In this document: positions 1 through 30,501 of the stretch, one piece after another | Layout of the letters: every line of letters starts with the position of its first letter | How positions within the stretch are numbered: position 1 is the first letter of the stretch | IMG/VR virus record: IMGVR_UViG_3300017969_000077 | Location: 1-30,501 of that record | Reading direction: 5' to 3' (one strand) | DNA: 30,501 nt | Source of the DNA: a virus | Program-made: the position numbers and the translations under genes | Notes under the pieces: model-generated | The model's input: only the letters and a program-made list of their open reading frames with translations | Told to the model about the DNA's origin: nothing | The model's database searches: none

Positions 1-1
1 A

Positions 2-61
2 GTCGAGCTTGCCGACTCGATCGGCAGAGCAGCAGCCGCGGCACTCGCCTCGGCCTGCTAA
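2..61 (+). CDS. C-terminal tail of a gene cut by the left edge
   Basis: The first bases read as an open frame of 19 codons ending in TAA at 59-61. The tail is alanine-rich, ending VELADSIGRAAAAALASAC. Nothing can be said about function because the body of the gene lies outside the window. The call rests on the open frame, codon style like the neighbours, and the repeat and hairpin that follow its stop as they do after other genes here. It could be a chance open frame. Confidence 0.45.
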   Translation, partial: VELADSIGRAAAAALASAC

Positions 62-80
62 GGTCACGGAGTGCAGACGG
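52..80 (+). repeat. GGCCTGC / TGCAGACGG dispersed repeat, copy 1
   Basis: CGGCCTGCTAAGG is followed by TGCAGACGG at 72-80. It overlaps the stop of the left-edge gene. Confidence 0.55.
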
Positions 81-106
81 GTAGTCCTTTCCCCGTCGCC
101 TCCGTC

Positions 107-153
107 GTGTTGGCCCGGGGTGGAGTCGTCCTTTCCTCCCCCGGGTCGACACA
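107..153 (+). terminator. GC-rich hairpin, possible terminator
   Basis: GTGT..G.CCCGGGG pairs with CCCCGGG..C.ACAC around a loop containing TCCTTTCC. The loop sequence resembles that of the hairpin at 3803-3843. No clear U-run follows, so intrinsic termination is plausible but not proven. Confidence 0.45.
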
Positions 154-158
154 ACTTC

Positions 159-189
159 AGGCCTGCCCCCTAGGCATTAATGCAGACGG
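159..189 (+). repeat. GCC-TA-GGC / TGCAGACGG dispersed repeat, copy 2
   Basis: A GGCCTGC stretch and TAGGC are followed by TGCAGACGG at 181-189. Related copies lie at about 52-80, 209-240, 3508-3538 and 5257-5286. Function unknown. Confidence 0.6.
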
Positions 190-208
190 GCACCTCTCGA
201 GAGTGTTC

Positions 209-240
209 CGGCCCGCCATAGGCCCCGACGGTGCAGACGG
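209..240 (+). repeat. GCC-TA-GGC / TGCAGACGG dispersed repeat, copy 3
   Basis: CGGCCCGCCATAGGC is followed by TGCAGACGG (232-240) directly upstream of the promoter element at 248-264. The same arrangement recurs at 3508-3538 and 5257-5286. Confidence 0.6.
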
Positions 241-247
241 ACTCGAA

Positions 248-264
248 TCTAAAGAGGTTATAAT
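248..264 (+). promoter_or_regulatory. 18-bp element promoter, leaderless class
   Basis: TCTAAAGAGGTTATAAT, with -10 at 259-264. The ATG of the next gene is 7 nt after the -10. Confidence 0.8.
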
Positions 265-271
265 AGCCAAC

Positions 272-394
272 ATGGAAGAGACAATCTGCGAGATGTGCGA
301 GGCACTAATCTTCGCGATCGACTACGAGGACAATCGGGCGATTTGGTCGCATCTCGACGAGTCGAACTGCGACGATCCGGTACCCGCGTTCTGA
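272..394 (+). CDS. Small acidic cysteine-pair protein
   Basis: A 40-residue acidic protein (MEETICEMCEALIF...). A CxxC pair near residues 6-9, a later His and a Cys near residue 33 could bind a metal. The start is chosen because this ATG sits 7 nt after TATAAT, matching the leaderless arrangement seen repeatedly here; an in-frame extension back to position 71 would cross the promoter and a hairpin. No family is recognised. The gene at 414 follows after 19 bp without its own element, so the two probably form one transcript. Confidence 0.75.
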   Translation: MEETICEMCEALIFAIDYEDNRAIWSHLDESNCDDPVPAF

Positions 395-413
395 AGACAG
401 TAAGGTACTGAGC

Positions 414-572
414 ATGGGACTATTCACCGGGTACCTGCTGTACCGGGCAGGCAAGAAGCGAGCTCAGCGACAGCTCGACGACTGGCTCGAGCTCAACGAG
501 ATCTGTGACAACTGTGGCCACGAGAAGATGTACCACTCGGCGTTCATGGACAGATGCCCTGAGCCTGAGTGA
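414..572 (+). CDS. Small zinc-ribbon-like protein
   Basis: A 52-residue protein with a basic N-terminal half (GKKRAQRQ) and a C-terminal CDNCGH...C arrangement (C31, C34, H36, a later His and C48) suggesting one zinc site. Its stop lies 1 bp before the next promoter element. The ribosome binding site is weak (TAAGGT). Codon choice matches the flanking genes. Many actinophages carry proteins of this size and type, but I do not recognise a named family. Confidence 0.65.
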   Translation: MGLFTGYLLYRAGKKRAQRQLDDWLELNEICDNCGHEKMYHSAFMDRCPEPE

Positions 573-573
573 A

Positions 574-591
574 TTCTAAAGAAGTTATAAT
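574..591 (+). promoter_or_regulatory. 18-bp element promoter, leadered class
   Basis: Exact consensus TTCTAAAGAAGTTATAAT. It is followed by GACATCGTCAGCCC and a GAAAGGA ribosome binding site before the ATG at 632. Confidence 0.85.
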
Positions 592-631
592 GACATCGTC
601 AGCCCAACCCACTACGAAAGGATACACAACG

Positions 632-883
632 ATGTTCACCCCAGAAGAGATCAAGGACGCTCTCCGAATCATCGCCAAGCGCGATGGACGTGCGACCCGC
701 GAGGACGCGATCGAGTACCTCTATCAGATGGAGCTGGATTATTCCGACCAGCTCGCCGACCAGCTCGCCGAGATGCGAGCCGAGTTCGGAATGAGCTGGG
801 TCTGCGGCGGCGGTAGCGCCGAGGACGTTAGCGCAGCGTGGTCAATGCATCGCGACGACTACATCGCCGGCCGGATCGGCTGA
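632..883 (+). CDS. Hypothetical acidic helical protein
   Basis: An 83-residue soluble protein (MFTPEEIKDALRIIAKRDG...). The N-terminal part suggests a small helical domain; a CGGGS turn is followed by a C-terminal helix. The ATG at 632 is preferred over an earlier in-frame ATG at 569 because it follows the GAAAGGA site, whereas the earlier codon lies inside the preceding gene. It is a single-gene transcription unit between two copies of the 18-bp element. No function is recognised. Confidence 0.75.
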   Translation: MFTPEEIKDALRIIAKRDGRATREDAIEYLYQMELDYSDQLADQLAEMRAEFGMSWVCGGGSAEDVSAAWSMHRDDYIAGRIG

Positions 884-901
884 TTCTAAAGAAGTTATAA
901 T
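884..901 (+). promoter_or_regulatory. 18-bp element promoter, leadered class
   Basis: Exact consensus overlapping the previous stop region. The leader contains GTCAGCCCAACCCACTACG and GAAAGGA before the ATG at 938. Confidence 0.85.
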
Positions 902-937
902 AGTCTACGTCAGCCCAACCCACTACGAAAGGACATC

Positions 938-1393
938 ATGACAATCGCGACTTACAAGTGGCACGACGACAGAGTCCTCGAGATCTCGTCAGACGACTTC
1001 GATCTTCGGATCCGCAAGCGCGTCTGGGAGCCCCGCTACGAGCGCTACTCGAGCTTCGTCAGCGCGCCTCGGATCTACGTGCAGGTCGGAGACTTCAATC
1101 TTCTCGAGAACCTGGAGAATCGCCGCCGTCGGCCGTACACCGAGTTCCGCAAGTACATCGAGCGGGTGGTGTGGCCGACCCTCGGCTGGCAGGAGACTGC
1201 TCCGAAGCTCGGATGGCGCCAGAACGCAGGGTGCAGCATGTGCCCCTGCTCGCCTGGATTCGTCGTCCAAGTCGAGGGCTGGCGACCAGTCGAGTCGATC
1301 GGCGCGCGCTTCGATATGTGGCTCGACATCAAGACGCCCGACTTCGTCAGCGTCGACGAGCGCAAGCCCGCGATGGTGCCGGTTCTCATCTGA
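938..1393 (+). CDS. CPCSPGF-motif protein, paralogue of the gene at 9184
   Basis: A 151-residue protein. Its C-terminal half carries a cysteine cluster GCSMCPCSPGF (C99, C102, C104). Before it lie ENLENR.RRP and a WPTLGW..TAPKLGW stretch. The same order of motifs occurs in the protein at 9184-9741, so the two are paralogues. The cysteine cluster suggests metal binding; no enzymatic motif is seen. The start has a GAAAGGA site 6 nt upstream. Long frames on the other strand and in +1 across this gene are shadows. Confidence 0.85.
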   Translation: MTIATYKWHDDRVLEISSDDFDLRIRKRVWEPRYERYSSFVSAPRIYVQVGDFNLLENLENRRRRPYTEFRKYIERVVWPTLGWQETAPKLGWRQNAGCSMCPCSPGFVVQVEGWRPVESIGARFDMWLDIKTPDFVSVDERKPAMVPVLI

Positions 1394-1395
1394 GA

Positions 1396-1410
1396 GCCGG
1401 CGCCTCCGGC
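1396..1410 (+). terminator. Short GC hairpin after the CPCSPGF gene
   Basis: GCCGG CGCCT CCGGC hairpin directly after the stop codon, just before the next promoter. There is no U-run. Confidence 0.35.
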
Positions 1411-1414
1411 GGAG

Positions 1415-1432
1415 TTCTAAAGAAGTTATAAT
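1415..1432 (+). promoter_or_regulatory. 18-bp element promoter, leaderless class
   Basis: Exact consensus with -10 at 1427-1432. An ATG follows 7 nt later at 1440. Confidence 0.8.
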
Positions 1433-1439
1433 TGACCAC

Positions 1440-1610
1440 ATGGAAGGAGACACAGTGACAATGAAAGATGCAGTGAAGGCGATCCTCGAGTCGCTCATGG
1501 AGGATGTCAACGTCGTCGAAGATGGCGAGTCGTTGGAGCCCGCCGTGATGCTCGCGATCGGCGAGCTCTACTCGGCCCTCGATCAGATCCGTCTCGCCGA
1601 GAGAGTCTAA
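1440..1610 (+). CDS. Small acidic helical protein
   Basis: 56 residues from the leaderless ATG at 1440, which gives MEGDTVTMKDAV. A GTG at 1455 in the same frame sits behind AAGGAGA and is an alternative start, as is the ATG at 1461. The rest is a helical acidic protein with no cysteines and no recognisable family. The next gene begins 9 bp after its stop behind GGAG, so the two are probably co-transcribed. Confidence 0.7.
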   Translation: MEGDTVTMKDAVKAILESLMEDVNVVEDGESLEPAVMLAIGELYSALDQIRLAERV

Positions 1611-1619
1611 GGAGCGGCC

Positions 1620-1799
1620 ATGGACTTCGACCTCGAGATGCAGTACGAAGATCGCACGCACATCGGAGACGACTACGAGCCCGGCGACGAGTTCGACTGG
1701 GATCGGAACGACTCGAGACAGTACTGCGTGCATGGGACGTTCATCGGATCCTGGTGGGGTCCGGACATCCTCTGCGCCGCGTGCGAGTTCGGCGACTGA
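1620..1799 (+). CDS. Small protein with CxHG...GPD..C..CE motif
   Basis: A 59-residue acidic protein. The C-terminal half reads YCVHGTFIGSWWGPDILC followed by AACE. From general knowledge, the spacing C-x-H-G...GPD...C-x2-C-E recurs in many small actinophage proteins of unknown function and probably makes one zinc site (two Cys plus a Cys/His pair). It starts behind GGAG 9 bp after the upstream stop and ends 1 bp before the next promoter element. Confidence 0.75.
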   Translation: MDFDLEMQYEDRTHIGDDYEPGDEFDWDRNDSRQYCVHGTFIGSWWGPDILCAACEFGD

Positions 1800-1817
1800 T
1801 TCTAAAGAAGTTACAAT
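1800..1817 (+). promoter_or_regulatory. 18-bp element promoter, leadered class
   Basis: TTCTAAAGAAGTTACAAT. The leader contains GTCAGCAACC and ACGAAAGGACACC before the ATG at 1858. Confidence 0.85.
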
Positions 1818-1857
1818 GATACTGTCAGCAACCACGCTGGCACGACGAAAGGACACC

Positions 1858-2211
1858 ATGGAAACTCTGACCAGAACCGCAGACGCGACCTTCACGAAGA
1901 TCCTCGAGTTCATCGACGAGATCAACAGTCGCCCAGAGAACGCATGCGGCTTCGCGCAGCGTGTCTACGAGACTGATGGCGGCCGCAAGTACGTTCGCGT
2001 GACCATGCGGTACATCCGAGACGATGGCCAGCACGAGGGTGGCTCGGTCCACATGTTCATCGGCATGGCCGAGGGCATCTACGGAGACATCTACAAGCCG
2101 GCCAGCTACAAGGCGCCGGCGTTGAATGGAGCACGCTACAACCTCTTCGACGACTGGGATCAGATCCTGGAAGTCTGGGACTGGGCTGGCGGCTGGCTCT
2201 ACAAGCGGTGA
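1858..2211 (+). CDS. Hypothetical soluble protein
   Basis: A 117-residue protein beginning METLTRTADATFTKILEF. It is mixed alpha/beta with a tryptophan-rich C-terminus (WDQILEVWDWAGGW). No membrane segment, cysteine pair or catalytic signature is obvious. The ATG at 1858 follows GAAAGGACACC; longer in-frame extensions run through the promoter and are rejected. It is a single-gene unit, closed by a strong hairpin at 2215-2255. It is not recognised. Confidence 0.8.
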   Translation: METLTRTADATFTKILEFIDEINSRPENACGFAQRVYETDGGRKYVRVTMRYIRDDGQHEGGSVHMFIGMAEGIYGDIYKPASYKAPALNGARYNLFDDWDQILEVWDWAGGWLYKR

Positions 2212-2214
2212 TCG

Positions 2215-2255
2215 CGCCGGGGTGGTCGGCTTGGGCTGGCCGGCCACCCCTGGCG
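2215..2255 (+). terminator. Long GC-rich hairpin after the gene at 1858
   Basis: CGCCGGGGTGG pairs with CCACCCC-GGCG across a GC-rich loop, immediately after the stop and before the next element. It is a good candidate terminator although no U-run follows. Confidence 0.5.
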
Positions 2256-2256
2256 A

Positions 2257-2274
2257 TTCTAAAGAAGATACAAT
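2257..2274 (+). promoter_or_regulatory. 18-bp element promoter, leadered class
   Basis: TTCTAAAGAAGATACAAT. The leader has CAAGCCCACAACG and GAAAGGA before the ATG at 2308. Confidence 0.85.
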
Positions 2275-2307
2275 AGTATCTACAAGCCCACAACGAAAGG
2301 ACGAAGG

Positions 2308-2646
2308 ATGCGGGTGCGAGTCTACTACAACCTTCACAAGCGCACGTTCAGCATTCAACATCACATCGATGGCAGATGGCTGGTCAGAGACTACGCCGAC
2401 GAGGTGCGTCTACGAGACGTCGTGTTCAAGGTCAGCGAGGCTGGCAGGCGCCGAGTCCTCGCGGAGGGCCGCAAGAATGTGCACGCGTTCGTCATCGGAA
2501 CCCTGGTCGACGATCTGCCAGACACTCCCACGAAGGTGATGTACAACCCGCGGACGCAGAGCACCTTCATCGAGAAGGAGACGCAGCGGCCGGTGCATAG
2601 CGCGGAGTACGCCAGGCTCATCAACAAGCAAGTCTTGGTCGCGTGA
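2308..2646 (+). CDS. Conserved phage protein of the YYNLHK...RKNVHAFV type
   Basis: A 112-residue basic protein opening MRVRVYYNLHKRTFS, with a mid-part RRVLAEGRKNVHAFVIGTL. From memory, small phage proteins sharing 'YYNLHK..FS' and 'R.RKNVHAFV.G' are common across unrelated phages, with no assigned role. The basic residues around RRRVLAEGRKNVHAF might contact nucleic acid; this is inference. The start is fixed by GAAAGGA 8 nt upstream. Confidence 0.85.
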   Translation: MRVRVYYNLHKRTFSIQHHIDGRWLVRDYADEVRLRDVVFKVSEAGRRRVLAEGRKNVHAFVIGTLVDDLPDTPTKVMYNPRTQSTFIEKETQRPVHSAEYARLINKQVLVA

Positions 2647-2648
2647 GA

Positions 2649-2666
2649 TTCTAAAGAAGATACAAT
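2649..2666 (+). promoter_or_regulatory. 18-bp element promoter, leadered class
   Basis: TTCTAAAGAAGATACAAT just after the previous stop. The leader has CATCAGCTTACAACG and GAAAGGA before the ATG at 2699. Confidence 0.85.
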
Positions 2667-2698
2667 TACCTCATCAGCTTACAACGAAAGGACACAGC

Positions 2699-2926
2699 AT
2701 GAACATCGGAGAACTCAAGACTCTCGTCGACGAGGCGATCGCTCGCGGCATCGACCCAGAGTGCACTGTAGTTCTGGACGCGCAGGCTCTCAGGAACTCG
2801 TGGGACTGGCCGATCCTCAAGAAGGTGCACGACCCAAGCGTGAACTCAGACTACCTGTGGTTCACTCTTGTTCCTGGCGAGGAAGCGGACAATCGCTTCA
2901 GCCCTGGGCACGTCAACGACGACTGA
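2699..2926 (+). CDS. Hypothetical small acidic protein
   Basis: 75 residues, MNIGELKTLVDEAIARGID..., with a predicted N-terminal helix, then VVLDAQALRNS and WFTLVPGEEAD. Small phage proteins beginning 'M.I.EL...ID.A...G' and containing 'D..V.LD' are often found, but I cannot name a family. GAAAGGACACAGC precedes the ATG. It is a single-gene unit between two promoter elements. Confidence 0.8.
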   Translation: MNIGELKTLVDEAIARGIDPECTVVLDAQALRNSWDWPILKKVHDPSVNSDYLWFTLVPGEEADNRFSPGHVNDD

Positions 2927-2944
2927 TTCTAAAGAAGATACAAT
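2927..2944 (+). promoter_or_regulatory. 18-bp element promoter, leadered class
   Basis: TTCTAAAGAAGATACAAT. The leader has CAACTACAACG and GAAAGGA before the ATG at 2978. Confidence 0.85.
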
Positions 2945-2977
2945 AGATCATACCAACTACAACGAAAGGACAGCAAG

Positions 2978-3499
2978 ATGGGAATGGACGTTTACGGGCA
3001 CAGCCCGAAGACTGAAGAGGGCGAGTACTTCCGGGCGAACGTCTGGGGATGGCGTCCGATCTGGGACTACTGCGTGCAGATGCACCCGCACCTGGTCGGC
3101 GATGAGCCAGAGTACGGCCACTACAACGACGGCTACGGCCTCGATGAGGAGGGCGCTACGCGGCTTGGTGAGGCGATCGAGCAAGATCTTCGAGACGGGC
3201 GTGCACACGCCTACATCGAGTCTCGGAACAAGTACCTCGCGAAGCTTGAGCGCCCTGAGTGCGACTGGTGCGATAAGACGGGAATCCGCACGGACAAGGT
3301 CGGCGTGGACATGGGCATGCCCGAGAAAGCTCTCGACGCGGTGACGGCTATCATGGTTGGGCGTACGCACGGATGGTGCAACGGCTGCAACGGCGAGGGA
3401 CGTCAGGATCACCCGGAAACTCTCTACTCTCTCGAGATCGGTGACCTCGACGAGTTCGCGGTGTTTCTGATCAACAGTGGAGGCTTCGGCATCCACTGA
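2978..3499 (+). CDS. Conserved MGMDVYG-type zinc protein, paralogue of the gene at 13787
   Basis: A 173-residue protein opening MGMDVYGHSPKTEEGEYF, with NVWGWRPIWDYC near residues 21-32. Two cysteine pairs, C95/C98 and C134/C137 (CNGCNGEG), resemble DnaJ-type zinc repeats. Proteins starting 'MGMDVYG..P....G.YFR...W.WRP' occur in many phages and some bacteria without known function. The gene at 13787-14305 has the same plan, including both Cys pairs, DMGMP/DLSMP and the SGGF.I C-terminus, so this is a paralogous pair. A GAAAGGA leader fixes the start. Confidence 0.9.
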   Translation: MGMDVYGHSPKTEEGEYFRANVWGWRPIWDYCVQMHPHLVGDEPEYGHYNDGYGLDEEGATRLGEAIEQDLRDGRAHAYIESRNKYLAKLERPECDWCDKTGIRTDKVGVDMGMPEKALDAVTAIMVGRTHGWCNGCNGEGRQDHPETLYSLEIGDLDEFAVFLINSGGFGIH

Positions 3500-3507
3500 G
3501 AGAGTTC

Positions 3508-3538
3508 AGGCCTGCCTAAGGCTGCGCAGTGCAGACGG
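3508..3538 (+). repeat. GCC-TA-GGC / TGCAGACGG dispersed repeat, copy 4
   Basis: GGCCTGCCTAAGGC is followed by TGCAGACGG at 3530-3538, immediately upstream of the promoter element at 3544. Confidence 0.6.
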
Positions 3539-3543
3539 ACAGC

Positions 3544-3561
3544 TTCTAAAGAAGATACAAT
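3544..3561 (+). promoter_or_regulatory. 18-bp element promoter, leadered class
   Basis: TTCTAAAGAAGATACAAT. A leader of about 40 nt with CGAAAGGACG precedes the ATG at 3602. Confidence 0.85.
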
Positions 3562-3601
3562 AGACAAGGCAACGAAGAACCAAACTCGAAAGGACGAAAA
3601 G

Positions 3602-3796
3602 ATGAGGACGTACTTTGCAATGGACGGAAACTACGGAGACGCAGAGGAGTTTCTCGTAGTCGACACGTCGATGTGGGATGACGACGACTGGGCCGCGATC
3701 GAGTTCGCGACGAGCAGCGAGCGACTCGCGATCGCGCGACAGATCGACGATGGCGAGTACAACCCGAACCAGCTCGAGCTCCCGCTCGAATCCTGA
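3602..3796 (+). CDS. Hypothetical small acidic protein
   Basis: A 64-residue very acidic protein (MRTYFAMDGNYGDAEEF...) with a run of Asp around MWDDDDW, then SERLAIARQIDDGEY, ending NQLELPLES. No cysteines or membrane segment. The start is set by CGAAAGGACG. It is flanked by the TGCAGACGG repeat plus promoter upstream and a strong hairpin downstream, so it is an isolated transcription unit. Function unknown. Confidence 0.75.
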   Translation: MRTYFAMDGNYGDAEEFLVVDTSMWDDDDWAAIEFATSSERLAIARQIDDGEYNPNQLELPLES

Positions 3797-3802
3797 GATC
3801 TT

Positions 3803-3843
3803 GCCGGCCCAGGGGGGTTACTCCTTTCCCCCTCTGGGCCGGC
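3803..3843 (+). terminator. Strong GC hairpin, probable terminator
   Basis: GCCGGCCCA pairs exactly with TGGGCCGGC, extended inward by GGGG/CCCC around a TTACTCCTTTC loop. It is placed just after the stop at 3796 and before the next promoter. No U-run is evident. Confidence 0.6.
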
Positions 3844-3852
3844 TGCTCATCA

Positions 3853-3870
3853 TTCTAAAGATGTTATAAT
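3853..3870 (+). promoter_or_regulatory. 18-bp element promoter, leadered class
   Basis: TTCTAAAGATGTTATAAT, with T for A inside the spacer. The leader begins GATCTCGTCAGCCC and ends GAAAGGAAGCAGCCC before the ATG at 3910. Confidence 0.85.
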
Positions 3871-3909
3871 GATCTCGTCAGCCCGACCAACGACGAAAGG
3901 AAGCAGCCC

Positions 3910-4056
3910 ATGGCATACAAGCCCTCCACCCGTCTACACGAGGTCTTCAATCCGACCTTCGGATACATCTGCTTCACCGGCAGCCAGAGCGCCTGCCTGA
4001 GGTACGTGAGCCGCAAGAACAACCCGAACCTCATCGTCCAGCCGGCAGCCCGCTGA
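3910..4056 (+). CDS. Hypothetical 48-residue protein
   Basis: A small basic protein, MAYKPSTRLHEVFNPTFGYI..., with two cysteines 8 residues apart that do not form a standard zinc motif. It is supported by the promoter element and a GAAAGGA leader rather than by homology. The stop codon overlaps a GCCCGC/GCGGGC hairpin. No family is recognised. Confidence 0.7.
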   Translation: MAYKPSTRLHEVFNPTFGYICFTGSQSACLRYVSRKNNPNLIVQPAAR

Positions 4057-4064
4057 TCGCGGGC
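4048..4064 (+). terminator. Hairpin overlapping the stop codon
   Basis: GCCCGC TGATC GCGGGC; the loop contains the TGA stop of the upstream gene. A possible terminator or mRNA-stabilising hairpin. Confidence 0.4.
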
Positions 4065-4076
4065 GCCGGCCGCGAA

Positions 4077-4094
4077 TTCTAAAGAAGTTATAAT
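4077..4094 (+). promoter_or_regulatory. 18-bp element promoter, leadered class
   Basis: Exact consensus. The leader has AATCAAGCCCACTACG and GAAAGGA before the ATG at 4125. Confidence 0.85.
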
Positions 4095-4124
4095 AGAATC
4101 AAGCCCACTACGAAAGGACAGCAG

Positions 4125-4337
4125 ATGGTTTACATGTCACTCCCAGGGAGCCGCCAGATCCTCGGCTCGAATAAGTGCCGCATCCTCATCGACGCATGGC
4201 GAATGCGTTCGATCCGCAGAGCGTACCGCCGTATGCGGCTCCAAGGGATGAGCTCGATCGAAGCCCGCTACATGGTCTTCAATCTCCTGGACGCGGGCCG
4301 ATCAGGCAAGTTCGCCTCAGATTCGCTCCCCGCCTGA
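4125..4337 (+). CDS. Hypothetical strongly basic protein
   Basis: A 70-residue protein rich in Arg (WRMRSIRRAYRRMRLQG), followed by SSIEARYMVFNLLDAGRSG. The charge suggests nucleic-acid or ribosome contact, but that is only inference. The first ATG follows GAAAGGACAGCAG; a second in-frame ATG lies at codon 4. It is a single-gene unit. Confidence 0.75.
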   Translation: MVYMSLPGSRQILGSNKCRILIDAWRMRSIRRAYRRMRLQGMSSIEARYMVFNLLDAGRSGKFASDSLPA

Positions 4338-4343
4338 TCGTGA

Positions 4344-4361
4344 TTCTAAAGAAGTTATAAT
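4344..4361 (+). promoter_or_regulatory. 18-bp element promoter, leadered class
   Basis: Exact consensus. The leader has ATCAAGCCCACGACG and GAAAGGA before the ATG at 4392. Confidence 0.85.
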
Positions 4362-4391
4362 GATATCAAGCCCACGACGAAAGGACACAGA

Positions 4392-4622
4392 ATGACAGTA
4401 GTGACCAACACGCCAGACTTGCTCGAGAAGCTCAGGATGATCTCCGCGATCCAGGCTCTCCGCGTCGAGATGCATGGCATGAAGATGACCCGAGGCTTCA
4501 GCGCCCTCAAGTTCGTCAAGGAGACGTACGGAATCACCGCCGGCACCAAGGCGAAGGCCTTCGAGCAGATGCTCGAGCTCTACGAGGAGACCTACGGAGA
4601 GGAGTACGGCGGGGCGCGGTGA
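4392..4622 (+). CDS. Hypothetical small helical protein
   Basis: 76 residues, MTVVTNTPDLLEKLRMI..., mostly predicted helix, with a basic mid-part (MHGMKMTRGFSALKFVKETYG) and an acidic C-terminus (LYEETYGEEYGG). No cysteine pairs and no membrane segment. A GAAAGGACACAGA leader sets the start. Its size and helicity would fit a small host-takeover protein, but there is no direct evidence. Confidence 0.75.
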   Translation: MTVVTNTPDLLEKLRMISAIQALRVEMHGMKMTRGFSALKFVKETYGITAGTKAKAFEQMLELYEETYGEEYGGAR

Positions 4623-4637
4623 GCGCCCCCACTCTTC

Positions 4638-4655
4638 TTCTAAAGAAGTTATAAT
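4638..4655 (+). promoter_or_regulatory. 18-bp element promoter, leaderless class (GTG)
   Basis: Exact consensus with AGTCTACGTG after the -10; elsewhere (10127) the equivalent sequence is AGTCTACATG. Confidence 0.8.
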
Positions 4656-4662
4656 AGTCTAC

Positions 4663-4896
4663 GTGGAAAGGAATAACGACGAGATGGACGCGATGGAAAA
4701 GATCGAGGTGCTCGACAGATTCGAGACGTTTCAAGAGGGGCTGATGGACAGACTTCAAGATCGGCTCATGGCGAATGACGTGAGCGAAGTCGCCGACATG
4801 GAGAGGCTCCTCGAGCGGCTCGCGGAAGAGATCGAGAAGCGGCGAAGCGAGATCGAGCAGGAGATCGACATCGCGGTCTCTGACTTCTTCGACTGA
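4663..4896 (+). CDS. Acidic coiled-coil protein
   Basis: 77 residues from a GTG placed 7 nt after the -10 (MERNNDEMDAMEKIEVL...). An alternative ATG at 4684 follows GAAAGGA with long spacing. Nearly the whole sequence is charged helix with heptad-like leucines (MERLLERLAEEIEKRRSEIEQEI), so a coiled coil is likely. No family is recognised. Confidence 0.75.
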   Translation: MERNNDEMDAMEKIEVLDRFETFQEGLMDRLQDRLMANDVSEVADMERLLERLAEEIEKRRSEIEQEIDIAVSDFFD

Positions 4897-4898
4897 GC

Positions 4899-4916
4899 TT
4901 CTAAAGAAGTTATAAT
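4899..4916 (+). promoter_or_regulatory. 18-bp element promoter, leaderless or short leader
   Basis: Exact consensus. An ATG follows 6 nt after the -10 at 4923, and a second ATG at 4941 is preceded by GAAAGGA. Confidence 0.8.
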
Positions 4917-4922
4917 AAAACC

Positions 4923-5240
4923 ATGAAAGGACACACGGACATGAAGTCAGTATTCGACACGGTCAAGGTCGCGGACGCGAGCTTTCACCGAAACGGAGTC
5001 GCCGGCGAGGGATTCACCGTACGGCTCATCGACGACACGTATGACGGCGAGCCCGTGCGGCTGGTCGCCATCACGTTCGATAGCGACCCGATGCGGACGG
5101 CGGTCTTGGACGTCGATCTTCTCGCGGATGGCGTCATCGCGTTCGGCGAGAACTCGTGGCGCGGAGATCACTACGCTCTTGCTCTCGGTCTGACGAAGTC
5201 AGGCGAGCGCGCGTCGATGGCGTTTGGCTCGAGAGAGTGA
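4923..5240 (+). CDS. Conserved phage protein of the FHRNGV...NSWRGDHY type
   Basis: 105 residues from ATG 4923 (leaderless) or 99 from ATG 4941 (behind GAAAGGA); both fit the patterns of this phage. It contains SFHRNGVAGEGFTV, then AITFDSDP, AVLDVDLLADGVIAFGENSWRGDHY. From memory, 'FHRNG..GEGF...LDVD...G...FG.NSWRGD' recurs in small actinophage proteins with no assigned function. It is probably a compact beta-rich domain. Confidence 0.85.
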   Translation: MKGHTDMKSVFDTVKVADASFHRNGVAGEGFTVRLIDDTYDGEPVRLVAITFDSDPMRTAVLDVDLLADGVIAFGENSWRGDHYALALGLTKSGERASMAFGSRE

Positions 5241-5241
5241 C

Positions 5242-5259
5242 GCCGGCGAGCGCACCGGC
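5242..5259 (+). terminator. Short GC hairpin
   Basis: GCCGG and CCGGC pair around an 8-nt loop just after the stop at 5240. It is followed by the TGCAGACGG repeat. Confidence 0.35.
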
Positions 5260-5286
5260 CCGCCTATAGGCGAGCTATGCAGACGG
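5257..5286 (+). repeat. GCC-TA-GGC / TGCAGACGG dispersed repeat, copy 5
   Basis: GGCCCGCCTATAGGC contains the perfect palindrome GCCTATAGGC and is followed by TGCAGACGG at 5278-5286, upstream of the promoter at 5295. Confidence 0.6.
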
Positions 5287-5294
5287 ACTGTCTT

Positions 5295-5312
5295 TACTAA
5301 AGAAAGTATAAT
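5295..5312 (+). promoter_or_regulatory. 18-bp element promoter, leaderless class
   Basis: TACTAAAGAAAGTATAAT with -10 at 5307-5312. The ATG follows 6 nt later. Confidence 0.8.
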
Positions 5313-5318
5313 AGACTC

Positions 5319-5588
5319 ATGAACGAGAACAAGTCACTGATCGCTTGGGACGCAATCCCCGACCTCGCAGTCGAGCTGGAGAAGCTCCCGACTGGCGCAT
5401 GGGCGCTTCGCTGGTCCGATGGCGTCGCGAACGAGTGGGAGGAGGAGTTCGAGTTGCTGAGCGTCGCGTTCATTCGACTCGCGAGTCTTTCCCGATGCTC
5501 CGAGTCGGATTGGGACAGAGGTTTCTCGCTCGACGCAGAATCTCACTCGATCGTCGCTGACGAGATTCTAGAGTCACTCGTCGAGTAA
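5319..5588 (+). CDS. Hypothetical acidic protein
   Basis: An 89-residue acidic protein (MNENKSLIAWDAIPDLAVELEK...) with five tryptophans and a single cysteine. No upstream ribosome binding site exists; the ATG lies 6 nt after TATAAT, so the mRNA is probably leaderless. Family unknown. A TGCAGACGG repeat lies upstream of its promoter. Confidence 0.75.
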   Translation: MNENKSLIAWDAIPDLAVELEKLPTGAWALRWSDGVANEWEEEFELLSVAFIRLASLSRCSESDWDRGFSLDAESHSIVADEILESLVE

Positions 5589-5612
5589 TGTCTCTGCCCA
5601 CTCTCCCTAGAG

Positions 5613-5630
5613 TTCTAAAGAAGTTATAAT
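5613..5630 (+). promoter_or_regulatory. 18-bp element promoter, leadered class
   Basis: Exact consensus. The leader contains a CCAGCC AGGGT GGCTGG hairpin and GAAAGGA before the ATG at 5677. Confidence 0.85.
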
Positions 5631-5676
5631 GGATCTTACCAGCCAGGGTGGCTGGGGAACGACGAAAGGACATGGA

Positions 5677-5922
5677 ATGACCAAGTGGTGTCTCCTCAAG
5701 GAGTCCGATGGTGCGCGCGGCGTGGCCGGCAAGCGCAAGATCTACGAGATCACCATCACCGACGATCACGAGGTGATCTTCGAGTGGGGTCGCGCTGAGA
5801 AGAAGGAGCGGCAGGGCACGAAGGTGCAGCGGTTCTTCTCGGACCAGGCGGCCCGCCGAGCGGCCGCTGAGCAGCTCTTCGCCAAGCAGGCCAAGGGCTA
5901 CGTCCTGGCCTACACGGTCTGA
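5677..5922 (+). CDS. Stand-alone WGR-domain protein
   Basis: An 81-residue protein that is almost entirely a WGR domain. It shows KIYEITITDD, then VIFEWGRAEKKERQG (WGR at residues 37-39), then VQRFFSDQAARRAAAEQLFAKQAKGY. WGR domains are known in PARP proteins, where they help bind DNA ends, and in short bacterial proteins and MolR-like regulators. Here no partner domain is attached, so it is probably a small nucleic-acid-binding factor; this is inference. ATG 5677 is chosen behind GAAAGGA; a nearer ATG at 5672 is out of frame. Confidence 0.85.
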   Translation: MTKWCLLKESDGARGVAGKRKIYEITITDDHEVIFEWGRAEKKERQGTKVQRFFSDQAARRAAAEQLFAKQAKGYVLAYTV

Positions 5923-5925
5923 GCC

Positions 5926-5970
5926 GCCGGCAAGCCGGCTGGGGCGCAAGCCTCGGCCGGCAAGCCGCCG
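5926..5970 (+). terminator. Double GCCGGC hairpin region
   Basis: GCCGGC AA GCCGGC (5926-5939) directly follows the stop of the WGR gene. A second GCCGGCAAGCCG copy follows at 5956-5967. It is a probable transcription end, without a U-run. Confidence 0.45.
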
Positions 5971-5989
5971 GTTGGCAGCGGTAACCGAG

Positions 5990-6007
5990 TTCTAAAGAAG
6001 TTATAAT
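5990..6007 (+). promoter_or_regulatory. 18-bp element promoter, leaderless class
   Basis: Exact consensus. GATCTC separates the -10 from ATG 6014. Confidence 0.85.
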
Positions 6008-6013
6008 GATCTC

Positions 6014-6172
6014 ATGAACAAGAACAAGTCAGCCCCAAAGATGAAGAACACGTGGAGCGCGGAAGAGCGTGCGGCGTTCGCCGCGGGCGTCCGAGTTCGG
6101 GCCAACACCCTGCCGAACAAGCGCCGCCAGGCCGCCAAGAAGGCCTGCCGCGGCCGAGTTCAGGCCGCCTGA
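6014..6172 (+). CDS. Small strongly basic protein
   Basis: 52 residues beginning MNKNKSAPKMKNTWSAEER. It is rich in Lys, Arg and Ala (NKRRQAAKKACRGRVQAA) with one cysteine, and is likely nucleic-acid binding by charge alone. It is leaderless, with ATG 6 nt after TATAAT. No family is recognised. It ends before two hairpins in 6190-6260. Confidence 0.7.
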   Translation: MNKNKSAPKMKNTWSAEERAAFAAGVRVRANTLPNKRRQAAKKACRGRVQAA

Positions 6173-6188
6173 CCGAGCCACCGCGCGA

Positions 6189-6250
6189 AATAGCCTGAGA
6201 GTGGCCTGAGTGCCGCTCTCTTGGCCGTCAACCCGGCCAATGGCTAGGAA
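6189..6250 (+). terminator. Two consecutive hairpins downstream of the gene at 6014
   Basis: GAG-GGC/GCC-CTC near 6198-6221, and TTGGCC/GGCCAA near 6220-6241, lie in a gap without a gene. Possible terminators. Confidence 0.35.
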
Positions 6251-6288
6251 TACGGCAAAATGACGCCGGCTGGCAGTGGTATGCGGTT

Positions 6289-6306
6289 TTCTAAAGAAGT
6301 TATAAT
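6289..6306 (+). promoter_or_regulatory. 18-bp element promoter, leaderless class
   Basis: Exact consensus. AGTCCAC separates the -10 from ATG 6314. Confidence 0.8.
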
Positions 6307-6313
6307 AGTCCAC

Positions 6314-6541
6314 ATGCCCACCTACATTACATCCCATTACCGATCCCTCAACCTCACCGACTCCTACGACCAACACGACCATCTTGTCATAACTACCGTC
6401 GATAACTGGCTGCGACTCGTCTCGAATCTCAAATCGCGACTCACCGAAACCGAACTCGCCGAAATCTTCGACGACGACATGCGCGCCACCGCCGTCCACA
6501 TCTCCACCGACCCGAACTTCGTCCATCCCGAATCCCGCTAA
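6314..6541 (+). CDS. Hypothetical protein with divergent codon style
   Basis: 75 residues, MPTYITSHYRSLNLTDSYDQ..., with several histidines and Asp. It prefers C-ending codons and GAA over GAG, unlike most neighbours, as does the next gene. This suggests that these two genes arrived together. ATG 6314 is used rather than the earlier in-frame ATG at 6260, because the latter lies upstream of the promoter. Function unknown. Confidence 0.75.
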   Translation: MPTYITSHYRSLNLTDSYDQHDHLVITTVDNWLRLVSNLKSRLTETELAEIFDDDMRATAVHISTDPNFVHPESR

Positions 6542-6603
6542 CTGCCGGCCTACCGGCCTGCCGGCTAACTGCCGGCCGGCCGGCCAGCCAGCCAGCCGAC
6601 CTG
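6542..6603. repeat. GCCGGC-rich repeat island
   Basis: Repeated CTGCCGGC, CCGGCCGGCC and CAGCCAGC units in about 60 bp between two genes. They can form several alternative hairpins. A similar island follows the next gene at 6898-6955. Confidence 0.6.
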
Positions 6604-6610
6604 CCGCAAA

Positions 6611-6628
6611 AACTAAAGAAGTTATAAT
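6611..6628 (+). promoter_or_regulatory. 18-bp element promoter, leadered class
   Basis: AACTAAAGAAGTTATAAT. The leader has GCCGGCCAGCCGGGCC and CACGAAAGGTC before the ATG at 6676. Confidence 0.8.
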
Positions 6629-6675
6629 ATAAATATCGCCGGCCAGCCGGGCCAGCCAAACACGAAAGGTCATAC

Positions 6676-6897
6676 ATGCCCACCTTCCGAATCTGCCTCA
6701 ACGACACCGACGCACCGTTCGCCGACGTCTACGCCGAAATCATCGACGCCTGCCCGTCAGCCGTCATCCAGCGCCTCGACCGCTTCTACCGCGACGAGGT
6801 CTTCCACAACGTCACCGTCACGCCCGACCAAGTCGCCGACCTCGCCGACTACTACGCCACCGATCTCGACGAATTCATCGCCGACTACCAAATCTGA
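6676..6897 (+). CDS. Hypothetical acidic protein
   Basis: 73 residues, MPTFRICLNDTDAPFADVY..., acidic, ending DLDEFIADYQI. It shares the MPT start and the C-ending codon preference with the gene at 6314, and both are bounded by GCCGGC islands, so the pair may be a recent insertion. A GAAAGGT site precedes the ATG. No family is recognised. Confidence 0.75.
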   Translation: MPTFRICLNDTDAPFADVYAEIIDACPSAVIQRLDRFYRDEVFHNVTVTPDQVADLADYYATDLDEFIADYQI

Positions 6898-6955
6898 CCG
6901 GCCTCGCGCCGGCCGGCCTCGCGCCGGCCGGCCAGCCGGCCTACCGACCGACCAC
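6898..6955. repeat. GCCGGC-rich repeat island
   Basis: Two tandem CCGGCCTCGCGCCGG-type units are followed by CCGGCCAGCCGG. Strong hairpins are possible between the gene at 6676 and the next promoter. Confidence 0.6.
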
Positions 6956-6965
6956 GCCGACTGAC

Positions 6966-6983
6966 TTCTAAAGAAGTTATAAT
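6966..6983 (+). promoter_or_regulatory. 18-bp element promoter, leadered class
   Basis: Exact consensus. The leader has ATCAGCCAACACG and GAAGGACACAG before the ATG at 7014. Confidence 0.85.
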
Positions 6984-7013
6984 AAAACTATCAGCCAACA
7001 CGGAAGGACACAG

Positions 7014-7175
7014 ATGAGCATCAACTGGAGCGAGATCGGCAAGGCGCCTGAGGGCGAGTGCGAGTACTGCGACAACATGCGCGCCGAAGGAACCAGCTTC
7101 CATCCCAACCACAACGCTTCGCAGAGGTGCGAGTCTGGCGGCCGAAACCACTGCACGTGCGATCGGTGCTTCTGA
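7014..7175 (+). CDS. Small cysteine-rich protein with HCTCDRCF ending
   Basis: A 53-residue protein with CEYC (residues 16-19), then RCESGGRNHCTCDRCF at the C-terminus. The eight Cys/His positions can hold one or two zinc ions. The ending 'C.SG...HCTCD.CF' is one I recall from small actinophage proteins of unknown function. The start follows GAAGGACACAG. The stop sits at the edge of the next promoter element. Confidence 0.8.
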   Translation: MSINWSEIGKAPEGECEYCDNMRAEGTSFHPNHNASQRCESGGRNHCTCDRCF

Positions 7176-7192
7176 TCTAAAGAAAGTATAAT
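7175..7192 (+). promoter_or_regulatory. 18-bp element promoter, leadered class
   Basis: ATCTAAAGAAAGTATAAT overlapping the previous stop. The leader has GATCTCATCAGCC and GGAAGGACAAAG before the ATG at 7223. Confidence 0.85.
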
Positions 7193-7222
7193 GATCTCAT
7201 CAGCCAATACGGAAGGACAAAG

Positions 7223-7396
7223 ATGAAGACCACAGAGTGGATCGAGATCGACGATCGGGAGTGCGAGTACCCCGACTGCGAAAACTTCGAGAAGAAGGTT
7301 GACGTCGAAGTCAACTTCGAGATGCACGATGGCAAGCGCCGAGAAGAGTGGACATGCGGTCTCTGTGATTCAGTGCACTCCGTGGTGGAGATCTGA
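7223..7396 (+). CDS. Small zinc-ribbon-like protein
   Basis: 57 residues with CEYPDC (C14, C19) and TCGLC (C45, C48) framing a beta-rich middle (KKVDVEVNFEMHDG). This is the usual layout of a small zinc ribbon. The start follows GGAAGGACAAAG. The next gene starts 2 bp after its stop, so the two are co-transcribed. No named family. Confidence 0.75.
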   Translation: MKTTEWIEIDDRECEYPDCENFEKKVDVEVNFEMHDGKRREEWTCGLCDSVHSVVEI

Positions 7397-7398
7397 CA

Positions 7399-7965
7399 AT
7401 GGGAATGGACAGATTCATGCGGCGTCGCATAGAGAACGAAGACTGGGCGACTGAGAAAGTTGTTGTCAACGACGTCGTATGGGACGTCATGCGGCCGACT
7501 CGGGTCGAGGACGCCGTCGACAACGCCATCGCTGTCACCATTGACAGGGCCGGAACAACAGGGGGCCGTGGCTATGTCTGCCGAGCCTCTACGTACGGCG
7601 AACAGCTCGTGACGTACAGCAACGACGTTTTCGCCTACACGATCCAGAGCGGGGTCAACGAGAGAGTTCTAAGTGAGTGCGTCTACGATCCAAAGGATGC
7701 TCTCCGCGAGTTGGGAATGAGCGACATGCAAATGGAGGCGTGGGCGTCTCGGTTTTGCTTCGATCTTTCTCCTAAGAAAGAAATCATCAAAGACAGAGCC
7801 CCACTGCACTACGCATCGTATCACTACGGCTCTCATTGGAATCGCCGCAGTGAGCACGACCGTTCGTCGAAGTCGATGGAATGGCCGCAGATGGAAGCGT
7901 GGGTTCAAGGCTTTATGAACAAGTACTCTCCCTCGACGTACCCCTACGAAGACGAAGACGAATAG
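7399..7965 (+). CDS. Hypothetical 188-residue protein
   Basis: A longer protein of this region, MGMDRFMRRRIENEDWATEKV..., mixed alpha/beta. It is rich in Tyr, Trp and His in the C-terminal third (HYASYHYGSHWNRR) and ends in a very acidic tail (YPYEDEDE). It begins 2 bp after the previous gene and lacks its own element. No recognised domain. Confidence 0.8.
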   Translation: MGMDRFMRRRIENEDWATEKVVVNDVVWDVMRPTRVEDAVDNAIAVTIDRAGTTGGRGYVCRASTYGEQLVTYSNDVFAYTIQSGVNERVLSECVYDPKDALRELGMSDMQMEAWASRFCFDLSPKKEIIKDRAPLHYASYHYGSHWNRRSEHDRSSKSMEWPQMEAWVQGFMNKYSPSTYPYEDEDE

Positions 7966-7966
7966 C

Positions 7967-7984
7967 TTCTAAAGAAGTTATAAT
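7967..7984 (+). promoter_or_regulatory. 18-bp element promoter, leadered class
   Basis: Exact consensus. The leader contains ACCAGC AAGCCC GCTGGT, a small hairpin, and GAAAGGA before the ATG at 8028. Confidence 0.85.
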
Positions 7985-8027
7985 AGTTCTTACCAGCAAG
8001 CCCGCTGGTCAGACGAAAGGACGGAGC

Positions 8028-8138
8028 ATGGGACGCGAAGACTACGAGCACTGGAACGAGGACGCGGATTATGTGTGGTGGCAGGAAGAGGGCCGTCACC
8101 CGTACGATCCTGAGTGGGACGACCCGTACGACGACTGA
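8028..8138 (+). CDS. 36-residue acidic aromatic protein
   Basis: A very small acidic protein (MGREDYEHWNEDADYVWW..., ending DPYDD), dominated by Asp, Glu, Trp and Tyr. The start follows ACGAAAGGACGGAGC. The stop overlaps the next start in a TGATG arrangement, indicating translational coupling. It could be a DNA-mimic-like acidic peptide, but that is only a guess from composition. Confidence 0.65.
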   Translation: MGREDYEHWNEDADYVWWQEEGRHPYDPEWDDPYDD

Positions 8139-8278
8139 TGATGGAGACAGACGTGACGCGGTGCTTCGCGTGCGAGACAGAGTTTGAGTCAGAGTTTCAC
8201 GATGTCTCAGGCTACTCGACAACCCCGTGCCCGAACTGCGGTTCGATCGCGACTGAAGACGATTCCCCGGACGAATAG
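8138..8278 (+). CDS. Small zinc-ribbon protein
   Basis: 46 residues with CFAC (residues 9-12) and CPNC (31-34), the classic two-knuckle zinc ribbon, and an acidic tail. It overlaps the upstream gene by one base (TGATG). A second ATG follows at once, and a GTG at 8153 behind GGAGA is another possible start. It belongs to the 8028-8497 operon. Confidence 0.7.
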   Translation: MMETDVTRCFACETEFESEFHDVSGYSTTPCPNCGSIATEDDSPDE

Positions 8279-8287
8279 AGGCGAGCA

Positions 8288-8497
8288 ATGACGACAGACA
8301 CCGACAGCATCTATGTGAAGACGCCCGCGTGCCGAGTGTGCGGCCGCTCAGACTTTCTTGCGGTCCGCGAGAGCGATCTCGAGCGCTACAACGCCGGCGC
8401 ACTGGCTCAGGAGGCGTTTCCTGAGATGCCGATCGAGCGCCGAGAGCAACTCATCTCTGGGACGCATCCGGAGTGCTGGAAGAAGTTGTTCGGATGA
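8288..8497 (+). CDS. Conserved small phage zinc protein
   Basis: 69 residues with CRVC (15-18), then a helical part with AQEAFPEMPIERREQLISGTHPECW. From memory, 'C..CG...........G..AQ.AFP.....REQ..SG.HP.CW' is shared by small actinophage proteins with no assigned role. Two knuckle cysteines plus His/Cys near the end could bind zinc. It is the last gene of the operon that begins at 8028; GAGGCGAGCA precedes the ATG. Confidence 0.8.
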   Translation: MTTDTDSIYVKTPACRVCGRSDFLAVRESDLERYNAGALAQEAFPEMPIERREQLISGTHPECWKKLFG

Positions 8498-8511
8498 GCG
8501 TAAGGGCCGCC

Positions 8512-8612
8512 GGCCGGTATCCCAGTCTCAAGATGTTCATTACTCCAGACTGGAGAGCGGCTCTCCCTCCCGTGGAGACGTAGGGTAGCGTCCGCGGGAG
8601 GGTGAACCGGCC
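8512..8612 (+). ncRNA. Structured multi-helix RNA region (candidate)
   Basis: A gap with no gene that folds well. GGCCGGT (8512-8518) pairs with ACCGGCC (8606-8612) as a closing helix. Inside it CCAGTCT (8522-8528) pairs with AGACTGG (8547-8553), and CCCTCCCG (8565-8572) with CGGGAGGG (8595-8602), the latter extended by GACG/CGTC. GGAGAG/CTCTCC is an alternative hairpin. It could be a separate RNA, a 3' UTR element of the preceding operon, or a complex terminator. No match to a known RNA class is recognised. Confidence 0.5.
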
Positions 8613-8617
8613 ATACG

Positions 8618-8635
8618 ATCTAAAGAAGTTACAAT
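8618..8635 (+). promoter_or_regulatory. 18-bp element promoter, leaderless class
   Basis: ATCTAAAGAAGTTACAAT. ATACGT separates the -10 from ATG 8642. Confidence 0.8.
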
Positions 8636-8641
8636 ATACGT

Positions 8642-8884
8642 ATGCAGCAGGACCACCTGATCTACACGACAACGACGCGGTATGCGGTAGTCGATGGCGC
8701 TCTCTACCAAGAGCACTCTCGCGGACTCAAGCCGCTTCTCTTCGAGGTCACTGAAGAGATCATGATGCCCGATGACAGCGTGATCATGCGCGGCGAGAGC
8801 TTTCACGTCGCCGGTGCCGAGCGCACTGTCGATCTCGGTGTCGTAACTCATCGACTCTTTGGAGTTCGCCGGCACGTTTGGTGA
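8642..8884 (+). CDS. Hypothetical beta-rich protein
   Basis: 80 residues, MQQDHLIYTTTTRYAVVDGA..., with alternating hydrophobic residues suggesting beta strands and an arginine-rich C-terminus (RLFGVRRHVW). It has no ribosome binding site, and the ATG lies 6 nt after the -10. It is located between two structured RNA regions. No family is recognised. Confidence 0.75.
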   Translation: MQQDHLIYTTTTRYAVVDGALYQEHSRGLKPLLFEVTEEIMMPDDSVIMRGESFHVAGAERTVDLGVVTHRLFGVRRHVW

Positions 8885-8886
8885 GA

Positions 8887-8904
8887 TTCTAAAGAAGTTA
8901 TAAT
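8887..8904 (+). promoter_or_regulatory. 18-bp element promoter driving the structured RNA
   Basis: Exact consensus followed by GATCTCATA. The position that is ATG in leaderless copies is ATA here. Transcription would start near 8911. Confidence 0.85.
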
Positions 8905-8910
8905 GATCTC

Positions 8911-9145
8911 ATAACAACCCACCGGGTTAGCAACCCGCTAAATGTTGAAGCCGAAAGGTGGAGTCTAGCGGAGACCCGGTGGGCATAAAGTTTAAGACGT
9001 CGCGGAGAAAAGCGACGCGAGGCGAGTACCGTGGGCAACGCTGTAAAGCTCTAAGGAGAGACAGACGTCGGCGATGCCGAATAATGGCGGTTGATCGTGA
9101 GATTGCTAGATCACACGGTCTAGGGCTAGCACCCTAACCCACGGG
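8911..9145 (+). ncRNA. Large structured RNA or 5' leader, unknown class
   Basis: About 235 nt without a gene, directly after a promoter element. Domain I is closed by CCCACCGGG (8918-8926) with CCCGGTGGG (8975-8983), inside which CCGCTA/TAGCGG pair. A middle hairpin pairs CGTCGC (8998-9003) with GCGACG (9012-9017). Domain II is closed by CCGTGGG (9029-9035) with CCCACGG (9138-9144) and holds hairpins CGGC/GCCG, TGATC/GATCA and TAGGG/CCCTA. CGGGTT/AACCCG (8923-8937) competes with the domain I helix. No terminator follows; an A-rich unstructured stretch leads into the gene at 9184. It may be a riboswitch-like leader or a processed ncRNA. Confidence 0.65.
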
Positions 9146-9183
9146 AAAGACGCACAAGCAGAAACAAAGACAAAGGACAAAAG

Positions 9184-9741
9184 ATGACGACAAAGTACGC
9201 AACACGCAAGACGAGCTGGGACGGAGAAGAGGACGCCTACAACAAGTGGGAGTGGCGACAGGTCGAGTGCGCCGGCGGTCTGATGTACGTAACTGACGAC
9301 TTTCGCTTCTTCGCGAATGGCTACCTCGGGCAGCGTTGGGGCGAAGTAGCGCCGAATCAGTCGAAGCTGTACATCACCTTCGGAGACGACTTCGACGTAG
9401 TGGAGAATCTCGAGAACCGCACGCGGCGCCCTCACACGCTGTATCGTAAGTTCTTGAACGACAAGGTCTTCCCGACTCTCGGCGTCGAGGCTCCGAAGCT
9501 CTCCTGGAGCCAGAAATGCGGATGCACGATGTGCCCGTGCTCTCCAGGCTTCATCATCAACGGCAACTGGGTTTCTGAGGTTCTCGTGCCGGCAGCAACT
9601 GGGCTCAAGGCGGCAAACACCAATGCTCGCGTTGAGGAGGGCTTCTTTCCTCGTCGCGCGGACATTTCCGTGCGGATTCTCAACGCGGACTTCGAGAACT
9701 ATGACAGCAGCAAGCCTGCTCGAACTGTCGTCGCTCTCTGA
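9184..9741 (+). CDS. CPCSPGF-motif protein, paralogue of the gene at 938
   Basis: 185 residues. It shares with the protein at 938 the order ENLENR.RRP, then FPTLG..APKLSW, then KCGCTMCPCSPGF (C112, C114, C117, C119), and both end with a K-P-A/V-rich strand. It is longer at the N-terminus and in a loop after the cysteine cluster. It lies downstream of the 235-nt structured RNA, with ACAAAGGACAAAAG as ribosome binding site. Metal binding is likely; function unknown. Confidence 0.85.
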   Translation: MTTKYATRKTSWDGEEDAYNKWEWRQVECAGGLMYVTDDFRFFANGYLGQRWGEVAPNQSKLYITFGDDFDVVENLENRTRRPHTLYRKFLNDKVFPTLGVEAPKLSWSQKCGCTMCPCSPGFIINGNWVSEVLVPAATGLKAANTNARVEEGFFPRRADISVRILNADFENYDSSKPARTVVAL

Positions 9742-9751
9742 GCAGCAAAAC

Positions 9752-9769
9752 TTCTAAAGAAGTTATAAT
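9752..9769 (+). promoter_or_regulatory. 18-bp element promoter, leaderless class
   Basis: Exact consensus. AGTACGC separates the -10 from ATG 9777. Confidence 0.8.
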
Positions 9770-9776
9770 AGTACGC

Positions 9777-10016
9777 ATGGACACACTGACAAAGACAATG
9801 ACATGGATCATGGCGCTCCTCTTCTCAGCAATGGGAGCCTACGGGGTCTGGGCGGTCATCGAAGAGACCAATCGCAGACACGAGGTGGAGCCGATCGGCT
9901 TTCACGGAATGGTGTTCGCGGTTGCGCTGATTGTCGCGATTCTCGCGGTCACGGTGATCGTCGTCTCCGGCGTCATCGACGAGATGCGGAATCTCAGTCA
10001 CGACGAGTACGAGTGA
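9777..10016 (+). CDS. Small two-helix membrane protein
   Basis: 79 residues with two membrane segments, about 9-28 (WIMALLFSAMGAYGVWAVI) and 44-66 (GMVFAVALIVAILAVTVIVV), joined by a charged loop (EETNRRHEVEP), and an acidic C-terminus. The general plan resembles the leftward gene at 22716-22946. It is leaderless. The tRNA begins 9 bp after the stop and is probably on the same transcript. Confidence 0.8.
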   Translation: MDTLTKTMTWIMALLFSAMGAYGVWAVIEETNRRHEVEPIGFHGMVFAVALIVAILAVTVIVVSGVIDEMRNLSHDEYE

Positions 10017-10025
10017 CCAAACTCT

Positions 10026-10097
10026 ACGAACGAGCCAATGGATAGGCACTCGGTCTCCAAAACCGAGCAAAACGGGGTTCGACTCCTCGCGTTCGTG
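10026..10097 (+). tRNA. tRNA-Trp (anticodon CCA)
   Basis: The acceptor stem ACGAACG (10026-10032) pairs perfectly with CGTTCGT (10090-10096). The anticodon stem TCGGT/ACCGA carries loop CTCCAAA with anticodon CCA. The T arm CGGGG/CCTCG has loop TTCGACT. The D arm is short (GCC/GGC or CC/GG) with GG in its loop, and the joint to the anticodon stem is slightly irregular. No CCA is encoded; the discriminator is G. It sits between the small membrane gene and a promoter. Confidence 0.85.
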
Positions 10098-10101
10098 CTA
10101 G

Positions 10102-10119
10102 AACTAAAGAAGTTATAAT
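10102..10119 (+). promoter_or_regulatory. 18-bp element promoter, leaderless class
   Basis: AACTAAAGAAGTTATAAT just after the tRNA. AGTCTAC separates the -10 from ATG 10127. Confidence 0.8.
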
Positions 10120-10126
10120 AGTCTAC

Positions 10127-10327
10127 ATGGAAGGACGCAAGATCACAACAGTCACCGCTTACATCACCAAACCCGGTGAGCAAAAGCCGTACGTCTTCAC
10201 CGTGGAGATCGCGGCCCCTGGCGACACAATCAAGAGACGCTTCAAGAAGATGAACGACGCGATCTCGTGGCTCCAACACTGGGCGACTGCCCGCGGCGTC
10301 AAGATCGACCTCAGGCAGGCGAAGTAA
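10127..10327 (+). CDS. Small basic protein
   Basis: 66 residues, MEGRKITTVTAYITKPGEQK..., with beta-strand-like repeats followed by a basic helix (KRRFKKMNDAISWLQHWATARG). The layout suggests a compact alpha/beta fold. It is leaderless, with no ribosome binding site between the -10 and ATG. The stop overlaps the next promoter element. Function unknown. Confidence 0.75.
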   Translation: MEGRKITTVTAYITKPGEQKPYVFTVEIAAPGDTIKRRFKKMNDAISWLQHWATARGVKIDLRQAK

Positions 10328-10344
10328 TCTAAAGAAGTTATAAT
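10327..10344 (+). promoter_or_regulatory. 18-bp element promoter, leadered class
   Basis: ATCTAAAGAAGTTATAAT. A short leader with AGGAGGA precedes the ATG at 10370. Confidence 0.8.
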
Positions 10345-10369
10345 AATCTTCACAGGAGGACACAAGGAC

Positions 10370-10570
10370 ATGGCAAAGAACTGGACCGAAGCTCACATGA
10401 CGAGCATTCCCAACTGCGACATCTGCGGCACGACGCCGGCTGTTGTCGATGCGGGAACCCGCATGGGCCCGTGGGCGTACATGTGCACGTCGTGCTGGCA
10501 TCTCGACGGCAAGAGCCCTGGCAAGCTCGGTGCGGGCATCGGCCAGAAGCTCGTGAAGGTGGAGAGCTGA
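10370..10570 (+). CDS. Conserved small actinophage zinc protein (GPWA type)
   Basis: 66 residues with two cysteine pairs, CDIC (16-19) and CTSC (39-42), separated by VVDAGTRMGPWAYM, then GKLGAGIGQKL. From memory, 'IP.CD.C...A..D..T..GPWA.MC..C......GKLG.G.GQ.L' is a common actinophage protein of unknown function, probably a zinc ribbon. It has the strongest ribosome binding site of this region (AGGAGGA). The next gene starts 1 bp after its stop. Confidence 0.85.
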   Translation: MAKNWTEAHMTSIPNCDICGTTPAVVDAGTRMGPWAYMCTSCWHLDGKSPGKLGAGIGQKLVKVES

Positions 10571-10571
10571 C

Positions 10572-10769
10572 GTGAAGGTTCCGAAAGTCTGCCCGCGGTG
10601 CCTCGGCTGGGTACCAAACAACGAGACGCCTGGCGCGTACCCCGGCGCGCTGTCCCGAGCGGACAACAAGACTGAGATCTGCTCCGAGTGCGGCAGCCAC
10701 GAAGCTCTACAGGACTTCCTTGAGGGCGGGTGCACTCCAAAAGAAAGCTGGCCAATCGCCGGCAGGTGA
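10572..10769 (+). CDS. Conserved small actinophage zinc protein (GALSRADN type)
   Basis: 65 residues with CPRC (7-10) and CSEC (37-40), between them VPNNETPG.YPGALSRADNKTEI. The stretch 'IPN.....G..PGALSR.DN.TEICS.CG..EA' recurs in many actinophage and actinobacterial small proteins; its role is unknown. The GTG start follows the upstream stop by one base, so it is coupled to the gene at 10370. Confidence 0.85.
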   Translation: MKVPKVCPRCLGWVPNNETPGAYPGALSRADNKTEICSECGSHEALQDFLEGGCTPKESWPIAGR

Positions 10770-10778
10770 CAAAGTAAC

Positions 10779-10796
10779 ATCTAAAGAAAGTATAAT
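10779..10796 (+). promoter_or_regulatory. 18-bp element promoter, leaderless class
   Basis: ATCTAAAGAAAGTATAAT. GATCTC separates the -10 from ATG 10803. Confidence 0.8.
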
Positions 10797-10802
10797 GATC
10801 TC

Positions 10803-11078
10803 ATGAACGACGCTAAGACATTCACTTCTCTGAAGAATCTCGTTCTGACGAGGGGGTCGCGCGTCGTCGCAGGGTCGATCTACCGAGCCGACAACAAGAT
10901 CGACGCCGGAAAGCGATTCCTAGACGCGCTGCCGACCTGGCGAAAGAGCACAGGCGACGCGGCGACAATGCGGGAGCTCGAGAGGCGTCTTCGAGAGTCG
11001 ATCGAGGCTCACGAGAACACGTTGATTGCTCTCGAGCTTTTTGAACTTCGTAGACTCAACTTGGAGGACGCCGGCTGA
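10803..11078 (+). CDS. Hypothetical helical protein
   Basis: 91 residues, MNDAKTFTSLKNLVLTRGSR..., basic at the N-terminus. The C-terminal half is helical with regular leucines (MRELERRLRESIEAHENTLIALELFELRRL) and could form a coiled coil. It is leaderless. It overlaps the next gene in a TGATG arrangement. Function unknown. Confidence 0.75.
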   Translation: MNDAKTFTSLKNLVLTRGSRVVAGSIYRADNKIDAGKRFLDALPTWRKSTGDAATMRELERRLRESIEAHENTLIALELFELRRLNLEDAG

Positions 11079-11353
11079 TGCCAAGAAAAATCACGCTAGT
11101 CAGCGCAGATGGAGACTCGCGGATCGTTCTCTACTCGGTGTTCGGGCGGTTGCTTCTTCTCGTCGTCAAGTCTCCACGCGGAACGCGTCGCATTCTCGGT
11201 TTCCGCACGGAAGAGGCACTCCTCGAGAAGATCAACGTCTGTCTCAAGGACGCGGCAGAACGAGAGTCTCGAGTGCTGCTGCCAAAAGCGAAAGAGTGGC
11301 CGTGGCCGGCGCCAACAGAGAGCGATCTTCCGTATCGTTGGTTGGAAGACTAA
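11078..11353 (+). CDS. Hypothetical protein
   Basis: 91 residues, MPRKITLVSADGDSRIVLYS..., with an N-terminal beta-rich part (LVSADG...IVLYSVFGRLLLLVV) and a proline- and tryptophan-rich C-terminus (WPWPAPTESDLPYRW). One hydrophobic stretch, GRLLLLVV, is too short for a membrane span. It is translationally coupled to the previous gene, and its stop TAA is part of the next promoter element. Confidence 0.75.
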   Translation: MPRKITLVSADGDSRIVLYSVFGRLLLLVVKSPRGTRRILGFRTEEALLEKINVCLKDAAERESRVLLPKAKEWPWPAPTESDLPYRWLED

Positions 11354-11365
11354 AGATGATAAAAT
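11348..11365 (+). promoter_or_regulatory. 18-bp element promoter, divergent copy, leadered
   Basis: GACTAAAGATGATAAAAT overlapping the previous stop. A leader of about 33 nt with CGGAGACACAG precedes the ATG at 11399. Confidence 0.7.
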
Positions 11366-11398
11366 GACATCAACAACGACGAGAGAACGGAGACACAG

Positions 11399-11626
11399 AT
11401 GGCAAGAGACCTGACGTTCATGGTCGCCAACTCAATGGAGGCGTACTGCGAGAAAGTCATGGAGATCGGCGTCGAGAAAGTAGCGAAGCACGCCGGCTTG
11501 AAAGAAAGAGTCGTTAGAAAGTTCATCAACGACACATACGCGTCCAAGAACGCAGACGTTCGCAAGATTCAAGAAGCGGTCAAGGCGATCTTGGCCGAGA
11601 GCGAAGACACGGAGAAGAAAGAATGA
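11399..11626 (+). CDS. Small helix-turn-helix protein (XRE/lambda-repressor-like)
   Basis: 75 residues. Residues about 24-60 (VEKVAKHAGLKERVVRKFIND.. then VRKIQEAVKAIL) read as the helix-turn-helix core of a lambda-repressor-like domain: a VAK.AGL first helix, a short turn, a recognition helix, and a following helix that closes the fold. It probably binds DNA as a small regulator. The start follows GGAGACACAG. It overlaps the next gene by 4 bp (ATGA). Confidence 0.7.
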   Translation: MARDLTFMVANSMEAYCEKVMEIGVEKVAKHAGLKERVVRKFINDTYASKNADVRKIQEAVKAILAESEDTEKKE

Positions 11627-12225
11627 CCCCCACCGAAGAGATCAAAGCAGACATCATCGCAGAGTTCGAGCGCTCGAGAAGCGTTGCGGCAGTCATCGAC
11701 ACGTTTCGCGGTCGAGTCGGCCCAGCAGTAGTGCGCGACGTTCTTGAGCCGAGAAAGCACCTCTCGCTTTCGCGGTTCCCTCGGCGCGATGCCGCTACTG
11801 AAGACGACTTGCTTCTCGCGTTGTCGAAGGCAAACGTCGCCGGCGCACAGTCAGTTGCGGCGTACCAAGCGTATCGCGCGGAGCATCCCGAGCTTTCCAT
11901 GCCGTCAGCGCAAACAATCATCCTCCGCTTCGGCTCATGGTCTGCCGCGCGCGATGCCGCCAGGTTGCCGACGCGCCGACGCGCCATTCGGTCGACGTCA
12001 AAGAGCTTTTCAGACGATCAAATCTCAGACGCTGTCCGAGCTTTCGTAGAGTTTGCTCGCGAAGAGAAGATCAAGCCGACGCAGCAAGCGTACGATCGCT
12101 TTGCTCGTGACAGCGAGAACAAACTCCCGCTCCTCTCAACAGTTCGCGCACGTTTCTCCAAGTCATACGCGACTTGGACTCAGATCATAAGGGCTCACGA
12201 TTCAACGATTGAACGCACTCACTAA
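11623..12225 (+). CDS. Putative DNA-binding protein with homing-endonuclease-associated repeats
   Basis: 200 residues. At least two stretches look like homing-endonuclease-associated (HNH) repeats: about 62-112, ending PSAQTIILRFGSWSAARDAARL, and about 131-190, ending LSTVRARFSKSYATWTQIIRAH. In known families, such repeats are helix-turn-helix DNA-binding units attached to HNH or other nucleases. No HNH or other nuclease motif is visible, so this may be a nuclease-free regulator or a remnant. The N-terminus (VIDTFRGRVGPAVVRDVLEPR) may be a further HTH-like unit. ATGA overlap with the upstream HTH gene. Confidence 0.7.
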   Translation: MTPTEEIKADIIAEFERSRSVAAVIDTFRGRVGPAVVRDVLEPRKHLSLSRFPRRDAATEDDLLLALSKANVAGAQSVAAYQAYRAEHPELSMPSAQTIILRFGSWSAARDAARLPTRRRAIRSTSKSFSDDQISDAVRAFVEFAREEKIKPTQQAYDRFARDSENKLPLLSTVRARFSKSYATWTQIIRAHDSTIERTH

Positions 12226-12273
12226 TCGATGGCGGAAGGCAAATGTGGATACTTACGAAAGGAGGTGTAAACC

Positions 12274-12585
12274 TTGGAACGTACAGATGTAACTAGCATC
12301 AACCGCCATCGCTGGTCGGGTGTCAGATACGAGGGTCGGATCAAAGCCGACCTTTATCTCGACTTCGATCACGTCGACTACAGCGCGTCAGTTTCTGTTT
12401 GGACTGATAACGGCTGGCAGCGCATCGGTAGCTTCACTCCCAATCGGGAGGGTGCCCGGTGGAAGTCTGCCGCTTACAATCCGTCAAACATCGCCGACGC
12501 GGACGAAGAAGAGCTTCGTCAGGCGCTCGAGTTCGATCTGGACTACCTGATCGAGTTCGGTCGCGAGTTCCTCGCCGGCCTGTGA
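12274..12585 (+). CDS. Hypothetical protein with TTG start
   Basis: 103 residues, beginning at TTG behind a near-perfect AAAGGAGGTG ribosome binding site. It reads ERTDVTSINRHRWSGVRYEG..., with beta-rich aromatic strands (DLYLDFDHVDYSASVSVWTDNGW) and an acidic C-terminal helix. No ATG lies in a better position. It is preceded by a 48-bp gap and followed by a structured gap. Not recognised. Confidence 0.75.
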   Translation: MERTDVTSINRHRWSGVRYEGRIKADLYLDFDHVDYSASVSVWTDNGWQRIGSFTPNREGARWKSAAYNPSNIADADEEELRQALEFDLDYLIEFGREFLAGL

Positions 12586-12706
12586 GCCGGTGAGAAGTGA
12601 CACTCTTCGTCGGGACCACAGAAAGTGGAGAGTGGTACCCGGCGGAGGGTGTCAACCAAACAACGCGGTAGCAATGTGATAGCGTATTCATAGCAAGGAG
12701 GTCGCT
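12586..12706. other. Gap with nested inverted repeats
   Basis: TGACAC (12598-12603) pairs with GTGTCA (12649-12654), with CCAC/GTGG around AGAAA and GGTACCC pairing inside. A GAGGT ribosome binding site for the next gene follows. It may be a terminator; no promoter element of the 18-bp type is present. Confidence 0.45.
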
Positions 12707-12850
12707 ATGCAACGTGTTTGTATGAGCTGCGGCGCGCAGTATGATGACAGTCTTGAAGATCACATTGTTCTTGAGAGACCTCGAGCGGTCTCGTGTGTGA
12801 GAGTCGATAAGAAATCTTCTGAACTGGAGAACGAAAATGCAAACACTTGA
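12707..12850 (+). CDS. Small CxxC protein
   Basis: 47 residues, MQRVCMSCGAQYDDSLEDH..., with CMSC (5-8) and one later cysteine, so a zinc site is possible. AGGAGGTCGCT precedes the ATG. It overlaps the next gene by 14 bp in another frame. No family is recognised. Confidence 0.65.
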   Translation: MQRVCMSCGAQYDDSLEDHIVLERPRAVSCVRVDKKSSELENENANT

Positions 12851-13016
12851 GCAAGCCGAAAGTGACTTTGAAACCGAAGTGCTCGAGATGCTCGAGACAA
12901 TCGACAGTTCTATCTCGCAGACTCACGAAAAAACAATGGTGCCAGCGTCCATCGTGTGCGACATGCTTCTTGACATCAGATCTGCGGCAATGCGATTCAT
13001 CGAGAGATTGAACTAA
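12837..13016 (+). CDS. Hypothetical acidic helical protein
   Basis: 59 residues, MQTLEQAESDFETEVLEMLE..., helical and acidic, ending RSAAMRFIERLN. GGAGAACGAAA precedes the ATG, which lies inside the end of the upstream gene. The TAA stop is embedded in the next promoter element (AACTAAAGAAG). Confidence 0.7.
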   Translation: MQTLEQAESDFETEVLEMLETIDSSISQTHEKTMVPASIVCDMLLDIRSAAMRFIERLN

Positions 13017-13028
13017 AGAAGATATATT
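13011..13028 (+). promoter_or_regulatory. 18-bp element promoter, divergent copy, leaderless
   Basis: AACTAAAGAAGATATATT overlapping the stop of the upstream gene. GACAAT separates the -10 from ATG 13035. Confidence 0.7.
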
Positions 13029-13034
13029 GACAAT

Positions 13035-13256
13035 ATGGAAATGACGTTCGACGAGTTTGTTCTTCACGCGGTAAAGGCGCATCACGCGTGCCGCGGCGAA
13101 CTTCGCTATGGCCAAGTCGTGTTCAACGAACTTCACACAATTCGACCCGACATCGCGGAGACACTGCGCGACACTGCCAACGACCCGTTCTACAAAAGAG
13201 TCGTCAGCGACGAGACATGGCGCGTCATTCACAACAACTGGGGCGACACGGAATGA
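13035..13256 (+). CDS. Hypothetical small phage protein (YGQVVFNELHTIRPD)
   Basis: 73 residues, MEMTFDEFVLHAVKAHHACRG..., then ELRYGQVVFNELHTIRPDIAETLR and DPFYKRVV. I recall small phage proteins with 'RxGQ..FN.L...RP.....' and 'DPFY'; they have no assigned function. It is probably leaderless. It overlaps the next gene by 4 bp (ATGA). Confidence 0.75.
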   Translation: MEMTFDEFVLHAVKAHHACRGELRYGQVVFNELHTIRPDIAETLRDTANDPFYKRVVSDETWRVIHNNWGDTE

Positions 13257-13492
13257 TCAGCATCGACACGATTCACTTCAACGTCGACAAAGAAAAATCG
13301 CTCATCTTTTCGATAGCGAGCGTCGACAAGCGTGTTGAGTGCGCGCTACTCGAGAAAGACTCTCTCGTGCCGGCTGACGAGTGGGCAGAAGAGTTCTCGA
13401 CCGGAGACGATGTTGTGCCGGTCGACGATTTGATCGATCTAGTCATCTTGGCAAGAAAAGCCCTCGATTGGGCAGAAGACGACATCCCATGA
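13253..13492 (+). CDS. Hypothetical acidic protein
   Basis: 79 residues, MISIDTIHFNVDKEKSLIFS..., beta-rich at the start, with a very acidic C-terminal half (DEWAEEFSTGDDVVPVDDLIDL). The start is fixed by the ATGA overlap with the previous gene. No cysteine pair. Unknown function. Confidence 0.7.
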   Translation: MISIDTIHFNVDKEKSLIFSIASVDKRVECALLEKDSLVPADEWAEEFSTGDDVVPVDDLIDLVILARKALDWAEDDIP

Positions 13493-13498
13493 TATAGT
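13493..13498 (+). promoter_or_regulatory. Possible -10 box (TATAGT)
   Basis: TATAGT just after the stop at 13492, without the CTAAAG half. A leader of about 45 nt with GGAGAAAAG precedes the ATG at 13549. Confidence 0.35.
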
Positions 13499-13548
13499 GC
13501 CTCACATTCGGAGGCCGAAGCAACCCTGACGAACAGACTGGAGAAAAG

Positions 13549-13653
13549 ATGCGTTTTGACATCGAGTTTTACAACACTGCCGTGGGAATCACCTGGGGCC
13601 TAGTAGTTTTTCTACTCGGAGGAATGTTTATTACGCGCAAGCGCGGTAGGTAG
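13549..13653 (+). CDS. 34-residue single-span membrane peptide
   Basis: MRFDIEFYNTAVGITWG, then LVVFLLGGMFITRKRGR: one membrane span (about residues 11-28) followed by a basic tail, which predicts N-out/C-in topology. A good GGAGAAAAG site precedes the ATG. The gene is too short for homology calls; small single-span peptides of this kind are frequent in phages. Confidence 0.65.
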   Translation: MRFDIEFYNTAVGITWGLVVFLLGGMFITRKRGR

Positions 13654-13728
13654 ATTCACGCTTCGCCAGCGATGCGGCCGGCCTAGTGCCCTTGCGACTC
13701 GCAATTGGAAAAACTAATGAAAGATAGC

Positions 13729-13765
13729 CTCGAGCGGGTGGTCTCAAGCAGACTGCCCGCTCGAG
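13729..13765 (+). promoter_or_regulatory. Strong hairpin in the leader of the gene at 13787
   Basis: CTCGAGCGGG (13729-13738) pairs exactly with CCCGCTCGAG (13756-13765), with an inner GTCT/AGAC pairing. It lies about 20 bp before the ribosome binding site GAAGGA of the gene at 13787. It could be a terminator or a leader regulatory hairpin. Confidence 0.5.
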
Positions 13766-13786
13766 ACATCTCTCCGCTGTGAAGGA

Positions 13787-14305
13787 ATGACGATGCACAT
13801 TTACGGATGTGAACCCGACTCGCCGGCTGGCGAGAAGTTCTACAGAAACGTCTGGGCGTGGCACTCTCTTTGGACGTACTGCGAAGATCGTCACGAGGAC
13901 TTGGCGCATCGCGTTCATCGTCCGTACGCCTCGGATGGCGATGGGCTTGACGAAAACGAGGCAACAGATCTCGGTTGGCGACTGTTCTTCGATCTTGTTC
14001 ACGGAATCGCTGAAGAATACGTCGACTCGAGAAACGCGATCGTGTACGCGCTACCAAACAACGAATGTCACATTTGCGGCGGCTCTGGTGTTCGCTCAGA
14101 CCAGGTCGGAGAAGATCTGTCGATGCCGTGGCGCGCTCTTGACGTCGATCAGGCAATCAAACTCGGCAGAGCCCGCGGCTGGTGTAACTACTGCCGCGGA
14201 GAGGGTAGAGTTCTCGAGTTCGAACGCAGCCACCGGCTAAGCACTGTCGACATCGCGGAGTTCGCAGACTTCTTAGTTCATTCCGGCGGGTTTGAAATCT
14301 ACTAA
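13787..14305 (+). CDS. MGMDVYG-type zinc protein, second copy
   Basis: 172 residues, MTMHIYGCEPDSPAGEKFY..., paralogous to the protein at 2978. It keeps NVWAWHSLWTYC, both cysteine pairs C94/C97 and C133/C136 (CNYCRGEG), DLSMPWRALD and the SGGFEIY end. It differs from the first copy in lacking the 18-bp promoter and having a strong hairpin in front. GAAGGA is directly adjacent to the ATG. Zinc binding is likely; function unknown. Confidence 0.85.
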   Translation: MTMHIYGCEPDSPAGEKFYRNVWAWHSLWTYCEDRHEDLAHRVHRPYASDGDGLDENEATDLGWRLFFDLVHGIAEEYVDSRNAIVYALPNNECHICGGSGVRSDQVGEDLSMPWRALDVDQAIKLGRARGWCNYCRGEGRVLEFERSHRLSTVDIAEFADFLVHSGGFEIY

Positions 14306-14321
14306 CTAAAGAAGATACAAT
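14304..14321 (+). promoter_or_regulatory. 18-bp element promoter, leaderless class
   Basis: AACTAAAGAAGATACAAT overlapping the previous stop. GTAGGC separates the -10 from ATG 14328. Confidence 0.8.
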
Positions 14322-14327
14322 GTAGGC

Positions 14328-14528
14328 ATGGGCAAGTACAGCGAAGTTATTGACAACATCGTTGAGAGAACCGGATGGCCGCGGTCGTTCGCAAGCGAAT
14401 ACGCCGTGGCGCGGCTGTATCATCACGAAAGCCATCTCCGGGCGATGAAATCCGCGATGAAGTCGTCGTACGTCACCTCCGCGGAAAAAGAGCAGGTCAA
14501 GCGGCTCAGCGCAGAAGAACGTGCTTGA
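14328..14528 (+). CDS. Hypothetical basic helical protein
   Basis: 66 residues, MGKYSEVIDNIVERTGWPRS..., helical and basic in the second half (HLRAMKSAMKSSYVTSAEKEQVKRL). It is leaderless. The stop touches the next promoter element. No recognised domain. Confidence 0.7.
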   Translation: MGKYSEVIDNIVERTGWPRSFASEYAVARLYHHESHLRAMKSAMKSSYVTSAEKEQVKRLSAEERA

Positions 14529-14545
14529 TCTAAAGAAAGTAAGAT
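14528..14545 (+). promoter_or_regulatory. 18-bp element promoter, divergent copy, leaderless
   Basis: ATCTAAAGAAAGTAAGAT with a weak -10 (TAAGAT). GACCTC separates it from ATG 14552. Confidence 0.7.
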
Positions 14546-14551
14546 GACCTC

Positions 14552-14893
14552 ATGACAACGACAGCGACCCCGACCATCGAGATTGACGTGACGATTATGT
14601 CGCCTCTCGTCAATGCCGAGTGCTCGAGCGACAACAAGTGGTGGCTCGAAATACAAATGACAGGCAACAACTCGCCGCGCGTGCTGCGAAAAGTCCGAAT
14701 CAACTTCCGTCAGCCGTGTAGCTCATTTGACGAAGCACTCGAGGAGTTCAAAGACTGGGCAAAGCACCGCGGGCTGGGATCGTTTGAGCCCGCGATCGAG
14801 TACTTCGAGGCGCTGGACAGGGCGATCATCAACGAAGCGCGCGACAAAATTTACGGAAAGATCGTGACGCTTCCTCTGCCGTCTTGGGCCTGA
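14552..14893 (+). CDS. Hypothetical soluble protein
   Basis: 113 residues, MTTTATPTIEIDVTIMSPLV..., with an N-terminal beta-rich half (WWLEIQMTG...RVLRKVRINF), a helical middle (SFDEALEEFKDWAKHRG) and a C-terminal helix. It is leaderless. No catalytic or metal motif is seen. Confidence 0.75.
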   Translation: MTTTATPTIEIDVTIMSPLVNAECSSDNKWWLEIQMTGNNSPRVLRKVRINFRQPCSSFDEALEEFKDWAKHRGLGSFEPAIEYFEALDRAIINEARDKIYGKIVTLPLPSWA

Positions 14894-14898
14894 TGTCT

Positions 14899-14916
14899 TT
14901 CTAAAGACATTATAAT
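14899..14916 (+). promoter_or_regulatory. 18-bp element promoter, divergent copy, leaderless
   Basis: TTCTAAAGACATTATAAT. ATCTTC separates the -10 from ATG 14923. The sigma-like gene probably also depends on this promoter. Confidence 0.75.
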
Positions 14917-14922
14917 ATCTTC

Positions 14923-15021
14923 ATGAACAAAAACGCCGATGATGTTGGCTGGTGGTTTGCGCTTAGTTGCTTGGCAGCGGGGGTGGCCACTCTACTGACG
15001 AGCATCTTCATTCTTCACTGA
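14923..15021 (+). CDS. 32-residue membrane peptide
   Basis: MNKNADDVGWWFALSCLAAG, then VATLLTSIFILH: a single predicted membrane span filling most of the peptide. It is leaderless. The sigma-like gene starts 5 bp after its stop, so both are likely co-transcribed. In ECF systems, a membrane anti-sigma factor often sits next to the sigma gene, but this peptide has almost no cytoplasmic part, so such a role is speculative. Confidence 0.65.
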   Translation: MNKNADDVGWWFALSCLAAGVATLLTSIFILH

Positions 15022-15026
15022 CGCGA

Positions 15027-15554
15027 ATGACAACGACAAACGTAGCTTCAACTCTCGAAAAAGAGTACCGATCGTTCAAGAAGATGATCGCGTCGTACGC
15101 GACAAAGAAGGGGTCGAGCGACCCAGACGAGATCGTCTCGATGACTTTCTCTAAGCTGCTTGCTCGAGACTCAGTCTACGGCGGGACCAGCGGTCTTCGA
15201 TCGCTTGCTCTCGTGATCGCGCACGCGGCAGTCATGGACGAGCATCGCAGAAATTCCGCGAGAAAGACTGAGCCCTGCGACCCAGAAAACTTTTCCTTCG
15301 CGTTCAACGGCAAACTGTCTTGCGAAGACGTCTACGCATTCGAGAATGACGACTACCGAGCAAACGTAGAAGCTCTCAGGAAAGCTTTCGAAGTGCTTGA
15401 CGACAGATCGCGTGAAATCGTCTCGTTGCGGTACGCTTGGGAGCTTTCGTCAAAGGAGATCTCAGCAAAGCTGCAAATGAGTGACGCAGCCGTTCGAGTA
15501 GCTCTTCACAGAGCAACAAAGCGCCTCCGCGACGAGATAGTTCTTGTCGCGTAA
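15027..15554 (+). CDS. ECF-like sigma-70 family protein
   Basis: 175 residues. Residues about 12-80 match sigma region 2: YRSFKKMIASYATKKG, then DPDEIVSMTFSKLLARD and LALVIAHAAVMDEHRRNSARK, the usual D.EDLVQ..F and A....D..RR.. pattern. Residues about 113-170 match region 4: AFEVLDDRSREIVSLRY, then LSSKEISAKLQMSDAAVRVALHRATKRL, a clear helix-turn-helix. Regions 1 and 3 are absent, as in ECF sigma factors. It probably redirects host RNA polymerase. The start is the ATG just after the upstream stop. Confidence 0.85.
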   Translation: MTTTNVASTLEKEYRSFKKMIASYATKKGSSDPDEIVSMTFSKLLARDSVYGGTSGLRSLALVIAHAAVMDEHRRNSARKTEPCDPENFSFAFNGKLSCEDVYAFENDDYRANVEALRKAFEVLDDRSREIVSLRYAWELSSKEISAKLQMSDAAVRVALHRATKRLRDEIVLVA

Positions 15555-15555
15555 G

Positions 15556-15579
15556 CAACAACACAACACAACACAACAC
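15556..15579. repeat. ACAAC tandem microsatellite
   Basis: AACAACACAACACAACACAAC: about four 5-bp units in the leader of the gene at 15591. A length change here would alter the leader, not the coding frame. Confidence 0.6.
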
Positions 15580-15590
15580 TGGAGCGACGT

Positions 15591-15920
15591 ATGGACGCAG
15601 AAGAAGTATTGAAAGCAATTGAGAGCGGCCGGCTTGACGGAGATCTTTTCAACATTGACAACGCGGTCGCCGAGAGACGAGAAAAGATTCGCGTGACCGC
15701 GAAAGTCGACGACTATCTGATCGGAGACCGCGTACGCGTGAACACTAAGGCGTCGCCGGCGTATATTCACGGCGAGCTCGGGACAATTGTCGGCAAAGCG
15801 CGAACAAAGCTTCTCATGCGATTTGACAGGCCGGTCGGAAGGTTTTCGTCAGTCGATGAGAACGGAATCTCGCATGGCGTCGAGGTGAAGGTGCCGCTGT
15901 CGATCATTGACAAGGTATAG
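15591..15920 (+). CDS. Hypothetical protein with KOW-like segment
   Basis: 109 residues. The second half, GDRVRVNTKASPAYIHGELG then TIVGKARTKLLMRFDRPVGRF, resembles the turn-and-strand pattern of small KOW/SH3-like beta barrels that bind nucleic acid or protein. The N-terminal half is helical and charged. GGAGCGACGT precedes the ATG. Similar 'D.V......P.Y..G..G.V......' proteins are frequent in actinophages. Confidence 0.7.
   Translation: MDAEEVLKAIESGRLDGDLFNIDNAVAERREKIRVTAKVDDYLIGDRVRVNTKASPAYIHGELGTIVGKARTKLLMRFDRPVGRFSSVDENGISHGVEVKVPLSIIDKV
15915..15920 (+). promoter_or_regulatory. Possible -10 (TATAGT), leaderless arrangement
   Basis: TATAGT overlaps the stop of the upstream gene and lies 7 nt before GTG 15928. 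It has no CTAAAG half. Confidence 0.4.
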
Positions 15921-15927
15921 TACCGAT

Positions 15928-16518
15928 GTGACGACAATTCTCGCGGTTCAAGGCGACACCTGGTCAGTTGTTGGCTGCGATTCGCTCGTGTCCGACGACA
16001 ACGGCAGAGCATACAGCCTCGCGCCTGGTGTCTCGAAGATGACCGAAAAGTCAGGCTATGTCATGGCGACTGCCGGCGATCTTCGTGCGATCAACATCGT
16101 TTGTCACGCTTTTGATCCGCCAAAGCCGCCGAAAGTCTTTGGCGCAGACTTGGATTCGTTTTTCACGTCGAAGTTCATACCTGCCCTCCGCGAGTGCTTT
16201 GAGTCCCACGGATACGCGACAAAGAGCGACAAAGAGCAAGCAGCTCACGGGTCGTCGCTCATCATCTCAGTTCGCGGCGTGATCTACGCGGTAGACGAAG
16301 ACTACGCTTGGACTCGAGACAGATATGGGTTCTATAGCGCCGGCAGCGGCGGAGACTATGCGATCGGCGCGATGAACGCTCTATGCGACTACAATCCGAA
16401 CTTTCTCTCAGACGTGCTCGCGGTAGAGTATGTTCAGAGAGCTATTGAAATAGCAACAAAACTTGACACAGGTTCAAGGCTACCATCACAGGTAATCTCT
16501 CAGACCATAGCACCCTAG
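15928..16518 (+). CDS. Proteasome-like (Ntn-hydrolase) beta-subunit family protein
   Basis: 196 residues from GTG: MTTILAVQGDTWSVVGCDS. Removal of Met would expose an N-terminal Thr, the nucleophile of 20S/HslV-type proteases. D18 in CDS and K37 in GVSKM sit where the catalytic Asp17 and Lys33 fall in that family. SAGSGGDYAIGAM (about residues 138-150) matches the family's GSGG.YA..A turn. Actinophages often carry such proteins; their substrates are not known, and a role in virion or host protein processing is inference. A longer start at TTG 15907 is possible but lacks the family's N-terminus. Confidence 0.8.
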   Translation: MTTILAVQGDTWSVVGCDSLVSDDNGRAYSLAPGVSKMTEKSGYVMATAGDLRAINIVCHAFDPPKPPKVFGADLDSFFTSKFIPALRECFESHGYATKSDKEQAAHGSSLIISVRGVIYAVDEDYAWTRDRYGFYSAGSGGDYAIGAMNALCDYNPNFLSDVLAVEYVQRAIEIATKLDTGSRLPSQVISQTIAP

Positions 16519-16526
16519 GAGACACA

Positions 16527-16793
16527 GTGACGCCGTCATGGATGAAAAACGCACCCTGCTCGGGAAAATCAGAGCTATTTTTCAACGAAACGTCGAAAAA
16601 GACAGTAGAAAGAGCCAGAAAGATCTGCCAGTCGTGTAGTGCAAGAGAAAAGTGCTACGAGCACGCGATGAAACACACGGACCTTGGCGTCTGGGCCGGA
16701 CTTACAACGAACCAGCGCGAAAAAATCAAGCGGCAGATCAGAAAAACCCTGAGAAATGACAGAAAGTCAACTCAGAAGCAAGAGTCTATGTAA
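16527..16793 (+). CDS. whiB-like: WhiB-family iron-sulfur transcription factor
   Basis: 88 residues. Four cysteines C11, C34, C37 and C43 (CSGKSELFF...KICQSCSAREKC) match the [4Fe-4S] cluster ligands of WhiB proteins. GVWAG (54-58) corresponds to the family turn GVWGG. A basic C-terminal tail (REKIKRQIRKTLRNDRK) would bind DNA. WhiB proteins are restricted to actinobacteria and their phages and act with the primary sigma factor. In phage TM4, a WhiB protein represses host whiB2. The GTG start follows AGGAGACACA. Confidence 0.9.
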   Translation: MTPSWMKNAPCSGKSELFFNETSKKTVERARKICQSCSAREKCYEHAMKHTDLGVWAGLTTNQREKIKRQIRKTLRNDRKSTQKQESM

Positions 16794-16807
16794 TATTGTC
16801 TTTCGCT

Positions 16808-16990
16808 ATGGCGAAGCAACAAGCAACCAAGTCGAAGAGAAGGGAGCCCGTCGTGAAACGAGGTGAGCACGTTTGGAAGTGCCCGGCATGCGGGAATCGC
16901 ATCACTACGTACCTCGCGCTTACTGCGATCCCGACGTGCGACAACGAACGCAAGCATCATTTGCGGGAAATGTCAGAGGTCCAGAGGTGA
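16808..16990 (+). CDS. Small basic zinc protein
   Basis: 60 residues, MAKQQATKSKRREPVVKRGEH, then VWKCPACGN..TTYLALTAIPTCD. It has a basic N-terminus, one CPAC knuckle and a third cysteine, plus His near the end (KHHLREM); probably one zinc site. The ATG is preferred over the TTG 12 bp upstream, because a TATTGT -10-like box lies 8 nt before it. It ends in a GTGA overlap with the next gene. Confidence 0.7.
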   Translation: MAKQQATKSKRREPVVKRGEHVWKCPACGNRITTYLALTAIPTCDNERKHHLREMSEVQR

Positions 16991-17175
16991 AACGCGCCGG
17001 CGTCGTGACACTGGCGTGCTTCGCGCTGACGGCACTGTCGACAATCATCGCGGTTGTCGCTTGGAGAATGTCGATAAGAATTGATAAGCATGAGAAAGAA
17101 CAGCCAGCCACGCTTCTTGGAGTTGTTTCGCCGTCTCAGAACGTCGTCGAGTCTTTCCGTAGGTCACAGCCCTGA
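16987..17175 (+). CDS. Small single-span membrane protein
   Basis: 62 residues: MKRAGVVTLACFALTALSTI then IAVVAWRM, one N-terminal membrane span after a KR start, followed by a basic/polar tail (RIDKHEKEQ...). It might be an N-in single-span protein or an uncleaved signal. GTG overlaps the upstream TGA by four bases. A longer upstream version in the same frame is rejected because it lies fully inside the zinc gene. Confidence 0.65.
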   Translation: MKRAGVVTLACFALTALSTIIAVVAWRMSIRIDKHEKEQPATLLGVVSPSQNVVESFRRSQP

Positions 17176-17200
17176 TGTTCTAATCGACAACCAAGATCTG

Positions 17201-17206
17201 TATAAT
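17201..17206 (+). promoter_or_regulatory. Consensus -10 (TATAAT) without the CTAAAG half
   Basis: TATAAT 12 nt before ATG 17219. No ribosome binding site is visible in between. Confidence 0.5.
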
Positions 17207-17218
17207 GAAAAAGACAAT

Positions 17219-17377
17219 ATGAAAGACGTAAGCGATGAAGAGAGAATACTTCAACTCGAGTGGCAGGTCGCTCAGCTACAGCTACGGTACGACGAGGAGC
17301 TTTCTCGAAGCAATCGCTTGCAATCCGAGATGGATCGCGTCTACAGGCGTTTGAATCAACTCGACGATCTGCTATGA
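17219..17377 (+). CDS. Small coiled-coil protein
   Basis: 52 residues, MKDVSDEERILQLEWQVAQL..., continuous helix with heptad leucines through to NQLDDLL. A coiled coil is almost certain by pattern. The ATG lies 12 nt after TATAAT. It overlaps the next gene by 4 bp (ATGA). Confidence 0.7.
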   Translation: MKDVSDEERILQLEWQVAQLQLRYDEELSRSNRLQSEMDRVYRRLNQLDDLL

Positions 17378-17754
17378 GCGAAAAGTCACTACTAAACGAA
17401 GCACGATCATTGATCGAAAGATCAAGAACCGAGCTTCAGAACATACAACAAGACAAAAAGAGGCAGAAAATGAACAACACAGACACTACAACTACGACTG
17501 CGGCTGAAACTATCGCCGTCGACCCGATGAGCACGCTTCGAGACGAGAAGAACCTCATTTCAGACAGCACGCCGGCTGTTACCGACGCGGCTACCGCCGG
17601 ACGACTCTACACCTCCGGCCTCAGCATCGACGCCGTTGGCAAGAACCTCGGTGTTTCGTACGCCAAGGCTCGCCGGCTTGTTCGCGAGGCTGGTGTCGAA
17701 CTGCGCGACCCCTCCGCTCGGCTCAAGGGGCGCACTCGGAAGAGCGCTTCCTGA
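17374..17754 (+). CDS. Helix-turn-helix protein (resolvase/Hin-type HTH)
   Basis: 126 residues from the ATGA-coupled start; an internal ATG at 17470 behind AGAGG would give 94. The N-terminal part is charged and helical, with a Thr run (NNTDTTTTTAAE). The C-terminal part, AGRLYTSGLSIDAVGKNLGV then SYAKARRLVREAGV, is a typical helix-turn-helix of the resolvase/Hin type, followed by basic residues (RLKGRTRKSAS). It is likely a DNA-binding regulator; no catalytic resolvase domain is present. Confidence 0.75.
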   Translation: MSEKSLLNEARSLIERSRTELQNIQQDKKRQKMNNTDTTTTTAAETIAVDPMSTLRDEKNLISDSTPAVTDAATAGRLYTSGLSIDAVGKNLGVSYAKARRLVREAGVELRDPSARLKGRTRKSAS

Positions 17755-17755
17755 C

Positions 17756-17929
17756 ATGCGACGTCCCGACTGGGTCTCAAGACTGCGAGACGTAGTCTGG
17801 ACTGCCGTCGTTGCGACTGCGGCAGGCGCGATGTCTGTCGCGGCCGCAGCGGCGGGTGCAAGCACTGAGCTCGTCGTGTCGCTTGGGCTCTACGGTATCA
17901 TTCTCGCGATTCTTGCGCCAAAGCAATGA
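17756..17929 (+). CDS. Small two-span membrane protein
   Basis: 57 residues with a basic start (MRRPDWVSRLRD) and two hydrophobic segments: VVWTAVVATAAGAMSVAAAAA, and LVVSLGLYGIILAILA. Size and topology resemble some small phage membrane proteins and holins, but no lysis genes are nearby, so holin is only one possibility. It starts 1 bp after the upstream stop. Confidence 0.65.
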   Translation: MRRPDWVSRLRDVVWTAVVATAAGAMSVAAAAAGASTELVVSLGLYGIILAILAPKQ

Positions 17930-17935
17930 TACAAT
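17930..17935 (+). promoter_or_regulatory. Possible -10 (TACAAT)
   Basis: CAAAGCAATGATACAAT resembles a decayed copy of the 18-bp element. A leader of about 29 nt with AAGGAGA precedes the ATG at 17965. Confidence 0.45.
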
Positions 17936-17964
17936 GAACCTAGCTACGGCGTAAGGAGACAGAA

Positions 17965-18183
17965 ATGGCCGAAATCTACAAAATTGTCGCGTTCGACTCC
18001 GACGGAAGGCGTCTCGAGTCGTACGCGATGCCCGGCATGCACCGAATGTTCTCGAGGAGCATGATGGAGGAATACGGCAACGTTGAGGTGACGCCGATGG
18101 CGTTTTCTGATCTGCCGAGTGACATCCTCGAGCAAGTGAAGAAGTCGAATGTCGCGCTCGATGACGAGACGCCGGCTGAATAA
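17965..18183 (+). CDS. Hypothetical acidic protein
   Basis: 72 residues, MAEIYKIVAFDSDGRRLESY..., with an N-terminal beta strand, a Met-rich centre (MPGMHRMFSRSMMEEYG) and an acidic C-terminus. AAGGAGACAGAA precedes the ATG. The stop is part of the next promoter element. No family is recognised. Confidence 0.75.
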   Translation: MAEIYKIVAFDSDGRRLESYAMPGMHRMFSRSMMEEYGNVEVTPMAFSDLPSDILEQVKKSNVALDDETPAE

Positions 18184-18199
18184 CTAAAGACTGTATAGT
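18182..18199 (+). promoter_or_regulatory. 18-bp element promoter, divergent copy, leadered
   Basis: AACTAAAGACTGTATAGT overlapping the previous stop. A leader of about 50 nt with ACCAGCCCACTAC and GGAGGATAGGT precedes the ATG at 18254. Confidence 0.7.
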
Positions 18200-18253
18200 G
18201 GCACCAGCCCACTACAACTAACAAACCAAATGACAAAATGACGGAGGATAGGT

Positions 18254-18598
18254 ATGTGGGTGTTCACCCAAGAAGGTTTTGTAAGCGTCGTCAATCACAA
18301 TCGCGACGATGGGAAGCTTACGGTTCGCGCTCGAGACGTGCGTTCATTGGAGTCCATCGCGAATCTCGAGGAAACTGAGATCATCTCGACGCCTCATCGT
18401 GACTACGAGCACCGAGTGTTCGTGTCGCCCGGGACGTACGCGGAGTGGCTTGCAGGGCAGGTCGACACGCTCAACTACTCGAACTTCAAGGACCGCGTCA
18501 AGGTTTCTCGAGGAAAGCAGTGGGCGGCAGCATGCGGAGGCGTCTGGAGCACCATGCTCGATGTCTCAGACACGCACAAGGTCGCGTCGCTGTACTGA
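18254..18598 (+). CDS. Conserved actinophage protein (MW.FT..GF type)
   Basis: 114 residues: MWVFTQEGFVSVVNHNRDDG, then LTVRARDVRSLESI, STPHRDYEHRVFV, TYAEWLAGQVDTLNYSNFKDRV and VWSTM. From memory, small actinophage proteins with 'MW.FT..GF.S.V.......L.VRAR....L....' ending in 'L.YPNFK..V.....' and 'VWS.M' are widespread with no assigned function. GGAGGATAGGT precedes the ATG. Confidence 0.85.
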   Translation: MWVFTQEGFVSVVNHNRDDGKLTVRARDVRSLESIANLEETEIISTPHRDYEHRVFVSPGTYAEWLAGQVDTLNYSNFKDRVKVSRGKQWAAACGGVWSTMLDVSDTHKVASLY

Positions 18599-18599
18599 G

Positions 18600-18851
18600 A
18601 TGGCGAAGTCGAAGCTCAAGCATGTTTGCCGGCGCTGTGGCAAAGGCTTCGAGCGAGCGACGGAGCACGCTGCGCATCTGACACTTGAACACGCCACGCG
18701 CTACGTTCCCAAGAAAGAGCGTTGGAAGGGTCGAGTTCTGATCTGCGGCAAGTGCCTCATGGACATGGAAACTGTCGACGACGGTGAGCGCCGAGTGTGC
18801 CCTCACTGCGGATTCAGCCTTGCAATCGACGACCAACACAAAAGAACCTAG
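18600..18851 (+). CDS. C2H2 zinc finger plus zinc ribbon protein
   Basis: 83 residues with two zinc modules. Residues 10-31 form C-x2-C-x12-H-x4-H (CRRCGKGFERATEHAAHLTL then EH), the classical C2H2 finger. Residues 49-70 hold CGKC...CPHC, a zinc ribbon. Classical C2H2 fingers are uncommon in bacteria and their phages, and usually bind DNA or RNA. It starts 1 bp after the previous stop; the longer upstream frame is a shadow. Confidence 0.8.
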   Translation: MAKSKLKHVCRRCGKGFERATEHAAHLTLEHATRYVPKKERWKGRVLICGKCLMDMETVDDGERRVCPHCGFSLAIDDQHKRT

Positions 18852-18860
18852 GAGACTTCG

Positions 18861-19235
18861 ATGGCAAAGTCAGCACGCCTCGTCGAGCCGTTCCCGCTTA
18901 CTCTGCATGGCAAGCCGTACTTCATTCTCACGGTCTTGAAGTCAGCGAGAAAGTCGATGACCGTAGACGAGATCACCGCGTTCAATCCGAGAGACCTCGA
19001 GAATCGCCGAGTGACAATCGTCTTGAAGAAGTTTGTAGACGAAGGTCTAGCCACGCGGAATGACGAGACATCTGCGTACGAAATCACACCGCGTGGCATC
19101 CTCATGATCGAGTGCCTTCACGCTCGTGCGGCAGGGTTGTCTACACCGTTAGACGAGCCCTGGCGTGGAATAAAAGACATCACACGACAGAAGAACTTGA
19201 GAAATGCGAACAGATCACACGGAAGAAGCAAGTGA
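18861..19235 (+). CDS. Putative winged-helix DNA-binding protein
   Basis: 124 residues. KPYFILTVLKSARKSMTVDEI, then VTIVLKKFVDEGLATRND...AYEITPRG reads as helix, HTH and beta wing, the layout of MarR/PadR-like or RepA-like winged helices. A basic tail follows (ITRQKNLRNANRSHGRSK). AGGAGACTTCG precedes the ATG. Its 3' end overlaps the next small gene by 32 bp in another frame. Confidence 0.7.
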   Translation: MAKSARLVEPFPLTLHGKPYFILTVLKSARKSMTVDEITAFNPRDLENRRVTIVLKKFVDEGLATRNDETSAYEITPRGILMIECLHARAAGLSTPLDEPWRGIKDITRQKNLRNANRSHGRSK

Positions 19236-19371
19236 CGCTCGAACGCTCGTCGAAATCGAGCCAGGCTCACCGAATCGCAGAGGGCAGTGCACGATCTGCG
19301 GAAGAAAGTCATTTCGCTGGTCGACGTGGGCGCACGTCGAGAAGTGGCACAGAAAGCACAAGTGTGTCTAG
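19204..19371 (+). CDS. Small zinc-finger-like protein overlapping the winged-helix gene
   Basis: 55 residues: an acidic N-terminus (MRTDHTEEASDARTLVEIEPG), then RGQCTICGRKSFRWSTW, AHVEKWHRKHKCV. CxxC plus two or three His and a final Cys fit one zinc finger. Its frame is supported by this motif rather than by a strong ribosome binding site. The alternative frame across 19232-19396 has no recognisable features. Confidence 0.6.
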   Translation: MRTDHTEEASDARTLVEIEPGSPNRRGQCTICGRKSFRWSTWAHVEKWHRKHKCV

Positions 19372-19391
19372 GGTTCTGCCGGTCACACGTG

Positions 19392-19397
19392 TATGAT
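19392..19397 (+). promoter_or_regulatory. Possible -10 (TATGAT)
   Basis: GTGTATGATGG about 33 nt before the lipoprotein ATG. No CTAAAG half. Confidence 0.35.
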
Positions 19398-19430
19398 GGC
19401 TGTACGACGCTGCAGCGAAGGGAAACGACA

Positions 19431-19904
19431 ATGAAAAAGACAATTCTTCTACCGATTATCTTTTTGGCCGCCTGCGGCGGAGAGAGGATCGTGTACGTCG
19501 AAGCAACAACTACGACGCCACCCGCGGCAGAAGAGCCAGCGGACACGACTGTGCCTCCGACAACTACTGCCGAGGTGCCAACCTCTGAAACGCGCCCGAC
19601 TCTGGCTCCGTACGAAGAGCCGCCGATGAACGGGTACCAACCAGACGTCTACCTTGACATGGTCAGAGAAGACACGCCTCTGTGGTACTACAGCTATACG
19701 GATGACGTTCTCATCAACCTCGCCGCCGGCATTTGTGATTCGCTTGATCAGGGGTTCGCGATCGACAGGCTTCTCGTCGAGGTCATGCTGATGGTGTCCG
19801 AAGTAGACCCGACGCTCAACGAAAGCATCGGACTTTGGATGCGGCATGTAGTTCGCTACGTCTGCCCAGAGCACTTCGGACAGATCGAAGCTCTTGCCGG
19901 CTGA
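19431..19904 (+). CDS. Lipoprotein with DUF732-like domain
   Basis: 157 residues. KK is followed by a short hydrophobic segment and the lipobox LAAC (Cys15), so it should be lipidated and surface-anchored. Residues about 22-65 are a Thr/Pro/Glu-rich linker. The C-terminal part (DDVLINLAAGICDSLDQG..., later HVVRYVCPEHF) resembles DUF732, a small actinobacterial secreted domain with two Cys that may pair. A phage lipoprotein could alter the host envelope or exclude superinfection; this is inference. ATG 19431 is preferred, behind AAGGGAAACGACA, and gives a proper signal sequence. Confidence 0.8.
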   Translation: MKKTILLPIIFLAACGGERIVYVEATTTTPPAAEEPADTTVPPTTTAEVPTSETRPTLAPYEEPPMNGYQPDVYLDMVREDTPLWYYSYTDDVLINLAAGICDSLDQGFAIDRLLVEVMLMVSEVDPTLNESIGLWMRHVVRYVCPEHFGQIEALAG

Positions 19905-20239
19905 TGAGTGACAGAAACATCGTAGAAGACTTGAGAACCATGGCTCGGGTCGTTGATGAGTCTCAGGGCGAAGCGACTGTGACGATGCTGTCCGGTTCAC
20001 TGTTCGACGACGCTGCCGACGAGATCGAGCGTCTCGCCACAGAGCGTGATCAATGGCAGGCAAAAACGGCAGGCATCAGCCAAGACATCTCCAACGCCGA
20101 AGACGAACTCGACGATGCTCGCCTCGTCATTGAACGACTCCGCAATGCCGGTGATCATCTTGCTGCCAGCATCAGAACTGGCCGCTGGGACGGCGCTCTA
20201 GATGCTTGGGATGATGCCCGGGGAGGTGACGCATCGTGA
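19904..20239 (+). CDS. Acidic coiled-coil protein
   Basis: 111 residues, MSDRNIVEDLRTMARVVDES..., with a long helical part (DDAADEIERLATERDQWQAK, then AEDELDDARLVIERLRNAG) likely forming a coiled coil. I recall phage proteins with 'AA.EI.RL......' in this length class of unknown role. The start overlaps the lipoprotein stop (TGATG). It overlaps the next gene by 4 bp (GTGA). Confidence 0.75.
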   Translation: MSDRNIVEDLRTMARVVDESQGEATVTMLSGSLFDDAADEIERLATERDQWQAKTAGISQDISNAEDELDDARLVIERLRNAGDHLAASIRTGRWDGALDAWDDARGGDAS

Positions 20240-20460
20240 CATTCTTTGAGGTCGAGTCAGACCCGCCCGAAACCGCAGTAGTCAACGCGGCGCACGACGC
20301 AGCGGACGAGATACGGCATCTTCGAGAGCACATCAAGTCCTTGACGACAGAGTATCGCGACAACATGCTCAGAGCTGTCGCCGAGTCCGAAAAGCTTCGT
20401 TCGGTGATCGCAGAGCTGCGAGCCGAGATCGAGCACCTTCAAGCAGCGGCAAAGGGCTAG
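20236..20460 (+). CDS. Coiled-coil protein
   Basis: 74 residues, MTFFEVESDPPETAVVNAAH..., then continuous charged helix to the end (EIRHLREHIKSLTTEYRD..., IAELRAEIEHLQAAAKG). The AADEI.HLR segment resembles the one in the previous gene (AADEIERLA), so the two may be distant relatives or partners. The GTG start lies within a GTGA overlap. Confidence 0.75.
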   Translation: MTFFEVESDPPETAVVNAAHDAADEIRHLREHIKSLTTEYRDNMLRAVAESEKLRSVIAELRAEIEHLQAAAKG

Positions 20461-20469
20461 GAAACTCAA

Positions 20470-20487
20470 AACTAAAGATGTTACTAT
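20470..20487 (+). promoter_or_regulatory. 18-bp element promoter, divergent copy, leaderless
   Basis: AACTAAAGATGTTACTAT. GGTCTAC separates the -10 from ATG 20495. It is the last rightward copy in the window. Confidence 0.75.
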
Positions 20488-20494
20488 GGTCTAC

Positions 20495-20617
20495 ATGACA
20501 GGTAACCAGGGTAACGAAGCAATCCGCCGACCGATTCCAGGGTCTTCGACCAAGTTTGTCGGTGGCGCAGGTCACTGGGCTTGGCGAGGTTCGAAGAAGC
20601 CGAAGACCAAGAAGTGA
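20495..20617 (+). CDS. Small basic protein upstream of terminase
   Basis: 40 residues, MTGNQGNEAIRRPIPGSSTK..., Gly-rich with a strongly basic end (RGSKKPKTKK). It is leaderless. It lies just before the large terminase, where a small terminase subunit is often found, but it is far too short and has no helix-turn-helix, so that role is not supported. Confidence 0.65.
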   Translation: MTGNQGNEAIRRPIPGSSTKFVGGAGHWAWRGSKKPKTKK

Positions 20618-20623
20618 TACAAT
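20618..20623 (+). promoter_or_regulatory. -10 (TACAAT) for the terminase, leaderless arrangement
   Basis: CCAAGAAGTGATACAAT is a degenerate version of the 18-bp element. The terminase ATG follows 6 nt after TACAAT. Confidence 0.5.
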
Positions 20624-20629
20624 CTTGCC

Positions 20630-22051
20630 ATGGGCAAGAGCATGATGGAGCGGCTCGCCCTGCTCCCAGACGAAGAACGCGCCGCGCTGCTCGACGGAGT
20701 AGACATGGACGCGCTCGTTTGGGACTGGCGAGCCTGGGCGAGGCCCGAACAGCTACCGCCTGACGGAACCGATTGGTCAATTTGGATGTACCTCGCGGGC
20801 AGAGGCGCCGGCAAGACGCGATCAGCCGCCGAGTGGGTCCGTGAGAAGGCGAAGGACACTTCGCAGGGTCAAATACGTTTCGCGCTCGTCGCACGTACTG
20901 CGGCTGACGTGCGTGACGTCATCGTCGAGGGCGAGTCTGGGATCATCAGCGTCTCGCCGCCGAGCGAGCGCCCACTGTACGAGCCGTCGAAGCGACGACT
21001 GACGTGGCCGAACGGAAACACCGCGACGTGCTTCACCGCGGACGAACCAGACGGCCTTCGTGGTCCGCAGTTCCACTACGCCTGGGCAGACGAGATCGCG
21101 GCATGGCGGCAGTCGCCGGACGCGGCTGGAATGACATCGTGGGACAACCTTCGCGTCGCCACTCGTCTTGGGAAGGCGCCACAGATCATCTGCACGACCA
21201 CGCCGAAACGCGTGCCGGTTCTGTACTCGCTGCTTGCGGAATCCGAGAAGGGTTACAACGTTCGCATCTCGAGAGGATCGACGCTTGACAACGCCGGCAA
21301 CCTTTCGTCGACGTATCTCGACGCGATCACCGGTGTCTACGCTGGAACGCGGCTTGCTGCGCAGGAGCTCTACGGCGAGATGCTCTCCGACGTCGAAGGC
21401 GCGCTCTGGACAGATGAACTCATCGAACGATCGAGAGAAACCGGGTTCCCGCACTCGGCGCCACTCAGAGTAGTTGGTGTCGACCCGTCAGTCGCCGAGA
21501 ACCCAAGAGACGAGTGCGGGATTGTCGTCTGCGCGTCGACAGGCGAGCGAGATCTGTACAAACGCAACGCGTGGGTTCTCGAGGACGCAAGTATCCACGG
21601 CTCACCTGAGCAATGGGCGAACAAGGTCGTCGAGATGGCGCGAAAGTACTCGTGCCCTGTCGTGGCAGAAGTCAACCAGGGCGGCGCCCTTGTCACGAAC
21701 GCCATCCTCGCAATCGACCCGTCGATCAAGGTTCTCGAGGTACACTCGAAACATGGCAAGGCGCTTCGCGCCGAACCAGTTACGCTCGCGTACGAACAGA
21801 ACCGAGTCCACCACATCAACTACCTTCCGGAGCTCGAGTCGCAGATGATCGCGTGGATTCCCGGCGAGGGGAAGTCGCCAGACAGAATCGACGCGCTCGT
21901 ACACGCGCTCACCGCGCTGCTCATCAAACCGCCGAAAGGTTTTGTCGGAGGCACGATCACTGCCAAGTCTGTCGCGTCAAGAAGACTGCCAGCGTTCCGT
22001 GGAGGGCAGTCGTCAACGGGCAGAGGTGGTAGAGTATTTACAGTACGGTAA
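20630..22051 (+). CDS. terL: Terminase, large subunit
   Basis: 473 residues, the usual length. It is the ATP-driven packaging motor and nuclease that cuts and pumps DNA into the prohead. Walker A is GRGAGKT (57-63), Walker B ends in DE at 154-155 (YAWADEIAAW), and the coupling motif is CTTTPK (188-193). The C-terminal RNase-H-like nuclease shows GVDPS (D285), VAEVNQGG (E347) and SPDRIDAL (D418/D421). This fits the Terminase_6-type family. No clear small-subunit gene is adjacent; the helix-turn-helix gene at 23806 is a candidate. The start lies 6 nt after a TACAAT box. Confidence 0.97.
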   Translation: MGKSMMERLALLPDEERAALLDGVDMDALVWDWRAWARPEQLPPDGTDWSIWMYLAGRGAGKTRSAAEWVREKAKDTSQGQIRFALVARTAADVRDVIVEGESGIISVSPPSERPLYEPSKRRLTWPNGNTATCFTADEPDGLRGPQFHYAWADEIAAWRQSPDAAGMTSWDNLRVATRLGKAPQIICTTTPKRVPVLYSLLAESEKGYNVRISRGSTLDNAGNLSSTYLDAITGVYAGTRLAAQELYGEMLSDVEGALWTDELIERSRETGFPHSAPLRVVGVDPSVAENPRDECGIVVCASTGERDLYKRNAWVLEDASIHGSPEQWANKVVEMARKYSCPVVAEVNQGGALVTNAILAIDPSIKVLEVHSKHGKALRAEPVTLAYEQNRVHHINYLPELESQMIAWIPGEGKSPDRIDALVHALTALLIKPPKGFVGGTITAKSVASRRLPAFRGGQSSTGRGGRVFTVR

Positions 22052-22081
22052 TTGATACCAAACCGAACAAGGAAGTGTAAC

Positions 22082-22639
22082 ATGAGCACAGAGTTCAACC
22101 CAGACGCCAAAGACGGCGACGGCGACGGAGTAGTCCAGGAAGGGACAGAGTTCGAGCGCCCAATCGGCGATGGCTACAACCCAGACGCCACAGATGGCGA
22201 TGGCGATGGCAAGGTGCAGGACGGCACCAAGTTCGAGCGCCCGGTAGGAGAGACTGCTGTTGTCGCTGCCGCGGAAGAGCCAGAGCCGAAGCCAGAGCCG
22301 AAGCCAAAGTCAAAGCCGGCTTCAAAGAAACGACGCGACCCATCGCCGGGTGGCGCAGCAGTCAGTGGCAACGAAACTGACAACGTGTCACTTGCGGCTT
22401 GCGTCTTCAAGAACAAGGCCGCGAAGAAGTCGCTGTCAATTCACCACGTCCAGCGTCGCCTGACCGAGCTCGGCTACCCCGACGCGTACACTGACAAGGA
22501 CGGTTGGTATGGAGACCTCACCCTTGCGGCTGTCGCTCAGTACCAATCCGACGAGGGTCTTGACGGCGAAGGGGTCATCACGATGGAGACACTTGAGTCT
22601 CTGTTTGCGGATGACTGCAACGTGACCGTCGTCAACTGA
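22082..22639 (+). CDS. Calcium-loop and peptidoglycan-binding-domain protein
   Basis: 185 residues. Two repeats at about 6-28 and 32-54 contain DAKDGDGDGVVQ and DATDGDGDGKVQ, EF-hand/dockerin-like Ca-binding loops, each followed by GT.FERP. A Pro/Glu/Lys linker (PEPKPEPKPKSKP) and a basic stretch follow. Residues about 118-178 (HHVQRRLTELGYPDAYTD..WYGDLTLAAVAQYQ) are a PG_binding_1-type domain that grips cell wall. No catalytic domain is present. It could be a virion wall-contact protein or lysis accessory. ATG 22082 follows AAGGAAG. Confidence 0.85.
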   Translation: MSTEFNPDAKDGDGDGVVQEGTEFERPIGDGYNPDATDGDGDGKVQDGTKFERPVGETAVVAAAEEPEPKPEPKPKSKPASKKRRDPSPGGAAVSGNETDNVSLAACVFKNKAAKKSLSIHHVQRRLTELGYPDAYTDKDGWYGDLTLAAVAQYQSDEGLDGEGVITMETLESLFADDCNVTVVN

Positions 22640-22666
22640 TCGCCGCATTTCACCACACGCGGAAGA

Positions 22667-22692
22667 GGCCGGGGCATTCACCCCGGCCTTTT
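22667..22692. terminator. Intrinsic terminator between convergent genes
   Basis: GGCCGGGG CATTCA CCCCGGCC followed by TTTT. It lies between the rightward gene ending at 22639 and the leftward gene ending at 22716. On the other strand the hairpin is followed by a weaker CTCTTCC, so it may work in both directions. Confidence 0.85.
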
Positions 22693-22715
22693 CCGTGCGG
22701 CTTGCTCCTTTGCGG

Positions 22716-22946
22716 TCAGATCTCGTCGTAGTTGTCAGTCAGCGTCTCGTAGATGCCGACGCATGCGGTAGTCATGACGCCGATGAAGAAGAGGAAGACT
22801 GAGACCGCGATGACGGTTTCCCATGCGGTCATGCCGCTCATGTCGTACGTCTTGTTGACGTCAGCAATGAATGCGGCAATCATTCCAAACCCGAAGAGGG
22901 CGACGATCGCGGTGGCGATGAGTGCGGGAAGCTTCTTCATATTCAT
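22716..22946 (-). CDS. Small two-span membrane protein, only leftward gene
   Basis: 76 residues from ATG 22946: MNMKKLPALIATAIVALFGF, then a loop with KTYDMSGMTAWE and a second span TVIAVSVFLFFIGVMTTACV. Its plan and size resemble the rightward gene at 9777. ACGAAAGGAAAACCAA precedes the ATG, the same leader style as the accessory genes, and a reverse copy of the 18-bp element lies at 23002-23019. A longer in-frame version starting at 23003 is rejected because it would begin at the promoter. Confidence 0.8.
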   Translation of the reverse strand: MNMKKLPALIATAIVALFGFGMIAAFIADVNKTYDMSGMTAWETVIAVSVFLFFIGVMTTACVGIYETLTDNYDEI

Positions 22947-23001
22947 TTGGTTTTCCTTTCGTCGTTGCACCTTTGCGGGTGCGGCTGGCTTGTTATAGAC
23001 C

Positions 23002-23019
23002 ATAGTATCATCTTTAGAT
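23002..23019 (-). promoter_or_regulatory. 18-bp element promoter on the minus strand, leadered class
   Basis: Reads ATCTAAAGATGATACTAT on the minus strand, followed by a leader of about 50 nt with ACGAAAGGA before ATG 22946. Confidence 0.8.
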
Positions 23020-23612
23020 CAAAAGTACACCCCCTTTACCAAACTTTTTTGCAGAAAGCTTGGAAGTCGTTGTCACTCAACGAAAAAAACTTTGCACTTT
23101 CCTGTTCGCTGGCAGACTTTGACCACAGAAAAGCATGTTGGCCATGGCCATGGCCCTGGCAGGCCTGGCAGGCAGGCAGGCGCACACTACAAGGCCTACT
23201 TGACCACTCAGAGGCCACTCAGACGCCACAAGGCAGCAGGCGACCACTACCTGGCTGGTGTCTCGACCTCAAGAGGTGGAGAGGCAGGTAAGCTGCCTGC
23301 TCAAGCGTCGACGACATTCTCCTAGGCAGTTGTAGGCCTCAAGTAGTGACTACCTCGTCGTCATGTCAACGTCTCCTCTGAGAGCTCAGACAAGTAGCAA
23401 GAGAAAGAGCGCTCACAACTTCTCTCTTGCTCTCAAGCAGGAAAAAGTTGACAGTTGCCAAAAGTGACACTTCTCACGCTAAGAGAGACTTTTCTCTCGC
23501 TAAGCTCTCTCGCTCTCGCTCTCGCTCTCTCGCTCAGAAAAAGTGCTCGAAACGTTTCAAAAGCGCCTCCGAATAACGCGCCTCACTCTCTCACGTCCAA
23601 ACCACTTTGCCC
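23020..23612. other. Low-complexity noncoding region
   Basis: No convincing gene. It contains a GGCCATGGCCATGGCC and GGCAGGCAGGCAGG stretch (about 23140-23181), many short CAGG/GCCT repeats, a CTCTCG tandem repeat (about 23504-23534) and A/T tracts such as AAAAAAAC. Open frames across it have biased composition and no ribosome binding site. Possible roles are a replication or packaging locus, or recombination scar; none can be shown. Confidence 0.55.
23504..23534. repeat. CTCTCG microsatellite
   Basis: About five CTCTCG/CTCTCTCG units in a row inside the noncoding region. Confidence 0.7.
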
Positions 23613-23640
23613 CTTTGTACAAAGTCGTCGGATTTGTACA
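23613..23640. promoter_or_regulatory. Paired TGTACA palindromes, distal operator-like site
   Basis: CTTTGTACAAAG is a perfect 12-bp palindrome (23613-23624); a second TGTACA follows at 23635-23640, 19 bp centre to centre. TTCTTCCGCGTCGTCG follows. The arrangement is repeated at 23746-23771. Confidence 0.6.
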
Positions 23641-23745
23641 CTTCTTCCGCGTCGTCGATGAATGAAAGAGCGGCAGAAAAAGAGGAGGCCCCTGAAGAGC
23701 GATCCGCCGCAGAGCGGGTGAGCATTTGAGAGAGAAAACGCTGAA

Positions 23746-23799
23746 TGTACAAAGCAACCGCAAAATGTACACTTTTTTCCGCCGTCGTTATGTTACTAT
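23746..23799 (+). promoter_or_regulatory. Paired TGTACA sites plus -10 box of the HTH gene
   Basis: TGTACA at 23746-23751 and 23766-23771, 20 bp apart, are followed by TTTTTTCCGCCGTCGTTATG and a TACTAT -10 (23794-23799). The GTG start is 7 nt after that -10. The palindromes overlap the expected -35 position, as repressor operators often do. Confidence 0.6.
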
Positions 23800-23805
23800 A
23801 AGAGA

Positions 23806-24426
23806 GTGTCGAAGAAGAGGCTACCGAATTCCGAGATTGGTCTCTTGCGTGCATTAAAGGGCCCGGCGCTCCATGCGAGAGCCACCGCCCTCCACAAGGC
23901 GGGTTGGCCGCTCGCGGCAATTGGTGAGGCCCTGGACCCGCCGAGAACGCGGTCAACGGTGCGCGCCTGGGTCACTCGCCCCACAACACACTCACCTCAA
24001 ACACACATCTTTCCATTGCCTCCCCTCTCTTCTTCTTCTTCTTCTTCTTCTTCTTCTACAATCTTAAGGACGGCGGAAAAAGAGAGCTTTTCCTCTCCCT
24101 CCTCATCCACCTCCTCCGCTGCCGCTTCCTCCGCGGCGCCAGACAGAAACGCCAGAAACGCCAGAAACGCCAGAAAGATCGCTACTCGATTTGATCCGAA
24201 CGCTCCTGAGTTGTCATCAGCCGCTCGAGAGAGAATCGCCGAGATCTCACCGATCGCACGTCGCTACCGCGCCGGCACAAATCCCGACGGACCGCACGCT
24301 CGAGCAAACGCCGAACTGACAATGATCTGTAGATCCGAGGCTGAACGCGGCGTCTCAGTTCGTGAGCTCGCCGACGCGGCCGATGTTACGTACTCGGCAA
24401 TGAGAAGAAGACTGAGTAGAACATGA
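23806..24426 (+). CDS. Two-HTH protein with serine-repeat linker
   Basis: 206 residues from GTG (MSKKRLPNSEIGLLRALKGP...). Residues about 10-55 (ALHARATALHKAGWPLAAIG then EALDPPRTRSTVRAWV) form an HTH seen in many actinophages near the head genes. The linker holds a TCT-encoded run of ten Ser and a triplicated RNA unit (NARNARNAR). The C-terminus (GVSVRELADAADVTYSAMRR) is a second HTH. It could be a regulator or a terminase-associated DNA-binding protein; its position between terminase and portal leaves both open. It probably autoregulates through the TGTACA sites (inference). Confidence 0.8.
   Translation: MSKKRLPNSEIGLLRALKGPALHARATALHKAGWPLAAIGEALDPPRTRSTVRAWVTRPTTHSPQTHIFPLPPLSSSSSSSSSSTILRTAEKESFSSPSSSTSSAAASSAAPDRNARNARNARKIATRFDPNAPELSSAARERIAEISPIARRYRAGTNPDGPHARANAELTMICRSEAERGVSVRELADAADVTYSAMRRRLSRT
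24029..24057 (+). repeat. TTC trinucleotide microsatellite in coding sequence
   Basis: About nine to ten TTC/TCT units encoding polyserine inside the HTH gene. Length changes would stay in frame. Confidence 0.85.
24144..24176 (+). repeat. 9-bp tandem repeat CAGAAACGC
   Basis: Three full copies plus a partial fourth, encoding the Arg-Asn-Ala repeats of the HTH gene linker. Confidence 0.8.
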
Positions 24427-24800
24427 AGATTCTGTATGACAACTTTCCACTACGCTCACGGGTCTGCCCGGCAGGCACCGTAGAAAGTGATCAATACGAG
24501 ACGTTTCAGGTCTACGAGAGAATACCTCGCTCACGAATGGTCACCGCCGTTCGCGCCGTGATCACGAGCGACACGATAATGATTGCGTCTGACTCTGATC
24601 AAGGGCCAATGCTGATTTTCCGCGAAAAGTATGACCCAGAATCACTTATTTTGTCACGTGATGCGAAGAAAACAGCACGTCTTCGTACGTTGACAGGAAA
24701 GGTGATTGTTCTTGAGAAGGATGCGAACTGCGGCTGCGGCTCTCGTTTGCGTTCATGGAACCCGTACCGAACAATGTATGCAACAGGAGACCCTGAGTGA
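24423..24800 (+). CDS. Hypothetical conserved phage protein with CGCGSRLRSW motif
   Basis: 125 residues, MKILYDNFPLRSRVCPAGTV..., largely beta-rich, ending with NCGCGSRLRSWNPYRTM. I recall the 'C.CGSRLR.W.P' ending in small actinophage proteins, including some near portal genes; the cysteines may bind zinc. ATGA overlap with the HTH gene and GTGA overlap with the next gene place it in one operon. Confidence 0.8.
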   Translation: MKILYDNFPLRSRVCPAGTVESDQYETFQVYERIPRSRMVTAVRAVITSDTIMIASDSDQGPMLIFREKYDPESLILSRDAKKTARLRTLTGKVIVLEKDANCGCGSRLRSWNPYRTMYATGDPE

Positions 24801-25087
24801 TCGTGACAGCCCTTGAGTTTATTGCACTTGGACTAGCCGCCACACGGCTAACCCGTTTTGTGACGACCGACACGATGTTTGACGGGCTTCGCACGAGAAT
24901 TTGGAAAAGATATCCGCCAACACGGATCAATCTCGGATATTTGATTACGTGCAATTGGTGCGCAAGTGTCTACACAGCAACGCTTGTTGTATCTATGTAT
25001 AAAATAGCAGAAGAGCCGACGTTGTTTGTCTCATGCGTTCTCGCATATTCACTCATCGCCGGCGCGATATTAGACCGCGTCAACTAG
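24797..25087 (+). CDS. DUF1360-like membrane protein
   Basis: 96 residues: ALEFIALGLAATRLTRFVTTD, then RTRIWKRYPPTRINLGYLITCNWCASVYTA, and a C-terminal hydrophobic span. The pattern L..LA..RLTR....D...... followed by L..C.WC...W is typical of DUF1360 (YjcL-like) small membrane proteins, found in bacilli and in actinophages. Probably two or three membrane spans; function unknown. The GTG start overlaps the upstream stop. Confidence 0.8.
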   Translation: MIVTALEFIALGLAATRLTRFVTTDTMFDGLRTRIWKRYPPTRINLGYLITCNWCASVYTATLVVSMYKIAEEPTLFVSCVLAYSLIAGAILDRVN

Positions 25088-25148
25088 TTTCCCGGTTCGC
25101 CGGACATATGAATCTTAGTTGACTCCGTCACGAGACGAGGAGAAGGTT

Positions 25149-26843
25149 GTGGGCGTATACCGCCGAGAAGTTGCTAGGTCACGACGATACACACCACCGT
25201 CTCTTCCGTCACCTGTGACGGCTCTTCCTCCCGGGTACACACCTGCTCGACCCGCGGCGTACTCGACTCCGAGAACACTAACCGCGGCCGCGACTCAGCT
25301 TCGTCTGAACGATCGAAGCGAGGCCGAGAAGTTCAAGGCTACTCGCCAGGCTCATTCAAGCGCATGGCAGAGCGAGGCGTGGGAGTACTACGACGCAATC
25401 GGCGAGGTGAAGTACGCATTCAATCTTGTTGCGTCCGTTGCGTCAAGAATTCGTATCTACGCGGCGACAGTTGATAATCCAGCGGAGACTCCGATCTCGG
25501 TGCGTACAAGCTCACGTGTTGACGAGAGGCTTGCACGCGCCGCTGAGCGCGCGCTAAGCCGTCTTGACTCGGCGTACGGTGGTCAGGCTGGTTTGATTCG
25601 AGATGCGGCACTAAACCTGAGCGTCTCCGGCGAGTGCTATCTCGTTCAGATGCCAGCGAAGCCAGGCTCCGGCACTCCAGAATCGTGGGACATTCGCTCA
25701 GTTGACGAGGTACAGATCGACCAAAAGAACAACTACGGAATTGCGCCTCGCCGGGACATTCTTGGTGGAAACGGCAGCATGAACCAAAAGCAAGGTCTTG
25801 TTCTTCTTCCGGGAAATGCGTTTATTGGTCGCATTTGGCGCGCGCACCCCAGATTCTCTGACGAGGCTGATTCGAGCTTGCGCGGTCTTCTTGATCTTTG
25901 CGCCGAGCTTCTGCTTCTGAACAGAACATTCCGTGCGACCGCTCGTTCTCGTCTGAACGCTGGTGCGTTGTATCTTCCGGACGGGCTTAGTGTCGCGGCG
26001 TCTCCGGACCCCGACTACCCGTTTGACGATCCGACCGACATGTACCCGGAGGCGACACCCGAGGAGATGGGTGACGAATTCGAGGATCAACTCATCGATG
26101 CGATGACGACACCGATCCGAGACGAGGATAGCGCCAGTGCCGTTGTTCCGCTGATTATTCGTGGGCCTGCTGAACTTGGCGATCGCATTAAGCAGTTTAA
26201 GTTCGAGCGTTCATTTGACCCAGCACTTGCGCAGCGTGCTGACCGTGTGCTCGAGAGAATTCTTCAGGGCCTCGATGTGCCAAAGGACATCATCACCGGT
26301 CTTGCGAACGTGAAGTACTCGAACGCTCTTCAGATCGACGAGTCACTGTACAAGGCGCATATCGAGCCGTTGATGCTTTTGATCGCCGACGCGCTCACCG
26401 TTGTATATCTTCGTCCTTATCTGATTGCAAACGGCTTCGATAAGACAGAGGTCGAGCGCATCGTTGTTTGGTTTGACCCAAGCGCCGTTGCGACTCGTAA
26501 TGACCGCGCGGCAGACGCTGATAGCGGCTTTGATCGCATGGCGGTGTCGTTTGACACCTGGCGTAAGACTCACGGTTTCAGTGATTCAGATGCGCCGACT
26601 CCTCAGGAGGTCGCGATGCGTCTCGTCTTCGAGAAAGGCATGATCACTCCAGAGCTCACTGAAGCGATGATTGGAGCGTTCGCGCCTGAAGCTCTCGAGG
26701 CGGCTAAAGCAGCACAACAGGCGCAGAGTGTCGCGCCGATGCCGCCCGGCCTCGAGCAACTTCTTCAAGGAGCGCCGCCTCAGGCATCGGAGCCTCAGCA
26801 GGGCGTAGAACCAGAATCACCACAGCCACCGGAGGCGCAGTGA
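25149..26843 (+). CDS. Portal protein
   Basis: About 564 residues. It is the dodecameric ring at the capsid vertex through which DNA enters and to which the tail attaches. The N-terminus is disordered and Pro-rich. The core includes AWEYYDAIGEVKYAFNLVAS, IRDAALNLSVSGECYLV, IGRIWRAHPRFSDEADSSLRG and the C-terminal LERILQGLDVPKDIITGLANVKYSNA, all typical of actinophage portals. The tail is Gln/Pro-rich. GTG 25149 is preferred behind CGAGGAGAAGG; TTG 25119 in the same frame gives 574 residues but lacks a ribosome binding site. The 4-bp overlap with the next gene supports one head operon. Confidence 0.93.
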   Translation: MGVYRREVARSRRYTPPSLPSPVTALPPGYTPARPAAYSTPRTLTAAATQLRLNDRSEAEKFKATRQAHSSAWQSEAWEYYDAIGEVKYAFNLVASVASRIRIYAATVDNPAETPISVRTSSRVDERLARAAERALSRLDSAYGGQAGLIRDAALNLSVSGECYLVQMPAKPGSGTPESWDIRSVDEVQIDQKNNYGIAPRRDILGGNGSMNQKQGLVLLPGNAFIGRIWRAHPRFSDEADSSLRGLLDLCAELLLLNRTFRATARSRLNAGALYLPDGLSVAASPDPDYPFDDPTDMYPEATPEEMGDEFEDQLIDAMTTPIRDEDSASAVVPLIIRGPAELGDRIKQFKFERSFDPALAQRADRVLERILQGLDVPKDIITGLANVKYSNALQIDESLYKAHIEPLMLLIADALTVVYLRPYLIANGFDKTEVERIVVWFDPSAVATRNDRAADADSGFDRMAVSFDTWRKTHGFSDSDAPTPQEVAMRLVFEKGMITPELTEAMIGAFAPEALEAAKAAQQAQSVAPMPPGLEQLLQGAPPQASEPQQGVEPESPQPPEAQ

Positions 26844-27511
26844 TGGCAAAGAGTAGCAGTGTTCCGGCGAAGCCGAGTGAGAGAATCAAGGGCTCAAAGA
26901 AAAATAAGCCTGGTTCAGCAAAGGCAAAGAACGCTAAGAAAATAAAGTTTTCAGACAAGACTGAAAAAGCTCTTCGCAACAAGATGCAGGAGCACAATAA
27001 GAAGGCGTCTGCTGGCCGTAAGGCGACGATGGGGCAGCTCAAGGCGGTGTACCGCCGCGGTGCAGGCGCGTTTTCAACATCTCATCGCCCAGGCAAGACA
27101 CGAGATCAATGGGCGATGGCAAGAGTGAACGCGTATCTAAAGCTTCTTCGCTCCGGTAAGCCGTCAAACCCAAACTACACCCAAGATAACGATCTTCTTC
27201 CGGCGACGCATCCGAGGTCGTCAAAGAAAGACGCTTCGGCGATTACCGCAGGTACACGCCCGGTGTATGAAGAGTTGTTTGTTGAAATTCTCGATGAGAG
27301 CGAGTATGCATCTCCAGAGGAAGCAATTGTTGCGATGGCCGAGTACTCGGGCTTCGGCTACGAGTTCATTCCATCCGTTCGAGCCGCGTGGAAGCGCGCG
27401 CTCGCTAATGACGAAAACCCGTTTGACCGTGCTAAGGATTTAGTGACACTTCTAGGATACAGCAGAGATCGAGATCTATTACCACGTTACACAGGCGAGG
27501 CAACGTCGTGA
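26843..27511 (+). CDS. Conserved portal-adjacent phage protein
   Basis: 222 residues. The N-terminal 60 residues are very Lys-rich (KGSKKNKPGSAKAKNAKKIKF). The centre, LKAVYRRGAGAFSTSHRPGK then TRDQWAMARVNAYLKLLRSG and YTQDNDLLPATHP, is a domain I recognise from phage structural or portal-linked proteins ('RGAGAFS..HRPG.TR.QWAMARVNA.L'); its function is not established. DNDLLPATHP recurs as CDLLPVSHP in the next protein. A GTG one codon earlier overlaps the portal stop. The next gene overlaps by four bases. Confidence 0.85.
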   Translation: MAKSSSVPAKPSERIKGSKKNKPGSAKAKNAKKIKFSDKTEKALRNKMQEHNKKASAGRKATMGQLKAVYRRGAGAFSTSHRPGKTRDQWAMARVNAYLKLLRSGKPSNPNYTQDNDLLPATHPRSSKKDASAITAGTRPVYEELFVEILDESEYASPEEAIVAMAEYSGFGYEFIPSVRAAWKRALANDENPFDRAKDLVTLLGYSRDRDLLPRYTGEATS

Positions 27512-30501
27512 AAACAAGAAACAGAAGTGTTGCAAAGAGTAAGTTCATTCATCAGTACGGAATAAAGATCCGTACCGACGTTCTTGCGCTTGTTGCTGAT
27601 GCGAACAGCCGCGTTCTTCCGGAGCGCAGAGTTGCTGTTGCTGCTGCGATTGCTGTAGCGAACCGTTCACTGGCGCGAACAGTGACGCACGACCCTCGAG
27701 TAAGAGTGTTCAACGCTCTTCGCGAGGTGTCACAGTTTATCTCACTCTGCACTTCTAATACACAAACTTCTCAGTCGATGCGTCACTGCGATTTGCTTCC
27801 AGTGTCGCATCCGGCGTCGACAAAGAGTCATAAGATGAACAGCGCGTCGCTTCGTCACGCGAATGCTCGTTGGCTTGCGGCTGACCCGTTCATTGATGAC
27901 AGCTATCGCGCGCTTGTTTCAGCCGCGTACTCGGCGTTCCCCGGCTCGTCAGAGAGAGTTCACGCGTTCACCCGTCTGTCTGTCGCGCCGTCAGGTGCTG
28001 TGCCAACTTACCTGCGCCTCGACGACGCTATTGCTCCGGAGCCTCTTAGCATTGTTGCTGTTGGTGGCTTCGGCATCGGTGGCAACTCAAGAGCTGCTCG
28101 CTCGCTTCGCGCGAGAATGCAGCGACGCGATCGTTACGGTCGATTCGCCTTCATGGGCGGCGGCTTTAGCTTCAACTTAGATCTTGATGGCAGCATTTTC
28201 TCAGTCTCCGGACGTGTTGTTGGAGCGTCTGGCGACGATGACATCGAGATCGAGATCACTGACAGCCCAAGTCTTCCAGGCGGCATCTACGCGCTCCCTT
28301 CGTCAAAGGGCGTGTCTTCGAAGGCGATTATCTCGAGAGAAGCGCTTAAGGAGATCCCGGAGGTAGAGCTCGACAGAGTTACCGGCGGCCGCGAGTCGCT
28401 CGTTCGAGAAGGAGAAATCAGTCGTCTCGACGCTCCCACGGGGTGGTCGAGAGCAGATAGCGGTGACGCCGGCTTTGAGCAGTTCGTATCTGATGACGGC
28501 TACTTCGTTCGAAAGAATCTTGAGACCGGAGACTACAGTCTCCATCGTGCTGATCTCACAGACAACTCCATTGGCGAAAAGGTCGCTGACGGCAAGTCGT
28601 GGGCTGACGTGCAGCGCGCCGCGAAAGATGACTCGCCGGCATATGAGAAGGTTCTACAGGAGGCTGCTGACGCAGAGGGTGCCACTGAATTCCCGACCCG
28701 AGACTCTCAAATTGCAGACGTTATAGATCGAGCTCTCAAATCTGACTACATAAGAGAGGATGTCCTCGAACGAGAGGAAATCGAGAATGATATTGCGACA
28801 ATTGTCAGTGAGCCAAACGGCTCTGGCCTAATCACCGATATAGATGACGACGGCATCGACATCCTGTACACGCACGACAGGGACGGGAACAAACTTGATT
28901 CTCCAGAAACTCGGACAGTTGCCTGGGGAGACGTCACTGAGGACTTCCAAGAAGTTTCATTCAGACCCGAGGAGCAAGAAGATTTCTATGGTGAACTCGA
29001 GAGGATTGTAGAGGGTGCCCGCGAGGTAGACGCTGCTGAGGCGCGTTTCCCTAGCGGAGAAAAAATGTTTGACGACTCCCGCGAGGCGTACGAGGCGTGG
29101 AAGAATCAAATTGGCGCAGGCCCACGAGACATGACTTACGAGGAATGGCGTAAGTGGATAAACAGTCGTGCTGATGAGCCAGGTGTATTTCCAAAAGACG
29201 TGTTTCCAGATGGCTACCCGATTAGCCCGATGGACACCTCAAGAATTGTCGAAGAGAGAAGAAAAGAAGAAGAGCGCGAAAAGAAAGAAGCAGAGCGCGC
29301 AGAGAGAGATGCTCGAAAAGCTATAGAAAAGTTCCTTGAGGAGGAGAGACGTGATCTCTTCCCCCCAGTGAAGCCAGTGAAGCCTCGGCCAAAGCGCGAC
29401 GACAAGAAGGCTAAAGAGCTCGAGCAGATGACAGACGAAGAGCTCATGGCGGAGCTCGCAAAACATGGCAAGAGAGCGGAGAGACCGTTTGACAGAGGCT
29501 ATTCACTGTTTGCGGATAAGTCTGAGTACTCTGCTAGTTCCATTATCGCGGAGTTACAGTCCCGCGGCTACGAAGTTGCTAAGAGTGGGCCAAGAAAGCC
29601 CAAGTACTATGGGGACTACGCTGCTGGCGATGAGGGCTACACGGTCTACAGGCCTGGTCAGGCTGGCATGTTCTTCCCCGAGCTTGACTCCGGCAAACCT
29701 GCTGCTGAAACTCCAAGCAGGGACTCTCAAATCACAGACGTCATGGACCGCGTCATCGACTACGACAAGTCAAAAGGCGACGAAACAGGCAGACCTGGCA
29801 CCACTCTCAAGAAAGTAGATCGCCAACCTTCCGAAAAAGACGAACTCGAGAGAGGAATTGCGACAATTGTCCAGGGCCCGAACGGTTACGGCGTAGTAAC
29901 TGAGTCTGACGAAGACGGCTTTGACGTAACGTACACTCACGACGAGAACGGAGTAAGACTTTCTTCTCCAGATACTCAAAGAGTGTCCTGGGAAGACGTT
30001 GCCGACTTCGACAAAATCTCGTTCTACTACGGTGACGACGATACAGAAGATTTCTACGGCGAACTTGAGGACATTGTAGAAGGCAAGACCCCAGAAGGCC
30101 AGGTTCCCGTATCCTCGAGTGAGTACCGAGAGGGCTCAATAAGCGCAGAGTACGAAGGCGAGCTCGCTGAGGTATTTCTTGAGGAGCCAAGCCCTGGCAA
30201 CTACATTGTCACTGCCATTGTTCGCGCGCCAGAGGACGCTGAAGAAGACGTCGAGGTCGCGTTCAGAGCAGACTCAAGCGATCCGTCAGTTACTGACTTT
30301 GACGCTGAGATCAGAGATAACTTCGGCCAAGAGGTTCTTGACTTCTTCAAGCCAACCGATGACGACATCACGCCTCCGACCGAAGGTGACGGCAGCGATC
30401 CGCTTAGCCCAATGAACACTAAGCCTAAGGGCGATGGCGTTCAAATTGCGTTCCCAATGGTTGAAGAGGACTTCACCGAAGATCTCGTTAAGCGTGTTAA
30501 T
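27508..30501 (+). CDS. Very long multidomain head-region protein, cut by the right edge
   Basis: 998 codons with no stop, running past the window. GTG 27508 overlaps the previous stop (GTGA). The N-terminal part has CDLLPVSHPAS (about residue 95), matching the upstream protein, then NARWLAADPFID and RMQRRDRYGRFAFMGGGFSF (about 204-223). Later sections are acidic and repetitive. Two copies of an about 80-residue unit start at about residues 428 and 783 (IATIV..PNG.G..T..D.DG.D..YTHD..G..L.SP.T), each preceded by RDSQI.DV.DR. A charged coiled coil lies between them. It is probably a head morphogenesis or decoration protein; protease or MuF motifs are not evident. Confidence 0.85.
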   Translation, partial: MKTRNRSVAKSKFIHQYGIKIRTDVLALVADANSRVLPERRVAVAAAIAVANRSLARTVTHDPRVRVFNALREVSQFISLCTSNTQTSQSMRHCDLLPVSHPASTKSHKMNSASLRHANARWLAADPFIDDSYRALVSAAYSAFPGSSERVHAFTRLSVAPSGAVPTYLRLDDAIAPEPLSIVAVGGFGIGGNSRAARSLRARMQRRDRYGRFAFMGGGFSFNLDLDGSIFSVSGRVVGASGDDDIEIEITDSPSLPGGIYALPSSKGVSSKAIISREALKEIPEVELDRVTGGRESLVREGEISRLDAPTGWSRADSGDAGFEQFVSDDGYFVRKNLETGDYSLHRADLTDNSIGEKVADGKSWADVQRAAKDDSPAYEKVLQEAADAEGATEFPTRDSQIADVIDRALKSDYIREDVLEREEIENDIATIVSEPNGSGLITDIDDDGIDILYTHDRDGNKLDSPETRTVAWGDVTEDFQEVSFRPEEQEDFYGELERIVEGAREVDAAEARFPSGEKMFDDSREAYEAWKNQIGAGPRDMTYEEWRKWINSRADEPGVFPKDVFPDGYPISPMDTSRIVEERRKEEEREKKEAERAERDARKAIEKFLEEERRDLFPPVKPVKPRPKRDDKKAKELEQMTDEELMAELAKHGKRAERPFDRGYSLFADKSEYSASSIIAELQSRGYEVAKSGPRKPKYYGDYAAGDEGYTVYRPGQAGMFFPELDSGKPAAETPSRDSQITDVMDRVIDYDKSKGDETGRPGTTLKKVDRQPSEKDELERGIATIVQGPNGYGVVTESDEDGFDVTYTHDENGVRLSSPDTQRVSWEDVADFDKISFYYGDDDTEDFYGELEDIVEGKTPEGQVPVSSSEYREGSISAEYEGELAEVFLEEPSPGNYIVTAIVRAPEDAEEDVEVAFRADSSDPSVTDFDAEIRDNFGQEVLDFFKPTDDDITPPTEGDGSDPLSPMNTKPKGDGVQIAFPMVEEDFTEDLVKRVN

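Follow-up and report, generated by a model that had tools for sequence, protein, structure and literature searches.

The window analysed here is a 30,501 nt stretch of DNA (positions 1 to 30,501 of IMG/VR record IMGVR_UViG_3300017969_000077) from an actinobacterial virus. It carries many small genes, together with genes for a tRNA-Trp, a WhiB-family protein (16527–16793, + strand; Pfam PF02467, E 2.4e-15) and a terminase, and a giant ORF. PHROGs and Pfam gave no function for most of the small genes tested, and neither a Megablast search of the window against INPHARED phages nor an Rfam search returned a match. In front of most of the small genes lies a near-identical copy of an 18-bp element, a promoter-like unit of the form TTCTAAAG-N4-TATAAT, in which the TATAAT-like hexamer is near-invariant.

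Number and position of the elements

A position weight matrix of the 18-mer (score of at least 14 out of 34) detects 35 rightward copies and one leftward copy, exactly as counted in the preliminary description, and returns no matches on either strand of dinucleotide-shuffled sequence; the scores are sharply bimodal, with almost none intermediate. The pattern CTAAAGANNNTANNAT gives 33 + 1 matches and its reversed control none, while the string CTAAAGA occurs 36 times on the + strand and once on the − strand, the + strand occurrence at 29411 lying within the giant ORF and having no hexamer. Every copy is found 6–74 nt upstream of a start codon, as the description of the elements as always immediately preceding a gene had implied, and the reported fall in density along the genome is also evident (26/33 predicted genes have their own element at 0.2–10.9 kb versus 7/24 at 10.9–20.5 kb).

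The distance from hexamer to start codon is bimodal, being 6–7 nt in 16/36 elements and at least 25 nt, with a Shine–Dalgarno (SD) sequence, in the others; distances of 8 to 24 nt are absent in the window and also in Actinomycetia phage DSL-LC01 (OQ999401). Numbered from the left, the elements of the short-distance class, all rightward and with predicted leaderless starts, comprise those with an ATG after 7 nt, i.e., 1 (247–264), 4 (1415–1432), 18 (6289–6306), 25 (9752–9769), 26 (10102–10119, directly 3' of the tRNA-Trp gene) and 35 (20470–20487, directly 5' of the terminase gene and heading a 40-aa ORF), one with a GTG after 7 nt, 13 (4638–4655), and those with an ATG after 6 nt, i.e., 14 (4899–4916), 15 (5295–5312, an AAAG variant), 17 (5990–6007), 23 (8618–8635), 28 (10779–10796), 30 (13011–13028), 31 (14304–14321), 32 (14528–14545) and 33 (14899–14916), the last preceding a 32-aa ORF and probably leaderless.

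The rightward elements followed by an SD leader are, with the distance to the ATG, 2 (574–591, +40), 3 (884–901, +36), 5 (1800–1817, +40), 6 (2257–2274, +33), 7 (2649–2666, +32), 8 (2927–2944, +33), 9 (3544–3561, +40), 10 (3853–3870, +39), 11 (4077–4094, +30), 12 (4344–4361, +30), 16 (5613–5630, +46), 19 (6611–6628, +47), 20 (6966–6983, +30), 21 (7175–7192, +30), 22 (7967–7984, +43), 27 (10327–10344, +25) and 29 (11348–11365, +33), along with 24 (8887–8904), which has a long SD leader and a start at about +74, and 34 (18182–18199), in which the hexamer is TATAGT. Element 36 (23002–23019, − strand) is the sole leftward copy, and its SD leader precedes a leftward gene of 76 aa. The bimodal distances suggest a transcription start roughly 7 nt past the end of TATAAT, a geometry that would fit leaderless mRNAs at 16/36 elements. 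In lineage B, a related phage lineage, 52/59 elements have an A as the seventh nucleotide 3' of the hexamer, and in 58/59 the nucleotide before it is C or T.

Start-codon distances, strand bias, intergenic position and conservation in diverged lineages together strongly support a promoter function for the element. The accompanying idea of one-gene transcription units is not supported, as terminator-like sites show no enrichment (12 versus 10.0 ± 3.3 expected) and 21/34 elements lie within 20 nt of the preceding stop codon or overlap it, which makes overlapping read-through transcripts likelier. Such arrays had also been called unusual in phages, which is an overstatement, since relatives have comparable arrays of TTGACA-type promoters and in T4 close to 60 middle promoters have been mapped, besides an early class (PMC2988021).

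Lineage-specific boxes and the missing −35

The element was found in three diverged lineages, those of the window (lineage A), lineage B and the complete phage DSL-LC01, and is confined to the small-gene module. DSL-LC01 has 33 copies in the homologous module, of the variant form TTCTAAAG[AT]TGTTATA[AG]T, and an unboxed CCTGTTATAAT before genes of nucleotide metabolism and replication; promoters and repeats go unmentioned in the article describing this phage (PMC10611076). An exact 16-mer scan of IMG/VR recovered relatives and otherwise mostly single chance matches, and a scan of genome contigs for the element plus SD gave one match, in a Bacillus genome, which appears to be due to chance and so provides no link to a host or prophage.

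The gap between box and hexamer is 4 bp in 169/171 elements, in agreement with the fixed gap described earlier if it is counted from CTAAAG; from CTAAAGA it is 3 nt. Nor does the invariance claimed for CTAAAGA extend to its seventh position across lineages (A in 21/30 DSL-LC01 elements). The left half of the element, CTTCTAAAGAAG, is indeed close to an inverted repeat, a peculiarity of the lineage, but relatives carry CTAAAGTTG, AAACTAAAGTT or CTAAAGATG, so that what is conserved is not the palindrome. As relatives do not keep the right arm, a dimer site was rejected. Among about 90 relative loci, some phages have arrays of TTGACA-17-TAnnnT promoters and others are −35-less with a lineage-specific box, of which the types seen are CTAAAG, CTnnGG, CTGAG and CCTGA. 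The box changes in concert over the copies of a phage (CTnnGG in L255 and L262, CTGAG in L269, CCTGA in others). Repeats of the form GGGTAAAAATG in relatives, considered as another promoter, are probably ribosome-binding sites plus ATG.

As in primary-sigma (sigma70/sigma-A) promoters, the element has a TATAAT-like −10 with a presumed transcription start in the usual range of 6–9 nt downstream, but a −35 TTGACA at 16–18 bp is missing. Information content upstream of the box reveals no conservation in the three lineages, bearing out the earlier remark that no −35 box is apparent, and TTGAC-17-TAnnnT has no sites in the module of the window's lineage. Forward sites of this kind number 0–2 in −35-less loci versus 4–19 in most others, and no convincing intergenic TTGAC promoter was found in the 129-kb DSL-LC01 genome. 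All three lineages have a G at −14, and DSL-LC01 adds a T at −15, giving a perfect TGn (extended −10) motif; TGn is also present in L176, L177 and CCTGA-type phages, and is mostly AG in lineages A and B.

A phage sigma factor or RNA polymerase, diverged past recognition, could in principle read the whole 18-bp element, as it is kept as one block with a sharply bimodal score distribution and these phages encode giant proteins, from 3289 to more than 4721 aa long, to which no role is assigned. We regard this as very improbable, given the canonical bacterial TATAAT, the canonical start spacing and the ordinary TTGACA/TAnnnT promoters of relatives; Sigma70_r2 had no match in lineage A, lineage B or DSL-LC01, and a scan for catalytic motifs found no convincing RNA polymerase. 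CTAAAG resembles the promoters of T3-like phage RNA polymerases, but that assignment was rejected, as conservation runs on through TATAAT and start distances are canonical.

A winged-helix protein that co-occurs with −35-less elements

To the left of the window, the same genome carries a gene (G004:5286–5909) for a winged-helix plus coiled-coil protein, preceded by the variant element CTAAAG-N5-TATAAT, one of the exceptions to the 4-bp spacing. In an unbiased screen, which scored the presence or absence of 97 ORF families within roughly 10 kb to either side of a single gene, this was the only family to split the two promoter architectures perfectly (11/11 −35-less loci, 0/14 TTGAC loci), the thresholds for the promoter classes having been fixed after this first sample was seen. 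The second-ranked family (9/0) lies on the minus strand, apparently as an antisense ORF of a conserved gene, and one protein family, with no assigned function, displayed the inverse pattern (1/12). In a second sample the winged-helix protein occurred in 23/23 −35-less loci versus 0/13 TTGAC loci. The winged-helix alignment was too diverged to serve as a query, and the neighboring DUF5763 protein was used for the search instead; in the DUF5763 tree, phages with and without the winged-helix protein fall largely into separate clades, a sign of common descent that leaves few independent contrasts and inflates p-values. Host range could likewise be the hidden variable, as one host group may favor −35-less promoters. 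Relative L192, which lacks the protein, combines TGn-TATAAT with TTGAC.

The winged-helix proteins of relatives are 27–38% identical, versus 66–72% for their neighboring proteins, and in their tree those of CCTGA-type phages are set apart with 98/98 support. An AlphaFold model has a winged helix at pLDDT about 90 and a C-terminal coiled coil; matches to the fold are generic (PadR/LmrR and Fur, best E 3e-3), with no named family matched. Use of the element tracks the presence of this small phage protein of DNA-binding type, which is accordingly a candidate reader of the box that can be put to the test. The preliminary proposal of an activator or special factor is upheld as a hypothesis; no sigma factor was found.

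It is possible, if rather doubtful, that unmodified host sigma-A RNA polymerase suffices, the elements being extended −10 promoters, the box a spacer optimised for contact with sigma region 3 or the beta-prime zipper, and the winged-helix protein coincidental. The consensus −10, the TGn of several lineages, the rigid spacing of the box and the unboxed CCTGTTATAAT of DSL-LC01 would all be accounted for, but the CTAAAG core is conserved far beyond the usual need of sigma contacts, the box was retained in lineages A and B where TG has decayed to AG, it shifts in concert in each lineage, and the co-occurrence of one protein family would be left unexplained.

Co-occurrence of the winged-helix protein fits an activator and a repressor alike. 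If the box were an operator, a phage repressor, be it the winged-helix protein or another, would bind CTAAAG beside the −10 and silence the module, late in infection or in dormancy; the box does overlap the RNA polymerase footprint, the winged-helix gene is itself preceded by an element, in keeping with the autoregulation common among repressors, and DSL-LC01 was predicted to be lysogenic by its authors' software (PMC10611076). We consider this unlikely, since it does not explain why the −35 is consistently absent from these phages yet consistently present in relatives that lack the protein, and since each promoter has a single asymmetric box, palindromic in some lineages only.

The protein might also accompany −35 loss purely through co-inheritance or a host effect, for which the clade structure of the DUF5763 tree would speak. 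The true reader would then be another gene, e.g., a WhiB-family protein binding sigma region 4; such a protein is a possible co-factor, and WhiB genes are present in all three CTAAAG lineages examined (A, B and DSL-LC01). WhiB-type regulators are, however, generally expected to act near −35, not at −24 to −17, and phages GodonK and GMA2 carry WhiB without the element, making this explanation quite improbable.

Proposed mechanism and comparison with known systems

The reading we prefer, at about even odds (probability roughly 0.5), is that the elements are promoters for host RNA polymerase with a sigma-A-type factor, and that the phage winged-helix protein is the probable reader of the box, in a manner like but distinct from that of T4 MotA. 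Host RNA polymerase with its primary sigma would use each element, with TATAAT as the −10 hexamer, and transcription would start about 7 nt further on. The first transcribed base would be either the A of the start codon itself, giving a leaderless mRNA, or the first base of a leader some 20–50 nt long with a GAAAGGA-type ribosome-binding site. The rigidly spaced 8–10 bp box (TTCTAAAG, about −24 to −17) would take the place of the −35, and the winged-helix plus coiled-coil protein, as its most likely reader, would recruit or reshape RNA polymerase across the small-gene module, comparable to MotA at T4 middle promoters. The winged-helix gene lies under an element of the same class, and a pure activator would therefore need a basal start; CCTGA-type and DSL-LC01 elements, which are good TGn extended −10 promoters, might be used by host RNA polymerase unaided.

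In each phage lineage, the box would have changed along with its reader. A wider picture, offered tentatively as somewhat short of probable, is that of a large and mostly uncultured group of actinobacterial phages in which TTGACA and −35-less module promoters have been exchanged, and in which a fast-evolving winged-helix protein and the dozens of boxes it reads diverged jointly. An anonymous repeat is turned into a concrete hypothesis, with a reader protein, a transcription start and a concerted change of 30–60 promoter sites, and many of the small genes in this environmental group of phages are suggested to have leaderless starts. With about four box types and their matching proteins available among relatives, promoter–factor co-evolution is directly testable. 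The system could also yield orthogonal promoter/activator pairs for actinobacteria.

Among known systems, the stoperators of cluster A mycobacteriophages are asymmetric repressor sites that lie within operons and are not linked to start sites, whereas all elements are directly 5' of starts and include a −10. The SAS/ESAS of cluster K mycobacteriophages are likewise short, asymmetric repeats of one orientation, found only with non-structural genes and directly 5' of start codons (PMC3203893). SAS (GGGATAGGAGCCC), however, lies 3–7 bp before the ATG, contains the SD core and was proposed to act in translation (PMC3203893); the element differs in consensus, combining a −10 hexamer with a separate SD. 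In the actinophages of mycobacteriophage cluster O (Corndog), a short repeat is also present in over 30 copies per genome, but these 17-bp repeats are palindromic, often within coding regions and mostly not promoter-linked (PMC4351075), unlike the element. T4 early promoters are a large, uniform set of strong promoters serving few genes each, but have UP, −35, TGn and −10 motifs (PMC2988021), and the element has no −35 or UP conservation.

The resemblance to T4 middle promoters (MotA/AsiA) lies in the many dispersed sites with a host −10 and a phage box replacing the −35, and about half of the T4 middle promoters have TGn (PMC2988021). MotA binds a box with its centre at −30, some 13 bp 5' of the −10, whereas that of the element ends 4 bp from the −10 and spans about −24 to −17. 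Unlike at T4 middle promoters, the box differs between phage lineages, and its candidate reader matches no named family. If the wider picture holds, these phages would offer a set of naturally evolved, mutually orthogonal activator/promoter pairs in which the activator binds at another position than MotA does.

The element array and its relatives

The 30,501 nt window, an IMG/VR virus record of 56% GC, is contained in a 52,738 nt record (G004:11071-41568, 99.94% identity). A weight-matrix scan recovered 35 rightward copies and one leftward copy of an 18-bp element (consensus TTCTAAAGAAGTTATAAT), with the count and coordinates of the preliminary description. Hardly any other site in the window exceeded a score of 8 out of 34, and the same matrix gave about zero matches in shuffled sequence, confirming the array. 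Its reported absence from the structural genes also holds; a lone CTAAAGA at 29411 lacks the hexamer and is not an element. The latter lies within a giant ORF (window 27508-30501, continuing to G004:52737; >4721 aa) that directly follows the portal and a DUF5824 gene. This ORF encodes RNase_T exonuclease, UvrD helicase and NUDIX domains and has a 3289 aa homologue in phage DSL-LC01 (52800-62669).

The same element occurs 54-65 times per record in a second lineage (lineage B: G001, G002 and G003) that shares only about 77% DNA identity with the window, in a few genes. It is also present in DSL-LC01 (OQ999401), a complete 129 kb phage whose terminase is 84% identical to that of the window, and whose 33 copies all lie at 22.6-43.3 kb. 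The paper on this phage predicts an actinomycete host, and promoters and repeats go unmentioned (PMC10611076). No copies are present in the cultured Microbacterium and Gordonia relatives. In aligned copies from the three lineages, the conserved block begins two bases upstream of CTAAAG and runs through the last base of TATAAT, with no conservation at the -35 position. Of 171 copies taken from six phages, 169 have a gap of 4 nt between box and hexamer, and one of the two exceptions (5 nt) precedes the candidate-regulator gene of the window's own phage. The -14 base is G in most aligned copies, and the DSL-LC01 element has TG at -15/-14, a textbook extended -10.

Predicted transcription starts and gene organization

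Sixteen of the window elements have an ATG or GTG 6-7 nt past the hexamer, while for the other 20 the start codon is at least 25 nt away and has a Shine-Dalgarno sequence, usually GAAAGGA; none of the 36 has a start codon at 8-24 nt. The two modes recur in lineage B, along with a few intermediate cases, and DSL-LC01 is similar, nearly all starts of its independently annotated genes being 27-56 nt away. In lineage B, 52 of the 59 copies have A as the seventh base past the hexamer, and in 58 the base before it is a pyrimidine. The simplest reading of this geometry is that transcription begins at the seventh base, so that some genes would have leaderless mRNAs and the rest leadered ones. A promoter function is strongly supported.

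Between 0.2 and 10.9 kb, an element of its own precedes 26 of the 33 predicted genes, an arrangement that had been described as a mosaic of one-gene transcription units. That picture is not supported, because 21 of 34 elements overlap the upstream stop codon or sit within 20 nt of it, and terminator-like sites are not above chance (12 versus 10.0 ± 3.3); overlapping transcripts are more likely. Further along, a small proteasome/HslV-like protein (15928-16518; weak Pfam Proteasome match, E 0.005), whose DSL-LC01 homologue is annotated HslV, is directly followed by a WhiB gene, and the pair is kept in lineage B and DSL-LC01. A 200 aa protein at 11623-12225, conserved in lineage B, contains a DNA-binding repeat resembling HNH_repeat (PF18780, E 2e-4) and is possibly another regulator.

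Promoter types and a candidate reader

About 35 relatives, found by using the adjacent AAA ATPase as the query, are of three kinds, with arrays of CTAAAG-N4-TATAAT, of CCTGA-TATAAT, or of ordinary TTGACA-17-TAnnnT promoters. Forward TTGAC sites number 0-2 in the first two kinds (L192 excepted) and 4-19 in most members of the third. An exhaustive scan through the DUF5763 neighbour (65 loci) revealed other boxes in the corresponding position, namely CTnnGG in L255 and L262 and CTGAG in L269. Three TTGACA-type loci (L189, L191 and L201) have many intergenic AACGGCnnGCC hairpin-like repeats, and L193 and L204 have long AT-rich intergenic repeats (AGTTTTCATTTTTTCTAATAGAA; AACTATTTTTCATTTTTAC), often with a TTGACA-like sequence after them, which are possibly terminator and promoter cassettes. 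Within one phage most copies carry that phage's own box, a uniformity that is difficult to account for unless some factor reads the box in trans.

Of the 97 ORF families surrounding the AAA gene, only one divides the two architectures without exception, being present at 11/11 -35-less and 0/14 TTGAC loci (with class thresholds set after this first sample). Its members, of about 173-240 aa (388 in L174), have a winged helix and a C-terminal coiled coil, with Pfam hints of HTH_12 and HARE-HTH and a model pLDDT of 76 overall and about 90 in the winged helix. In the second sample the protein is present at 23/23 -35-less and 0/13 TTGAC loci (Fisher 4e-10), counts that are not independent, since carriers and non-carriers fall largely into separate clades of the DUF5763 tree; the samples overlap in about 10 contigs, leaving roughly 13-15 carriers and 12 non-carriers as new. 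Carriers and non-carriers are more intermingled in the AAA tree, perhaps through gene exchange, and the host could be the driver of both protein and promoter architecture. L192, which combines TGn-TATAAT with TTGAC, lacks the protein.

The winged-helix protein has diverged far more rapidly than the proteins encoded beside it (27-38% versus 66-72% identity), and its tree sets CCTGA-type proteins apart with 98/98 support (default labels of L260 and L271 in the output are wrong). The DSL-LC01 protein has no homologue in other INPHARED phages (tblastn, E 0.01). Variant elements precede the protein's own gene in most phages; in the window's phage this gene lies left of the window (G004:5286-5909). 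Another repeat with a strand bias, made up of GGCC[TC]G and, about 15-18 nt further on, GCAGACGG, lies partly within coding sequence, including the winged-helix gene. It occurs at window 73, 182, 233, 3531 and 5279 and at G004 3038-5792 (14 forward and 1 reverse in G004, 11/3 in lineage B, 9/0 in L269), and as a pattern is absent from L255, L176 and DSL-LC01. We give the proposed mechanism as a whole, in which host RNA polymerase would use these promoters and the winged-helix protein would read the box, a probability of about 0.5.

Alternative readings and known systems

The window's lineage, lineage B and DSL-LC01 gave no match to the Sigma70_r2 domain, and a scan for catalytic motifs yielded no credible RNA polymerase. 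Nowhere in DSL-LC01 is there a convincing TTGAC promoter between genes, but outside the array this phage does carry TGn-TATAAT sites that lack the box (e.g., CCTGTTATAAT, a short distance upstream of the gene at 84381), so host RNA polymerase could plausibly initiate there from TGn promoters alone. Reading of the element by the host enzyme alone is thus a live alternative, set against the phage-wide sharing of boxes. If TGn does suffice in DSL-LC01, the box would mark a regulon and not be essential for recognition, and an operator role for the box is likewise a live explanation.

In function the array comes nearest to the middle promoters of T4, in which a MotA box stands in for the -35 (PMC2988021), but position, spacing and proteins all differ and the array is therefore not classed as a T4-type middle promoter system. 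The SAS/ESAS sequences (PMC3203893) and the cluster O repeats (PMC4351075) resemble it in distribution only.
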